A stretch of DNA of 64,000 nt from Linderina pennispora (taxonomy: Eukaryota; Kickxellomycota; Kickxellomycetes; Kickxellales; Kickxellaceae), in assembly GCF_002104995.1 (NCBI RefSeq), contig NW_024468249.1:2852001-2916000 (forward strand). The letters are read 5' to 3'. Below, piece by piece: positions 1 to 64,000 of the stretch. The translations under genes were made by a program, and so were the position numbers. The notes under the pieces were generated by a model that was given only the letters and a program-made list of their open reading frames with translations, made no database searches and was not told the DNA's origin. Every line of letters begins with the position of its first letter. Position 1 is the stretch's first letter.

Positions 1-612
1 TCCTCGTGGGAGACTCCGGGCTCAGTCCCAAATACCTCTCAAATGCATTTAATGGAGTCTGTCGGGTGAGCCCATGATGCGAGGGCGTTGGGGGGGGGAA
101 GACAGCGAGCACACTTTGCAATGAAGACCGAGGGAGGCGAGCAGATAGTGGTGCCACATTTGCACTAGCGCCTCCATTGGGCTTGCTGATCGTACGACCC
201 GGTAGTCTAGGCGATTGACTGAAGACAGCCATGACTGGTCATTTTCAAGACACTCGTTTGCTCGGAGGTTAGGTGAGGGTGGCACGGTCAGCACTGGTCA
301 TCTGCACATGGGTGCTAGGCACCTTATCCGGAGATGGTCTTTGAGTAACCTGGTGCAGAATGTTTTTCAAAGCCAGTGTAGAGGTTTGTGCACAATAACG
401 CAACCCGCCGTGTATATTTTCGGATCGTTAGGCGAAGAAAAGCATACGACCGCTCAATTGGGCAAATTGCACCAGTCAGCGACAAAAATCGACAGACACG
501 GGTCCACTGCACACTTGGTGGGGTTTGTGGGCCTCGGCTGATGGAAGGATTTCAAGCCAAATGGGCTATTACCCTTGAGGGAAGGAATTATATTAGTTGT
601 CAAATATAACAC
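1..612. other. left edge, no supported gene
   Basis: Only short open frames without recognisable protein features occur here on both strands. The stretch lies downstream of the minus-strand F-box-like gene and probably holds its 3' flank. I see nothing else that I can support. Confidence 0.4.
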
Positions 613-2160
613 CTACTGCGCAGACACTTTAACGGCCAGGGCATTTCGGTCAGCAAGCGCCTGTAGCCCAGCAGCATACAGTCTGGGAATGTGCAGGCTC
701 AAGAGTGACGGTATCCGGCAGACCACAGACTCGAGCCACACCTCCACACACGGAATGCGGCGGGGGGAGTCGACCGACACTGAACACCTCTGCAAGCTAG
801 CACTCATCGCCCCACTGTGGCCAACAGTCACCCAAGAGCTGGCGTTCTGCAAATGCTCGAACTCGAGCTCAAGCAGCCACAGGCTGGGGAGCTGGGCCAG
901 AATTCTCCCCACAGATGCCAGCGTGACCGACCGGGTGAATAGCGAGAGCCGCTGCAGATGTGGCCAGTTAACTAATGTGGCATCGCTGAAATCAAAACCC
1001 GATAGGCAGGCGGTGCGTGCAGATGACCAGGCCGCCAGCAGCCCTGCACACGACTCCGTACATGCAGCAACTGGCTTCCAGGCATTTCCAGAGATAGTGA
1101 TGGATAGGTGGTGGATATTATGCAGGAGCCGCACATCGATCCCTCGGAAGGTTTCTGCGTGCTCTTGTATCACGAGGTGTGTCAGGGGAGAGCATAGGAA
1201 GGCCAGGTAGGGGTTGGTCGAGTGCTCGTACGCGTTTGTTACCAGAAGCCGCCGTAGCGCCGGAAATGTATGCATATGGTGGCTTGGTAGGGAGTCCCTG
1301 GGCGGCTGGCGGCTGATGGCAAATTTCAGAGTCAATGAGCGCAGATCAGGGAATTCCGTGTGGCCCGCGGCTGATAGGGCAAACAGGGGCCATGGAAAGC
1401 CACCGCCAATGTTGGTTATTCGGAGAGACTGCAATTGCGGGCACATAACAGTCAATGCGCATGTGCCGCTTGTGATGAATCGTGCGTCAATGTCCATGCT
1501 GGTGAGGTATTCTGATGCCACAGGTAACCCGCTGCTGGCTAGGGGTTCAACCGCACATAGTGACTTTAACCGTGGCATAAACCTCCTGTTCAAAGCACGT
1601 AGTACTGAGCGAAGCCCGCTGCTGGTATGGTGGGCATGGGCAAAGTCAATGTTCGTGAGATTCGGCAGAATATTCGCCAAAACACCTGCTGTCTGATCCG
1701 CACTCCTTTCACATCCGTCGGAAAAACATCCTACCAGTGTGAGCGTCTCGATACTCTGCCACTTGGCAGACACAACTTGTTCTATTGCACCCAAAATTGC
1801 TCCAGCTCCTGGCTTTATGCGCAAATCCTGGGGATTGCCGGCTGTGCATGTTGAAAAGGCGCTGGTGTTTGTTACTATTTTGTGCCGAGTCTCATGATAG
1901 CCAAGCATGCTGCATAGGCACGAGACCATGGTCCGGCTGGATGTGCCCTGCATGTCCTGGAATTCTACGATGAGGGTGCGGGTGAGGGATAAATCCAGGT
2001 GGCGTTTCCACTGGCGGCACACAAGTGCCAGTTCAAAGAGTGTGCGGTGATCAGCTATACCAAATGTAGGGTGCAGGATGCGGTCGCGCACAATATCCAG
2101 TATTTGCCCTAGTATATGGCCGCCAGCAATGCTGTTTAGGTCAGGTGTGGCACGCTCCAT
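613..2160 (-). CDS. F-box/LRR-like protein
   Basis: The predicted protein has about 515 residues when started at the ATG whose codon ends at 2160. An open frame continues upstream to 2469, but that part is Pro/Phe-rich with a hydrophobic run and does not look like the body of the protein. The N-terminus carries a segment (HILGQILDIVRDRI, then LFELALVCRQWKRHL) that resembles the F-box-like opening common in expanded fungal F-box families, where it would recruit a SKP1-cullin ubiquitin ligase. The remainder contains repeated Leu-rich segments such as LPNLTNIDFAHA and FPDLRSLTLKFA, consistent with degenerate leucine-rich repeats that bind substrate. The family assignment is by eye and no exact orthologue is recognised. 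The gene is tail-to-left, and its neighbour to the right lies on the same strand. Confidence 0.6.
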   Translation of the reverse strand: MERATPDLNSIAGGHILGQILDIVRDRILHPTFGIADHRTLFELALVCRQWKRHLDLSLTRTLIVEFQDMQGTSSRTMVSCLCSMLGYHETRHKIVTNTSAFSTCTAGNPQDLRIKPGAGAILGAIEQVVSAKWQSIETLTLVGCFSDGCERSADQTAGVLANILPNLTNIDFAHAHHTSSGLRSVLRALNRRFMPRLKSLCAVEPLASSGLPVASEYLTSMDIDARFITSGTCALTVMCPQLQSLRITNIGGGFPWPLFALSAAGHTEFPDLRSLTLKFAISRQPPRDSLPSHHMHTFPALRRLLVTNAYEHSTNPYLAFLCSPLTHLVIQEHAETFRGIDVRLLHNIHHLSITISGNAWKPVAACTESCAGLLAAWSSARTACLSGFDFSDATLVNWPHLQRLSLFTRSVTLASVGRILAQLPSLWLLELEFEHLQNASSWVTVGHSGAMSASLQRCSVSVDSPRRIPCVEVWLESVVCRIPSLLSLHIPRLYAAGLQALADRNALAVKVSAQ

Positions 2161-2572
2161 TAGTAGCAGTATAATACATAGAGCAGTGATGAGATTGAAG
2201 AACAAGGGAAGGAAGGCAATGGCAAGGGGATGGAGCACAGCAGGATCTAGGTCAAGGCCTTGAAAAGGCGGGATTTGCAGGCAGAAATGTATTAGAATGT
2301 ACGGGAGAGAATCGCCATAAGCCAGAGGGATTTCCGCTTTACGTAGCGATTCTAAAAAACTCCAAATTCTGCTTGAAAAACAGGCATGAGAAAAAGGTCT
2401 AGTGGATAGAGGAGGAAAAGAAAAAGTCAAAGGGGGGCTGGGCCTCTCAGCACGCATTTCATACTGCAATGGTGTACTGACTCAGCCATGCATAGGGGTC
2501 CAAGTGGTAGCCAAGCCACAGTGCTATTATCGTGAGTTTTAGCTGCAGAGACAGAAAAAAAAGTATACAAAG
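2161..2572. promoter_or_regulatory. upstream region of F-box-like gene
   Basis: This lies between two minus-strand genes and holds the promoter side of the F-box-like gene and the 3' end of the USP-like gene. The open frame of the F-box gene extends through to 2469, so a longer N-terminus cannot be excluded. Confidence 0.35.
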
Positions 2573-5023
2573 TTACAGCCCCTGGCGTTCGGCTAGGTGG
2601 GCAAAGAAGTCGGGCAAGCGGGCATGGTGGCCAAATGGCACGCCTTGCTCCTCACCGTGGGGCAATTCCGCCTGGAAGCAAACAATATCTCCAGTGGCCA
2701 GCTCTGCCTGGTCGAAGGTCAAATTCACATCCAGCCTTTCAATCATCCTGGGCCTGATTTCTTCAAACACCCACAGCCTGGATTTCTTGGGTAGTTGTGC
2801 CCGGGCGCACAGAATCGGCAGCACAGTCCTAATAGGCAACTTGGCGTTAACGTAGATGTGGCCAAGCGCAACAAGGCTCGGCATTACAGGGTCGTAGAAC
2901 TTCAAATGCACCATGGTGGTGTTTGGGGGCACCGGGTTCTTGAAGAAATACACGGGGTCGCTGAGCTGTCGCAGCTCGCAGTACAAGTACACGGAGCTGT
3001 AGGCCGACCCCTGGATTTTCATCAAGTCGCGCACGGCCGAGATGTTCTGCCAGTCGATCGGAGAATCGCAGCGCAGTGTTTTGTTGACGCGGGTCGCCAT
3101 GTGCCAGAACCTGACCTCGGTTGGCAATCGGCCCAATGCCGAGCACGCCTGCAGTATAAAGTCAGACGACGAGGTGGTCAAGGAGAACGTCAGCTCGATC
3201 AGCGACGCCGAGGCGCCCGGGATGTTCGGGTGGCTGCAGAGATCAAACCCCGGGTATCTTACTCCTTGCTTGTTGTCGATTATGTAAATGGTCAGTGTGG
3301 GCATGTGGATGGAGCCCTGGGAGAGTATCGAGGCGGCGCGCAGGGTGCGGCGCGGGAGTGGCAGAGTCAGGGGCTGGTCAGAGCCGCAGACCTGCGGGAG
3401 CATGCATGTGCGGATGTAGACAAGGGCATATGCATTGTCAAAGCGGCCTGCCTGCTGGTGGTCAAGTGCCCGCGGGTCGGTCAGTTCACTGCTGATGTCA
3501 TTGGTGGTATCCAGCACAAAGTCTGGAGACACCGGATACACAAGGTCGTCCTCGTAGCAAAGCCACCCGTCAGATATGTCTGAGCGCATCAGGCAGAAAT
3601 ACCGGCCGCTGAGCATATCACCGTGGTGCAGCAGGACGCCATGCAGGGTGTACTGCCACGACATGGACTGATCGGCATCGTAGGCCATGAATTCGGCCAT
3701 ATCCAGCGACTCGGGGTACTGGATCCAGTTCTGGTTCTTGTCCAGCTCGCCTGTGTCCAGATCGTATTCGAAGCGGTTCAGGTGAACGTGCAGGACAGGC
3801 GGCAATGACTCGAAGCGGCTGAACCGCACAGCATCCTGGTAGCCAAATTCGGACGTTCGGTATTTGTTGCTACCGTCCAGGGTCTCGGGCGCACAGTATC
3901 GCTCGATGGCCTGCTGCAGTGTCGATACATTGGTGATGTTCAGCGCCAGATCGTAAATGGGCTCGGAGCGCGAGTTCGCGTAGCTGACATTCAGGCACTC
4001 GGTGGTGGTGCGCTCAGTGCCCATAAACAGGCAGTCAATCAGGGATTCGTCCGGTGTGTCTGCCATCCGACGAGCCAGGCATTCGCACAGCAAACGCATG
4101 TAATGCTGGATGGTGGATGTAGCCGGGGTTTCGTCCGACTGGTCGTGAATGGCTGCTACCAGGGCGGCAGCCGAGGGCGGCGAGTCCTGCAATGTGAGGC
4201 TGTGGAAGAGATCCTGCATGGCAGTGCCCACGGCCATCCGGGCAGCGCCGGAGTCGGCAATGCGGGCGATGGCGTGGCGGAACTGCGGGATGTGGTACAG
4301 CGACAGGACCACCGAGTTGAGGTACAGCGAGGCTGGGTCGGCTACCAGGCCAATGTGGCCGGTGTGGAGGTGCGTGGGCTCGCTGACCACCTGGTCCTCG
4401 GGCTCCGGCGACTCCCCACTGCGATATACACGCACATAGGCGCTGATCCTTGCCCGGCCATTCTGCAATACCGGGCGACTGTACCCGGGCAGACGCACAC
4501 GCAGGTCCTTTCTGGAAATAAAGCGTGTGAAGCCCCAGTCGTCTTCGGGCGCAAACACATGCGAGGTGCTGTTCACCGACATAACCGCGGGCATTTTGGA
4601 ATTAGAGATGGCCAGCGCAAACGATGCATGGACCGGCGGGGCCGTGGAGGTCGGCGTATGGCAGAGGTACAGCGACACCTGGCCTGGGGCGTTGTTGCCG
4701 TGCGGATACACCAGGAGCTTCCACCGCCGGCCGCCCACGTAAAAGGTCGCGCTGGTGTTGCGCTTCAGCAGTGCTTGCCAGCTGTCGATATTCCAGTGGA
4801 ATGCCCCGGTGTCGGATATGGCCCGGCCTGCAAGCAGGGGGACGCTGGTGCGGATGAACTCGGCGTCGTCGGCTATGGTTGGGTTGGTGAACTGCGGTGA
4901 CTGGTTCTGAATCATGCTGATGCTGTGGTCACCGGTGATGTACTGTGGGGGCTGCGTGGCTGGGTCGGCTTCCGAGTATGGCGGCGGCGGAGAGCGATTG
5001 AATATTACGCGGTCGTCATCCAT
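2573..5023 (-). CDS. USP7/Ubp15-like MATH-USP protein, catalytic residues lost
   Basis: The 816-residue intact frame has the domain order of USP7/Ubp15: a MATH domain (about residues 70-205), a USP fold (about 222-540) and a C-terminal part like the USP7 ubiquitin-like/ICP0-binding region (about 560-816). The core of the USP fold is clearly recognisable: LPPVLHVHLNRFEYD, LDGSNKY and HGVLLHHGD match the family landmarks. The catalytic boxes are not intact. The Cys box reads GLVADPASLYLNS, with Leu233 where the nucleophile Cys is expected, and the His box reads GDMLSGRYF, with Arg474 replacing the His of the GHY motif. The protein should therefore not cleave ubiquitin and may act as a ubiquitin or substrate binder. 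It is also shorter than canonical Ubp15/USP7 (about 1100-1230 residues), lacking part of the C-terminal UBL array. The frame is uninterrupted, which argues for a maintained pseudoenzyme. Confidence 0.88.
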   Translation of the reverse strand: MDDDRVIFNRSPPPPYSEADPATQPPQYITGDHSISMIQNQSPQFTNPTIADDAEFIRTSVPLLAGRAISDTGAFHWNIDSWQALLKRNTSATFYVGGRRWKLLVYPHGNNAPGQVSLYLCHTPTSTAPPVHASFALAISNSKMPAVMSVNSTSHVFAPEDDWGFTRFISRKDLRVRLPGYSRPVLQNGRARISAYVRVYRSGESPEPEDQVVSEPTHLHTGHIGLVADPASLYLNSVVLSLYHIPQFRHAIARIADSGAARMAVGTAMQDLFHSLTLQDSPPSAAALVAAIHDQSDETPATSTIQHYMRLLCECLARRMADTPDESLIDCLFMGTERTTTECLNVSYANSRSEPIYDLALNITNVSTLQQAIERYCAPETLDGSNKYRTSEFGYQDAVRFSRFESLPPVLHVHLNRFEYDLDTGELDKNQNWIQYPESLDMAEFMAYDADQSMSWQYTLHGVLLHHGDMLSGRYFCLMRSDISDGWLCYEDDLVYPVSPDFVLDTTNDISSELTDPRALDHQQAGRFDNAYALVYIRTCMLPQVCGSDQPLTLPLPRRTLRAASILSQGSIHMPTLTIYIIDNKQGVRYPGFDLCSHPNIPGASASLIELTFSLTTSSSDFILQACSALGRLPTEVRFWHMATRVNKTLRCDSPIDWQNISAVRDLMKIQGSAYSSVYLYCELRQLSDPVYFFKNPVPPNTTMVHLKFYDPVMPSLVALGHIYVNAKLPIRTVLPILCARAQLPKKSRLWVFEEIRPRMIERLDVNLTFDQAELATGDIVCFQAELPHGEEQGVPFGHHARLPDFFAHLAERQGL

Positions 5024-5427
5024 TATTATTAAAGTAATAAAAAACCATATAGAATTGAAGAGAGAAAAAAAAAGCCAATGCGCTCCTCTCCTTGAAAGGG
5101 ACGTGCGGCGAGAAGAAATACATCAGGCAGATCTTGCAGAGGGTCATGCAGGACGGCGATAAACAAGTTGCTGGTGAAAAAAGTACATCACTGTGCATAC
5201 CAGGGTGTTGTTTTTCACATAGAGGGCGTCTTGGCGCATTGGCGCTGGCTCTTGGCTGTTGGTAGCAGGGAGAATGTCAAGCGGCCAATGTGTAGGGTGC
5301 AAATAGCCTGGCAGGCGATCAGTCCGCCGCCACCATAAGCATCGCACTGCAGCATAACAAAGTAAATTCAAAACGATGCAAAGCAGCAAAGGCGGCTTTA
5401 TATCCCCCCAGCCACTACATATTCAAA
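5024..5427. promoter_or_regulatory. divergent promoter region
   Basis: About 400 bp separate the start of the minus-strand USP-like gene from the start of the plus-strand CAF-1 gene, so both promoters must lie here. An A-rich run follows the USP start codon. No sharper element was identified. Confidence 0.5.
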
Positions 5428-6714
5428 ATGCGCGTGAAGACTGTACAGATAAACTGGCACGACAAGCTGCCGATATTCAGCGTGGACTTTGACCGCAACT
5501 ACAAGTGTGAGGCAGGCGGCTGGCGGTTCGCGTCGGGCGGCGGCGACAACAACGTGCGGCTCTGGCGGCTCAAACCACAGCACGAGCGCGACGCCGACCC
5601 GCATTCGCCGGCAGTGGAGTTCCTTGCCAGCCTGAACCGGCACCAGCGGCCAGTGAACATTGTGCGGTTCTCGCCGGTCAGCAGCACGCTGGCATCGGCT
5701 GGTGACGACGGCGTGATCATGCTGTGGCATCAGGTCGAGGCGGCAAGGCAGAATCTGGTGGAGACCGATGGGTTCGTTGAGCCTGAGACCTGGCGGCCCG
5801 TGCGCATGCTGCGCGGGTCATTGGCGGATATCTGTGACTTGGCGTGGAGTCCGTGCGGGCGCTACATCGCCAGCGCATCGGTCGACAATACCGCGCGGAT
5901 CTGGGATGCGGGCGAGGGCCGGTGCATACAGGTGCTGGCTGACCACACGCACTACGTGCAGGGCGTGGCATGGGATCCGCTGGGCGAGTTTATAGTCACG
6001 CAGGGCAGCGACCGGTCCATGCGCGTCTACCGCTGGGTGGCCACCGGCGACGTCAAGCCCGGCGCCGACGCGGTCAGTCTTGTGGCCACCCACCAGTCGA
6101 TGCCTGCCGATAGCAGCGAGCCCAATGCACGTGGCCACCGCCTGTTCCACGACGACAACCTGGCGTCGTTCTTCCGCCGCCCGGCCTTCTCCCCCGACGG
6201 CCGCCTGGTGGCGACTGCTGCAGGCGTGCAGAAGCACCGCCGCAACTGCTGCTACCTGTGGGCCCGCGACCGCCTCCACGCCCCGCCCTGTGTTGCCCTG
6301 GCTGGCCACACAAAGCCCGTGGTGGCCACGCGCTGGGCGCCTTGTGCCTTCCAGGCTGAGAGCGCTGGGTGGCTGGCAAATAATGGCCAGCGCATGATGC
6401 TGGCTGTGGCCAGCCAGGGCGCTGTCGCCATCTACGATACGTCAAGGTGTGCGGCGCTGGCGCTGATGGGCGGCCTGCACTACGCCATGATCACAGATCT
6501 AGCATGGACCAGCGATGGCTCGCATCTGCTGATCTCCTCTATTGATGGCTTTGCCTCTGTTGTTGCAATCGACCAGCCGTCGCCACCCATGCCGGTCCAG
6601 TCGCATTACCGTGAGAACATCCTGCCAGCACAGCCTGTTCAGCCGGTCGTGCAGCCGCCGGTTCGCAGTAAAGAGAAGAAGCGCGTTGCCCCGACCCTGG
6701 TCAGCACGCTGTGA
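5428..6714 (+). CDS. cac2: chromatin assembly factor 1 p60 subunit (Cac2/CHAF1B)
   Basis: This 428-residue WD40 protein begins with MRVKTVQINWHDK, the typical Cac2/CHAF1B opening (an IxWH-type motif shortly after the start). Successive blades include FASGGGDNNVRLW, LASAGDDGVIMLW, IASASVDNTARIWD and FIVTQGSDRSMRVY; the last is highly characteristic of CAF-1 p60. The protein is the beta-propeller subunit of CAF-1, which deposits newly made H3-H4 onto replicated DNA in the nucleus. It is slightly shorter than yeast Cac2 and much shorter than human CHAF1B, ending soon after the propeller with a basic Pro-rich tail. The frame is intact and without introns. It is divergently arranged with the USP-like gene. 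Confidence 0.92.
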   Translation: MRVKTVQINWHDKLPIFSVDFDRNYKCEAGGWRFASGGGDNNVRLWRLKPQHERDADPHSPAVEFLASLNRHQRPVNIVRFSPVSSTLASAGDDGVIMLWHQVEAARQNLVETDGFVEPETWRPVRMLRGSLADICDLAWSPCGRYIASASVDNTARIWDAGEGRCIQVLADHTHYVQGVAWDPLGEFIVTQGSDRSMRVYRWVATGDVKPGADAVSLVATHQSMPADSSEPNARGHRLFHDDNLASFFRRPAFSPDGRLVATAAGVQKHRRNCCYLWARDRLHAPPCVALAGHTKPVVATRWAPCAFQAESAGWLANNGQRMMLAVASQGAVAIYDTSRCAALALMGGLHYAMITDLAWTSDGSHLLISSIDGFASVVAIDQPSPPMPVQSHYRENILPAQPVQPVVQPPVRSKEKKRVAPTLVSTL

Positions 6715-8363
6715 CCGCCCGGTGCAGACGCGCTTAGCGCCAAAGTGCAATCCGCATCTATTGCCCGCCCGGCTTGCTTGTGCATTGCTGTGCTGAACCT
6801 GGCCAGCAGAATCTCCCACCCCACCAACAATAGGCTGCTACGCCACCCAGCCGCGACAAAACAAGGCGGATGCGGGGCCCGCCCAGCAGCATGCAATCTC
6901 CGGCATGTCGTCGGCAAAAGCCGTGCAGGCATGAAGCGAAAAATAAATGCATGGTGCTGTGCTCCCAAAAACTGATGCCCTGCGAGAAACCATGACGGCA
7001 TTTTAGCCGGGCTACAGGCGCGGTTGGGGCCGGCCCGGCGAGCCGAGCATGACTTTGGCGGTGTACGAGAAAAAAGAAGCGCAAATGCGTGTAAATCAGC
7101 AGTGCGTTTTTTGGCCCCCACTGGGGCGATTGACCCACTTATGCAGAAAACAAGGCTTGCAAGCACCTGAACTCCGAACCCACATTTCCCTGTTGTTCAC
7201 TGCTGCCTCCTTCTTCTCGTTGGCTCAGTGAGGCAGGTCATTTTTGTGAACAGCATCGCCGCTCGTTTTTTCCTGTGTGCCTGTTTTTCCATTTGCAGGT
7301 TTTTCTCTTACAACTGGTTGAACACGATTACTTTTGTTCCTCCCTCTTTTTTGTTCTTTTCGTTTTTTTTTTTGAACCACTTTTTCTTTATTACTGTCCT
7401 TTACACACCCCACCACATTCCTGCTGTGGAGAGATATCCCCCAAGCTTGTGGATTATATGCCAGCCATTCTTGTCTAGCTCCGTTTTTGCATCTATCGCC
7501 AGTCCCGCCTTATTTTCCCTCTATCCCACACTTCCCTATGGGCGATTCCTGTGAGCCAGCTGGCCCATCCACTGCCGATAGACAGAATGGCTTGGGCGGC
7601 TCACACCGCTCACAGCCGCCACAGCCACCGTTGATAAAACGGAAACAAAACAAGCGAGCTGCCCGCCACTTTGTTGAGGAGCCACTCTACATGAACTCTC
7701 AGCATTTCCAACTGGTAGGTTTGTTAGAGAAAAACCGAGATGATTTTTCTCCTGGGCGAGCTGTTGATTCTGGCCTACTTTTCACCTCCAGTGTGCAACA
7801 ATATGTCCAGTCAAATCTGAACAACACTCTGTTCCATAGCAGGGGGCCCCGCACATCACCCAATCTTGTTCTATTTCGCCTTGCGTAACTGCTCGCTTTT
7901 TCTGTTCTATTTTGGTCCTTTCTGTGGCCTATTCGTGCCCCTCCTTCTCCTCCCTATTTGACGCCCTAGGGTGAGATAGTGTAGTTGCGCACCACCTTGC
8001 AAATCCCCCTTTCCATACATCCTTTTCGCTCCCATGTCTGCACCTCTGCTTTCTTTTGCATTGCCATGATAATGCCACTTTTGCGGCGACCAGGGGGTGG
8101 TGTTACGAAACAAGCGTCTTTTTTGCGTTGTCGATCCCCCGCCGCTACCTCTCCCCCTCCTGCTTTCCATGCTGCTATCAATCGGCGGTATATTGCACTC
8201 ACACATGCTATTCACGAATCGCCCAAAGAAGGGACTCCCCAAACATATTGCCTTCATCATGCACGATAATAGTGGGAAGGGGGCAGTGGAGGGTGGAATG
8301 GCTTGTCTTAAAATGGGCAAACATGCTAATCCCTGAAAACAATGTGATGCATCTCCAATGTAG
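6715..8363. other. intergenic region, possible 5' exon of GATA gene
   Basis: This 1.6 kb stretch is largely T- and C-rich with no complete conserved gene. A coding-like segment starts at 7538 (MGDSCEPAGPSTADRQNG) and runs to about 7714, where GTAGGT would be a good splice donor; a pyrimidine-rich acceptor (cacctccag) ends at 7791. These could be 5' exons of the GATA gene, but I cannot close the reading frame to it. Confidence 0.3.
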
Positions 8364-9077
8364 TTGCAGGACAGCACAAGCGAGCTCCTGCGCGGTCTTT
8401 CCAATATGTCTCGATACGCGGACGACGACCCCCTGTACTTTGAGCAGTTGCTGGGAGCTGCAGTGAACATGAAGCACGCGTTTGACCTGGGCCGGATGGA
8501 CGTAATCAACGGGACAATCAAGCCACGCAACACGTCGCTCTGCCACGAATGCATCACAACCGTATCGTCCGTGTGGCGATCGGGGCCGGCGGGCCCGCGC
8601 ACGCTCTGCAATGCCTGCGGCCTGCGCTACTACAAGCAGAACCAGCGCCGGGCGCTGGAGGCGAAGCGCCGCGAGCTGAAGGACCTTGATGCGGCGTCGT
8701 CTTTGGCGGCGCTGGGCAGTCTGGATGTGGCGGTGGTGAAGAAGCTTTTGATGACCGAGTGCGGCGGGCTGGCAGCTAAGGCCGAGCGCTCAGTGAAGCG
8801 CAAGAGCTCCGGGGCGTTGGAGGACGGGGAGCGGGCGGCTGGACGCAGGCGCCAGGGCAGCTTGCAGGCAGTGGAGGACGGGCAGCGAGGGGAGCGGCAG
8901 GTCACGCTGCCGAGCATTGCCAATCTGTGCGCGCCTGCGTTTGGCACGCTGGTGCCGCAGTCCCAGCCCTCGCAGCCCGCCGACATGCGCTTGCCGCCCA
9001 TGTCGGCGTCTTTGCGCAACATCCTCGACGTGCCGGTCTCGTCGGCCAGATATATGCCGCACCACGGCAGCCAATAA
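8364..9077 (+). CDS. GATA-type zinc finger transcription factor
   Basis: The C-terminal 237 residues of a GATA factor are present. One type-IV finger is complete: CHEC, then 18 residues, then CNAC (C-X2-C-X18-C-X2-C), with the hallmark TLCNACGLRYYK followed by a basic tail that contacts DNA. The loop reads VSSVWRSGPAGPR, the pattern of fungal GATA/white-collar-type fingers. The rest is Ala/Arg-rich and low in recognisable structure. A cag precedes the open frame at about 8363 and could be a splice acceptor, so the true N-terminus may lie upstream. The protein is expected to be a nuclear activator or repressor at GATA sites; its pathway (nitrogen, iron, light) cannot be told from this sequence. 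Confidence 0.85.
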   Translation: MQDSTSELLRGLSNMSRYADDDPLYFEQLLGAAVNMKHAFDLGRMDVINGTIKPRNTSLCHECITTVSSVWRSGPAGPRTLCNACGLRYYKQNQRRALEAKRRELKDLDAASSLAALGSLDVAVVKKLLMTECGGLAAKAERSVKRKSSGALEDGERAAGRRRQGSLQAVEDGQRGERQVTLPSIANLCAPAFGTLVPQSQPSQPADMRLPPMSASLRNILDVPVSSARYMPHHGSQ

Positions 9078-9620
9078 ACCCCAGGGGGACAGGAGATATT
9101 GTAGACATGAATCCCCTATCTACGCTAATATTGCAACCGAGCTAATCCCGCCGGCCGTTCAAAAATAGTTCTTTATTCTTTTCTTTAACTGGGCAGTGCA
9201 CCTGTATGTCTTTTGCACACCCCCTTGCCCTCCTTTTTATTCTTGGTTTTGTCGGTATTTTTGTGTACTTTTACAAAATTCCCCTCTCATCTTGATGGTG
9301 CTGTCGCCTTTCTTCAAAAACATCCACTGTCAAGGCCAAGCCGTTCCTGCATTCCACAACATTGCAATAGCGCGTCACCCTACACCATCCATGCAGAATG
9401 CGAATACGCAATAATCTGCATGCCCTCCCCATCTATGCCCATACCACGTTTTTCTGGATATGTGGTGTCCCTCCCCAAAAGATCGTTTTTTGACTCGGGT
9501 GACATAACCATGCACAGCAATAAAACAGTTTAGGGGGGCGGATGATAATATACTTTGTTGTGAAAAAAGCGGTTTCCTATTTCGTGAATAGCACTTGCCT
9601 CCTTTTTTCTTTTTATTCGA
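9078..9620. other. intergenic region
   Basis: T-rich sequence lies between two plus-strand genes and contains the 3' flank of the GATA gene and the promoter of the kinase gene. No gene is supported; frames here are short and featureless. Confidence 0.4.
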
Positions 9621-10544
9621 ATGCTTCCAGGAATGTCGAGTTTGGGCAAGGCTAGCGTCAGGGACCGGGTCAGCAAGTCTGGCGACTTCATTATTCGCAA
9701 GCTAGCGCAAAAGCGCGCCATCCCCAGCCGCCAGCCGCTGATCGTGGGCATCAACGGGCCACAGGGCTCAGGCAAAACCACTCTGGTGCGCGGGCTGGTG
9801 GCCTACCTGCAAGCGCGCAAAATCACGACAGTTGGATTCTCGCTCGATGACCTCTACCTGCCATACAAGCAGCAGGAGCAGCTGGCCTCGCAGCACCGCG
9901 ACAACCCGCTGCTTAGGTTCCGCGGCCAGGCAGGCACGCACGACCACATGCTGGGGCATCAGACGCTCGAGGGGCTTTTGCGCGGGCAAGATACGCCAAT
10001 TCCGCAGTATGACAAGAGCCTGAATGGCGGATACGGCGACCAGGTGGATCGGAGGCAGTGGGCGGTGGCGAAGCCCGTCGATGTCGTGCTGTTCGAGGGG
10101 TGGAATCTAGGGTTCCGCATGCTGGACAGGATGGAGTTTGCAAGGTTCCTTGGCAATGTGCGCGACTCAGACAGTCCGCTGTTCAAGCACTCGCGCAGCT
10201 TCACCGACGCCAACCTGGCTGAGATTAACGGGAATCTGGAGGCCTACGAGACGTCTTTGTATACGCTGATTGATGCATGGGTGTATATGCGCGTGTCCAA
10301 TGTCGATGTTGTATATCGGTGGCGCAAGCAGCAGGAGGATGAGCTGGCAGCCTCCGGCAGGAGTTCGCTTTCGGACACGCAGCTGGAGGACTTTATCTCG
10401 AGGTTCATGCCTGGATACGAGATGGCGCTAGACAAGCTCGATAAGCACGGGTTCGTGTCGTCCGGGCTGCTTGGTGCGCCAAATACCTTGAGGATGCATC
10501 TGGACATCGACCGTAACGTTGTCGCCTTTGACCACAAGCTGTAA
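9621..10544 (+). CDS. tda10: glycerate-kinase-like P-loop ATPase (Tda10 family)
   Basis: The 307-residue protein has a Walker A motif GPQGSGKTT at about residues 48-56, preceded by the hydrophobic strand PLIVGIN. SLDDLYLPY follows at about residue 74. These, together with GTHDHMLG and VVLFEGWNLGFR (the Walker-B-like strand), match the Tda10/plant D-glycerate 3-kinase family. The length is close to yeast Tda10 (about 290 residues). Plant relatives phosphorylate D-glycerate in photorespiration; the role of the fungal proteins is poorly known, so the substrate is inferred. A second Met four residues downstream could equally be the start. The frame is intact. Confidence 0.85.
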   Translation: MLPGMSSLGKASVRDRVSKSGDFIIRKLAQKRAIPSRQPLIVGINGPQGSGKTTLVRGLVAYLQARKITTVGFSLDDLYLPYKQQEQLASQHRDNPLLRFRGQAGTHDHMLGHQTLEGLLRGQDTPIPQYDKSLNGGYGDQVDRRQWAVAKPVDVVLFEGWNLGFRMLDRMEFARFLGNVRDSDSPLFKHSRSFTDANLAEINGNLEAYETSLYTLIDAWVYMRVSNVDVVYRWRKQQEDELAASGRSSLSDTQLEDFISRFMPGYEMALDKLDKHGFVSSGLLGAPNTLRMHLDIDRNVVAFDHKL

Positions 10545-11304
10545 ACCGGCTCCCTCCGTTTCTTTCGCAGCCTAGGATGGTTGTTCTTTTTTTAGACTTT
10601 GCGAATCCTCGGTGCCACCGGATAGTCCGAGTGATCCCGGAGGGGCGATTCCAAAACAATGTTGCTGCCTCGCTCTATTCACACGCATTCGCACATTCCG
10701 ATTATTGTGTTACCTAGGTTTGATACTGCATCCCTACCCATCTTGCTGAGAAACAACAGAAAGCAATATGGTGATTGCGAGCAAGATCTGCCTGCGCATC
10801 CGCTCATTGGTGTTGAGCGGGAATGCAAACTGCCTCGAGGATGGCTACATGTACATTGAAGGCCGATTTTAGGGACTATGCTGAAACACGCTTCTAGGGC
10901 TTCGAGTATTCGCTCTGAAGACTTGCTTCTTGGCATATGCACGGGCAGAGCGGATGCCGACAGCATGTGCTATGAGCAGCAACGGCAGCAAAACAAAAAC
11001 AATCTGCCAAAGCGACGAAAAAAATGGCTTCTTGGTCGGCTGAGGTGGGACGGATGCTCCAGGCATCTGGGACAATGAGGAGAGCTTGTGGTGTTCACCA
11101 AGCGGCAGCCTACAGATGAGCTGTCCGATGGGCTTGTCGCAGGAGCCGCTGGCCGGGAAAAGTTCTGGCCGCCAGTTCAAGTGCCCATAAAATGGATGAT
11201 TTTCAAATCAAATAGTAGCGTGAGATTACGTTGTCTCGACTTTGCCACCAGTTTGCCAGCTTTAATTCATTGCTTGTTTCTATACACCCACACTACCCAG
11301 CAGC
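10545..11304. other. intergenic region
   Basis: About 760 bp between two plus-strand genes. The short frames on both strands show no conserved features. The promoter of the SF3B2 gene must lie towards 11,300. Confidence 0.4.
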
Positions 11305-13083
11305 ATGTCGTCTGTAGACGCCAAGGCCAACAACCGACCAGCACAGACCAGCAACAACAAGCGGCGGAAGAAGAAGTCGCGCAGGGAAAAGATTGCTGAG
11401 GCCGAGGCGCGCAGCCAGCGCCTGGCCGCACTGTACACAGCGACCGAACAGAAGGTGCCGAGCAATGTCCAAATCGAGTATATTGCCACTGACGAGCCTA
11501 CGCTCGACAAGCCCGAGCTGGCTGCCTTTGCGGAGGTATTCGAGCATTTCAACGCCAATGCCGCAAAATCCTTTGGTGCTCAAATAGACGAGGAAGAAGA
11601 GGCATCCAGCGAGAAGGCAGCGCCGGTACAAAAGCACGACAGCATCGAAGAGACCATAGCTGGCGACGAAACCAGCGAGAGCGAGGCCGAAGAAGACGCT
11701 GCAGATCGAAAGGAGTCGCGGCGACAGCGCAAGCGCAATCGCATGTCGGTGGCCGAGCTCAAGCAGGCGGCGGCGCGGCCTGAGGTTGTTGAATGGACAG
11801 ATATCAGTGCGCGCGACCCGCATCTGCTGGTGGCATTAAAGGCGCTGCGCAACACGGTTCCCGTGCCCGTGCACTGGGCGCAGAAGAAAAAGTATCTGCA
11901 GTACAAGCGCGGCATGGAGAAGCCGCCGTTCGAGCTGCCAGACTTCATCAAGGCCACAGGGATCATGGAGATGCGCGATGCGGCCAAGGAAAAGGAGGAT
12001 GAGAAAACGGCGGGCGCCAGGGCGCGCGAGCGGATTCAGCCGAAAATGCACAAGCTGACGCTGGATTACCAGCGTCTCCACGACGCTTTTTTCAGGTTCC
12101 AGACGCCACCCAAGAACATGACTGGGCATGGCGACTTGTTTTACGAAGGGAAGGAGTCAGACACCTCGTATAGTTTTACGCCTGGGACGCTGTCAGATGG
12201 GCTGAGGCAGGCACTTAATGTGCCGCCGCTGGCACCACCGCCATGGCTGATCAATATGCAGAGGTTTGGTCCGCCGCCGTCCTACCCGAACCTGGTAATC
12301 CCTGGTCTCAATGCGCCAATTCCACAGGGTGCCCAGTGGGGCTACCACCCGGGCGGCTGGGGCAGGCCGCCTGTAGACGAGTTTGGTCGGCCGCTATACG
12401 GTGACGTGTTTGCCGCTGCTACGGGGGAGCCCGCTGTTCCGGTGCCGATGAAAACTGGCCCCAAGAAGCATTGGGGCGATCTGGAGGCTGGGTCGTCAGA
12501 TGAAGAAGACAGCGAGAGCGAGGAGGATGAGGAGGATGAGGAGGCAGCCAGCGACGCCGCGGGCCAAGACGAAGAGGTGCCAGAAGAGGCTGCTAAACCG
12601 GAGCCAGTCGCCAGCACTTTGCCGTCTGGTCTCGAGACGCCCAGCGTTGTGCACACTCGCAAACCTGCACCGACTTCAACTAGCGATGCCGATCGCGATC
12701 TCTACACGGTGCTGAACGAACAGGCGGCGCAGCAGATGGGCGGACTGATGGGCTCGCAGTACACGTATGATGTAGGGGCAGCCTTTGACCCATCGAAGAA
12801 GGCAGCCAAGTCTGGCAGTGGACGTGCTGCGAAGCCCATGGACCGAGGTGTCGATGTCAGCCTGGACGCAGAGGAGCTCGATACCCTCGATCAGCAGAAG
12901 CTGCTGGCCAAGTATGAGGCTGCTGGTAGTACCACTGCTGGCCGAGGCGCCAGTGGCAACAGCAGACATGAGGATCTGCCAGATGCAGCGTCTGACCATG
13001 CCAAAGCTCAGACGCGCAAACGCAAGACGGCCGATGATGGTGGCAGTGCTTCGAAGCGCCGCAATAAAGAGTTCAAGTTCTGA
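11305..13083 (+). CDS. cus1: splicing factor 3b subunit 2 (SF3B2/Cus1)
   Basis: The 592-residue protein contains the DUF382 core (EWTDISARDPHLLVALKALR, VPVPVHWAQKKKYLQ, PPFELPDFIKATGI) followed by the PSP Pro-rich segment (TPGTLSDGLRQAL, PPPWLINMQRFGPPPSYP, IPGLNAPIP). Both are diagnostic of SF3B2/SAP145/Cus1. The protein is part of the U2 snRNP SF3b complex and helps bind U2 to the branch site in the nucleus. The N-terminus is Lys/Arg-rich, the central region has acidic Glu/Ser runs, and the end is basic with an NLS-like SKRRNKEF. It is longer than yeast Cus1 and shorter than human SF3B2. The frame is intact and intronless. It is convergent with the WD40 gene, only about 125 bp away. Confidence 0.95.
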   Translation: MSSVDAKANNRPAQTSNNKRRKKKSRREKIAEAEARSQRLAALYTATEQKVPSNVQIEYIATDEPTLDKPELAAFAEVFEHFNANAAKSFGAQIDEEEEASSEKAAPVQKHDSIEETIAGDETSESEAEEDAADRKESRRQRKRNRMSVAELKQAAARPEVVEWTDISARDPHLLVALKALRNTVPVPVHWAQKKKYLQYKRGMEKPPFELPDFIKATGIMEMRDAAKEKEDEKTAGARARERIQPKMHKLTLDYQRLHDAFFRFQTPPKNMTGHGDLFYEGKESDTSYSFTPGTLSDGLRQALNVPPLAPPPWLINMQRFGPPPSYPNLVIPGLNAPIPQGAQWGYHPGGWGRPPVDEFGRPLYGDVFAAATGEPAVPVPMKTGPKKHWGDLEAGSSDEEDSESEEDEEDEEAASDAAGQDEEVPEEAAKPEPVASTLPSGLETPSVVHTRKPAPTSTSDADRDLYTVLNEQAAQQMGGLMGSQYTYDVGAAFDPSKKAAKSGSGRAAKPMDRGVDVSLDAEELDTLDQQKLLAKYEAAGSTTAGRGASGNSRHEDLPDAASDHAKAQTRKRKTADDGGSASKRRNKEFKF

Positions 13084-13207
13084 AATCCACTGGTTCAATA
13101 TAACTCACGCTCACATTGGTAGTCGGTTACCAGCGACGGCAATACGCCAATGCTGCCAGGTAGCGTATTCCGTGTATGGTTTATTTAAGCTTTTGCTTGT
13201 GGAGGGG

Positions 13208-14419
13208 CTACAACTCATCTAGGCCGTCCATGAGCTCGGCAAGCTCGCGCTCCTCATCCTCCGTGAGCATTGTCTCTGCCGCCTTCTTTTGCTGCTGCCT
13301 TAGCGCGGCTAGCTCAGGCGGCACATAGCTCATGCCGCCCTTGAAATCAATCACTTCCTTGATATCCCACACCCGCAAGGTCTCGTCCAGACTTGACGAG
13401 TAGAACAGACGGCCCTGCTGCCGCAAGCACACGACATCGTCGCTGTGTGCGTGGATCTCACGAATGAGCTCCGGTGCTCCGGCGCTCACACGCCACACGG
13501 AAATGTCGCCGCCACGCGTGCCAGTGATAACCACACCGGCCTGCATAACTGGCAACACCGACGTGACAAATGCCTTGTGCTGCATGGTTATATCGGGCTT
13601 CCGTGTGTCCATATCCCACCCGACCGCAGTCTTGTCTGCCGATGCCGTCCACAGCATGTTTTCGGAAACCTTGATGTCAAAAACGTTGGTTTTGTGGTGA
13701 CCACGCTCGATCTCCCAGATCTCGTTGTCAACTTTGGCTGCCTGGCCTGTGCTGGCATCCCAGGCGCGGATCGATGCGTCTGAGCCCGTCGAATACAAGA
13801 CAGATCCTGTGCTATCGAGGGCAATTGCATAGATCTGGCCAGTGTGGTCGCCCTTGATCGTCTTAAACGGACTGATCTCGACCGGACTCTCAGCAGCCGC
13901 ATCAGTGAACAGCGTCTCAGGTAGTTTCCATATCATAACAGATTTGTCTGCCGATCCAGTGTACACCATAGGCAGTGTTGGGTGTGCAGCCATGCATTTG
14001 ACAAAGTCAGCATGGCCAGCAAGCACTGCCACGACACGGGTTGGCTGGTCCACGCACCACACCTTAACGGTCTTATCCCACGACGCCGAGAGCGCAATGC
14101 GCGAGCCGCCGACAGTGTATTTTTCGCTGAGTAGTGCCACTGCAGTCACCGGACCTGTGTGCTTGACCTGTTGTTGTTTCTGGCATTCCTTGGTCGTCAA
14201 GTTGGCTACAGCTGCTTTGTGACTGGCCAGCGCAAGCACAGCAGTCTGATCGGCAATAGCAAAGCTGAGAATCCGTCCTGGTGCCTTGACAGGGTTGCCG
14301 AGTTTCTGCCGAATAGGGTCGCGCTCCTTTGCCTCCTTGGCCTGGATCGCGTCTATCTGCTCGTCCGACAGGAACAAATTCCTATGGTCGGTTGTGGTGT
14401 TGGCGCCGGGGAATCCCAT
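13208..14419 (-). CDS. WD40-repeat protein of unknown role
   Basis: The 403-residue intact frame contains six or seven WD blades; examples are IALSASWDKTVKVW, VYTGSADKSVMIW, LYSTGSDASIRAWD, LWTASADKTAVGWD and LFYSSSLDETLRVWD. The N-terminus is charged (LSDEQIDAIQAKEAKERD) and the C-terminus is a Glu-rich acidic helix (LTEDEERELAELMDGLDEL). The propeller is certain, but I do not recognise the orthologous group and assign no process. The gene is convergent with SF3B2 on one side. Confidence 0.8.
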   Translation of the reverse strand: MGFPGANTTTDHRNLFLSDEQIDAIQAKEAKERDPIRQKLGNPVKAPGRILSFAIADQTAVLALASHKAAVANLTTKECQKQQQVKHTGPVTAVALLSEKYTVGGSRIALSASWDKTVKVWCVDQPTRVVAVLAGHADFVKCMAAHPTLPMVYTGSADKSVMIWKLPETLFTDAAAESPVEISPFKTIKGDHTGQIYAIALDSTGSVLYSTGSDASIRAWDASTGQAAKVDNEIWEIERGHHKTNVFDIKVSENMLWTASADKTAVGWDMDTRKPDITMQHKAFVTSVLPVMQAGVVITGTRGGDISVWRVSAGAPELIREIHAHSDDVVCLRQQGRLFYSSSLDETLRVWDIKEVIDFKGGMSYVPPELAALRQQQKKAAETMLTEDEERELAELMDGLDEL

Positions 14420-14794
14420 CTGGAAATTAGTGTTGTGGTTTTTAGAAAATGTGTTGGCAGTGGAGAGAGCGAGGAATCATTCATAAGCACTCCAACCCGC
14501 CCAGCGCAAATATCAACAAGCCGCATTCTGAGATCAGCCGTCGGATTTGGGATCACAGGAGATCTAGTGCATTTTTCTTTAGTAGAATATCTTCTGTAAA
14601 TGACGTCTATGTTGGCCACCCATGCGCGCTGTCTACTGCCAGCTGTTGCCCCTCTCATCGGAGTCCACAGTAATAACAAATAAGGCAGCTATGTCGCATA
14701 AACCTACATCCACGCACAGACCCTGCATGTCTTTGATACCAAATTCTGGACCTTGCCTACATTCTGCATAACAGCACCCACAGTCTTTTTTAAA
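14420..14794. promoter_or_regulatory. divergent promoter region
   Basis: About 375 bp separate the start of the minus-strand WD40 gene and the small plus-strand gene. No individual element is convincing. Confidence 0.4.
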
Positions 14795-15094
14795 ATGTCT
14801 TTCGGAGGTGGGTTCCCCGGCCTAGGCGGCCAAGGTGGCCAAGGTGGCCAAGGCGGCCAGACCAACAACACACTCCCGTCAATCCCGAATATCATCTCGG
14901 GCCTGATGGGGAACAGCACCGTTACGCCATTCGTGGACTTTGTCGAATGTATCGTCGAGCATGTCAGAGAGGCGCGCGAGGAAGGGGCAAATATTCCAGA
15001 TCGAGCGGTCATGCTGATCATCATTCTGACACGCCTTGCAACCCAGATCCCAGGCGTCAGCCAAATGCTTCAACAGTTCATGGGCAATGGTTGA
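14795..15094 (+). CDS. small Gly/Gln-rich hypothetical protein
   Basis: The frame gives 99 residues from the ATG at 14795 (the frame is open a little further upstream). The N-terminus MSFGGGFPGLGGQ continues with GGQ units encoded by a short tandem DNA repeat (14820-14865). The rest looks like an amphipathic, possibly helical segment (FVDFVECIVEHVREAREE, AVMLIIILTRLATQIPG). There is no signal peptide. I do not recognise the family. The ORF looks coding because of its compositional change and clean frame, but an unrecognised splice partner is possible. Confidence 0.5.
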   Translation: MSFGGGFPGLGGQGGQGGQGGQTNNTLPSIPNIISGLMGNSTVTPFVDFVECIVEHVREAREEGANIPDRAVMLIIILTRLATQIPGVSQMLQQFMGNG

Positions 15095-15197
15095 GGCTGC
15101 CCGGTATGTGGGTCGGATATCCACTACTCAGCGGCTCTCGACATTACTCTTCCACAAAACTCGTAAGATAGAAACACATCTGCCGAATAAACTATAT

Positions 15198-16649
15198 TTA
15201 GATATACAGGGCGTTTGCATCCATATACAGGGATTCTGTTACAGAGCGCTGCGCTGACCGATTCTGCGGATGGCCATGATCTGCTTCTGCCCATGCGTAT
15301 GCACCGACCTCAGTACCCATGCGATCCTCGGCTTCCTCCAGGGAGCATGTATCACGCAATTGAATGAGCCGCTTGATTGCGTGCGGCAAGAGCACCTCAT
15401 GGTTAAATCCCACTACAAGGTTGCCAGATTGCACCGTGGTTGCGGGACGGCGTGCTTGCTTCGCTGACTCTGGTATTTTTGTAGGCATCATCTCAGCCAG
15501 ATCGCCGAGTGCTGCCTTTGGAGGTGTTTTGAACCATTTGCCCAGCAGTCGGCCGATAAAGTCAAATTCGAGGCCATTCAAATGCCCTCTGCGCACACGC
15601 GACATAAGCTGTCTCTTTTTTACTCTGTCCCCTCCAAAGAAAATACCCAGACGGTCCTCGGTCTTAGACAGCTCAGCAACATTGTCCATCGGGCAACTAT
15701 GCAAGTCGTCCAGGAAGCCCCTGACCTTCTCCAGATCGCTGACAAGGTAATCGAAAGTCTTTAGGTCATCCTCAAACTCCTGGTCAATGTCTGCACTCTC
15801 CAGCTCTGCTTTACATCCACTTGGCTCAGCCTCTGCAGGTATGTCTCCTATAAGCTGAAGCACGCCTAGATCGCACGTATAGAATCCTGATTCATACTGT
15901 GTAAAGATGCGCCTGCGGTCCACTTGTGCCACTGTAGCCATCAAAAAACTCCACTCTAAACCGATGCTCGCCTACTCGCGATGTGATGCGTGCTGGATAA
16001 TACTTACGCAGGTAGTACGCCATCACAAGCTCACCCGGTATCTGCAGTGACTGGAGAGCATCAGTCATCAGTACCAGCAAGGTTTCTGTATACACGGTAC
16101 ATCTGACTTTGCCTTGCCTAACGATACACGCTTGCGCTTGCGGCCTTTTTTGTGCTTGTTCGCCTTATTGAGCTCAGCAGAGTGGGGGGTTGAAGCATGG
16201 GCATTCTGCTGCTGCCTGCTTACGACTGGCGTTTTCAGCAGCGAGAGGGCGTCCGGGAACTCGCTGTCGCTGGCAGAATCGAGGCTCAGCGTATCATCGG
16301 TTAATGACCCGGCAGTCCGCTTCGCTGATAGTGGTGCGCTTGTCGTTGTTGTTGCACTCTGCGCTTTCCGCAGTATACCTAGAATGAGATTAGCAAATAA
16401 GCGAGGTACGGGCTTGACTCAAGTGAATTCCGCTAGTGGCTGTGCACTGCGATAAAACGCGTAGGCGTTGAGTGCAGACTTTGCTGATGCGTGTACCTCT
16501 TGGGGGTAGTCATAGGGTTCTGCTCTATGTGCAGGGCTGCTGGCGCTTCTGCTGGCAGATAGGTAGCTTCTTGTCCATGCTGTCGCCTCCTGGTCCTGAA
16601 TTGGCATGGACTGGCGCTGGTTTATTGTCAGTGGATGTGGAATTGTCAT
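15198..16649 (-). CDS. Tudor-like domain protein, multi-exon with frameshift
   Basis: Three coding blocks can be followed on the minus strand. The first (about 16649-16420) is Ser/Ala-rich. The second (about 16380-16101) has a basic patch GRKRKRVSLGKAK and acidic Ser-rich runs. A probable 50-nt intron at 16051-16100 follows, starting gtac, with a good branch-like tactgat and ending ctccag. The third block contains GELVMAYYLRKYYPARI then FRVEFFDG and RRRIFTQYESGFYTC, which resembles a Tudor barrel of the Crb2/53BP1 type (methyl-lysine reader in DNA-damage signalling). This identification is tentative. Near 15940 the frame must shift by one base after FRVEFFDG. The C-terminal block (NHEVLLPHAIKRLIQL) is not recognised. 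Further 5' exons may lie at 16.8-17.6 kb. Confidence 0.5.
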
Positions 16650-16796
16650 CGTGAACAGCAACCATTGCGAAATGCAAGAAAAAGGCACCAACATAAAGCA
16701 AAGCGTCCCGTTCTCGCACCTCAGTGACGTATCTGCTTCTGGCTCACCACTGGATTTTTATCATGCAAAATGGACAAGGGACAACTAATCGGCTGA

Positions 16797-17599
16797 GTGG
16801 CTGATCATCGATTACAGACCAAGCAGGCTCTGTGCCTGCTGTGCATAGGAAGGCCATTCAGGACGTGCCGAAACGATGGCAAGCATAGAAGATCGATCAA
16901 GAATGTTGCAGTGGGAGAGGCTGGTGGGCGCCTGCTAGTGGTGGAGAGGGACCATGCCGTAGCGGTCTTGGGTGGACATCACGGATCGTCGGATCCACAG
17001 TGTCCCCACGATCCCTGCCGTCCTATCCCCCATCTTGATAGAAGCCTGCTGCATATCACATGCTTGCGACAGGTTCAAATGGTCCTGGTCTGCTCCTTTT
17101 GCAGGGATAGGCTATGGCCACCTACGTTTCAGCAAGCGGGTTTCCCACGAACTGTTGTGCCGGAACATCCGCTGCTGCAGTTTGTAGACCATTTGCTTAT
17201 GCGCACTCCGATGTCTGTGGGAGCGCAGCGATGAAGGAGAAGCAGGCTTGGAGTCTACAAGAATCTTACCTTGCTAGATGCAGTCTTGAGGCTAAATGAG
17301 CCTTTTTCTCCTAGCAAATCTGAGCACATGGAGGTGGATGGCCAGGTTTCGTCGTAGACTTTGCAGTGGTCTTGGGTTCGCTGATCATACATGCCACGAA
17401 GAAAATGGGGGATATGAGAGACAAGCAGGGGATCTACAGTGTTTATATGATGGCTCTGGACGGAGGCTGTAACATGTGGATCATTTGCTGGTTTTAGGGA
17501 GTTTGTGAAATTTTGTTCATGTATGAAAGGGCAACGAAAAAAGGTGTTGGGAGTTGCATTCGGAAACATTTGCGTAGCTGAGGGGGCATGGCTCTTCAA
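16797..17599 (-). other. possible 5' exons of the Tudor-like gene
   Basis: A frame at 17255-17599 ends in LKTASSK followed by GTAAGAT, a good splice donor. Further downstream on the minus strand, coding-like blocks can be read in different frames, for example SSLRSHRHRSAHKQMVYKL and IVGTLWIRRSVMSTQDRYG. They cannot be joined with confidence. They could be exons, or a coding region broken by one-base insertions as elsewhere in this window. Confidence 0.25.
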
Positions 17600-17980
17600 A
17601 TTCCCGGCTCACATGGGTGATGGGCATTGAGACATCCTATTCGAAGACGAGCACTTGATTTATTGTTCTCTATTCCCGACTAGCCCGGCCAGTCTGAGCT
17701 GTGAGGCTGTGCGGCACAAGCACACAATTGCGAACTGCATGTGGAGGGTGGTCCTGGTATAAAGCAGCTATTGTTTGCAACCATTTCTTCTTTTACCTAA
17801 CTTCCTACCACCGCCTCCTCGTACCACCGCCTCCTTCTACTCCCACGACCTCCTAGCGCACACCCTGCCTCTTCTCTTTCGGCTTGCCCTTTTCTCTCCT
17901 ATACCTTGAACCCCTCCCACTAGCATCCTACCCGGTTTTGATATAGCTCGTCCCTTTCCCCCAACTTCGACTTTCCACTC
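17600..17980. promoter_or_regulatory. promoter region of subtilase 1
   Basis: A TATA-like ggtataaagc lies at about 17756-17765, some 220 bp before the start codon, and a long C/T-rich tract (about 17790-17970) precedes the ATG. This arrangement fits a strong fungal promoter for a secreted enzyme. Confidence 0.5.
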
Positions 17981-20668
17981 ATGAAATTTACCTCAAGCAT
18001 TCTCTTGCTGACATTTGTCTGCTTGAGCCAGCCGTCCGCGCATGCCGCGGGCGTAGACATCCAGGCTGCTATCCAGAAGGTAATGCAGTATCCGAGTGGC
18101 GTAAATGTTAAGGCAGGCTCCTATATTGTCGAGCTCGATGGCACTCCCGGCAACACCAACATCCAGGCAATCACCAACAGTGTCGCTTCCAGCTTTACAT
18201 CTAACTTTGCGCCCTCGGCCCCCAAATTCACCATTGGAAAGCACTTCACAGAGCTATTCAATGGCTTTACTTTGCATGCCAACAAGGACTTTGATCCGAT
18301 CCAGATTGCCTCAATCCCAGGAGTCAAGCGTGTATGGCCGAACCGTATTCGCAAACTGCAGTATCAGGCATCGCCAACAAACATCACATATCCGTACCTG
18401 CATCATGCTACTGGGGTTGATGCTGTTGTGCAGAACCTCGGGTTCACTGGAAAGGGCGTCAAGATCGGTGTTATTGACAGCGGCGTCGATTTCAACCATC
18501 CCGAACTCGGCAACTGCTGGAAGACCTTTGGCTGTATGTGGCAGTTCGGTGCTGATCTTGTTGGAGACGACTTTAACCCGAACGACCCAGTCCCTGTTGT
18601 CAAGCCTGGGCCACACCCAATGGATTGCATGGGCCACGGAACTCACGTTGCTGGCATCATCGCTGGCCAAGGACCTCAAGTGATTGGTGTTGCTCAAGAT
18701 GCCACCATGGGCATGTATCGCGTGTTTGGCTGTCCCAAGAATGGCACCGAGCCGACCACATCGGACGAATTCATCATTGCCGGAGTTGAGGCTGCTTACA
18801 AGGAAGGCGCCGACATTATCTCGCTGTCGCTGGGCGGCGGTGGCTGGCCCGAGGACCCAACATCAGTTGCCTGCTCAAACATGGTCAAGAAGGGTATCAT
18901 CGTCGTTGTGGCCAATGGCAATGACGGCGACGCTGGTCTGTTCACTGCTGGATCTCCGGGGCTCGGTCATGGCGTAATCAGCGTTGGATCAGTCGACAAT
19001 TGGAACATAACCGGGAATGCCATTGACGTGGTATCAGGTGCTGGCACCAAGAAGTTGCTGGCATCGACGCCAGCAAACGGAGATTTTCCGTTTGTCTTTG
19101 AAAACAATGTGCCACTGGTCACCGTCGTCGACTCTGCAAACAGCAAGCTGGGCTGCGCCACGATCAGCCAGGACCTGAAGGGCAAGGTTGCGCTTATCCA
19201 GCGTGGCAATTGCACGTTCAACGAGAAAGCAGCAAATGCCCAGGCTGCTGGGGCAGCTGGAGTAATCGTCTACAACAACGCACCTGGTATGATGAGTCCA
19301 TCGGTTACGGACCCCAGCGTTACTATTCCGGTTGTTATCATTACTCAAGAAGACGGCGCGTATGCTGTCAGTGCCTTGGCCAGCGGGAATGTTACTGTTA
19401 AGGCGCCCAAGAGCAACGTTGCCACAGTACCTGCTACGACCGGTGGCGAGATGTCAGATTTCAGCTCGTATGGTCCGTCACCGGAGCTGGATATCGCACC
19501 TATTGTTTCCGCTCCTGGCGGCAACATCTATTCGACATATCCGCTGAAACTTGGCGGCTACATATCAATGTCTGGAACCTCAATGGCCACACCGTACATC
19601 TCGGGTACTGCTGCTCTGTTCAAGCAAGCACATCCGAAATACAGTGTCGACCAACTACGCCAGGCCCTTTCTACTACTGCCAAGCCTCGCAGCGACAAGA
19701 CCACTGGCAAGAACATCCACCCGTACTGGAGCGGCAGCGGCCTGGTCAACATCTTTGACGCTATCAATTCGCGTGTTGAGTTTTCGCCGTCAGCGCTTGC
19801 GCTCAACAACACCATGAGTGGGCCGCTCAGCTCTGTGTTTGGCTCAATGATGGGGTACTTCCCTCGCTGGTCTGTACGCAGAGTGTCGATCAAGAACACC
19901 GACCCACATAAGGCGGCCCGCATCTCCTTCAGCAACTCTGTTGCAGACTCACTCACACCATGGGCGGCTGATGGTACGTTCAACCCGAAACCTCGTGTTT
20001 GGCCTGCAGACACAACGGCTCAGACTGGCTGGAGCACTATGCCCCAGGCATATGCACCTGAACTTCACAGTAACAACCTGGTTGGTCCTGGCCAGACACG
20101 CAATATTGCTGTTGTAATCACTGCCCCGTATGGCCTGAAGGACTCTGAGCGCTGGTTCTACGGCGGATTCCTGAACTTCACCATGTCCTGGGGTGACAAG
20201 TCCAATGGTGCCTCTTCATTTGTTATTCCATATGCTGGGTTTAACGGCAACTATCGCCAGCTTGATGTGCTTGCTGACCCATCCGAGGGATTCCCACTGC
20301 TAGCCGATGCAAGCGGCAATGTAACCACAGCACCTGTCACTGAAAAGACCCCACAGGTCTTCAACTTCCGTCTTGAGCTTCCATCACGCCTTGTCTCAAT
20401 CACGCTGCAAGATTCAAAGAAGAAGACGATGGGGTATCTTCCAGGCGGCTACCTTGAGTACGTCTCGCGCAACCTGCAGACCCCAGAAACCTTCATGTAC
20501 TCGGCTGTGGCCAACGGCACAGTATTCAAGGATACGCTGATGACCCAGCGGGTGAAGGTCCCTGCTGGCCAGTACCAGATCAATCTGAATGCACTTCGTC
20601 CGCTCGGAAACCCCAAGAACCCCAAGGACTACCAGGCTTGGATATCACCTGCGATCTCATTTGCGTAA
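17981..20668 (+). CDS. secreted subtilisin-like serine protease 1 (S8, PA insert)
   Basis: The 895-residue protein has a signal peptide (MKFTSSILLLTFVCLSQPSA), then an I9-like propeptide (SYIVELDG). The S8 catalytic domain follows, with Asp166 in VIDSGVDFNHPE, His219 in GHGTHVAGIIAG, the oxyanion Asn314 in ANGNDG and Ser534 in SGTSMATPYISG. A PA (protease-associated) domain is inserted at about 375-470 (GCATISQDLKGKVALIQRGN). The C-terminal third is beta-rich and resembles the Fn3-like part of C5a-peptidase/Vpr-type subtilases. All catalytic residues are present, so it should be an active extracellular endopeptidase made as a zymogen. It is the first of three tandem paralogues, and two tracts are identical at DNA level to subtilase 2. 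Confidence 0.95.
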   Translation: MKFTSSILLLTFVCLSQPSAHAAGVDIQAAIQKVMQYPSGVNVKAGSYIVELDGTPGNTNIQAITNSVASSFTSNFAPSAPKFTIGKHFTELFNGFTLHANKDFDPIQIASIPGVKRVWPNRIRKLQYQASPTNITYPYLHHATGVDAVVQNLGFTGKGVKIGVIDSGVDFNHPELGNCWKTFGCMWQFGADLVGDDFNPNDPVPVVKPGPHPMDCMGHGTHVAGIIAGQGPQVIGVAQDATMGMYRVFGCPKNGTEPTTSDEFIIAGVEAAYKEGADIISLSLGGGGWPEDPTSVACSNMVKKGIIVVVANGNDGDAGLFTAGSPGLGHGVISVGSVDNWNITGNAIDVVSGAGTKKLLASTPANGDFPFVFENNVPLVTVVDSANSKLGCATISQDLKGKVALIQRGNCTFNEKAANAQAAGAAGVIVYNNAPGMMSPSVTDPSVTIPVVIITQEDGAYAVSALASGNVTVKAPKSNVATVPATTGGEMSDFSSYGPSPELDIAPIVSAPGGNIYSTYPLKLGGYISMSGTSMATPYISGTAALFKQAHPKYSVDQLRQALSTTAKPRSDKTTGKNIHPYWSGSGLVNIFDAINSRVEFSPSALALNNTMSGPLSSVFGSMMGYFPRWSVRRVSIKNTDPHKAARISFSNSVADSLTPWAADGTFNPKPRVWPADTTAQTGWSTMPQAYAPELHSNNLVGPGQTRNIAVVITAPYGLKDSERWFYGGFLNFTMSWGDKSNGASSFVIPYAGFNGNYRQLDVLADPSEGFPLLADASGNVTTAPVTEKTPQVFNFRLELPSRLVSITLQDSKKKTMGYLPGGYLEYVSRNLQTPETFMYSAVANGTVFKDTLMTQRVKVPAGQYQINLNALRPLGNPKNPKDYQAWISPAISFA

Positions 20669-21647
20669 GCTGTATTTTACATGGCAATAAACAAGCATGA
20701 GCATGGTGTGCGTTTCAAATGAAAATACCCGAAGACCATGATCGAGTTTGCATTGGCCGACCAACACTTGCTCGTGGGAAACGGAGCTGAGCAGACCGGC
20801 AGCAAGTGCCGGAATCGCCTACTGGGCACCTGAACATCTCTTGGATTAGCACCAGGCAAAAACAGGTATTGCTGCCTTCGATTTTCAGACAAAACAACCA
20901 CACATGGTCAAACAAAAAGGTGAAATCGTGTTTTTGGCAACCCATCGATGGGCATGCCCTCGTTTCTGAAATTGGAGGAGTAAAGTGATCATGAGAACTT
21001 TGCCCATGTTTTGGCCACGTATTTCTGCAGCCTATTGATAACAGCCGAGGTGCGCCTACAAACAGGCAACTTGTGTTTGTGCTCTGGGCCTGGGGGTACA
21101 GCCGGATATTCCAGCTCGGCATATTTATTTTTGAGGGACAATTTGCGGCAGCAATTATATATTGCTGCACTCATAAAGCCCGCCTCAAGCATTTTTATTA
21201 TCGAATTGCAATATTGCAGGACTATCGGTGCACGAATATTCACATTCATGCGCCCTGTGGTCCCTTCTAATGGAACCAGTTTCATGCAGCCCGTGAAGAG
21301 ACCGCTCACTGTGGGAAAGAACTGTGAGAGCAGAATGGGCTGCTTGTCTAGGGACTGCGGGGACAGCTGACTGGCAGGCTTGATGATCCAACGCAGGGAA
21401 TCTTCTGTGCTCCAAGCACATATGCATGGCTCGCCAAAACCAGGTAGAATGTTGCGAGAGCCCTGGCCAGCACAATTTCATGCGAGATGCTTTTCCCAGA
21501 GAGAAGGCACCTCCTCGATGACCAGCACTATCGAATTGACAGCCTATAAAATCCAGAAAAATTTCGCTGCATCTGGACATCGACATTCATCAGCCGCTAT
21601 TCCTATTTTTGCTACTTCCTGAAACCCGCCATATTAATTCATCAAAT
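20669..21647. other. spacer between subtilases 1 and 2
   Basis: About 980 bp without a supported gene. A TATA-like cctataaaatcc lies at 21542-21553, about 100 bp before the start of subtilase 2. Confidence 0.45.
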
Positions 21648-24340
21648 ATGCGTGTTACCTCCTCCCTATTCCTCCTCGCCATTGCTGCGCTGAGCCAGCA
21701 GTCCGTCCAGGCTGTCAGTGCCAATGTGCAGGATGCTCTTCACAAGGTTGCCAAGTACTCCGCTAACTCCGACATTCGTCCTGGTGCATTTATCGTCGAG
21801 CTTGATGGTGAGCCTGGCAGTACCAATGTGCAGGCAATTGCCGGCAGCGCTACTTCCAGCTTCGCGAAGACCACGTCAAAGTTCACTGTTGACAAGCAAT
21901 ACAGCACCCTGTTTAACGGATTCTCTGTCAAGACTACTGAGAACTTTGATCCGATCCAGCTCGCGATCGCTGCCAGGTGTCAAGCGTGTCTGGCCGGTCA
22001 GACTCCTTACTCAGCCATATCCAGCAGTCGTCAGCAAATATCACATATCCGTACCTGCACCATGCTACTGGGTGTTGATGCTGTTGTGCAGAACCTCGGG
22101 TTCACTGGAAAGGGCGTCAAGATCGGTGTTATTGACAGCGGCGTCGACTTTCAACCATCCCGAACTCGGCAACTGCTGGAAGACCTTTGGCTGCATGTGG
22201 CAGTTGGGTTATGATCTCGTCGGTGACGACTATGATCCGAACGACCCAGTCCCTGTTATCAAGCCTGGGCCACACCCGATGGACTGCACGGGCCATGGAA
22301 CTCACGTTGCTGGCATCATCGCTGGCCAAGGACCTCAAGTGATTGGTGTTGCTCAAGATGCCACCATGGGCATGTATCGCGTGTTTGGCTGTCCCAAGAA
22401 CGGCAAGGGTGTCACAACTTCGGATGACGTTATTATCGCAGCTGCTGAGGCCGCGTACAGAGACGGTGCTGACATTATCTCGCTGTCGCTGGGCGGTGTC
22501 AGCTGGCCAGAGGGCCCATCAGCCGTTGTCTGCAGCAATTTAGCCAAGAAGGGTGTTGTTGTCGTTGCTGCCAATGGTAATGACGGTGCATCTGGGTTGT
22601 ACACTGCTGGAGCTCCTGCAGTCGGTTCGGGTGTGCTCAGCGTTGGATCAGTTGACAACTGGAACAACACAGGCGGCGCCGCCGATATTATTACACCGTC
22701 GGGAGACAAACGTATCTCAATCTCACTCTCGTCCAACGAGAATATCCCGTTCGTCTTTAACCCCCCAGCTCCGATAGCTGCGGCAGTGGACTCTGCCAAC
22801 AGCAACCTGGGCTGTGCCACGATCAGCCAGGATCTGAAGGGCAAGATTGCGCTTATCCAGCGCGGCACTTGCACGTTCAACGAGAAGGTGGTCCATGCCC
22901 AGGCTGCGGGTGCTACTGGTGTGGTCATCTATAACAATGTTGCTGGTGCCATTTCCCCGTCGGTTACCGATACAACAGTGACAATTCCTGTTGTTGGTAT
23001 CTCGCTGTCAGATGGCCAGTACATCGTCTCCGCGCTCGACTGCAGGGGGTGTCTCAGTCAGGGCTCAGAAGGGTGATATTGTAACCGTCCCCAGCGAGAC
23101 CGGTGGCCAAATGTCCAGCTTCAGCTCGTATGGGCCGTCAGCGGAGCTCGACATTGCCCCACGCATCTCCGCACCAGGTGGCAACATTTACTCGACGGTG
23201 CCAATCAACATGGGCCGCTATGGATCAAAGTCAGGAACGTCGATGGCCACGCCGTACACGTCTGGAACCGTCGCGCTGCTGAAGCAGGCGTTCCCCAAAT
23301 ACAGTGTCGCCGAAATTCACCGCGTCCTGATCAACTCGGCCAAACCACGTGCTGACGCCAAGACAGGCAAGAATATTCATCCCGTTCTGGAGCGGCGGTG
23401 GTCTGGTCAATATCTACGATGCCATCACAACCCGTGCACAAGTGTCTCCGCCGGTGATTGCCCTGAATGACACCAAACTCGGATATCTAGACGGAGTGGA
23501 GGGATTTAGCTCCTCGCAGAGTGTCCGCTGGGCCGTCCGCACCATCGACCTTAAGAATCTGGACAAGAAGAAGTCGGCACGCGTCTCGTTCTCAAACTCG
23601 GTGGCCGACTCCCTCTCCAACTGGAACGCAGATGGTTCTTTTGCTGTCAATCCGCGTGTCTGGCCTGCTGATGCTTCTGGATCCCAAGGGCCCACGACGC
23701 TTCCGCAGGTATATGTGCCTGACCTCCAATACTACGACATCCTTGAACCTGGAGAGAAGCGCAGTGTGGACGTGTTCATCATCGCTCCATACGGTCTTAA
23801 AGAGTCTGACCGCTGGTTCTACGGTGGGTTCCTGAACTTCACCATGACTTGGTCCGGCGAAAAGAATACTGCCAAGAGCTTCACTGTCCCGTACACCGGA
23901 TTCAACGGAAACTACCGCCAGCTGGATGTCTTGTCCCAGCCTTCGGAGGGTTTGCCGATCCTGACTGATACCAAGGGAATCCCCATCGAAGGCACCAAGT
24001 TCAGCGTCACTGACACTACCCCTGCTGTAGTGAACTTCCGTCTGGAGGTCCCCTCGCGCATTGTGAAGGTCACTTTGGTGGACATGAAGAACACTTCCTT
24101 GGGCTATGTCACTGGTGGCTACCTCGAGTATGTCCCGCGTAATCTTCAGGCTGCCGAAACGTATCTCTACACTGCGCTTGTCACGAAGCGGGTGTTCCAA
24201 GGACGAGCTTGGCACGAAGCCTGCTAATGTGACTTGCTGGCCAATATAAAGTGCGGCTTGATGCTCTGCGCCCGCTAGGCAACCCTACGAGCCAGAAGGA
24301 CTTCCAGACATGGATATCGCCTGCTTTCACAGTCTCATAG
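21648..24340 (+). CDS. secreted subtilisin-like serine protease 2, frameshifted
   Basis: This paralogue of subtilases 1 and 3 keeps the same architecture: signal peptide (MRVTSSLFLLAIAALSQQS), propeptide, VIDSGVDF, GHGTHVAGIIAG, SGTSMATPYTSG, PA insert and C-terminal beta-rich region ending WISPAFTVS. The frame changes about eight times, at roughly 21965, 22025, 22065, 22150, 23040, 23385, 24200 and 24235. Each change needs removal of one extra base. Comparison with the paralogues shows the extra base directly, for example gacTTTcaacc against gaTTTcaacc and ctactGGGtg against ctactGGtg. Because all shifts go the same way and every catalytic motif is kept, I favour assembly insertion errors over a true pseudogene. 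Confidence 0.85.
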
Positions 24341-25735
24341 ACGCGTGTCTAGACCCGATATCTAGCAATCGATCTGTTCAATATTCCACCCACACAAGAA
24401 TGATAAGTCACTACAGATACTTTGCGTACCATTCTGAGTTAGTTGTTTTGTGCTTAAATCCAATGCTCTCCTATCATTATCCGCCAAAGCAGACCGTAGA
24501 CGAACAGTATTCCTGCATAACCTACGTTTACAATTCTTCATATTTGCCCTTCGAAATGTGGAACATGAGAAACGGAAAGCATAGGCACATCCGCCTACAC
24601 TCCAGTCGCATGCAACTATGCTACCATGACAAAAAGTGATCTCTCCGACCGAGCAGAGCGCGTGGGCAGGAGAAAGTGGCATCGAGCAACATGGTGGGGG
24701 TCTTTTATGCCAGCAAAAACCCGCGCAATATCCGGTGTTCTCGCTAAAACGATCTGTTAGGTGGATGAAAACAGGAATGAGACCGGATGCATGGACTGGG
24801 TTGTCAATCGCAACATCAAAGCGGTTCCCACACAAATGGACGCCCTGATGCGCAAGGTGCCAATCCCATTTGCATGAGAGCTTGGTCACTATGTCGCCTG
24901 GACTTGGGGCTGAGAGGATTGGCAAACACGCAATATATTTCCATTCCGTTCTTTCTTATAGATCTTGCAAATAGCAAAGCCAGCCTTCTATTTCCTAGGC
25001 TCCGAGCCAGCTTCTAAATAAACAAAGACATGCAAAAGGCGATATTAATATGAATCCTAATACGCAGATTCCATAATAAATAGTCGCCTCCAGAAAGTTT
25101 GGATGGGGATCACCGGCCAGTACCTTTACCTATATATAAGATTTTATAGTCCAAAAAGTGTCCGACCGTCCGCTAGAAATTATTTACTTGGTTAAAAAAA
25201 AACTCTTAAGCTTCAACACGGGTTTGAGTGACTTGCTCTGTAGACTCCTTTTTGATCTTGTGCGGCATCTGACCTCATCGGTGAAACCAGGGTGACAAGT
25301 TGTTATTGTAGTGGTCACAGGTCTCCACTAGATATCTCCATTGGTTCAGCGCAAGAGCTGCTCTCATTGTCGGTCGGCCTGATAACTTCCATAGTGTCAT
25401 CATGGTGGTCATCACCAGCTGCGCAACACTCTTAGGATGTTTATTTATGAGCACCTATTGAATAAGGTCATGTAGCTCTTCTAGCGGTCATGCAATATTT
25501 GTGGGTTTATTTTATAAATTAATTTGTCTTATGAACATGCGTAAGCAGTAGTATTTGGGCCACAATGGACCCGGTCTGTATAGACTGATTCAAGAGACTG
25601 TATCAGTGCTAAGGGCCCCAAGAACCATGCAAGCCAGATCATTTTTAATAAAAAGTTCTTAATGCTATGCATACGCAATAAACCAAAACTGAACAGCATC
25701 ATTTCTCTTCTTACTTTGCCTATTGAATTTCTCAA
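24341..25735. other. intergenic, left flank of Fanzor
   Basis: About 1.4 kb, becoming AT-rich towards the Fanzor gene. No protein-coding feature is supported. A short sequence gtccaaaaagtgtccg at about 25149 resembles gtgtccaaaagtcg on the far side of the Fanzor gene (28438). The left transposon boundary, if the element is recent, should lie in this stretch. Confidence 0.35.
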
Positions 25736-28212
25736 ATGAATATTACCCGCAGTACTACTGTCATAAAGACATCACTTGGTGGTATTGGCTTCCGTGATTC
25801 TATGTTGCCCCGCCTAGAGCAATTTGTACACAGCGTCAATATCATCAAAGAGCATACATACATGCTTGCACGATGGATACTACTCCATCAGCTAGCTGAC
25901 GGGGATGCTTTTGACCCAGCAACATTTGTGAAAAAGGGGTTTTTTCGTTCCATTTATTTATTTATTTATCGCAACCTGAAGGCAAAGACGACCATATCTG
26001 CCAAGGATTTCGTCAACTGGAAGGACAGGTCAGAACTGTTGAAAGCAGATTTCAGTGATGTAGTTAGATACCATATTTATGATTATCTATTGCATAATGG
26101 CGATATTGAGCTACATGGTGTACGTGAAATGAATCAAGTAGCAACATACGTGGATACCGAGCTGATGACAGCATACAAGAACAACATTGTGTTGCACTAT
26201 GGCACTTGCCTACAGCGGATTCTGGCCAAATTGATTGATATTCGCAGCCGCAAAAACACACTGCACAGTACAATGGGCAATGTGTCCAAGGCTGAGTTCA
26301 ATAATGCATGTCAAGTGTATGTTTATATACCTGCACAGAAGCTCCGCCAGGCAGTTGCCTCTAGGCACCCTGATCTCAGTGTGCTCACCCCACCGATGCT
26401 TGCAATCTACAACAAGCTGGCACCAGTCCTTAATGCCTATGGTGCCAAGTACAGATTCGCCAAAGACAGCCGATACTATGATGCCAAGGTAAATCCACTT
26501 AAGCATCTGCGTGCATACATTCGCCTATGCCAGCTTATCGAGAATGAGCAGCTTGGCAAGTCTCCCCCCCAATGCTTGCCTCTGCGGACATCATGGATCC
26601 CAGGCCATGTGCGCTTAGACAAGCAAATAATCAAGCAGGTGTTTGTTTCGAAAACACGCGAGCAGGTTACCAAGATCAGTGCAGCAAAGAGGGCAGCAAC
26701 CGAGGCAAGGAAAGCAGCAGAAAAGGGCGAAAAATTGGCCAAGAAGGCTGCACGCGAAGCAGCGAAGATGCCATCGGATGCAACAGAGGCCACTGCAGCA
26801 ACTGCAGCAGTAGCGGCTGATTCACTTGCTGCTGCATCGGCAGCAGCAGCAGACACTGTTGCAGCACTTAACAATGCATATGCATCAGCACCCCCAGTCT
26901 GTGCACACGACCCGGTCCAAGGGATCACACAACCCGTGTGGGATGTGTGGGGCCGGGTCGCAGATCTAACATCAAAGCCATTTAAGGCACATGGTGATAG
27001 AAAATTCCACGGAATGGCGACAACAGATGGTGTAACGATATGAATTTTGTTGCAAGACAAGATATTCAAGGCTGATGGTGCAGTAGATGCTGATGCTGTG
27101 GGAGGCAATACTATAACTGACTGTCGCTATATCCACCAGATCCCACAGCCAGAGCTGCAGAATCTGAAAGGCCGCTGTGTATTCATCGATCCAGGTCGGG
27201 GCGATTTGCTATACATGATGCACGAAAATAGCAGCAATGGGAAAGAGGGTGAAAAAAAATGCTCTACCGCTACACACGGCAGCAGCGCAATAAGGAGCTC
27301 AAGCTGCGCCACTATGACAGGATTCGCTGGGCTACAAAGGATCAAGTCCCAGAAGATGCTGTCCGCAGAGTAGAGGCAGGGCTTTCCAAGCACTGCTACC
27401 GGACCCTTAGCCCAGCAAAATTCCGTGCCTACGTTGCTGCCTGTGCATCTGTGCGGTGTGTCCTAGCACCGTTCTATGCCAACACGATGACAGCGCGAAG
27501 GTTACCAGAGCAGCAGCCCACTAAGTCAAACAAGCAGCACCAGAGGCGCTGGAAGGCCCATCCAGGTGCCAGTACCAGTCCCAAGGTGTACCCGCTTCAC
27601 CGCAAGCAGCGCCTTGATTCATTCATGAACCAGGCCCGTGCAGACCACAGGCTTGCCGCAAAACTCCGGAGCAAGTTCGGTCCAGATCCAGTGCTGATCA
27701 TGGGTAATTGGAGTGCGCCGATGGCCCGACACCATGCGCCAATTCGTGGCAAGAGATGGCGCGACAAGTTCAAGCACCATGGCTTTGAAGTCTATCTGAT
27801 CGACGAATTCCGGACATCGTCGATGTGCCCGTTCTGCTGCGAAAAGTCGCTGCAGACATTCCGGCATGTTCCCAATCCGCGGCCCTACCAGAGATCGAAG
27901 AACCCAACTGTGAAGTGCCATGGCCTTCTCCGCTGTACAAGCGAGTCATGTAAGCAGGCCATGGCACAATACAGGCGGGCCTATTCGTCTCGACTCTTGA
28001 ACCGCGACCTCGCAGCAGTTCTAAACTTCAAGCTCATTTTCCAGTCACTCTGTGATTCAGGCAGTATTCCTGAACGGTTCCGTCGCTTTACGGCCATTGT
28101 TGCCGATGCTTCTGGCACTACCCCTGCAACAAAGAGGTCGCGCAAGAGGCGTGCAGCAGCAGGCGATTCTGCTGCCAGCAGCAGAGAACCAGCGCTGAAG
28201 CGCCTGCGCTGA
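25736..28212 (+). CDS. Fanzor (eukaryotic TnpB-like RNA-guided nuclease), interrupted
   Basis: The C-terminal half has all landmarks of the TnpB/Fanzor RuvC nuclease. RuvC-I is VFIDPGRGDLLYMM (Asp codon 27188) and RuvC-II is VYLIDEFRTSSMCPFC (Glu codon 27805). A four-Cys zinc ribbon has Cys codons at 27826, 27835, 27934 and 27949, and RuvC-III is LLNRDLAAVLNF (Asp codon 28006). The N-terminal half (25736-27043) is helical, with an Ala/Lys-rich insert at about residues 310-370. Fanzors use a guide RNA made next to the gene to cut DNA and are often carried by transposons. Two lesions are seen: an in-frame TGA at 27041-27043 just after TTDGVTI, and a frame change in an 8-A run at about 27251-27258. 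It may be a decayed copy, or the second may be a sequencing error. A 39-nt intron covering the TGA is possible but unlikely. Confidence 0.9.
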
Positions 28213-29385
28213 GCAGGCCACCAAGGTGGGAGATGTCCATGATCGACATTGCACCAACAACCATCCGACACGTTCAAATGATCGGTTCGCCGTGATGCCC
28301 TTATCGACGTGTCAACCCATGCTGACTAGCAGCCGAGCTCGCATCGCGAGCAGAGCAATTCTAGTAAAACAAAAGGAAGCATTGCCGACATGTCACCGTG
28401 CCTCAGCAGCCCATAGAACAAACCACAGCAATAGAGCGTGTCCAAAAGTCGCACTCTCCCACACACTGCCCTCATGCATAGCGTGGCCAGCTGCAATGTT
28501 GTTTATGCCTTGCTTCCGCTCTTACACTTTGGTAGGAAGGCATACCTCTCGGGGGGTAGATCGCGCCAACAATGCAGCAAGCTCGACTCCGCTGGCCACC
28601 TTGAGAAACAAATGTCGTGCTGGTTGTTCTCTACGCCCTTGACAATGATCCTGGGAAGGAGCCCCCCAGAGAATGACCAGCACGATGCATTTTGTATGGG
28701 TGGTGGTGGGCAGGAAAGGCATGGTTGCATACTTCAACACCTTTGTCGGGTAGCCACCCACGTAGAGCCGCGTCAGCCCGAGACTGCCCTGGACGGGCAA
28801 TGCCAGAGGCTTTTCTTGATGTAGACATCGCTGGCAATGCATATACGAGGTTGTCAATAAGAGGCAACATTCCTCTGGACCAGAATCAAGCTGACAGAAT
28901 CTGGCCGTGTCTGCGCGAGAACAAAACCACGGCCAAACTTGCAAAAACAAAAACGGACTGCTAAAAAGTGCAAGTGGCAAAGTATGGTCACTACCAAAGA
29001 AAAACTGCCCAGGGCATGCACTCTGGCAGATGCAGCGCATGCAGACGCAATAAACAAGATTGGCAAGAACGTGAAAACCGCTTTAGCCGAAAACGCGGCA
29101 GTGTGAGTCCTTGTATAAGTGAAAGTGGGGAGAGCGGGTGTTTAGTGAGGGAGCGTGACCAGTCTGGTCGGATAGAAGGGCCAAATAGGAAGAAGAGCCT
29201 GCTGAACAAGTATCCTGGAAACACTATAAAAAGATCGTTGCGAATTCCAGAGCAAATGAACTGGCAAACCCTCATTACCTCCTCTCCTTCCAGTGTATTG
29301 GTTGCCTATTTCGTCTCTCCGTATATTTTTTTGGAATAATCTATAGCATCATCTAGTCCTACCCTTCCATCAGCCGTTGATAGTA
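28213..29385. other. intergenic, right flank of Fanzor and promoter of subtilase 3
   Basis: The first few hundred bases are where a Fanzor guide RNA would be expected; no structure can be confirmed by eye. A TATA-like actataaaaag lies at about 29222-29232, some 160 bp before the start of subtilase 3. No gene is supported. Confidence 0.4.
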
Positions 29386-32067
29386 ATGCGGGTCACCTCA
29401 TCTGCGTTCCTCTTCTTGCTCGCTGCATTGGGCCAGCAAACTACGCAGGCACTCAGCAGTGATGTGCAAGGTGCCATCCAGAGAGTGGTCAAGTATCCAG
29501 CCGGGGTCAATATCAAGCCTGGGTCCTTCATCGTCGAGCTTGAGGGCGAACCAGGCAGTACTGATGTGCGTGCAGCTGCCACCAGCGCCACCTCAAGCTT
29601 TGCCAAGTCAGTGCCCAAGTTCATTGTGGACAAGCAGTACAACACGTTGTTCAATGGGTACTCCGTTAGGGCCGACAAAAACTTCGACCCAGCACAACTC
29701 GCGTCACTGCCAGGCGTCAAGCGTGTGTGGCCAGTCAAAATCCTAACAATTCCCGTGCAGACATCGCCAGTGAACATCACGTACCCGTACCTCCACCATG
29801 CTACTGGTGTTGATGCTGTTGTGCAGAACCTCGGGTTCACTGGAAAGGGCCTGAAGATCGGTATTATTGACAGCGGTGTCGACTTCAACCACCCCGAGCT
29901 TGGCAACTGCTGGAAGACCTCTGGCTGCATGTGGCAGTTCGGCTCAGATTTTGTCGGCGATTTGTACAATCCAAACGATGCCAATCCGATTATCACCCCT
30001 GGTCCTTATCCGATGGACTGCGCAGGCCACGGAACCCATGTTGCTGGTATTATCGCTGGTCAAGGCCCCACCGTCATTGGTGTCGCTCAAGATGCCACCA
30101 TGGGCATGTACCGCATCTTCAGCTGCCCTGTAGACGGCAATGTGTCGTCATCTGACGACCTGATCATCTCTGGTATTGAAGCTGCGTACAGGGATGGCGT
30201 TGACATCATGTCCCTGTCGTTGGGCGGTGGTGGCTGGCCAGAGGACCCAACGGCTGTGGCCTGTTCGAACATGGTCAAGAAGGGCGTCGTTGTCGTCGCT
30301 GCCAATGGAAATGAGGGTGCTGCTGGCCTGTTCACCGCAGGATCGCCTGCTCTTGGCCAGGGCGTCATCAGCGTTGGGTCGATTGACAACTGGAACAACA
30401 CAGGCGGTGCCATTGATATTATCGCAGGTGCAGGAGACAAGTCAATCTCAAGCTCAACGCCAGGCAATGCTGATGTTCCCTTTGTGTTTCCCGACCCTGT
30501 GTCTCTAGCGGGCGTATCCAACTCGACAAACAGCAATCTGGGCTGCGCCACGATCAGCCAGGACTTGAAGGGCAAGGTTGCGCTTGTCCAGCGTGGCAAT
30601 TGCACGTTCAACGAGAAGGCAGTCAATGCCCAGGCTGCTGGGGCAGTTGGCGTCATCATTTACAACAACGTGGTGGGTATGTTCAGCCCTTCGGTTACAG
30701 ACGAGACGGTGGAAATTCCTTTAGTTCTCATTTCTAAAGACGACGGTGCATATGCAGTCAGTGCCCTGACTAGTGGAGGTGTCCGAATCAAGGCGCCCAA
30801 GGGCAGCATTATCACTGTGCCTAGCTCTACCGCCGGCCAGATGTCCGATTTCAGCTCGTATGGACCTGGACCTGAACTTGATATGGCACCTTATATCTCG
30901 GCACCCGGTGGCAACATCTATTCGACATATCCACTCAAGTTTGGTGGCTACACGTCGATGTCAGGAACCTCGATGGCTACACCGTACATCTCGGGCACAG
31001 TTGCACTGCTGAAGCAGGCATTCCCAAGCTACAGCGTATCGGACATCGCACAAGCTCTCGTAAACGCTGCCAAGCCCCGTGATGACCAGACCAGTGGCAA
31101 GAAGATCCATCCATATTGGAGCGGCGGCGGTCTGGTAAACATATACGATGCGATCACAGCCCGCGCCCAGGTATCGCCTTCTCTGATCCCAATCAACAAC
31201 ACAAACCATGGTCGCCTGAGTGGTGTTGCTGGGTTTAGTTCGTCTGCAAATGTGCGCTGGGCGCGCCGTACTGTAACTATCAGAAACACCGACAAGAGGA
31301 AGTCTGCGCGCATATCATTCTCACACTCGGTTGCCGACTCTCTGACAAACTCCAACGCAGATGGTACTTTTACAGCTGTGCCCCGTGTGTGGCCAGCCGA
31401 TGCCTCGGGGTCCCAGGACAAGTCGACGTTGCCGCAGGTCTATATTCCGTCATTGTCTGGATCAAGCTCAGTAGGTGCCGGCAAGTCGCGCAGTGTCGAT
31501 GTCTACATCATTTCGCCATACGGTCTGAAGGAATCTGGGCGGTGGTTCTACGGCGGCTTCCTTAATTTCACTCTAACCTGGTCTGGAGAGTCTAAGGCTT
31601 CGTCGTATGTCGTACCCTACGCAGGATTCAACGGAGATTACAGCAAAATCGATGTGCTTGCTGACCCGTCCGAGGGACTGCCTGTTCTTACTGATATCAA
31701 CGGAAAAACTCTCGATAGCCCGACGACATTCGGTGCTAATGGGACGAACCCAATTGCAGTCAACTGGCGTCTGGAGGTGCCATCACGTCTCGTTACCCTG
31801 TCGCTACAGAACACAAAGAACGTGACCAAAGGCTATATTGTTGGAGGGTACAACCCGTATGTGCCACGCAACCAGCAGACTGCCGACACATATCTGTATC
31901 ACGGCATTGTCAACGGCACTGTGTATAGTGATGCACAGGGGACCAAGCCTGTGCAGCTTGCAAGGGGAATATACACTGTGCGCCTCGATGCCTTGCGTCC
32001 TCTCGGTGACGCCAAGAGCAAGAGCAGCTGCCAGACATGGGTTTCGCCAGCCTTCTCGGTGGCATGA
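29386..32067 (+). CDS. secreted subtilisin-like serine protease 3 (S8, PA insert)
   Basis: The protein has 893 residues from the ATG at 29386; the frame is open three codons further, but without an ATG. The signal peptide is MRVTSSAFLFLLAALGQQ. The catalytic triad is Asp162 (IIDSGVDFNHPE), His215 (GHGTHVAGIIAG) and Ser529 (SGTSMATPYISG), with oxyanion Asn in ANGNEG. A PA domain lies at about 370-465 and a beta-rich C-terminal region follows. The frame is intact. It is the third copy of the tandem array and the only one to the right of the Fanzor insertion. A 42-bp tract at the start of the catalytic domain is identical to copies 1 and 2. The protease is secreted and probably active. Confidence 0.95.
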   Translation: MRVTSSAFLFLLAALGQQTTQALSSDVQGAIQRVVKYPAGVNIKPGSFIVELEGEPGSTDVRAAATSATSSFAKSVPKFIVDKQYNTLFNGYSVRADKNFDPAQLASLPGVKRVWPVKILTIPVQTSPVNITYPYLHHATGVDAVVQNLGFTGKGLKIGIIDSGVDFNHPELGNCWKTSGCMWQFGSDFVGDLYNPNDANPIITPGPYPMDCAGHGTHVAGIIAGQGPTVIGVAQDATMGMYRIFSCPVDGNVSSSDDLIISGIEAAYRDGVDIMSLSLGGGGWPEDPTAVACSNMVKKGVVVVAANGNEGAAGLFTAGSPALGQGVISVGSIDNWNNTGGAIDIIAGAGDKSISSSTPGNADVPFVFPDPVSLAGVSNSTNSNLGCATISQDLKGKVALVQRGNCTFNEKAVNAQAAGAVGVIIYNNVVGMFSPSVTDETVEIPLVLISKDDGAYAVSALTSGGVRIKAPKGSIITVPSSTAGQMSDFSSYGPGPELDMAPYISAPGGNIYSTYPLKFGGYTSMSGTSMATPYISGTVALLKQAFPSYSVSDIAQALVNAAKPRDDQTSGKKIHPYWSGGGLVNIYDAITARAQVSPSLIPINNTNHGRLSGVAGFSSSANVRWARRTVTIRNTDKRKSARISFSHSVADSLTNSNADGTFTAVPRVWPADASGSQDKSTLPQVYIPSLSGSSSVGAGKSRSVDVYIISPYGLKESGRWFYGGFLNFTLTWSGESKASSYVVPYAGFNGDYSKIDVLADPSEGLPVLTDINGKTLDSPTTFGANGTNPIAVNWRLEVPSRLVTLSLQNTKNVTKGYIVGGYNPYVPRNQQTADTYLYHGIVNGTVYSDAQGTKPVQLARGIYTVRLDALRPLGDAKSKSSCQTWVSPAFSVA

Positions 32068-32152
32068 TTACGTCAGTGGTATTATAATTACAATTCCTTT
32101 TTATATTTGACCAGGTGCGGACCAGTATAACCTGCTTTTGAGCGGAAGGTAT

Positions 32153-33295
32153 CTACTGGGCCCGAGCCAGCCGTCCTTCAGGGGTGAGGCACAGAATGAA
32201 GTGGTATAGGCGTCCACGCATGGACGTAAAGTTGTTTGCATCCCGCTTATCCGTTGGGAAATCGCCAATCTCCTGCTGCCGTATATTGCGCTCCCCAGCA
32301 TCATGGTGTTGCATCCGCCAGAACTCCTCCTGCTCGATCACCCAGTACTGCACGGCTGCATGTATCATCTCTCTCGCTGAATGTCGCACGGCTGGATACG
32401 AAAAGAACGCGAGTGACAGGAAAAATCCCTGGCTATACAAAAGCACCATCGCAGCAATGTATAAGCCCTCCATTGGCCGCTTCAGAACCGTTGACAAAAG
32501 CTCATGTATGAGCTGCGGCATGTTGCATACCACGACAATTACAGGGTAAGTAATCGTGTATGCCACCAGCGATCGTAGGCGCTTGCTGTTGGCGCGCGAG
32601 TTTACAGCATCTCGGTAGTCCTCGGTAGTAAGGAACGCTCTGACGTCGCTCGGCGGCGTTGTCCTCGTCAGCCTCCGCGCGGAGATCAAGACGCTAATCA
32701 TACAACAGATTGCAATGGCCGACGAGATAACGAACCACCCGTAGTACAGACACCACCGGATTATCAGATATTTCTTTGATGGGATTGCTGCTCCTAAGCA
32801 CCGGTTCCTTATACCGTATGCGGTATTCGGCAGGGCAGCTAGGATGGCCGACAGTGTGAAGGCTAGGGCAAACGGTACGACAAAGTACCACCGCTCGCAC
32901 TGAGCTGCTTTCTTCAAGTTGCGGCGGGTGATTACGAGCCAGAGGTGGACGGTAGCAGAGCACGACATAAAAATTGAGCTAAGGTAGCAGATGAATTGGA
33001 TATAGCGCAAGCAGCTGCACAAGAGCTCGGCACGGATGTGGATTTCTCCTTGGCACAATGTGATTATCAGGGCCAGCATATTCACTGTCTGGATCGATGT
33101 GGTCAGCTTCAAAAGCGGCAGGCTCATACGGTATGCGTTGTTGGCAAGGAGAACAAAGAATGAGGCAATGGCCAGCACAGAGAAAAATAGCGCGATGCTA
33201 CTGGTTATTGTCAGCGCCTGATTCATCGACCTCCAGTGTTTCACAGTAATGTCCAGGTTGGTGTGAGCAACGTCTCTAGTATCTTGGGTGTGCAT
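32153..33295 (-). CDS. 7TM GPCR-like receptor 1
   Basis: The 380-residue intact frame has seven hydrophobic spans: ALTITSSIALFFSVLAIASF, LLKLTTSIQTVNMLALIITL, ICYLSSIFMSCSATVHLWLV, FVVPFALAFTLSAILAALP, YYGWFVISSAIAICCMISVL, VAYTITYPVIVVVCNMP and IAAMVLLYSQGFFLSLAFF. A basic third intracellular loop (about 225-260) and a soluble C-tail of about 70 residues complete the layout. The pattern resembles fungal Git3/cAMP-receptor-like GPCRs (hydrophilic RRNL after TM3; a TYP motif in TM6; FFSYPAVR after TM7). The ligand is unknown. It is convergent with subtilase 3, 85 bp away. A second, related-looking receptor lies 1.5 kb upstream on the other strand. Confidence 0.75.
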   Translation of the reverse strand: MHTQDTRDVAHTNLDITVKHWRSMNQALTITSSIALFFSVLAIASFFVLLANNAYRMSLPLLKLTTSIQTVNMLALIITLCQGEIHIRAELLCSCLRYIQFICYLSSIFMSCSATVHLWLVITRRNLKKAAQCERWYFVVPFALAFTLSAILAALPNTAYGIRNRCLGAAIPSKKYLIIRWCLYYGWFVISSAIAICCMISVLISARRLTRTTPPSDVRAFLTTEDYRDAVNSRANSKRLRSLVAYTITYPVIVVVCNMPQLIHELLSTVLKRPMEGLYIAAMVLLYSQGFFLSLAFFSYPAVRHSAREMIHAAVQYWVIEQEEFWRMQHHDAGERNIRQQEIGDFPTDKRDANNFTSMRGRLYHFILCLTPEGRLARAQ

Positions 33296-34765
33296 TCAGG
33301 TAGCTGTGCAAAAGGAAATATGGATGGAAAGCGACATAATGGTATAATGATCGAGCAAAAGAGAAACACTGCTTGACCAAGGTGGGGAGAATGTGCAGAA
33401 TGAGCACTCTTCTGTCACATCGTGCACAATAGGTTTCTGATCGGGGTCCACGCAATATATACTTGCAAGGACGCAGAATATTAATGATGGAGTCTGGGGC
33501 CTGGTGAGGCGCGCGCCTGTTTGTAATATGTGTTTTCGCAAACAGCAGGCAGTCAATAATTCAGAAAAGCAATGAAAAGCGACAATTCAGTTCTAGACAC
33601 GACTCGGCATTTCCAGAAAGCCGGGGGGTGTGCATTATGCTTGCATAAACAAAACTCAAGCTACACAATAGCCGGGCGTTGCTTACATGCAAGCGGATCG
33701 GCGGTTACTTTGTAACCGACATGGTTGGTTTTGCGCAGTATCTGAAAACTGCCGAGCAGCAGGGCTGCGGACAAGACATTAGCAAATAATGGCATGTCGC
33801 TATGTGCCAGCTCCTCCACTTGTCGGTTCCCATGCATTCTGTATTTAGAAGCAAGAATAATCAACTGGACAAGCGTGGCGCTACATTCCCACTCATAAAG
33901 GGCATGTTGTTGAGTCGATTGTCTGTTCAAGGTGGTGCTGGACAATGTGCAGCTGCCTTTGCTGGCCAATTGAAATCACTAGCCGAACATGCCGACCTGT
34001 CGCCTCTCACAGTGCGCCGGAAAGCAGCGGCAGTTCGTTTCGGCTTTCCAACAATCAGTGCGTTTGCTCCATGGTGCGGTGCGCTTTATTTGACCAGGGA
34101 GTGCGTGTCCATATGATACATTCGAGTGACTGGCGAGGAGGATCAGGCAGGTCGGGAGACAAGGGAATTGATGTGCACATACGCCATGCATACGTGCTGT
34201 TCTTGTCTGGAATTGGGGAGGACCACTTTCTCTCGCCAGTAAAAGCTGCTTGCTTGGCAGAAGAAAGGAAATAAAGCGACTCGGGTGACAAGCGGTTGCG
34301 TGCAATAAATGCTGCATCTGGGGAGTGGAAATTGTTGTCTAGGTGACAAAAGACGTGGTGATGTTGCGGTAGAATTTACCTCAGCTTTGGGCGGCGCACA
34401 AAAACGTTGATGCCCATGGATAAAATACCATGTCCTCCTCTTCCACCTTCACAAACAACTGGCCAGCTGTTTTATTAATTGTTCTCAAAGAAACATTCTC
34501 TATCGCTTGCTGGCACGAAAGTTTGCCCCGTGGCCGGGTTCTTGTTGTCGTTAATGAACAAACTCCTCTCTTCTGCTCCATTCAGTCTGCCTTTCTCCTC
34601 GAGTAAATATACACATTCTCTAATCATAGAAACTCGTGCCTGGAAAATATAAAAGCGCTCTGCTCTCCTACTGTTTCTTTTATAATCTCTACCGCTCTCC
34701 CGACTGCTACTTTCCTCCTGGTTGCAAAAAGGACCTCTTTCTCTTTTGCTCTCCATTCTTTACTG
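33296..34765. other. intergenic region between two receptor genes
   Basis: This is the shared upstream region of two divergent 7TM genes. Short frames such as 33661-33969 (minus) contain hydrophobic stretches but no family signature. I do not call a gene. Confidence 0.4.
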
Positions 34766-35941
34766 TTGCCATATTCCCGCTCTTCTGGCTATTATTATTA
34801 TTGTTGTTGTTATTATTATTATTATCGTTGCTGTTATTCCTCTTCATCAGCTCGATATATCCAAAAGTGGGCATCGACAGATAGCGCATTGGGTCGATAT
34901 ACTGGACAGAGCACAAAGAAATGTATTGATGCAGGGCATACGATCTCTGACAGTGTGTTCTGCGGATTCTCACTTGTCTGCTCAGTGTCGCAATGCCTCC
35001 TAATCCTCTATCTGGTGAAGCGCGACGGCTGGGTCTTTAGCATGTTCCTGCAGCTCTCGCTTGCCATGGCAGCTGTGGTAACTGTGAACCGCAGCATCAG
35101 CTTCCTCGACATCTTCTTCGCACACTTGCCTGCAAGCATCCAGACGAACCAGGTGTTTGTCAGGGTAATGTACGGGTTCCTGGACATTTCGTTTCTCCCA
35201 TTTGCGTATTTCTTCCTAATAACGGCGTTCTCGATTGACCTCTTGCTAAACTTTGCGCTGCACTACCGGTCGGCGCGGCATCTGCACAAGTGGTATATTC
35301 CGGCATCACTGGGCATGGCGTTTGTGGTGGCCATGCCGATACTGGCATGGGACGGCAAGCTCGGCGCCTCGAATCTGTATATTGTTGAGGGGAATTGGGC
35401 GCAGCAGCATTACCATATTATCACGCTGACCATGGTGATCATAATATGCTCCATTGCGTCTTTGGCGCTGGTGGGCGCCGGGTTCTGGAGAACAATCCGC
35501 GAATGGCGCATACTGAAACGCGAAATCGACACTCTGGTCTTGCCAATCTCGGATAGCAGCGCAGTCGCTGGCAGGCGCGGCCTCCTCGGGAGCTTCGCGG
35601 CGCTACCCATGGACGACACCAGCCACGGCGACGCGGCAGCAACCAGCTCCCGTGCAGCCCCGACTCTCTCGACCGCCTGTACTATGGCCGCAAGGTGTCC
35701 CGGTCCATATACTACCTGGCCATGTACCCGATAATCAACCTGATTCGCGCATGTGGGCACAGGCATCGGGCAGATCCTTGTGTACGCGTATCCGGGGCAG
35801 AAATGGGCAATGTCAACGCGCGACTTCTCCAACGACAGCGTCGGCGTACTATTGCTGATTGTGTTTGTTGCGAACCCGGCCTTTGTACAGTCCAAGCTAA
35901 GGCGGCAGCACGCGGGCGCAGCAAGCATCGGGTCATGTTAA
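34766..35941 (+). CDS. 7TM GPCR-like receptor 2, frameshifted
   Basis: Seven hydrophobic spans can be followed: VFCGFSLVCSVSQCLLILYL, MFLQLSLAMAAVV, LPFAYFFLITAFSIDLLLNF, IPASLGMAFVVAMPILAW, TLTMVIIICSIASLALVGA, IYYLAMYPIINLI and VGVLLLIVFVANPAFV. The first five are in one frame. The frame then changes near 35635, giving RKVSRSIYYLAMYP, and again near 35750, giving GQILVYAYPGQKW. The start is uncertain because the first 20 codons run through a TTA/TTG microsatellite that gives a Tyr/Cys run; the real N-terminus may be spliced or shifted. The protein is a candidate G-protein-coupled receptor with a Ser/Ala-rich third cytoplasmic loop. Confidence 0.6.
34790..34826. repeat. TTA/TTG trinucleotide microsatellite
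   Basis: A run of att/tta/ttg triplets of about 37 bp lies at the presumed 5' end of receptor 2. It makes the start of that gene unreliable. Confidence 0.85.
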
Positions 35942-35965
35942 TGTGAATAGTTCTCACAATACTAA

Positions 35966-36971
35966 TTATTTGGCGAAACTGGCGTAATCGAGGCATTGCC
36001 GAGCCGCAGGCGCCATTGCCCGATCCGCTGTGACATTTCCTTGCTTGGCAGGACCGGTCCTGTAGCGCTCGGCGTATTGCGCCGAAGCGATGTTTGTGAA
36101 GAACAGCAGGTGGAAATCAACCATCTGGCGCACAAAGCTCCGTAGGTCGCTTGTCGATACGCCAAACGCAGTCCACCACTCAGAGCTCAGCTCAATCGCT
36201 GTCGGGCGGTCCACCGGCACCGCTGGCAGGTCCTCTTCTCTAGCACGCTTACTCCCCGTCTGTGTGTTAGCGCAGTAGAGGCGAAGCACAAACTGGCTTG
36301 CATCCTGCGGTGTCTCGCAGTCCAGGTTCCACGCCAAACACAGGGCGCCCGCGGCTAGCACCGCGGTTGGAAACTGCACCGGCAAGGTGGTGTAGTAACA
36401 GTCGGCCAGAATCGTCCACGCTGCCCTCACCGTCGGCTGCTCAGCGCCCTGATAACTTTGCCATCTTCACCAACAGCAGGTGCGGATGGGTGGTACGGAA
36501 GTCATATCCAATGACGTCCAGGACAAACTGCTCGCTGGCCAGAACGCCCGGCCGCATCTTATCAATAGTACTTGATGGCACAGTCCGGGCGTCCTCCATA
36601 GTCTGCGACGACGCGATAAAGGCATGCACCAGGATGTCTCTCAGCTTCTTTAGCGTCTCCTCCATCTTTGCAGCCACAAACAAGCACGCGGTCGCGATGT
36701 CCGTTGCTGTTGCCTGCGGTTGCGGCCGGTAGATATACGTGCGGTGCACCAGCAGCTGGGCGGTGTTAATGGTGCGTGTGGGGAATCCCATTGAGCGGCC
36801 GACGGCCTTGATGAACACGCAGCACTTGGTGGCGGTCTGCAGCGACGGGTGATCTAGCAGGTCGTGTCGCTCAACCCGCGCAGACGACTGCTGTGGGGGC
36901 GGGGCACTGCTGTTCAGCAGGGAGAGAATGTAGCTGCGTGTCAGAAATGTGTGTCGCGAAATCGAATTCAT
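35966..36971 (-). CDS. CTD-kinase/elongation-type cyclin (Ctk2/cyclin K/T-like), frameshifted
   Basis: The start is the ATG ending at 36971 (MNSISRHTFLTRSYILSLL). The first cyclin fold is clear: LQTATKCCVFIKAVGRSMG, FPTRTINTAQLLVHR and TDIATACLFVAAKMEETLKKL. The cyclin box continues to FVLDVIGYDFRTTHPHLLLVK. The frame breaks near 36440 and resumes after one extra base as QPTVRAAWTILADCYY then PVQFPTAVLAAGALCLAWNL, the second cyclin fold. Proteins of this type activate CDK9- or CTDK-type kinases that phosphorylate the RNA polymerase II CTD in the nucleus. The assignment within the C/K/T group is not certain. Confidence 0.8.
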
Positions 36972-37552
36972 AATTACAAGCGAGAGGACAGAGGGCACGC
37001 CAAGCAGCAAGAGAAAATTGGAAATGACACGTGTGGGCGACAGCACGCCTGCGAGCCGAGTGTGCACCGGCTCGGCTTCGAGCGCAAAAAGTCGGGGGCG
37101 GTGCCATGCCAAGCCGCAACGCGCCTGATGAGTTGCGGACGATCGGCAACCCCGGAATCTTCTGAGAGGAAGAGCATTGCTGCGTGCATGAGCGACGCGC
37201 TTTTGGGATTCGCCCTTTTCCAATAAGCGAACGGCCGTGTGTCGTTTGTTAGCGGGGACAGGCAGCCGGTTCTCTCCAATGCGCTTGACAGCTGCGATGC
37301 AAAAACGGCGAGCAGGGTGAAAGCCACCTTCTTGCGCTTTGTTAATTTATGCTATTCTTACGGGGGGAATAATACCGTCCCAATCGTTTCCTGATAACTG
37401 CGAGTATCCTCATATCTGTCGAGGAGCCGGACCGTAGTGTTACACAAAAGAAAGGTCCAGGAGCGGGCAAATACTTTCACAGGACGTCGAAAACCGGTTC
37501 ATCGAGGTGGAGAAAACGAAAACACCATATTACACTGCAACAGCGGGGCTTG
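36972..37552. promoter_or_regulatory. divergent promoter region
   Basis: This lies between the minus-strand cyclin gene and the plus-strand acetyltransferase gene. The open frame of the cyclin continues upstream to 37223, but the residues are compositionally unlike the cyclin and are not included. Confidence 0.4.
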
Positions 37553-38241
37553 ATGTTCACGCAGCTCCTGTTTCTGCCTCTTGTCGGTCTCCTCCTGTGG
37601 CAATTAGTAATTCTGTTCCGGCACCAACGACGCATACACGAGCCCGAGCCCGAGGAAGAAGCACCAGCATACACAGAGAAAGAGGCAATGCTCGGCAACA
37701 CAACATACACGATGCACGGGCGGCAAGTGAGCCTGCAGCATGTAAGCACCGACACACTCTCCAAAGTCAAGCGGCTGAACTCGGTGCTGTTCCCGGTACA
37801 ATACGGCCATTCGTTCTACAAGGCGCTGCTGATGCCCGACCAGCACGCAATGCTGGCGTTCGTCGACGTCCAGCACAGACAAGGAAAAGTGCATCGGCAC
37901 AGTGGGCGTCCGGAAGCAGCCATGGGGGTTCGCCGACTCTCCAGCTGGCGTCATGCCAGCGGCCCGGGGCACCGGCCGTGCTGGAGGCGTATATCATGAC
38001 GCTCGGCGTGCTGGCGCCGTACAGGAGGCTAGGCGTGGGCAAGGTGCTGCTGGATAGCGCAGTCAGGTATGCGAGGGCAGACCCGGCTGTCAGGCGACTT
38101 GTACTGCACGTGCATATCACCAACGACGATGCGCTGCGGTTCTATCACGCCAGCGGGTTTTCAACAGTGCGCATCGTCGAAAACTACTACAGACGCATCG
38201 AGCAGCCGCACGCATATCTGCTAGAGTATAGAGTCCGCTAG
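37553..38241 (+). CDS. NAA50-like GNAT N-acetyltransferase, frameshifted
   Basis: The segment VSLQHVSTDTLSKVKRLN, then SVLFPVQYGHSFYKALL, matches the start of NAA50 (NatE catalytic subunit). The acetyl-CoA binding loop LGVLAPYRRLGVGKVLLDSA (R/Q-x-x-G-x-G/A) and LHVHITNDDALRFYHASGF complete the GNAT fold. Between them the frame shifts by one extra base at about 37890 (the following block reads IGTVGVRKQPWGFADSPAG) and again at about 37975. Upstream in the same frame is a hydrophobic segment (LLFLPLVGLLLWQLVILF) that would make a membrane anchor. If real this is unusual; otherwise translation starts at the ATG at 37712 (MHGRQVSLQHV). It would acetylate protein N-termini beginning with Met. Confidence 0.75.
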
Positions 38242-38399
38242 ACGTATATATTGTAGTTCTGTCCGCCCTTGTATACGCACCATTGCATCATCAGCCCAAA
38301 TCTGTGTTACCGGAGACAGGAGTGGGGGAGACAGGGGAGGCTGGCAGTGGATGGTGACAAGGCTTTTTTATTTTGTGGTGATAGAATCAAAGGCACGCT

Positions 38400-38987
38400 C
38401 TAGTTGGCCTTGGCAAAGAAGTCCTTGGACGCAGCAATCTCGGGCTTGATGGTGGCATCGCCCTTCTCCCAGCCGAGCGGGCACACCTCGCCGTGCTTGT
38501 CGGTGAACTGCAGGGCCTGCAGCAGGCGCAGAGTCTCGTTGACGCTGCGGCCGACGGGCAGATCGTTGACCTGCACGATGCGGATCTTCTGCTCGGGATC
38601 GATGATGTAGGTGGCACGGAACGGGGCGCCCTCCTCCTCGACCAGCACGCCGTAGTCGCGCGAGATCTTCTGCGTGGTATCGGCGATCATCGGGAACTTG
38701 ATCTCGCCCAGACCACCCTCCTTGCGCGGCTGCTGCACCCAGTTGAAGTGCGTGAAGGCCGAGTCGCACGAGAAGCCCAGAACCTGCGCGCCAGCTGCCT
38801 CGAACTCAGCGACCGCGTCAGAGAACGCGCAGATCTCGGTCGGGCACACGAACGTGAAGTCAAACGGCCACGAGAACAGAACGACGTACTTGCCCTTGTA
38901 GTCGGAGAGGGAGATATCCTTGATCTCGCCGTCGACCAGAGCCGGGGCAGTGAAGTTGGGGGCAAGAGTGCGAGGAGCAAGAACCAT
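38400..38987 (-). CDS. typical 2-Cys peroxiredoxin
   Basis: The 195-residue intact frame starts MVLAPRTLAPNFTAPAL; the frame is open further upstream, but the extra residues are not conserved. The peroxidatic Cys48 lies in FTFVCPTEICAF and the resolving Cys169 in HGEVCPLGW. The GGLG element of overoxidation-sensitive enzymes is present, but the C-terminal YF motif reads FF. The enzyme reduces hydrogen peroxide and alkyl hydroperoxides using thioredoxin in the cytosol. Codon choice is strongly biased to C-ending codons, which suggests high expression. Confidence 0.95.
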   Translation of the reverse strand: MVLAPRTLAPNFTAPALVDGEIKDISLSDYKGKYVVLFSWPFDFTFVCPTEICAFSDAVAEFEAAGAQVLGFSCDSAFTHFNWVQQPRKEGGLGEIKFPMIADTTQKISRDYGVLVEEEGAPFRATYIIDPEQKIRIVQVNDLPVGRSVNETLRLLQALQFTDKHGEVCPLGWEKGDATIKPEIAASKDFFAKAN

Positions 38988-39603
38988 TTTTGTCTGATGA
39001 GAAGATTGTAAAAGAAAGCTGAAAAACAGGACGATGAGGAGAAAAGAGCAGGGGTCGACCGATGCCCGGATCCCGCTCCTTTTATAGACCCGCGGATGCA
39101 AGGCCGCTGGGCCAAGGAGGGCGCCACACCTGCCGTGACAGCTTCGCATGCGAAAATTTTTTGGGCTTATCGTGATCCGCGCTGCGCTTCCCAGTGACGT
39201 CTGTCAAACCTCGGGCATTAAATTACTAATCCCCGCTTTCTCACCCCTTCCACCCGTACGCCTGGTGTCGCGCGGCTGTCGACTTCCGGACATGCCGAGG
39301 CCACATCGTCGCCTCTGCTGCAGGCTACATAGGGTGTATTTGTCCGACCATGGCCTGCTTGTCGTAGTGAATCAGCTACTGCGCGGAAACACTGGGCAGT
39401 ACCTCCGGTTCGTAACGCCAGCGCAGCTACTGCAGTCCCACCAGCAGTCCTCTCCCCCAATCCCGGGCTCCGCCGACTTTCGGCCTAATTGAATTAGGAA
39501 ATCGGCTCAGCGCAATCCCCCCTCCAGATGTCCACGTTGCACGTGCTGACCAAAGAAGCAGCTCTGTTCTCCTCTACTTGCCAATGCTAATTTTCTTTAA
39601 ATA
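38988..39603. promoter_or_regulatory. divergent promoter region
   Basis: Upstream region shared by the peroxiredoxin (minus) and DCC1-like (plus) genes. A sequence reading TATAAAAGG on the minus strand (plus: ccttttatag, about 39077-39086) lies about 95 bp before the peroxiredoxin start and is a good TATA box. Confidence 0.6.
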
Positions 39604-40848
39604 ATGACTGAGCCAGTTCATTTGTCAGCGGCCGAGTCATACCCAGAAAGCCTCCGGATGCTGGAGCTGACGCCCGGGATCCTTGCCCAGCTCGAGGCCT
39701 CCTGCGGAACATCCGGCGAGCAGCGGCTGGTTGTGCGTGGGCGCGACGCGGACATTGCGACACTGATCGACCTGGACGACAAGGGCCTACGAGCTCCACA
39801 CCGCACACACATCCAACAACCTCTACCTGTTCGCTGCTGGCGACGCATATGAGCTGAAGGCCAAGCTCAGCCAGACCTGGGAGCTGCAGCCGACGTATCC
39901 GCAGATCCGTGCCCGCCTGAAGGAGGTTCTGGCCTGGGATGAGCGCGGCGCATTCCGAGGCGTTGAGTTTGAGCAGATGCTTGACGATGCACAAGAGCCC
40001 AGGAGAGGTTACCGATGACACATTGCTGCGACACGTGCAGGCTAGCAGAAAGCTGTGCAGGAGGGTGCTGGCTGAGATTCCGGCATTCCGCGAGTCCGGC
40101 TACTGGCCACTGGCGCGTGCTAGATGCTGGCTACTGTATGGAGCTACTGCGGACTTGTACTGGCCACGCAGATTGAGCGTGGGTGGCCACGGGACAAAGT
40201 TGACGCGCAAATGGTCTTCAGTGCGCTATGCAGCGAACCAGGCAACGAGCAGCTGCTGTTTGAAGCGGTTCGACGCGGTGCTGGCCAGATTTGGGACCTG
40301 CTCTGCCCCAGCAGTCTACACGATTGACGGCACCAAGGTGGCAAAGTATCTGGCCGAGCAGATCTTTGTGGCTGAGCAAATGCGCCCGTGGCCGGCCGCC
40401 GAGTTCCTAAAAGCAATGCACGCTGCTATGCCGCCACATCTGACAGAATTTATTGGCGCGCCAGAGCACTGGTCCAGCAAGAGTGTCCCAGACTCGATAG
40501 TAAGGGAAATGGCGTATGTGACTGCTGGTGCTGAGAGCCAGATGCTGCACACCACTCATGGCGTCACGTACCGGTCTGTTACACTGAACCCGCTATTCCG
40601 CAGTGCCTTGCCGCATGAGCCACGGGTGCGGATGCAAAAAGCTGTTTAGCGTGAAGTCGAAGTGGGCCAGATCAGAGATTGTACCCTTCCTGGAGGATCT
40701 GGTTGATGTGGATCCAGAGCTGCTGGCCAGTGGCGACGGGGCAGCGGAGGCAGTGCTGAAAAAGACCATTGATGGATGGCTGATCAAGTTTGGGCGTGGG
40801 GTGAGCAGCCCAAGCGGCGAACTGGTGTACACTAGCAGGCTAAACTAG
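39604..40848 (+). CDS. dcc1: sister chromatid cohesion protein DCC1-like, frameshifted
   Basis: Successive blocks read in changing frames match the DCC1 family: YELHTAHTSNNLYLFAAGD, LQPTYPQIRARLKEVL, LLRHVQASRKLCRRVLAEIP, LATQIERGWPRDKVDAQMV, YTIDGTKVAKYLAEQIF and finally LFSVKSKWARSEIVPFLEDL, the characteristic C-terminal helix. DCC1 works with CTF8 and CTF18 in an alternative RFC that loads PCNA and supports cohesion. About six frame changes are needed, at roughly 39784, 40005, 40110, 40145, 40318 and 40635. Each is one extra base, for example a GGG that should be GG at 39783-39785 and AAAAA that should be AAAA at about 40635. Assembly error is more likely than decay. Confidence 0.8.
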
Positions 40849-40960
40849 CGAATATCAATATGTTTTGAGGTACCATAAAATGGATATAGCATGGACAAAC
40901 TGCGGGTCACTAGCAGTGCGCAGCAAGTGCCACGATGCTCTGCGTTTCTGTTCATTAGTG

Positions 40961-41588
40961 ATGGTCCAGTCTTTTAATACCGCCGGAATCCGGGCGGCCT
41001 TCCAGCTTCTAGCCCGCCCACGCCTCCTGATGCCGCACCTCGCAGTAGCCGACATCCGCGCTATCCCGTTTGCCAAACTGCGCCAGTCCGGCATTGAATA
41101 CATGGTCTTCGACAAAGATAACTGTCTCACTGCTCCCTACCTCGATGTAGTCCACACTGAGTTCCTGCCCGCCTGGGAAAACTGCCTCGATGTGTTCTCT
41201 CCGAAGCAATGTTATGATTGTATCCAACTCTGCTGGCACTCCAGACGACACAGACGATGCTGCAGCGCGCGCGGTTGAAGCGGCATTGGGCGTGCGTGTG
41301 CTCAGACATGCTGTCAAGAAGCCGGGGTGTGGTCCCGAGGTAATCGAGGCATTTGGAAATGTGTGCCCGGGGAAGATCGCTGTCGTCGGCGACAGATTGA
41401 TGACGGATGTCGCGCTGGCAAACTTCAACGGCATGATGGGCATATGGACAAGAGACATAATCACTACCAAAGGCGATAACGCAGCGGCTGCGGCTATCCG
41501 CAAGGCAGAGCATTGGGCATACAGGGCACTGGTGAGGCGCGGCGTCCACGCACCAGCCATTGATGCGTCTGGGAATACAGGGCAATGA
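40961..41588 (+). CDS. gep4: mitochondrial PGP phosphatase GEP4-like, one frameshift
   Basis: The start MVQSFNTAGIRAAFQLLARP, then IEYMVFDKDNCLTAPY (HAD motif I, DxDN), VMIVSNSAGTPDD (motif II), AVKKPGCG (motif III Lys) and GKIAVVGDRLMTDVALAN (motif IV) identify GEP4. This HAD phosphatase of the mitochondrial matrix removes phosphate from phosphatidylglycerophosphate in cardiolipin synthesis. The frame shifts by one extra base near 41195, between CLDVF and SLRSNVMIV. All motifs are present on either side. Confidence 0.85.
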
Positions 41589-41783
41589 ACCACAGGACCC
41601 GTCGCATTGCTGGGCTGCATATTGTTTCTGCGCGACGCTTTATAGTCCAGCATGTTTTGGTTTCCAGTTGCAACAGGATCGACACAGGGGTCAGCAAGTC
41701 CACATATGCGGCTGCGTGTCCCAACAAACAAGCGGTAAAATTAGACGTGTTTCGGCAACAGCAAAAAAAAATTAGACAGATTC

Positions 41784-42692
41784 TTAAGCGCTCTCTCCTT
41801 CAGTGACAGCCGGTGTCTCGCTCAGCGCAGCCTTGATGGTCAGCACACGCTCGCTCACCTGGAACGGCTCGGCAGCCAGCTTGTCCAGTGCCTTCTTCTG
41901 CTCGGCGTTGTTGGCAAACGTCACGAAGCCAAAGCCCTTGGGGCGGTTCGACTTCTTGTTCACAACGACATGCGCCGAGGCAATCGAGAACTCGCCAAAC
42001 AGCTTCGCCAGCTCCTCATCCGTGGTCGAGAATGGCAGGTTTCCGACAAACACAACAGTGTCCGACGGCGTGCGGTCCTCATCCACGGGCTTCTTCTCGC
42101 GGGGCTTCCGCTCTGCCTTCTTCGGCTCTACCTTCTTCGGCTCCGCGTCCTCAGTCTTCGACTCCTCCTTGTCCTTGGCCGGGAACCGGCGGGCACCGAA
42201 CCGCCTGCCGCCGCGCCTGGCGCTACGCGGCTTCGCCTCACTGCCCTCGGTGGCCTCCTCCTTCTGAGTATCACTGCTCTCGGCAGTGTCGACGCGGGCT
42301 GCCTCCTTGCGCGCACGCGGCTTGCGCGCACGGCGCTGGCCAGCAGGCTTGGCATCCCCCGATATGTGCTGCGCGCGCGCGGCGATCGCGCTCTCGGGCA
42401 TCGGGCGCGCTGCCTCAACGTTGATCTGCCGCCCGCCAAACTCGGTGTGGTTGCGGAGCTCCACAGCCTTCTGCACCGTCGCGTCGTCACCGAAGGCAAC
42501 AAAGCCGTAGCCGAGCGAGCGCGGCCCGCGCGTGATGATGCGCGCCTCCTTGACCTCGCCAACCTCGGCAAAATAGTCATGCAGCTGCCCATCTGTCGTC
42601 TTGAATGACAGATTGCCCACAAACACCTTGTTCGGGTACTCGTCGATGAGAGGGGCGGCTGCGGGCGCGGTAGTCTCAGTGGTAGCAGACAT
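41784..42692 (-). CDS. two-RRM RNA-binding protein
   Basis: The 302-residue intact frame contains RRM1 at about residues 22-95 (RNP2 VFVGNLSF, RNP1 LGYGFVAF) and RRM2 at about 210-288 (RNP2 VFVGNLPF, RNP1 KGFGFVTF). Between them lies a basic Arg/Lys and Glu/Lys-rich linker with GGRRFGARRF. The plan recalls nucleolin/Gar2-like or Sro9/Vip1-like proteins but is not diagnostic. It probably binds RNA in the nucleus or nucleolus. The peptide has high Ala/Glu/Lys content and strongly biased codons, suggesting abundance. Confidence 0.85.
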   Translation of the reverse strand: MSATTETTAPAAAPLIDEYPNKVFVGNLSFKTTDGQLHDYFAEVGEVKEARIITRGPRSLGYGFVAFGDDATVQKAVELRNHTEFGGRQINVEAARPMPESAIAARAQHISGDAKPAGQRRARKPRARKEAARVDTAESSDTQKEEATEGSEAKPRSARRGGRRFGARRFPAKDKEESKTEDAEPKKVEPKKAERKPREKKPVDEDRTPSDTVVFVGNLPFSTTDEELAKLFGEFSIASAHVVVNKKSNRPKGFGFVTFANNAEQKKALDKLAAEPFQVSERVLTIKAALSETPAVTEGESA

Positions 42693-43952
42693 GGTTCGTT
42701 TCTAATAATACCAGGAAAGAGTGCGGGTTCTTAAAAGTGCTTGGGCAACAAAGATTGGCAACTGAAAAGAGAAATTCAGGATAGTCGGCAGGAGCTAGTG
42801 TGAAGCAGGGGGACTAAAATGGGCTGGGCTATAAAAGCTGGGCTTGCGGCGGGAAGAGCGGAAAGTATTCTTTTTCCAAAGGGTGAACTGTAAGAGCGGG
42901 TTTGAAAAAATGTTGGACAGGGAAGCAGACGCAGAAGCAGTGCCTGCATTGTCGCGCCTTTTGTACGCGACAGTCACTGCTACTCTGCGGGACCAATTCG
43001 CAGATTACGCAATCGCCGGGATATATCCTCCCACCCGTCATGCCAGCTGATTCGGACAAGTGCGCGCCTGCCCACTCAGCTGCCTGTCGCCAAACTGCGA
43101 ATGCGCCAGCCAGTGGTGGCAACTACGGGCGCAGCCCACTTTCCTTCTATTGCAGTTGAGGAAAAAAGGAAATCACCTCATAGCCTGCGGCCAGCCGGAA
43201 AGTCGGACAAGGATCTTAAATCGAAGGCACAAGCCGGCTCGCCAAAGTCGACACCTGCTTTCAGCTCGGACAGATGACAAACCACAATTTTTGGTGTCCC
43301 CACCCGCGCGCTCGCGCCCGCACGCCCGTCCTTGTGCCGCGTGGTTTCGATGCCCAATCGCGTCCGCACCGAGCCATGTAGAAATACCCAATTCACTGCT
43401 CAGATCAGGTGCAGCGGCGTGACTCTGGTGGGCTGTGCTCGATGATGAACAGCTCAATGTCCGACCCTTGAGCGGGGGCAACATTCCTGTGGGATCCTCT
43501 CTTTGCAGGGGTAAACCCACCCGCAGGACCTGGCTCGTGACGACGAACCTCTCGTGCCTTGTGGCCGAGTGTCTGAGAGCACGCACATTCCCTTTTTTTC
43601 TTTCCATTATGCGTCGAACGTAGGCACATCATATTGTAGTAGAGGCACAAGGGCGCGAATACCCTTTTTGCCTGCAATATCAGAGATGGAAGAGAGCATA
43701 GGAGTAATTAGGAGTGAAGTGGTAGTAAAGCGCAACTAACGGGATATAAAAACGGGGGAGAAAAGAGTAACTGGATGGTAGGTTGGAGTCTCAGCACGAA
43801 GCTGGGCAGCAGAAAAGGAGCCTGCTGACTTGCGGAATTCCTGGAGGACGGCTCGCCATATCTCGTACCACACAACAGGGCAGTCGATAAACGACAGAGT
43901 CCTCGTAAGATCCATGGGCCAGCCTGCTCGGGTTTCATATTGCTGGCCACCT
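42693..43952. other. intergenic region before the Cys-rich cluster
   Basis: About 1.26 kb with no conserved gene. A TATA-like tataaaagc lies at about 42831-42839. The stretch separates the housekeeping block from the secreted Cys-rich cluster. Confidence 0.4.
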
Positions 43953-45333
43953 TTAGTGGCCGCCATAGGGCGCTGAGCTGGCAGGACTCGAAGTAGGGGC
44001 CGGAGCACCACTGCTGCCGTCGCTGCAAGCCGGGCACGTTGGACAAGCGGGGGCAGGGGGCGGGCAGGCTGGGCACTGGGGAGCCGGAGGGCAGGGCGAC
44101 GGTGGAGGCGGAGGTGGCGGAGGGGAGAACGACGGTGTGCAGATCGGAGTCGGGCATCCCTGGAAGCATCCGCATCCGCATCCGCATCCGCACCCGCAAG
44201 GCGGCTCGACGATGTAGTGGGTCACGCAGCACTCAGTCGACAGGCCATCGTCGCAGCTGCACGGGCTCTTGTTGGGCGCGAAGCAGTGGTGGGTCTCGAC
44301 ACACCGGTTGCCGCACTGGTCCTTGACGCAGTTGGTCACACAGTAGTGCGTGCCACAGTTGTCGGCGATCGCGTGCGTAACGATGCACCGCTCGCAGCAA
44401 GAGTCATGGTGGCAGCAGCCGCAGCAGCCACACTGGCCGCATCCGTCGTGCTCCTCGTGGCAGCAGCAGCAATCACCCTCCTTGTGGCAGCAGCAAACAT
44501 CGCGGTGGCAGCCGCACGGATCCTCATGGTTGCAGCAGGTCTCATGGTGGCAGCAGCAGGGTCCTTCGTGGTGGCAGCAGGTCTCGTGATGGCAGCAGCA
44601 CGGATCCTCATGATGGCAGCAGCACTCTTTGTGGCAGCAGTCGCCATTCTTGTGGCAGCAGCAGCACTTGTGATCGCATCCGCACGGATCCTCGTGGCAG
44701 CAGCACTCCTTGCGGCAGCAGCAGCCCGGCTCATCATGGCAGCAGCAGTCGTGGTGGCAGTAGCAGCACGGATCCACGTGGCCGCAGCACTCGCGCTGGC
44801 AGCAGCAGTGCTCGTGGTGGCAGCAGGGGTGGCAGCAGCACTCATTGTGGCAGCAGCAGGGCTCGTGGCAGCAGCACTCGTGATGGCAGCAGTCCTGGTG
44901 GCAGCAGGATCCGTCGCGGCGGCAGCAGCAGCAGTGGCAGCCATCAGAACAAATGGAGATCGGACCCTTATCGCAGCACGGATTGCACTGGATCCTGGTG
45001 CAGCACGGCTCGCAGCACACCTCACCGCACGGGCCAGTGCAGCACTTGTAGTGGACCTCCTTCACAAAATTGTGCGTCTTGATCACCGCCGCGGGCTTGC
45101 AGCAGCAATCATCATCGTTATCGACATGCAGATCAGAGTACGTGTGGCAGTTAACGCAGCATGGGTTGCACGGGTTCTGGTACGCGACCGTCAAAGGAGG
45201 CGGCAGTGCTACAGTTGCTGGACCTGCCGCAGTCTGTCGCCGTCGGCTCCCCATCTGACCCATACCCGCCTGCTGATACGACTAGCACAAACGCCAGTAG
45301 CGCCAAGATGGCGCTGAAGAAGGTCCTTGTCAT
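43953..45333 (-). CDS. secreted His/Cys-rich repeat protein A
   Basis: A signal peptide starts at the ATG ending at 45333 (MTRTFFSAILALLAFVLVVS). After one frame change near 45265 (one extra base) the main 400+ residue frame follows. The body is an array of CC-His units such as CCHHECCCHEPCC, CCHHDCCCHDEP and CCHHETCCNHEDPC, at about 45000-44450. It is flanked by more ordinary Cys-containing segments (CVTNCVKDQCGNRCVETHHC) and a Pro-rich tail with CPACP units. Cys dominates the repeat, with His, Asp, Glu and Pro. Such a composition would bind divalent metals or form dense disulfides; the function is unknown. It is the first of ten same-strand cluster members and the only one with the long Pro-rich tail. 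Confidence 0.75.
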
Positions 45334-46482
45334 TGTGGAGAAAGCTGCTGATGAGGAAGGAAATGCGGCTGATATACACAGATGTGTCGGGTGACAGACG
45401 AAAGAAAACAATAAACGGGCTGTGAAATGCTGCTGTTACAGCTACTACGAGAGCAGTGCGATTACAGACAGTGGAAGTGTGGAGTGTAAGAAAGATATAA
45501 ATAAATAGCAAGGTGTACCGGACTGAAACTCTAAGCAATAAAGAGATGCCAGACGCACGAGGAGAGCAAGTGCTATATGTGGAAGAGTGGGTAAACTATT
45601 AGAGCACACTGTAAGACTGCTGAATAGATGTGATACTGGAGGTATGCCTGAGTGATCTGCAGCCAGGTATAAATATGAAATCACACACGACACCCGCGCC
45701 ATTCGCAAGCAGTCAAACTCCCAGGCACTCATCATTGCAGAAATATTCATATCCCGCACAGGGTGCTAAAGACCGTGGGTTCCTGATGAAATTCAGGGGG
45801 ACGAGGAAGAGGGGGACTGAGGAGGAAAGCAGTGTATGTGTTGCTCCCACATGCTCCCAGGGCTATCTACCAGGAAGCCAGAATGCATTCATCTGCTGTG
45901 CGTTCCCATCAACGATTACCTCTCATATTTTTCAACCACCCCGCCTTTCTTAGCCGTCTCAGATTATTTCCAGCATTTACAGAGATTCGAATATTTAGTG
46001 TTTCTTTTCTTTATGTCTCCGCATAAATTAACGATTATTATTCTCACGATAGTAGCTAATCTACGACAAATACTGGTGGGGGGGGGGAGGACGATAGATG
46101 GGCGTAGGAGCTCAACTGGTGTTCCACTCGCGTGTCTTGTTGTTTGGGTAAATTGTTTATTGCATCATCCTGATTACTGCACAAGGATTTCGAACGAGAC
46201 TCTGCCTTTATGCAATCGAGTATACGGCTGAGGTAGAAACAGCTCATATAGCTGACCTTGTCGGCGCCAAGGGTACGTGGACACAGCCATGTTTAGACAC
46301 AGCGGTTGTTTGTGGCTGTGTGACACCTAATATTAATGTTGATTTGCCTACTATGAGGCATAAATTGTTGATGTGGAAGGTACTAAAAATTACATAAGGG
46401 AATGTGTGCCAAAATGCAAGAGGTGTTGAAGAAAGTGCTAGGAGTAGCTCAAACAGATGCCAGAGGAGACCCTGTAGCAAGG
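45334..46482. other. intergenic region, upstream of gene A
   Basis: AT-rich region with TATA-like gatataaataaa at about 45494-45505. No gene is supported. Confidence 0.4.
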
Positions 46483-48605
46483 TCACTTTTTGGTATTGCT
46501 GTTCAAGTACTTGCGTCCTCTAACGAGAGGAGAGCCTGGAATATATGCGTTGGAGGCAGGTGCATATGCAGGGGATCGTGGGATGTATGCCGGGGGACGG
46601 GCTGCATACATTGGAGCAGCAGCAGCAACAGCAGCCTGGCTACCAACCTGAGCAGGTGTGCCTCCAGGCCTGACAGCTGACTGGGCACCAATAGCAGTCC
46701 CCCCACGAATGAGCACGCACCGATTCTGATCGGAAACAGTGCGTGCGAATGCTGCAGGCTGCACACTGCAGCCGGAATAGCATGTACGGGTACGCACAGG
46801 CGACCCAGCAGGACCAGTCTCGCCTTGAGGGCCAGCGGGACCAGGAGAACCAGGAGAACCAGGAGAACCAGGAGCACCAGGAGCACCAGGAGCACCAGGG
46901 GCTCCAGCAGGACCAGCAGGACCAGCAGGACCAGCGGGACCAGCAACATACCTGATACACGGAGTTCCACATGTTGCAGCCGCTTGGCCAATCTCAGTAT
47001 TGGCCACTGTGCTGGCAACAGCTTCAACAGCAGGAACACCGCCCAGAACCTGCGGGCAGCCAACGTGGGTAACAAGGTGATGGACGTAGATAGGAGGTGG
47101 AGGAGGCGGAGGAGGCGGAGGCTGGCAGCATGCTCTGTTCTGGTCTCCGTTGAACCCTTGGCCGAACTCATAGGCACCACCCTGTCCATTGTTCCCGCCG
47201 TCGCTTCCACCATTGCTGTCGTCATTGCCTTCGCCACCGTTCTCGCCATTCCCGCCGCTCTCGCCATTCCCGCCGCTCTCTCCTTCGCCTTCGCCTTCGC
47301 CTTCACCCTCACCCTCACCACCATCGCCCTCGCCTTCACCACCACCCTCACCTCCCCCATCGCAGCCTTCGTCACCACCGCAACAAGCCTTGGTCACAGC
47401 ATGGCTGACAGCATGGTTGACAGCACTGGTGGCAGCAGCATGGCTGGCAGCAGTGGCAGCAAGGATGGCAGCAGCAGCAGCAAGGATGGCAGCAGCAACA
47501 GTGGCAGCAGCAATGGCAACAGTGGCAGCAGCAGCAGTGGCAGCAGCAGCAATGACAACAATGGCAGCAGTGGCAGCAGCAGCAGCAGCACGGGCAGCAA
47601 CAACAACAACACGGGCAGCAGCAACAGCAACAGAGGTTGTTGCCGCGCACTTCAGTGCCATTCATCGCTATATCCAGCATCTTGGTATCGTTTCCAACGG
47701 TCATCCATCCGTCTATCATTGTACCGTTGCCCATGAAGAAGTATGGCCGGAGCCCATTGGTAACTGTGTCGTTGATGAACATTGTGCCGTATGAGTGAAA
47801 CTGGTTCTTGTCGCCAAACCGCATAACCACGTTATCGAACGGCTGCATGCCCTCTGGTCCCCAGTAGCTTTTTGAGCCGTTGACCCCTTGGTGGAAAATA
47901 ATGTTTGGCATCCCAATCCACTTGCGCATGTGGTTGCCCTTTCTGTGTCGCCAGCGCGATCCCGGCAAGGGCTGTGCCTGTGTGAGGTCTTGCTGTGTCT
48001 GACCACCAGCAGCGTCCTTGTGTGCTGTTTGAGATAGCACCACTCCCGCTCCAGATATGTGCAAATCTGCTGTTTGTTTTTGGGGTGGGTGATGCCGACG
48101 TGCTCGATTGCGCCGAGGCTGATACAGCTGGACTAGCGATAATCGGTGCGCCAGCTGGGGCAATCGCGGGTGGTTGGACAGGGGTAGCAGCAGAAGCAAA
48201 CGGATTGGCAACAGTGAGCTGCTGCTGAGCCATTTGAATGGGGCGTGAACGGGGAAGGACAGGTACTGACACTGCGGCAACAACTGCCATAACCTGCTGT
48301 ATCGGCGCAGGCAATGCAGCTGTTTGCACGGCAGGAGTCAGGGCAGAGGGACATAGTGTCTCAGTCAAGGGAACAGATATGGCATCCAGTTCAGATTCGG
48401 TGATAGATGGGTCGCCTCCAGCCTCATGCACTACCACACAGTCGTGCAGGTTAGCGTCAGAATCGGGCAGAGCGGTATGTTCGGCCGCTGCTTCTGGGGC
48501 AGCGATTGTGGAACCAACGGCTGCAACCACGGGGATCGACTGAGGGAAAGCGTGCACTTGCAGCAGCAGGATCGCAATAACGGCAATAGCAGTGCGTGCT
48601 AGCAT
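46483..48605 (-). CDS. secreted glycoprotein-like protein B with poly-Cys and collagen-like domains
   Basis: The N-terminus has a signal peptide (MLARTAIAVIAILLLQVHA) and an Ala/Pro/Ser-rich spacer. A globular-looking segment follows (GMQPFDNVVMRFGDKNQF, FINDTVTNGLRPYFFMGN) with several N-glycosylation sequons. The junction VRGNNLCC then opens a poly-Cys repeat (CCPCC, CCHCC, CCQPCC). After it come an acidic Gly/Glu run, a run of ten Pro, and 16 collagen-type GXY triplets at 46798-46941. The tail is PAYIPRSPAYAPASN-like. Two frame changes, near 48060 and 47390, each need removal of one extra base. If the join is right the protein is about 700 residues. Function unknown; it looks like an extracellular matrix or wall component. 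Confidence 0.7.
46798..46941 (-). repeat. collagen-like GXY tract (16 triplets)
   Basis: Sixteen uninterrupted Gly-X-Y triplets: GPA four times, GAP four times, GSP three times, then GPA GPQ GET GPA GSP. The DNA is a 9-bp-like repeat seen on the plus strand as tandem aggaccagc/aggagcacc units. Such tracts can form a collagen triple helix, although only 48 residues are present. Confidence 0.9.
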
Positions 48606-49401
48606 TGTATCCCGTCTTGTCGTGATATATGTGGCTGATCAAGTGGGTGCAGTGTCTAGTAAATGACTGGGTGATGATATGCAAAAATATAAAAATATGC
48701 AGGGTGGCTGTAAACAAGTTGGGTGTATAGCGGTGAGGTCGTATTGATTACTTGAAACCCGATTTTAATGGAATTCTACCAGACACCACACGTCTTATAG
48801 AGCCAGGACAACATCACAGCACCACTTGAAATTCGGCTCATAATGGCATTGGGCTATCTTCCCCACATGAAAAATGGTCACACCCTTCCCAGGCAGGTTG
48901 TACCTGTGTTTTACCCTGTCACATAAACAGCACTAGATTATTCTCATGGTGCTTTCTTGATCGGTGGCGGTGGCAGGCCAGTGGGGTCTCAGAAATGGTG
49001 TAGAACAGTAGCAAAGGCTCGAGGGATGGTGCGGCTGAATTCCAAGACAAACCTCCGCTATCAAAAGAATTCACAAGGTATTTCGTAAAGCGGGGGTTGT
49101 GGTTCGTACTCCATCAAAGATAAACACCTTGTGAGTTTTGTGATACTCAGTGGGTAGTTTGGCAATGTTCGCAAGGTGTGGCCACTGCATATCGCCACCC
49201 AACTGCTGGTTCAATGATTTATTATGAGACATATTTTGGAGATTAGTGCGAGGAATGTGAGAATAGTAGGAAGGGGGAGCTGATCAGAATAAAAATGTGG
49301 CAGAGTTTGCAAGAGAAAGCGTGAGGTGGATACACTGTATGCCTTTGCAGCTAATACGCGCAAGGGCAGCCAATGCAGATTTGATGGTGGTAGAGGTATG
49401 T
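48606..49401. other. intergenic region, upstream of gene B
   Basis: No gene supported. A TATA-like tract (aaaaatataaaaatatg, about 48683-48699) lies about 80-90 bp before the start of gene B. Confidence 0.4.
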
Positions 49402-50332
49402 TTAGCAACAGCAGCAGGGGCAGCAACAGCAGCAGGGGCAACAGCAACAGCAGCAGCAGCAGGGGCAGCAGCAGCAGCAGCAGCAAAGGTTTTTGCCAGC
49501 GCGACGGCCAGAACTAGCCTTGCCTGTTGCGAACGATGCCAGCAGAGCGGTTAACCTGGGCAGCAGCAGCATTGCTTTTGACCAGGGTACTGCGGGCAGC
49601 TGAAGAGGGAGTCTGAGCTGAAGCTGATTTGGCGTAGTAATAGAGGCCACAGGGGCCTTAGCATTACCAGTGGGCGAAGCGAAAGAAACAGCGATTGCGG
49701 CTGTTGAAGCAGTTGGCCATGCGTGCGTTTCCAGAAGCCCGGATGCACTGCTGGAACTGGCGCATCCATGCCTGCTGCTGGTCTGGAGTCACCAGGATGG
49801 CTGTTCCCATTTCTGGGAACGGCACATGGGAAGAAGAGCATCATTTGCTCCATATGTGGCTGCTGGCCTTGCTGCTGGGCGTTGGGGCCAAGTGGTAGTG
49901 GTTGGGACAGAACTGTCGGCAGCCATGCGGCAACGAGCATCTATAGTGTTGCTGTTACCAGCGTTGCAGAATACTGGGTTCGGATGCAGGTTGGGGTTGG
50001 GCATGAACAGGGGCAGCAGCCATAGGCGCCGGAATCGAAAGCGAGGGTCCTTCGGCGCAGACGGTGACAGTGGCCTGTAGTCTCAAATGTGTTGTGCGCC
50101 GAGGTAGATGCCTGTGGGGCATTTGGCTCCGAAGGAGACATCTTGATGTCAACAAGCGAATAGCCATTCGTTGCTCTGCCAAGGGATGGCCTGCGGTAGC
50201 TCATTGTGTGCAGCAGCCAGTGGGGCAGGATGAAGCAGATGATTCAGGGAATGGTGCCTGCAGGTGAGAAAGCTGTGGCCTGTGGAGGCAATGAGCACAG
50301 CAGAGAAGAGGCGAAGGACACGGATGGGCCAT
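49402..50332 (-). CDS. secreted poly-Cys protein C, frameshifted
   Basis: The C-terminus is RRAGKNLCC followed by a nearly pure Cys/Pro repeat ending at the stop at 49402. Upstream, in other frames, are QQQGQQPHMEQMMLFFPCAV (comparable to the MWLIFP segment of genes D and E) and MSPSEPNAPQAS. At the 5' side, removing one base from a CCC after the ATG ending at 50332 gives a good signal peptide (MAIRVLRLFSAVLIASTG). Several one-base shifts are required overall, so the internal sequence is only partly defined. The TATA box at 50487-50496 supports this start. Confidence 0.55.
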
Positions 50333-50486
50333 TTGACTTATACCGAAAATCTGGACTTCAGGGCTAAAAGGGATGATGGAGCTTGCTGCAAAAACGCTGA
50401 GGGGCTGTGGCAGGAGAGAGCAGGGAGGGCTAAGAGGATCGAATTGCTGATGAGGGTTAGATAGGTAGGCGGTCGCGGATGTTGGA

Positions 50487-50496
50487 CCTTATATAC
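50487..50496 (-). promoter_or_regulatory. TATA box of gene C
   Basis: GTATATAAGG on the minus strand, about 155 bp before the proposed ATG. Confidence 0.6.
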
Positions 50497-51331
50497 CAGC
50501 TGCTCTTGAGAAACTGGTGTACCAATAAAACAGCCTCCAAAAGAACTTGCGCACTGAGGCGCACACGAGCAAATTTTGCACACGTTACCAGAGCAAGTGA
50601 GCGGTTTACCACACTACCCTGCGAACAATCTGGTCTACCAGGGAAAAGGAATTGAGCAGACACACGATAAGCGAGTGAGTGCAGATGCTAACATCACACG
50701 GCAGTGCTGTCCAAGGGAATATTACCACGTCCAATTTTCACACTTGGCTTCTGGCTGTGCATAGCCTCACTCCGTTTGCTCTATCGTGTCCAAAACGGTA
50801 TATATTAAATGTGGGGGTACGTGGGTGTGGGTGGTGAAGCCCAAAGAAAATGCACCCACCAGTCGCTATCCCCACGCACACGGTCCCCAGAAACACTACT
50901 ACCCTCAATCTTTGGATCATGGGCACTGTTTTTCTATGCGCTTGGGCTGATTTCGGGAACCATTTGCAGAATGAGCCTGCCGGATAATGGAAATATATGA
51001 TGTAAAGCTTGCGGCAGCAGAGGAAAATAGGCGAGTTGAGATGAGCCATGGACAGCTACACTGCACTATACTACACTGTGTGGCTGAGGGGCTTATGCTA
51101 AGTAGATTGGTTTGTATTTTATAGCGGCGGGTAAACAAGAGATTAGATCTAACCACAGAGAAGAATAGATATCAACAAGAGTCATCGTTTCTCAGGTAAG
51201 CACTTTAAATGTAAAAGTGCCTTACCTTTGGCCGACTGCTATGTAGCCAAAAGCAAGCACTGATTGATGGGTGAGCCCGTGACCCGGGTTCATTGTGAAC
51301 CAAGCGCACTACTACCGCTTGTTTAGTGGCA
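50497..51331. other. intergenic region
   Basis: No supported gene between cluster members C and D. Confidence 0.4.
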
Positions 51332-52128
51332 TCAGCAGCAGCAGCAGGGGCAGCAGCAGCAGTGGCAGCAGTGGCAGCAGCAGCACTTGCAGCAGCAACA
51401 GCAGCAGCAAGGGCAGCAGCAGCAGCAGCAAGGGCAGCAGCAGCAGCAGCAAAGGTTCTTGCCAGCACGGCGACCTGCAATAGGCTTTCCATCACGACCA
51501 ATCTGAACAGCATTCTTCCCATTGGCAGCGACGGCCGCCTTTCCAACTAGTTGACCGCTCTTGTTGCTCAGATTTCCAACAAGCTGACCGCTCTTGTTGT
51601 TCTGAGCAACACTGCTAGGCGATTTCTGAGGCTGCCGACTTACTTGCGTCAATGTTCTTACCAACCCCTCCTTCGCTAGACTTGCGGACAACCCCAGCCG
51701 CACTCTTTTGGAATAGCCCAAGTCCACGGTGGTTATCAGCTGGGGCACTACCCGGCATCTTTTGTTGCTGAGCAGCCATGTTGTTCTGGCAGTTGTCCTC
51801 ACACGGGAAGATGAGCCACATCGGTGTCATCTGCTCTTGGCCATGCTGAGCCTGGGCGTTATTTGCAGCCTGCTGGTAGGAGTGCGTATCAACACCATGG
51901 TTCTCCATCGGAAAGCTATCCTTCTTAACAGCTGCAGGAGCCATATTCACTTGACCTGGTTGAGCTATCTGCGGCATGCTCTGACCCAGGGTGCTGACAG
52001 CAGTGGAGCAGTGGAGCAGCATGATCAGCAGCAAGAGCCTGAGTGGTCTCAACCTGAGCAGCTGGGGCAGCGAATGCAACGGCAGCGAGGGTAAGGAAGG
52101 CAAAGGGGCGGAGGGCAAAGCTGACCAT
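51332..52128 (-). CDS. secreted poly-Cys protein D, frameshifted
   Basis: A signal peptide starts at the ATG ending at 52128 (MVSFALRPFAFLTLAAVAFA). A Gln/Asn-rich spacer follows with the segment MTPMWLIFPCEDNC, then a tandem pair NNKSGQLVGNLSNKSGQLVG. The junction is RRAGKNLCC, and the poly-Cys repeat includes CCKCC and CCHCCHCC units before the stop at 51332. Three frames are used and each change is one extra base. The gene is a close paralogue of C and E by its order of segments. Lys and His within the repeat distinguish it from the purer repeat of gene C. Confidence 0.7.
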
Positions 52129-53145
52129 TTTAGCAGATGGACAGATAAGGCTGTATTTGAGGGCAGGGTTGGCGAAATGGAGGCGGGTAGCAGACAGGGG
52201 GAAGCAGAGGAAGCAAATAGAAAAGCTGGTGCGTGAATGCTGAGAATATCTAGGGGTGGCCTGCTGACTGTCGACTCTTATATATCAAAATGGTAAGCAC
52301 CCCTTCTAGGAATACTTGCATAGTCATTGGCCTGCGGAGATACGTACTCAGGTGAGTGGTAGTGTGCAAAGGCGTTATTTTCTCAAATACTCTAATGGTG
52401 AATGCAGCAATTTATGTATTAGATGTATCGGGAAATATGAGAAACATAGCTGATACTGCTTGCATCGATAGTGCTAATATCGGTGAGTCCTTTTTGCGAA
52501 TATGGTGACGTGCCCGTATAGAGCGTCGCTTTCTCACGATTAATATTTGGAGGATATTAAAAAATGCCAAGGACCCCAAATAGAAATTTGCTCTTGGCTG
52601 TCTCTCTCATACTAACCTACCCCGCAACAAAAGTCTACCGAGAGAAGTATGTCATAGACAAAGAAACACACCAGTTTATATCGCGTTTCATAGATCTAGC
52701 GCCTGAGCTGTGGTAGAGGATGGCGCTTCCATACTATCGGCACTGAATTGTAATTTAGGCAGACAAACATGCCCATGGATAGCAGCAGCACTAGGAGTAG
52801 TATGGTTAGGAAGAGGGTCTGCAGCTGGAACTCACCCAGCGTGTTGAAGACATATACACGTACTTGTCTGAACTGTTCCAGAAATAAAGTTAATTGGTAT
52901 GCCACCCTGAGTATAGCAAAGTTATACTACAGCGCACCAGGAATCTAGTTCAGCTATTGGCTATATTAGGTAACCATTAGTGTCCGAATAACGAGCACAG
53001 CGATTAGAAAGAGATTAAACATCATGAGGCAAGATATTAAATCTATAAAATAGAAAAAACAAAGTCGGAGAAGACTATTGGTTTGCAGATCTTCAGTGAA
53101 ACTAGATAGTGATGTGGTTTGGCAATCTAGTTCCAACCATCCACC
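52129..53145. other. intergenic region
   Basis: About 1 kb between cluster members D and E. A short minus-strand frame at 52696-52905 has a hydrophobic segment (LQTLFLTILLLVLLLSMGMF) and could be a tiny membrane protein, but nothing else supports it. Confidence 0.35.
52277..52286 (-). promoter_or_regulatory. TATA box of gene D
   Basis: GATATATAAG on the minus strand, about 150 bp before the ATG. Confidence 0.6.
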
Positions 53146-53899
53146 TTAGTAGCCGCCGCCGCCGCCACCGCAGCAGCCGCAGCAGTCGTGGCAGCAGCAG
53201 CAGCACGGGCAGCAGCAGCACTTGCAACAGCAGCACTTGCAGCAGCAGCACTTGCAGCAGCAGCATGGGCAGCAGTGGCAGCAGCAGCATGGGCAGCAGT
53301 GGCAGCAGTGGCAGCAGCAGCATGGGCAACAGCATCCACAGCATCCGCAGCAGAGATTCTTTCCAGCAGGACGACCACCAGTCACGCCCTTCTGCTTGCC
53401 GTTTGCAGAGACAGATTTTGCGTTCTTTCCGGCAGTCGGGGTGGCAGCAGGTGCCTTGCCAGAAGCCGAAGAATTCTTGGTTAGGGTCTGGCGGACCTGG
53501 CTGTTGCTCTCCTGAGGGGGCTTCACGACCTGCTCAGACTCAGGGAAGATGAGCCACATTTGGCCTTGGTCATTAGCCTGTGTGTTCTTGGGTACACTTG
53601 CCAGGCATGTTGTTCTTTGCACTAGCACGAGCCCGCCTGTTGGAAAAGTTCACATGGTTGGCTGCATCGGCAGCCCAGGCCAATCTTTTCCTGTGGAATA
53701 GTCGAGTCAAGGGCAGGGGTGTTCGAGCTGCGCGGAATAGCAGCGGAAATAGGCGTTGCCGAGAAGCCAGCAGCCTGGATTGGCTGCGACTGAGACAGCG
53801 TTGTTCCCATTGAGGTTGGTGCCGGCAGCTACAAGGGGAGAAGCGGTTGCAGCGCCGATAGTGAGCAGAAATTGAAACGAAGGATTTGAAGTTAACCAT
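53146..53899 (-). CDS. secreted poly-Cys protein E, frameshifted
   Basis: The start MVNFKSFVSIS, continued after one base as FLLTIGAATASPLVAAG, gives a signal peptide. The spacer contains GQMWLIFPESE, as in gene D, and Lys/Thr/Ser-rich sequence. The junction is GRPAGKNLCC. The repeat has CCHCCHCC and four CCKCC-like units (CCCCKCCCCKCCCC) and ends in a Gly run followed by Tyr (GGGGGGY) at 53146. Four one-base insertions are needed over the first 100 codons; the C-terminal 160 codons are clean. Confidence 0.7.
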
Positions 53900-54845
53900 A
53901 GCTTGGACTCGATGGATGCAAAAACGATGATTAGGTGACTAGGCGAATATCAAAATACTGGATGGATGAAAGGATGCAAGATACTAAATTCAGATGCAAT
54001 ATAGTGAAAATGCAGATGACTAGGCAGATGATGATGGTGTTTTTGTGAGTTGGAACAAGGGTTCCGACCGTTTATATATCCTGGCAAGGGACTGTCCTCT
54101 GACTCTTTTCTCTCGCAAACCCTATTGCACATGTGCGTGCTTGCGAGCTGCTGCTTAGGTTGCATTGAGGCTATCCCGCATATTAGTAATTTAGCATACT
54201 CCATTTTGCATATTGGCTTTTCACGAATTGCTTCACACGCAATAATTATCAACCGATGATTCGGGAAAGTATTGTGGAGCATTTGCCACATATCATTACG
54301 ACAGACATCGCAATGTCGGGCTCCCACCAGACTCTTTTCAACAGCAGCCAGCGTATGCAGAGGGGTACGTGTATACCGGCCTGATTACTCTAAACCACAG
54401 GTACAATAAATGTATAGTAAACTGATCGTTTGATTCCATTGCAGTCGAATTGTAGGGTGTTGCCATCAAAAAGCTCTGCATGTCCCATGCTCGAGTGATG
54501 GGCCAGCGATAGTTGCGTGTCATTCCGGATCAGCAATGGACAAGGAATGTAAATGCTTAGTACTGGCCAATGCGACATTTGATGGTAAGAACCATATCTG
54601 TCAATTGTCCAATGAGTGACTGAGGAGATACAGTCATTTGCCACTGCCAGAAACATAAGTAGCATGCCTTCATGTTTTTGCTTGTGAAGTAATACTGTTA
54701 TATGGCACTGGATTTATTTAGCAGGCGAAATAAATATCGAACGATCCACTGCAAAAGTATGAAGATGTTAACTAATTAGCAATGATTATTATAGTAGTGA
54801 CGTAAACGTGCATTTTAAGAGCGAGTCACAACACCGCTATGGTGT
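53900..54845. other. intergenic region
   Basis: No supported gene between cluster members E and F. Confidence 0.4.
54071..54080 (-). promoter_or_regulatory. TATA box of gene E
   Basis: GATATATAAA on the minus strand, about 175 bp before the ATG. Confidence 0.6.
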
Positions 54846-55798
54846 TTAGTAGTGGTTGCCGCACGGAGGAGGGCAGCAAGGTTGCTGGCAGCATGGCTGG
54901 TGGCAGCAAGGAGGGGGGGGCAGCACGGAGGGGGGCAGCACGGAGGAGTGCAGCAGCAAGGCTGATGGCAGCAGGGAGGCGGTGGGCAGAATGTATGGAT
55001 GACAGTGTGGCAGATATGTTGGCAGCAGGGATCGTGGCAGCAGCAGTCATGGTGGCAGCAGGGATCGTGGCAGCAGCAGTCATGATGGCAGCAGCAGTCA
55101 TGGTGGCAGCAGCATGGCTCATGGCAGCAGCATGGCTCATGGCAGCAGCAATCGTGGTGGCAACATTCCTGGTGGCAGCACGGATTGCAGCAGCAGTCGT
55201 GGTGGCAGCACTCATGGTGGCAGCAGCAGCCGTCGTTGTGGCAGCACTCATGGTGGCAGCACTCATGATGGCAGCACGGGTTACAGCAGTCATGGTGGCA
55301 GCAGCAAGGCTGGCAGCAAGGCTGGCAGCAAGGCTGGCAGCAAGGAGCATGACAGCAGCATTCGTGGCAGCACGGCTGGCAGCAGATGCACTGGTGGCAA
55401 CAGCAGTCCTTGCAGCCCTTCTTACCGCAGCAGATAATGCAGCACGGCTGGCAAGCACGGCTGGCAACATGGCTGGCAACACGGCTGGCAGCAACAATCA
55501 CAGCACAGGGTCTTCCCTGGCGTGTCTGTTATCGGCGGCGGCCTGAGTTGGGCTTCCAGCAGTCTTGCATGCATTGACGTCATCAGGAGTATTGGCAAAC
55601 AGCTGGTTCGGGGCTAAAAGTGGCAGTCACCGGAGTCTGAACCGAAGCAATTGAAGCAGGAGTAGCAGCATGGGTAGCAGCAGCAGCAGTCTTCTTGGCA
55701 TCAACACTGGTTGTGGCGGCGTTGTTTGTTGGTACGGCGAGCGCGCCAAGCATGAAAGCCAAGAAGGCCAAGAACGTAAAGAATGCCGATTTCTGCAT
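54846..55798 (-). CDS. secreted His/Cys-rich repeat protein F, frameshifted
   Basis: The signal peptide is MQKSAFFTFLAFLAFMLGAL, followed by an Ala/Thr-rich spacer (AAAATHAATPASIAS). The junction TPGKTLCC opens a repeat of CCQPCC units, then CCHHECC, CCHHDCC and CCCHEPCC units. The C-terminus is Pro-rich (CCPPPCC) and ends PPPCGNHY at the stop at 54846 once a last one-base shift is allowed. Shifts are near 55590, 55470 and 54890. The repeat vocabulary is shared with genes A and G. Confidence 0.7.
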
Positions 55799-56670
55799 TA
55801 GGGTAGAGGTCGAGGAGGGTAATTAGGTCGACTAAGTAGCAGTGCGTGCAATGGGTGTTAATGTGCGAGAGATGATGATATTAATGAGGCTGTGGAAACA
55901 TCAGTGTCTGATTTGAAAATAGAAATCGCAGCCCATGCTGGTTAATATATACGAAAAATGTGACGAAAGCAATCAGTATTAGCGTCAAGCTAAGCTCTGC
56001 TCGCTGCACCGCTATTCCGGACATACTAATGTTAGAGGAAATATTTGCCTATTTCAAAGGGGAACGTGTGATATTGCTTATTGCTGTCACAGATGTGGGC
56101 TTTGATCAGGGGTGTGGAGGACGGACATATAAAATATGGTGGGGGGGTTCATTTTTGAAAAGCCAACCCACAGTATACAAGGCAAATCCTTCCATCTCAC
56201 GGTATATTGTCCTCTCCGGCTTTTCCACTACTATAATTAATGCAGCTTATGTAGCTTGCAATGTAATCATCTCCGCATGGCTCGTATAGGGATAGCCAGG
56301 GTGCAAAAATAAAATGGATAATATACAGGCACACTGGTTGGAAATAATATCTGCCAAAGGCAATATTGCATCGCATTGAATGCAGTATATTGCGCTCGTT
56401 ACACAGCCATGATTTGTAGCGGTATTTGTGCAGTAAGCGGCTGTAAAACAATGCATACATTGGTAATTCGATACACTTTTGAACATATGCTTTGCAACAA
56501 AGGATTTTTATTGATATTTGTCGACTAAAAGCTAACTAGCAGATTGACCTCTATATGAATAAACCACAAAGGTTCTACCTGAGTGTTAGGTAATTAGGAA
56601 AGGAGCATTGGGAGTGCTTTAGAGTAATGATTAGTTGATTGGTATCAATCTGATAAGTAGTTGAGGTAAC
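55799..56670. other. intergenic region
   Basis: No supported gene between cluster members F and G. Confidence 0.4.
55943..55952 (-). promoter_or_regulatory. TATA-like element of gene F
   Basis: GTATATATTA on the minus strand, about 148 bp before the ATG. Confidence 0.5.
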
Positions 56671-57384
56671 TTAGGAACAAACGTTGCTGTTGCAGCACGA
56701 GTCGCACCAGACGTGCTGGAGGCAGCCGTTCTTGTAGATAGCAGTGCGCTTGATGTGGTAGCAAGCCGGACCGCAGCAGTCATGGTGGCAGCAGCAGTCG
56801 TGGTGGCAGCAGCAATCGTGATGGCAGCAAGGATCATGGCAGCAGCAGTCGTGGTGGCAGCAGCAGTCGTGGTGGCAGCACGGCTCATGGCAGCAGCACT
56901 CGTGGTGGCAGCAGCACGGTTCATGGCAGCAGCAATCGTGGTGGCAGCACGGCTCATGGCAGCAGCACTCATGATGGCAGCAGCATGGCTCGTGGCAGCA
57001 GCACTCGTGGTGGCAGCAGCACGGTTCATGGCAGCAGCACTCGTGGTGGCAGCAGCACGGCTCATGGCAGCAGCACTCATGATGGCAGCAAGGACCGGGA
57101 TAGCAGCAGCAGGAGTCGTGCTGCCAGGCACCATCGCAAAAGTTCTTGCTGGCACCCTTGGTCTCGTGGGCCGCAGCAGGAACTGGCACTGCAGCAGCGT
57201 GGGCAGGAGCGGCAACATGAGCAGGGGCGGCAGCGTGAACAGGAGCAGCAGCGTGAACAGGAGCAGCAGCGACGGCCGCGCCGTTTTTGGTAACAGCAGC
57301 ATTCACATTCGTCGCCGGAGCAGCCATTGCCGCCATAATGAGGGCAAGGAATGCAAGGAACGCAATGAAGGTAGGCTTGAACAT
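56671..57384 (-). CDS. secreted His/Cys-rich repeat protein G (intact)
   Basis: This 237-residue uninterrupted frame is the best model for the family. The signal peptide is MFKPTFIAFLAFLALIMAAM, followed by an Ala/Pro/His spacer with AAPVHAAAPVHAAAPAH. The junction KGASKNFC leads to a repeat built from an approximately 12-residue unit, CCCHEPCCCHHE, with Asp variants (CCHHDCC), at about residues 98-205. The C-terminal cap is more complex and basic (YHIKRTAIYKNG, then VWCDSCCNSNVC). About 80 Cys and 40 His in 237 residues would be expected to chelate many metal ions or form a disulfide network. No known family is recognised. Confidence 0.85.
   Translation of the reverse strand: MFKPTFIAFLAFLALIMAAMAAPATNVNAAVTKNGAAVAAAPVHAAAPVHAAAPAHVAAPAHAAAVPVPAAAHETKGASKNFCDGAWQHDSCCCYPGPCCHHECCCHEPCCCHHECCCHEPCCCHHECCCHEPCCCHHECCCHEPCCHHDCCCHEPCCCHHECCCHEPCCHHDCCCHHDCCCHDPCCHHDCCCHHDCCCHHDCCGPACYHIKRTAIYKNGCLQHVWCDSCCNSNVCS
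56760..57090 (-). repeat. tandem 36-bp-type repeat encoding CCCHEPCCCHHE
   Basis: Units of about 36 bp, seen on the plus strand as cagcagcactcgtggtgg followed by cagcagcacggttcatgg with small variants, make up this block. It is read in the Cys frame; the other five frames also stay open and give spurious poly-Ala or Ser/Gly frames. Confidence 0.8.
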
Positions 57385-58322
57385 TATCGAAACCGATTAG
57401 CAGATATTATGATCAAGTAAAAGTGGTTAACGTGTAGCTGGGCTAGTTGCTGGCTAGGAACTGCTGGCCGTTGAGACGGTAAGAAATAGATAGGTGACAA
57501 GAGAACCTAATAAGGTTTGCTGATGTTGTTGTGTTGGGTGCCGGTTTCCACCTGCCACAGTTTATATAGGGTTGCGTAACTGCCAACCAGAGGCAACTAA
57601 ACCTCACTTGTCTATATATTACCCCATGGGGTGGGAGAAAAGGCGGGTCGCATATCTCCGCATTTAATTCACTCTCCAATGATATATTGCCCACATAATA
57701 TCAGACTTTGGGTGTACCTTAGTTTGATGAGGGGGGCTTATTATGTGGGAGTAATTAGCAGTCTGTGGGTAATCCACGCTTTTTTAATACATGTGGGAAG
57801 ACAATATCCATAGGGCATACTCAGGCTCAACTCTACGCTAATGAGGCCGCTGTGGGAGCTCAAAATCCAATATTAAGGCACATGCTATTAAATTCCTATT
57901 CGAATAATCTGCGGGAATATCTGGTATCCGATTTATCGAACAAGAAAGGCTGTTTAACTGATCCATCACCGGTATATAAATCAAAAACAGCTTTACCACA
58001 TAATGAATCAGCGGGAATTCTAGGTGGAAAGTGTGACAATGTGGACTCTAAAAGGATTTGGATAGCGCTAATATTATAATAGATTCACAAAATATTAATG
58101 AACTATGCGTGATATAAGAAAAGATTGAAGTGAAGTGAGCGAGGCTTGGTGATAATGATCCCTGCCATCGACACAAGTACCGATGATAAGGAGATGACAA
58201 AATCGGTTTGTAGAAAATAGCCGGATTTCGAAGTATTGCCTCTAATGATAAAAATGAGAGTTGGTGGTAGCAACACTGTCCGTATTTCTGGAACTAGCTG
58301 GTCGCAAGTAGGGCGTATCTTA
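57385..58322. other. intergenic region
   Basis: No supported gene between cluster members G and H. Confidence 0.4.
57561..57570 (-). promoter_or_regulatory. TATA box of gene G
   Basis: CCTATATAAA on the minus strand, about 180 bp before the ATG. Confidence 0.65.
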
Positions 58323-59231
58323 TTAGCCACGGCAGCAGCCACCGCAGCCACCACATCCACCGCATCCGCAACCCACCCGCATCCCGCCGCAGCCACCACA
58401 TCCGCCGCATCCGCACCCGCCGCATCCACCGCATCCACCGCACCCACCACGGCAGCACCCACACCCGCCACAGCCACCACAACCGCCATAGCCACCATAT
58501 CCACCACATCCACCACATCCACCACACCCACCACACTGACCGCAGCCGCCGCAACCTCCGCAACCACCACACTGACCACAACCGCCATAGCCTCCATAGC
58601 CACCGCATCCACCACAGCCGCAACCGCGGCAGCATCCACCACAACCACCGCATCCACCGCATCCACCACACTGACCGCAACCGCCACAACCACCGCATCC
58701 ACCACACTGACCGCAACCGCCACAACCACCGCATCCACCGCATCCACCACAGCCGCCGCATCCGCAACCACCGCAGCCGCCACAGCCACCGCATCCGCAA
58801 CCACCGCAACCACCGCAACCACATCCACCACAGCCGCCGCAACCGCCACCGCATCCACCACAGCCGCCGCATCCACCGCACCCATTACAACAACCACCAC
58901 AGCCACCGCATCCATTGCAGCAACCACAACAGTGGAGGTCCTTAGCCTGAGTGTGTAGAGCAGAAAGGGGCGAGATGGGGTTAGAGCGAAGAGAAACTGA
59001 AGGGGTGGTGGCGGGAGAATTCTCAGGCTCGACATGAGGTTCGTCGATCTTTGCACATTGCGGCTGCAGGAGCTGCTGCAGAGGACCCGGGTGGGCCACT
59101 GCCGCTGCCTGATGTGGGGTGATGATCAGCGGTGCACTGTTCCTGTTCTGATCAGATGCCGGTTGAGATGTAGCAACTCCCAGAAGTATCGCAAGGAAGG
59201 TAAGCACTAGCAGGAGACTCGGCGTCTGCAT
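58323..59231 (-). CDS. secreted Gly/Cys-rich (CGG repeat) protein H
   Basis: This intact 302-residue frame has a signal peptide ([20 protein letters not shown]) and a spacer rich in Gln/Pro/Ser. From about residue 100 to the end it is an almost uninterrupted array of Cys-Gly-Gly triplets (GGCGGCGGC with occasional N, Q, R, Y). There is little His, unlike genes A and G. Glycine-cysteine triplets of this length resemble cuticle or wall structural proteins rather than enzymes. The DNA is a ccaccg/ccgcat triplet repeat on the plus strand that also keeps the other frames open. Confidence 0.85.
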
Positions 59232-60103
59232 TTTTGCGTGTATACTTTAGCAAATCTGTAAATATATAGATTGCTTAATGAAGCAGGCTGGTTGATTGTG
59301 TGGAGGTTATGCAGTGAAAGACGATGGCAGCGGTAGTGTAGCAAAATAATTTTTGGAATCTGCTGGGCGTGTGAATCCAATGAATTACTGGGAATGAAAA
59401 GAACAGAGCTAAGTAGAGTATAACAGAATGCTGTTACTAGTGAATTGGAGATAGACTTGGTAAGGGAGTTGCGCCATACCAGCCAAGTTATATACGTGTT
59501 CCCATCCGCTTCAAATCCCGGTACACTGGCCACCCACTTTGCACACGACCCAGCAAAACTGGCGCAGTCTATGGAGGTGCATCGAAACAGTGGATAAGAC
59601 AGGCATATCGCTCATATTTTGTGGGGAACCCAGGCCGTAGACAAGCGTGTTGAGAATTGAAGTTGCGTGAATAGGACTTGGATAATTCCCACCCACACCT
59701 ATCTCGTCACTCATACTGTGTTCCTAGTTCAGGATGCACGGACTCCACAGTGTGCATTCAAAAACGCGTAAGGGAGAAATATTCTGGAACCGTGAGCAGG
59801 ATCCTGTGAGGAATTTGTTCTGTGGAGGCTAGGAGTAGAGTTCGAGCAAAAACAAGTGTGTTGGACGTCTCAGCGCGTTTACGGTGATCAAGACATGGCA
59901 GTAGAGTAAGATTAGAAGTAGACTCAAGAGGCCACAAGGAATAGAGCTAGTGGTCTCTTGGCCCTAGTTCCATGTTTTAGATTTTCGCAAAAAAATGACT
60001 AGGAATAATTGAAGTACCAAGAAAGCTGAAACGCGCCAACCGTGGATCGAAATAAGGGAGCTGGGATGGAAAAAAGATATTGTTAATGCACAAACAGAGC
60101 TTA
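59232..60103. other. intergenic region
   Basis: No supported gene between cluster members H and I. Confidence 0.4.
59487..59495 (-). promoter_or_regulatory. TATA-like element of gene H
   Basis: GTATATAAC on the minus strand, about 257 bp before the ATG. Confidence 0.5.
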
Positions 60104-60805
60104 TTAGTAACCACTCTCACCACCCTCACCACCATAGCCGCCATAGCCGCCATAGCCGCCATTGCAGCAGCAGTTACCAGGCTCGGCGCAGCAAGTTTGG
60201 TGAACAACAGTGTGAAGGACTGTTGTACAGCAAGGTGGACAGCACTGGGATTGGCAGCAACACTCACCATTACCACCATATCCCCCGTATCCGCCATACC
60301 CGCCGTACGGTCCGTACCCCCCATATCCGCCATATGGACCATATCCACCGTATCCATTGTATGGACCGTATCCGTTGTATGGACCGTATCCGTTGTATGG
60401 ACCGTATCCGTTGTATGGTCCATATCCGTTGTATGGTCCATATGGTCTATAGCCGGCATAGCCAAAGTTTTCGACACCAGGAGCGCCCCAGGTATTATAT
60501 CCGTTGCTACAGCAATGCCCTCCAGAGCCACACCCTCCGCATCTACCGTACCCATCCCAACCACCATTACCACAGCACGGCCCGCCACTATGGCAATATC
60601 CATCATCGCAGAGTGCCTTAGCATGTCTGACAAAGATAACTGGGTCTGCTGTCTTCGAAGGGGCTATGGAGGCCACCTTCTCGTGAGAAACCTCTGGACT
60701 GTGGGCATGCGCCTTTCCCTTGACCTGGGAGACAGCTGGATCGGCAAGTGAGACAACAGCGAAAGCAAGAAGCGCCAGAAGAGCGATAAGTGATGATCTT
60801 TGCAT
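60104..60805 (-). CDS. secreted Gly/Tyr-rich GPYNGY repeat protein I
   Basis: This intact 233-residue frame has a signal peptide (MQRSSLIALLALLAFAVVSLA) and a His/Lys/Ser spacer. A Cys/Gly segment (CGGCGSGGHCC) follows, then five GPYNGY units and GGYGPYGGYGGYG-type sequence, and a final Cys block (CCCQSQCCPPCC) ending in YGGYGG. The composition is like Gly/Tyr-rich silk, shell-matrix or cuticle proteins. It shares the signal-peptide style, strand and promoter layout of its neighbours, but Tyr/Gly largely replaces Cys in the repeat. Tyr could support di-tyrosine or phenolic crosslinking; this is inference. Confidence 0.85.
   Translation of the reverse strand: MQRSSLIALLALLAFAVVSLADPAVSQVKGKAHAHSPEVSHEKVASIAPSKTADPVIFVRHAKALCDDGYCHSGGPCCGNGGWDGYGRCGGCGSGGHCCSNGYNTWGAPGVENFGYAGYRPYGPYNGYGPYNGYGPYNGYGPYNGYGPYNGYGGYGPYGGYGGYGPYGGYGGYGGYGGNGECCCQSQCCPPCCTTVLHTVVHQTCCAEPGNCCCNGGYGGYGGYGGEGGESGY
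60350..60445 (-). repeat. 18-bp tandem repeat encoding GPYNGY
   Basis: Five near-identical 18-bp units (tatccgttgtatggaccg on the plus strand) encode GPYNGY. Two further units at the edges are degenerate. Confidence 0.9.
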
Positions 60806-61537
60806 CTTGTTGTTTCTGGAACTGTAAAATGGTAGTGTCGATGCTGTGCGTGAAAAATGAGAAGGGGAGATGAGGTCAAATGCAATGGAATTGATGTTGT
60901 GTGTCGCGGGTTGACTGTTGCTAGATTCTAAAGCACAGAGCTGAATTTATACAATATTCAAGTGATGTGTAGTGCACAAGTAGGCATGAATATTCTGTCT
61001 GATGCCCTGTCTTGGGGTTGTTTGCCATGGCCATGAAATTGTAACATGCTATACCGATTTTCTGTATTGGGTCCTGCACCATGGACAGAGCATATTGGTT
61101 CATTATTTAACGATTTGGCATGCGAAAATATCCTCAGTAGGTGTGGGCCCTGCACCCTGGTTGTAGTAATATAATAAATGAAAGTGCTGGAAATTGTAGC
61201 GCAAATACGAACATGCACTTTTTCCCAGGGACCGCCTACACATAGTATCTAAGAGAATTCGTTCCTATTGTGGCAGTTATTTGCATCGCAAAACATGCGA
61301 TGGGGGTTGCATCGCCAGCCCAAAGCGGCTGCTGGTACTACCACGTTGGTCGAAATACAGCGCAGCATTCACTATAACTTGTGGAGTATTCATGACACAA
61401 GGCTAGGGTATGGTTGTTAGAATATAAAAATATCAAAAGTGAATATGAAAAATATTAAGGCTTGAAACAATACCAGAAATCCATATGGAGCAGAAGCAGA
61501 CAAAAAAATCGGAAATTGACCAGTGAGCGATGCCTGT
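60806..61537. other. intergenic region
   Basis: No supported gene between cluster members I and J. Confidence 0.4.
60945..60952 (-). promoter_or_regulatory. TATA box of gene I
   Basis: GTATAAAT on the minus strand, about 144 bp before the ATG. Confidence 0.55.
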
Positions 61538-62530
61538 TTACTCTTCACCACCATCGTCTGCGTCGCGCTGACTACCATGGCTCTTCTTGCACTTGTGCTT
61601 GCCTTTCTTTCCGGCCAAAGCGTGAGTGCTTCCATGCGATAGCTTCTTTTTGCCATTTTGGCCACCGTCATCACCACAGCAATTGCAACACGGGTTCTGA
61701 CACCAGCATGGGTTTTGGCAGCAACAGTTGTTCTGGCAACAGCAAGGGTCCTGGCAGCAGCAATTATCCTGGCAGCAGCAGTTGTTCTGGCAACAGCAGG
61801 GGTCCTGGCAGCAGCAGGGAGGGCAACCACAGCAGCATGGCGGCGGCGGTGGTGGCGGGCAGCAGCAAGGTGGTGGTGGTGCGTAGCGGCAAGCAGGGCA
61901 GCCACAACCACATGGCTGGTTTATACAGCACCGTGATCCACAGACAGGCGTTGGCTCAACACACGGCAGCGCGCGATGGCAGTCACCGCACCCGTACTTA
62001 TACGGCGGGCCCACAACAGGCAAAGAGATCGTGGCCATACCTTCCAGGGTTGGGTCAGGCATAGTCAGATGGTACGTGGGAGTGCCCTCATGGTGGCAGC
62101 AGCAGCACGAGCATCCGTTGCTATCCGATCCTCCATCATGTGCTGCTTTGTTTTTGTGGCAGCCCTTGCGCACAACTCCTTTGACAGCAGCGTCTGATAC
62201 CCCAGTGGTCGCTTTGGTCAGATCGGCTGCTATTTTAGACACTTCGGCGGATTCGGCGCCAGTATCAAGCGCCTCTGTAGGTTCAGATTCAGCATCAGGT
62301 TTCCCAGAGGCTGCTACGCGGTTGTTTCCGGATGGGGAGGGTAACAACTCGAGGTCCGGATCACGTGTGGTAACATCAACATGTAACATGTCTTGTACAA
62401 TGGTTTCGGGAAGGACGGCGCTGGATGTTACTGGCTCGGCATTCGATGCATGGTGGTGGTAAGGCAGGCTGGCTGTACCAAGCGTACCAAACAGCAGCGA
62501 TACCAACAACAAGAGATGTGGTTTCCTCAT
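61538..62530 (-). CDS. secreted Cys/Gln-rich repeat protein J
   Basis: This intact 330-residue frame has a signal peptide (MRKPHLLLLVSLLFGTLGTA), an acidic Ser/Glu/Ala spacer of about 120 residues and a first Cys cluster (SNGCSCCCCHHEGTP). A mixed segment with paired Cys (CGSRCCINQPCGCGCPAC) comes next, then Pro-Cys runs and an array of CCCQDP, CCCQNN and CCCQDN units. The C-terminus is basic (GKKGKHKCKKSHGSQ) and ends acidic. Gln/Asn take the place of His in this repeat. It is the rightmost member of the cluster. Confidence 0.85.
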   Translation of the reverse strand: MRKPHLLLLVSLLFGTLGTASLPYHHHASNAEPVTSSAVLPETIVQDMLHVDVTTRDPDLELLPSPSGNNRVAASGKPDAESEPTEALDTGAESAEVSKIAADLTKATTGVSDAAVKGVVRKGCHKNKAAHDGGSDSNGCSCCCCHHEGTPTYHLTMPDPTLEGMATISLPVVGPPYKYGCGDCHRALPCVEPTPVCGSRCCINQPCGCGCPACRYAPPPPCCCPPPPPPPCCCGCPPCCCQDPCCCQNNCCCQDNCCCQDPCCCQNNCCCQNPCWCQNPCCNCCGDDGGQNGKKKLSHGSTHALAGKKGKHKCKKSHGSQRDADDGGEE

Positions 62531-63103
62531 TGTGTATTTACGTGTGGGGATCTGACCAGAATGTGCAAGGGCCAGAGATTGGAATTGAAAATAAAGAAAA
62601 TGTGCTAGGGCTGGGATTTGTATTGCGGAACAGGTATGCCTTTCTGGGGAGTCATTGATATGGCTATTTATTGCACCGGTCAGCAGGCAGGTGTGCCATC
62701 GCCGGTATGCATAAATGGACGCTCTAGGTATACGATAGACAAGTGGTTCACATGCGCACGCAGCATATTAAACTGTCCCTCCCAAAGCAATATAAACCTG
62801 AGAAAACAAGGTGGCTGTGGCCGGTGCTTGCTCGATTTTTAGTGCGTAACGCAGCGGCCAGCAGCATGCTTTTCGGGCACAGCGATGGCTGGGGAAGTAT
62901 AGGGATTGTAAACACCTGTCCCTCCACAGCAGCCTTCTTTATGCTGGATGAGAGCGATCTGACTACCAATGTCTCAGCACACACCCACTCGAAGCCGATG
63001 TCATAGATTGGGTAAAAGGAATGAGAAATTACAGACGTGCCAAAAGATTATGCGGGAAAATGGGGAAGATAAAAATAGCCTGCGCTTGCCAAGAGCCGGC
63101 CCC
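62531..63103. promoter_or_regulatory. upstream region of gene J
   Basis: CAATAAATAG on the minus strand at about 62664-62673, some 135 bp before the ATG, is TATA-like. No gene is supported here. Confidence 0.4.
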
Positions 63104-64000
63104 TCACTCGTATGCTCGATGGGGCTGCGGGCTTGGCTCCTGGTACTCGGCACCACTGCCTGGCGATGGCTGGAAATCGTGCTGTGTCTGGTACCCAAAG
63201 TATCCGTGGCCTGCAGGTGGTTGCGTGGCATAGGCATTGCTGGGCGCGTACGATACCTGCGGGGCAGGGTTTGCTGGCGGGTATGGCGTCTTGACAAAGG
63301 TGGAGTGGTGAGGGGCGCCACCAGCACTAGGGTAAGACGCGCCCGCATTCTGGTCGAACTGCACGCCAGTGCCATACGACGTGTTTCCATATGACTGCGA
63401 AAGCTGTGTAGTGGTAGTTATCTGCAGTGGCTGCTGTGGCGGTGGTTGTACATCATACGAGCTGTTGCTGACGGTGGCCCATGGATTGAACCCCTGCGGG
63501 CCGTCTTGTGCCATAGGCGTCTCATATGCGTAAGAGCTCTCAAATTGCACCTGCCCGGCTGTGTTTTGCTGCTGGCGGCCAGCGCTGTCAAACATGCTGT
63601 CGCGAGTCGGCTCCGTATCCAGCTTGTATGGATCTGTCCCCTCGCCGTGCGTCGGCACCACCACGGGGCGGAAGTCGGCGTCGGACGGCGGCAGTTCACC
63701 AATAGGCTCGACCCTTGTTGCCTTCAAGTCGCGCGCAACAAAAGTCAGTGCCCACACCAAGCACGATATGGTCTCAGGTACGGTCGTCAAAAAGAACAGG
63801 TACAGGCGACGCTTGTCCGTGTCCAGCTTTATGACACGCAGCGCTACCAGCATGTAAAACAGACTGCGCACAAACAGCAGGAATGCAGTGATGTAAAAGG
63901 ACATGCGCACACGCGGCGCCTGGTACACCATGGCCTCGTGGACAGTGAAGCGCACAACTGTGCCCAAGTACACAACCGACAGGACAAGGAAGCCGATTTC
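63104..64000 (-). CDS. multi-pass membrane protein, 5' part outside window
   Basis: The reading frame is open to the window edge, so the N-terminus is missing. The visible part begins within a hydrophobic span (IGFLVLSVVYLGTVV). Two more follow: FYITAFLLFVRSLFYMLVAL, a charged loop KLDTDKRRLY, and LFFLTTVPETISCLVWALTF. The remaining 200 residues are a cytoplasmic-looking tail rich in Pro, Gln, Ser, Tyr and Asn. The span-loop arrangement resembles RTA1-like or other fungal 7TM transporter or sensor proteins, but I cannot assign a family. It is on the same strand as the Cys-rich cluster but has none of its features. Confidence 0.7.
   Translation of the reverse strand, partial: EIGFLVLSVVYLGTVVRFTVHEAMVYQAPRVRMSFYITAFLLFVRSLFYMLVALRVIKLDTDKRRLYLFFLTTVPETISCLVWALTFVARDLKATRVEPIGELPPSDADFRPVVVPTHGEGTDPYKLDTEPTRDSMFDSAGRQQQNTAGQVQFESSYAYETPMAQDGPQGFNPWATVSNSSYDVQPPPQQPLQITTTTQLSQSYGNTSYGTGVQFDQNAGASYPSAGGAPHHSTFVKTPYPPANPAPQVSYAPSNAYATQPPAGHGYFGYQTQHDFQPSPGSGAEYQEPSPQPHRAYE

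Follow-up and report, generated by a model that had tools for sequence, protein, structure and literature searches.

The window, a 64,000-nucleotide stretch of the Linderina pennispora genome, contains ten successive minus-strand loci (43,953-62,530) with Cys-, Gly- or collagen-type repeats. This cluster is probably a Kickxellaceae locus for components of a secreted structural matrix that is cross-linked by disulfides. We infer the location and chemistry of the proteins from their composition. An earlier note on this DNA had described a one-strand run of ten loci with repeats that vary between genes, and both parts were borne out (Table 1). The ATG-to-ATG distance between neighboring loci is 1.6-1.9 kb, with A-B (3.3 kb) as the exception. 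Gene A begins at 45,333 and not, as had been proposed, at 45,263. It had also been stated that nothing else lies between the loci; one intervening ORF (45,836-46,228, plus strand) was scanned with Pfam and gave no match.

Table 1. Coordinates and features of the ten loci in the window.
Locus	Coordinates	Strand	Features
Gene A	43953..45333	-	signal-peptide-like start, N-terminal Cys domain (conserved), CCHHE-type repeat, C-terminal Cys domain (conserved), Pro/Cys tail
Gene B	46483..48605	-	signal-peptide-like start, Pro/Ala-rich spacer, 98-residue sequon stretch, poly-Cys/His domain, Gly/Glu spacer, (Pro)10, 16 Gly-X-Y collagen triplets, tail; at least 2 frame breaks
Locus C	49402..50332	-	GRRAGKNLCCCCCCC... 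poly-Cys/Pro end; several upstream frame breaks; start codon assumed
Locus D	51332..52128	-	signal-peptide-like start MVSFALRPFAFLTLAAVAFAAPA, MWLIFP motif, GRRAGKNLCC junction, poly-Cys/Pro/His/Lys domain; at least 2 frame breaks
Locus E	53146..53899	-	MWLIFP motif, GRPAGKNLCC junction, CCCCK/CCCCH repeat, Gly tail
Gene F	54846..55798	-	signal-peptide-like start, RHAGKTLCC junction, CCQP and CCHHE/CCHHD repeats
Gene G	56671..57384	-	signal-peptide-like start, Ala/Pro/His spacer, CCCHHECCCHEPC repeat, short C-terminal stretch; intact
Gene H	58323..59231	-	signal-peptide-like start, spacer, CGG/CGQ-type repeat; intact
Gene I	60104..60805	-	signal-peptide-like start, Gly/Tyr repeat (GPYNGY, GGYGGY), Cys-rich flanks; intact
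Gene J	61538..62530	-	signal-peptide-like start, acidic spacer, TPTYH...TISLP stretch, Pro/Cys and CCCQ(D/N)(P/N) repeat, basic tail; intact

The repeat units are about 6-12 residues long, as judged by reading. CCHHE/CHEPC repeats are found in A, F, and G, (CGG)n in H, GPYNGY in I, and CCCQDP/QNN in J. B combines poly-Cys with collagen, and C, D, and E are near-pure Cys. Over the measured pieces, Cys makes up 62% of C, 69% of D, and 61% of E (61-69% for the poly-Cys pieces of B to E), and the longest Cys runs have eight residues. Cys contents for the others are 27% (A), 38% (F), 26% (G), 23% (H), 15% (J), and 9% (I). I is 25% Gly and 12% Tyr, and H is 40% Gly with a repeat that is chiefly Gly and Cys. 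The collagen part of B matches Pfam Collagen (E 3e-8). Six of the seven Pfam Collagen matches in the genome sit outside the cluster, so collagen is not special to it.

The proteins appear to be secreted. A signal-peptide-like hydrophobic core follows straight from the ATG in eight of the ten loci, compared with 9 of the 75 ATG ORFs elsewhere in the window. A signal peptide had been claimed for all ten; in C and E, it is not readable from the ATG as assembled. Secretion also fits B, since five N-glycosylation sequons fall within 98 residues. The genes are arranged head to tail, and most have a common promoter layout. A TATA-like box is present at -200 to -140 from the ATG in seven of the ten loci, against 2.2-3.7% for random placements.

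After secretion into the oxidizing exterior, the Cys-rich arms would form dense intermolecular disulfides, and the His/Glu clusters could perhaps contribute metal coordination. I (Gly-Tyr), H (Gly-Cys), and B (collagen-Pro) may act as filler or rod-like parts. The product would be a tough, insoluble layer, for example at the surface of the sporangiolum or spore, or as the dense plug in the lenticular cavity of the septum. To our knowledge, the protein make-up of these Kickxellaceae structures is not known, and the cluster would supply candidate genes for them. The earlier note had proposed an extracellular crosslinked or metal-loaded material. The secreted-like coding proteins were found, and composition suggests the material itself.

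The ten loci had been taken as equal genes. All ten are present, but in the window an uninterrupted frame from ATG to stop is seen only in G, H, I, and J. Given the breaks in the other six, some of the loci, C above all, may have decayed. The A copy in the window has one break near the signal-peptide boundary where the allelic contig C80 is continuous; C80 has later one-base differences of its own relative to the window's A. In F, the RHAGKTLCC junction runs on into the Cys domain in the allelic contig C209, and one further upstream break, present in both copies, could be an intron. Since the allelic contig removes one break in each of A and F, assembly error is likely there, and introns are superfluous where that contig is continuous. 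The breaks in B to E may come from assembly error, an intron, or decay.

A birth-and-decay history, in which A, F, G, H, I, and J would be working wall proteins while B to E would include decaying copies, is compatible with the matrix and seems possible, if somewhat doubtful. Each of B, C, D, and E has frame breaks, and no allelic copy turned up when parts of D and B were used as DNA queries. C, D, and E also have junction or upstream motifs in common, which makes them look like copies of one another. However, a TATA-like box at the usual distance is retained in all of B to E, and B and D also have a good signal-peptide-like start. One-base allele differences are frequent (seven in A, four in F, and two in an RRM-like neighbor gene; none in G, H, I, J, or the right-hand neighbor). 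They look like assembly errors because they would break frames that are preserved in the other copy.

The main rival to the disulfide matrix is a set of secreted metal-binding proteins, in which Cys/His/Glu repeats (CCHHECCCHEPC) would bind zinc, copper, or cadmium outside the cell, in the manner of a metallothionein-like sponge or store, with cross-linking secondary. A, F, and G pair 26-38% Cys with 10-17% His plus Glu/Asp, and in five relatives of A the repeats are still 23-41% Cys and 12-26% His. However, His is nil or scarce in the pieces of C and D, where Cys is highest. The Gly-Cys repeat of H, the low Cys of I, and the collagen of B do not suit a metal store either. In addition, secretion favors oxidation of Cys, and the Pfam scan of ten readings from nine loci gave no metallothionein match. 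Metal binding seems rather unlikely to be the main role.

Secreted Cys-rich proteins of fungi are often effectors or antimicrobials, and the cluster could possibly encode such agents against other fungi or animals. Long Cys runs, here of up to eight, and Gly-Tyr and collagen repeats usually belong to materials rather than to compact ligands. The effector role is improbable, even though the described lifestyle of Kickxellaceae, saprobic or mycoparasitic (PMC6492006), would fit it.

CTG tracts are common in the L. pennispora genome (55 matches to B DNA, with 40 of 42 candidates scored), so the Cys frame needed proof rather than assumption. Allele SNPs in F, G, H, I, and J were sorted into synonymous and non-synonymous, and SNPs at most three columns from a gap were dropped; the A pair has two SNPs, and B to E are without an allele. 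The expected synonymous fractions were 0.28-0.36. In the Cys frame, 10 of the 11 SNPs in F (55,427-54,848) are synonymous (p 3e-4), as are 11/17 in G (p 0.006), 18/26 in H (p 3e-4), and 19/34 in J (p 0.002). In the repeat of G alone, eight of nine are synonymous (p 0.001) and the remaining one is a D/E exchange. The Cys domain of J alone has 7/10 synonymous in the Cys frame (p 0.007) versus 2/10 in the Ala frame. I points in the same direction (10/18) below significance (p 0.09). Two neighbor genes gave 8/14 and 6/11. For the G repeat, H, and J, silent SNPs are also in excess in one antisense frame (p 0.004-0.04), whose third positions fall on those of the Cys frame; this antisense frame contains 2-13 stops. 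As the allele differences are mostly silent there, the Cys frame in F, G, H, and J is translated and under purifying selection.

The protein database was searched for homologs of A, G, and J. A has 11 relatives (8000 candidates scored), all from Kickxellaceae genera (Coemansia, Kickxella, and Dipsacomyces), and the Cys domains on either side of the repeat are conserved. One protein of Coemansia sp. RSA 371 (P0013) starts like J and ends like A. In six well-framed rows of this family, Cys is invariant at 13/15 and 11/15 positions in the flanking domains and at 8/74 in the repeat. G had no protein match, not even its own deposited model (8000 candidates scored), and J matched only its own (2206 candidates scored). 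That model, DL89DRAFT_254653 (P0002), departs from the Cys frame past residue 189 and is in the Ala frame over residues 190-336. In total, six deposited models (that of J and P0008-P0012) follow an Ala/Thr-rich frame across the repeat. Automatic gene models that shift in this way can conceal Cys-repeat proteins, and protein-database searches therefore understate such families.

These Ala/Thr stretches, in the model of J and in several Coemansia models, could suggest that the Cys reading is spurious and that the DNA is CTG microsatellite or Ala-rich coding sequence. However, P0010 fits the +1 frame of its close relative P0005 for 106 consecutive residues, against 5-7 in three shuffles, and five relatives of A (P0003-P0007) stay in the Cys frame through the repeat into the conserved C-terminal domain. 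A spurious frame is highly improbable for the cluster as a whole and is ruled out for F, G, H, and J by the SNP positions and for A by conservation. The earlier view that the loci are protein-coding and not microsatellite is thus supported by the SNPs, the signal-peptide-like starts, the TATA-like boxes, and the conservation of A.

Pfam matched no family apart from Collagen in B in ten readings from nine loci (all but C), and thus no KRTAP family, chorion domain, or hydrophobin. NCBIfam had no family in six readings. Sequence searches of solved structures with G, A, and the A-family profile gave no match. The titles and abstract starts listed in the literature searches included no account of this protein family, and nothing came up on Kickxellales with a septal plug. 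These searches agree with, but do not prove, the earlier statement that no described fungal system is known to have this combination.

The likeness of the cluster to keratin-associated proteins (KRTAPs), silkmoth high-cysteine chorion proteins, and minicollagens is one of chemistry and not of membership. KRTAPs work inside cells beside keratin filaments, and CCQP repeats, present in F, are a KRTAP trait. They are described as tandem clusters that mix high (about 16-30% Cys), ultra-high sulfur (>30%), and Gly/Tyr-rich proteins, and the authors doubted the introns annotated inside the repeats (PMC2528016). The L. pennispora cluster is also tandem, with members that have at least 16% Cys (A, F, G, H, and poly-Cys B to E) or are Gly/Tyr-rich (I). 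It differs in its signal-peptide-like starts (8/10), which speak against a cytoplasmic partner of keratin, in its His-rich repeats, and in its collagen member, and KRTAPs are described as mammal-only. J, at 15% Cys, falls under the 16% level of KRTAPs, and composition alone makes no KRTAP membership.

High-cysteine chorion proteins have Cys-Gly repeats, which H resembles. In the silkmoth, the HcA/HcB genes are clustered, and their secreted Cys-rich proteins are described as penetrating and cross-linking an extracellular coat; chorion A/B genes are mostly divergently transcribed pairs with conserved central domains (PMC4639761). The cluster likewise groups genes for Cys-rich, secreted-like proteins, but all ten loci are on one strand. 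Cnidarian minicollagens are described with 12-16 triplets, polyproline, and Cys-rich domains that polymerize via disulfides (PMC4863159). B has 16 Gly-X-Y triplets, (Pro)10, and a Cys-rich domain. A gap of 50 residues separates the end of (Pro)10 from the collagen, and that reading has no other run of at least five Pro. B differs in that its poly-Cys domain is distant from the collagen and no second such domain follows. In addition, the minicollagen pattern CX3CX3CX3CX3CC (non-Cys spacers) is absent from the three minus-strand frames of the cluster.

Among fungal proteins, QID74, one of the secreted cysteine-rich repeat proteins (SCREP) of Trichoderma, consists of Cys-rich tandem repeats with 59-residue units and is described as shielding the wall and as highly conserved within the genus (PMC13170347). 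The cluster proteins are also secreted-like and made of Cys-rich tandem repeats, but they are set apart by their unit length as read and by their Cys runs. The hydrophobin eight-Cys spacing with two CC doublets had no match in the cluster.

It is tentatively suggested that the cluster differs from described fungal wall components as a disulfide composite that comes from one co-regulated cluster and was hidden by wrong-frame gene prediction. Equally tentative is a division into separate ultra-high-Cys, Cys-His, Cys-Gly, Gly-Tyr, and collagen-Pro parts, possibly of the septal plug or of the sporangiolum coat, which is characteristic of the group. If the disulfide matrix is real, a fungal lineage would have independently reached the strategy of hair and the silkmoth eggshell, with a cluster dedicated to a disulfide-hardened composite. 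Its domains, with 60-70% Cys and runs of up to eight Cys, would be useful models in work on oxidative folding, metal binding, and new materials.

The repeat motifs appear to be confined to this locus. In 26.17 Mb searched, all 41 matches to exact DNA patterns for CCHH(E/D)CC and all nine for CCCCPCCCC fall within the cluster or on one of its two allelic contigs, and backward-read control patterns had no match. By ORF listing, no comparable locus was present in the continuation of C209 (L037) or in the 10 kb to the right of the window (L018). Four CTG-tract loci outside the cluster (L033-L036) were read individually. Three were rejected as further members: L033 and L034 are Ala/Asp/Thr-repeat genes, and L036 encodes polyGln. 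The fourth, L035, is a CTG tract at one end of contig C9; it has 39 consecutive Cys codons in one frame and might be a broken-off further member of the cluster.

Non-coding microsatellite DNA was weighed against a protein-coding cluster by means of the SNPs between alleles. These were scored in all six frames, with those 3 columns or fewer from a gap discarded, and the expected synonymous fractions were 0.28-0.38. In the Cys frame, synonymous changes made up 10 of 11 SNPs in F (55,427-54,848; p 3e-4), 11 of 17 in G (p 0.006), 18 of 26 in H (p 3e-4), 19 of 34 in J (p 0.002), and 10 of 18 in I (p 0.09). The repeat of G alone had 8 of 9 (p 0.001), with D to E as the sole change, and the Cys domain of J alone had 7 of 10 (p 0.007). 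Locus A has 2 SNPs, below the number needed for the test. No other coding-strand frame had a synonymous excess in the tested loci. One antisense frame did in the G repeat, H, and J (p 0.004-0.04), with 2 to 13 stops; this is expected, because its third positions coincide with those of the Cys frame. Two neighbor genes had the same pattern as the cluster genes (8/14 synonymous, p 0.03; 6/11, p 0.08). In F, G, H, and J the coding frame is the Cys frame; for these loci the protein-coding claim of the earlier note is upheld against microsatellite DNA, and I points the same way without significance.

Coordinates of the cluster loci and of other features discussed
Feature	Sequence	Position	Strand
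A	window	43953..45333	minus
B	window	46483..48605	minus
C	window	49402..50332	minus
D	window	51332..52128	minus
E	window	53146..53899	minus
F	window	54846..55798	minus
G	window	56671..57384	minus
H	window	58323..59231	minus
I	window	60104..60805	minus
J	window	61538..62530	minus
Peroxiredoxin gene	window	38403-39203	
Three subtilase genes	window	17942-32067	
Middle subtilase gene	window	about 21540-24227	
Related ORFs	window	25727-28212	
Zinc-ribbon-like ORF	window	27253-28212	
Related ORF	L018 (10 kb right of window)	5133-6056	
Related ORF	L037 (C209 continuation)	4798-5967	
Repeat-protein gene, copy	L033	563-3926	
Repeat-protein gene, copy	L034	90-3182	
CTG tract	L035 (start of C9)	2-190	minus

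The window lies at positions 2,852,001-2,916,000 of contig C1, in a genome of 26.17 Mb in 222 contigs. The fungus, Linderina pennispora, belongs to the Kickxellaceae. Ten minus-strand loci are present, as the earlier note had described, but only G, H, I, and J have an unbroken ATG-to-stop frame as assembled. A hydrophobic core like that of a signal peptide (10 residues averaging at least 2.0 in hydropathy, a cut-off set by us) follows the ATG in 8 of the 10 loci, A, B, D, F, G, H, I, and J, and in 9 of 75 other window ORFs (ATG ORFs of at least 100 residues, real genes included). The proposed common signal-peptide plan holds for these eight, but in C and E the core is not readable from the ATG. 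Secretion of the putative products is supported by these cores.

Window 53.9-64 kb has an allelic copy in contig C209 (94-95% identity), and window 40.4-46.2 kb has one in C80 (98%). These contigs differ by 2-6% from C1, so two haplotypes or two kinds of nuclei are probably present in the sequenced strain. Searches of the genome with DNA from D or B turned up no allelic copy of B to E. One-base allele differences number 7 in A, 4 in F, 2 in an RRM-like neighbor gene (labeled by reading), 0 in G, H, I, J, and the right-hand neighbor, and 33 outside the compared genes. Since those within genes would break frames intact in the other copy, they are probably mostly assembly errors; frequent one-base indels mark an imperfect assembly. 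A one-base difference separates the copies at the frame break in A, where the allelic contig reads through, and that contig breaks later in A itself. At the break that precedes the Cys domain of F, the allelic contig likewise reads through, again with a one-base difference. A further upstream break in F is present in both copies; this one and those in B, C, D, and E, which have no second copy for comparison, may be error, intron, or decay, indistinguishable here. Among the longer indels between alleles, G has only lengths divisible by three (18, 3). H has 63, 33, and 9 plus 8, 14, and 4, and F has 12 and 18 plus 11 and 13; alignment artefacts or errors may account for those that are not multiples of three.

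A single design seems to have diverged into B to F, as C, D, E, and F (F in the allelic contig) have the junction R(R/P/H)AGK(N/T)LCC directly before the Cys domain, B has RGNNLCC, and D and E both have MWLIFP upstream. B carries poly-Cys, (Pro)10, and 16 Gly-X-Y triplets together. A TATA-like heptamer lies 140-200 bp upstream of the ATG in B, C, D, E, F, G, and I, compared with 2.2% (whole window) or 3.7% (cluster) of random placements of that interval; the p-value of ~1e-8 is generous, since the interval was picked after the sites were seen and the ATG of C was assumed, but the ratio to random is still large. H has such a heptamer at -263, and in A and J the 300 bp upstream of the ATG contain none.

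The cluster is unique in the genome, as far as searched. The exact DNA pattern for CCHH(E/D)CC has 41 matches, all in A, F, G, or their allelic contigs, and that for CCCCPCCCC has 9, all within B, C, D, and E. Backward-read control patterns had 0 matches in the genome. Among the best candidates scored, protein searches of the genome with A, E, G, H, I, and J found nothing elsewhere, only their own alleles, each other, and for I also the opposite strand. An ORF listing of the adjoining 10 kb right of the window gave no comparable locus. Collagen repeats are not specific to the cluster (6 of 7 Pfam Collagen matches are elsewhere in the genome). Three of four CTG-tract loci examined elsewhere are in other frames (Ala/Asp/Thr or Gln). 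The fourth, L035, can be read in one frame as a short N-terminal stretch and then 39 Cys codons in a row; it may be another poly-Cys gene truncated in the assembly, or simply a microsatellite. L033 and L034 hold two differing copies of a large secreted repeat-protein gene, with Thr/Ser/His repeats and then Ala-Asp-Thr-Gly repeats; the gene beside it presumably encodes a macrodomain-like protein.

Relatives of A were found in a protein-database search that scored the 8000 candidates with the most words in common. There were 11 (E 2.7e-95 to 4.8e-16). Coemansia accounts for nine of them (C. erecta, C. asiatica, and seven further strains), and Kickxella alabastrina and Dipsacomyces acuminosporus for one each. 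Across six well-framed rows, the N-terminal domain has 13 invariant Cys of 15 and the C-terminal domain 11 of 15, but the repeat only 8 of 74. The repeat has 23-41% Cys and 12-26% His in five relatives; its chemistry is kept while length and sequence vary. P0013 (Coemansia sp. RSA 371, on a 2405-base contig) has a J-like start (BLASTP E 9e-11) and an A-like end; it is either a hybrid gene or the result of neighbors being merged into one model. Conservation in related species is thus seen for A, but among the candidates scored G matched no protein and J only its own deposited model.

That model, DL89DRAFT_254653 (P0002; "hypothetical protein", Linderina pennispora), matches J at 99% over 58% of its length, with residues 1-189 in the Cys frame and 190-336 in the Ala frame. 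Among the relatives of A, P0008-P0012 have Ala/Thr stretches in place of the repeat. P0010 has a 106-residue run that fits the +1 frame of P0005, its close relative, whereas three shuffles gave at most 5-7. P0008, P0009, P0011, and P0012 have short runs of 8-17 residues, each against one less close relative, and the first three return in frame to the conserved C-terminal domain. Ala/Thr-frame models have thus been deposited for Coemansia, Dipsacomyces, and Linderina genes with Cys repeats, and this hides such genes in protein databases. Introns within repeats are likewise doubted for keratin-associated proteins in an extract of a published account (PMC2528016).

The earlier note knew of no described fungal counterpart, and the searches made agree with this: the only Pfam match was Collagen in B (ten readings, nine loci; C excluded), six readings had no NCBIfam family, and no solved structure was matched by G, A, or the A-family profile. 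KRTAPs, high-cysteine chorion, and minicollagens are alike in way of working, but the cluster belongs to none of them on the features tested. Given the Cys content, secretion, and mixture of parts, the secreted products would be joined by disulfide cross-links, and we favor, with modest confidence, a disulfide-linked extracellular matrix. The Cys-His-Glu repeats could be metal holders as well. The likeliest places for such a matrix are the spore or sporangiolum surface or a septal plug. We know of no account of septal plug composition, and a literature search found no publication combining "Kickxellales" with "septal plug". Kickxellaceae have a lenticular cavity in their septa and form spores in unispored sporangiola, according to an extract of one source (PMC6492006).

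Other genes were also observed. Three secreted subtilase genes stand in tandem; two are open (Pfam Peptidase_S8 and PA), and the middle one is broken in several frames, through either decay or assembly error. A set of related ORFs, which by reading recurs in the genome, includes one with Cys-pair zinc-ribbon-like and NRD-like stretches; this ORF has no Pfam match and is reminiscent of Fanzor/TnpB-type nucleases. A peroxiredoxin gene (Pfam AhpC-TSA, 1-cysPrx_C) lies ~5 kb left of the cluster.
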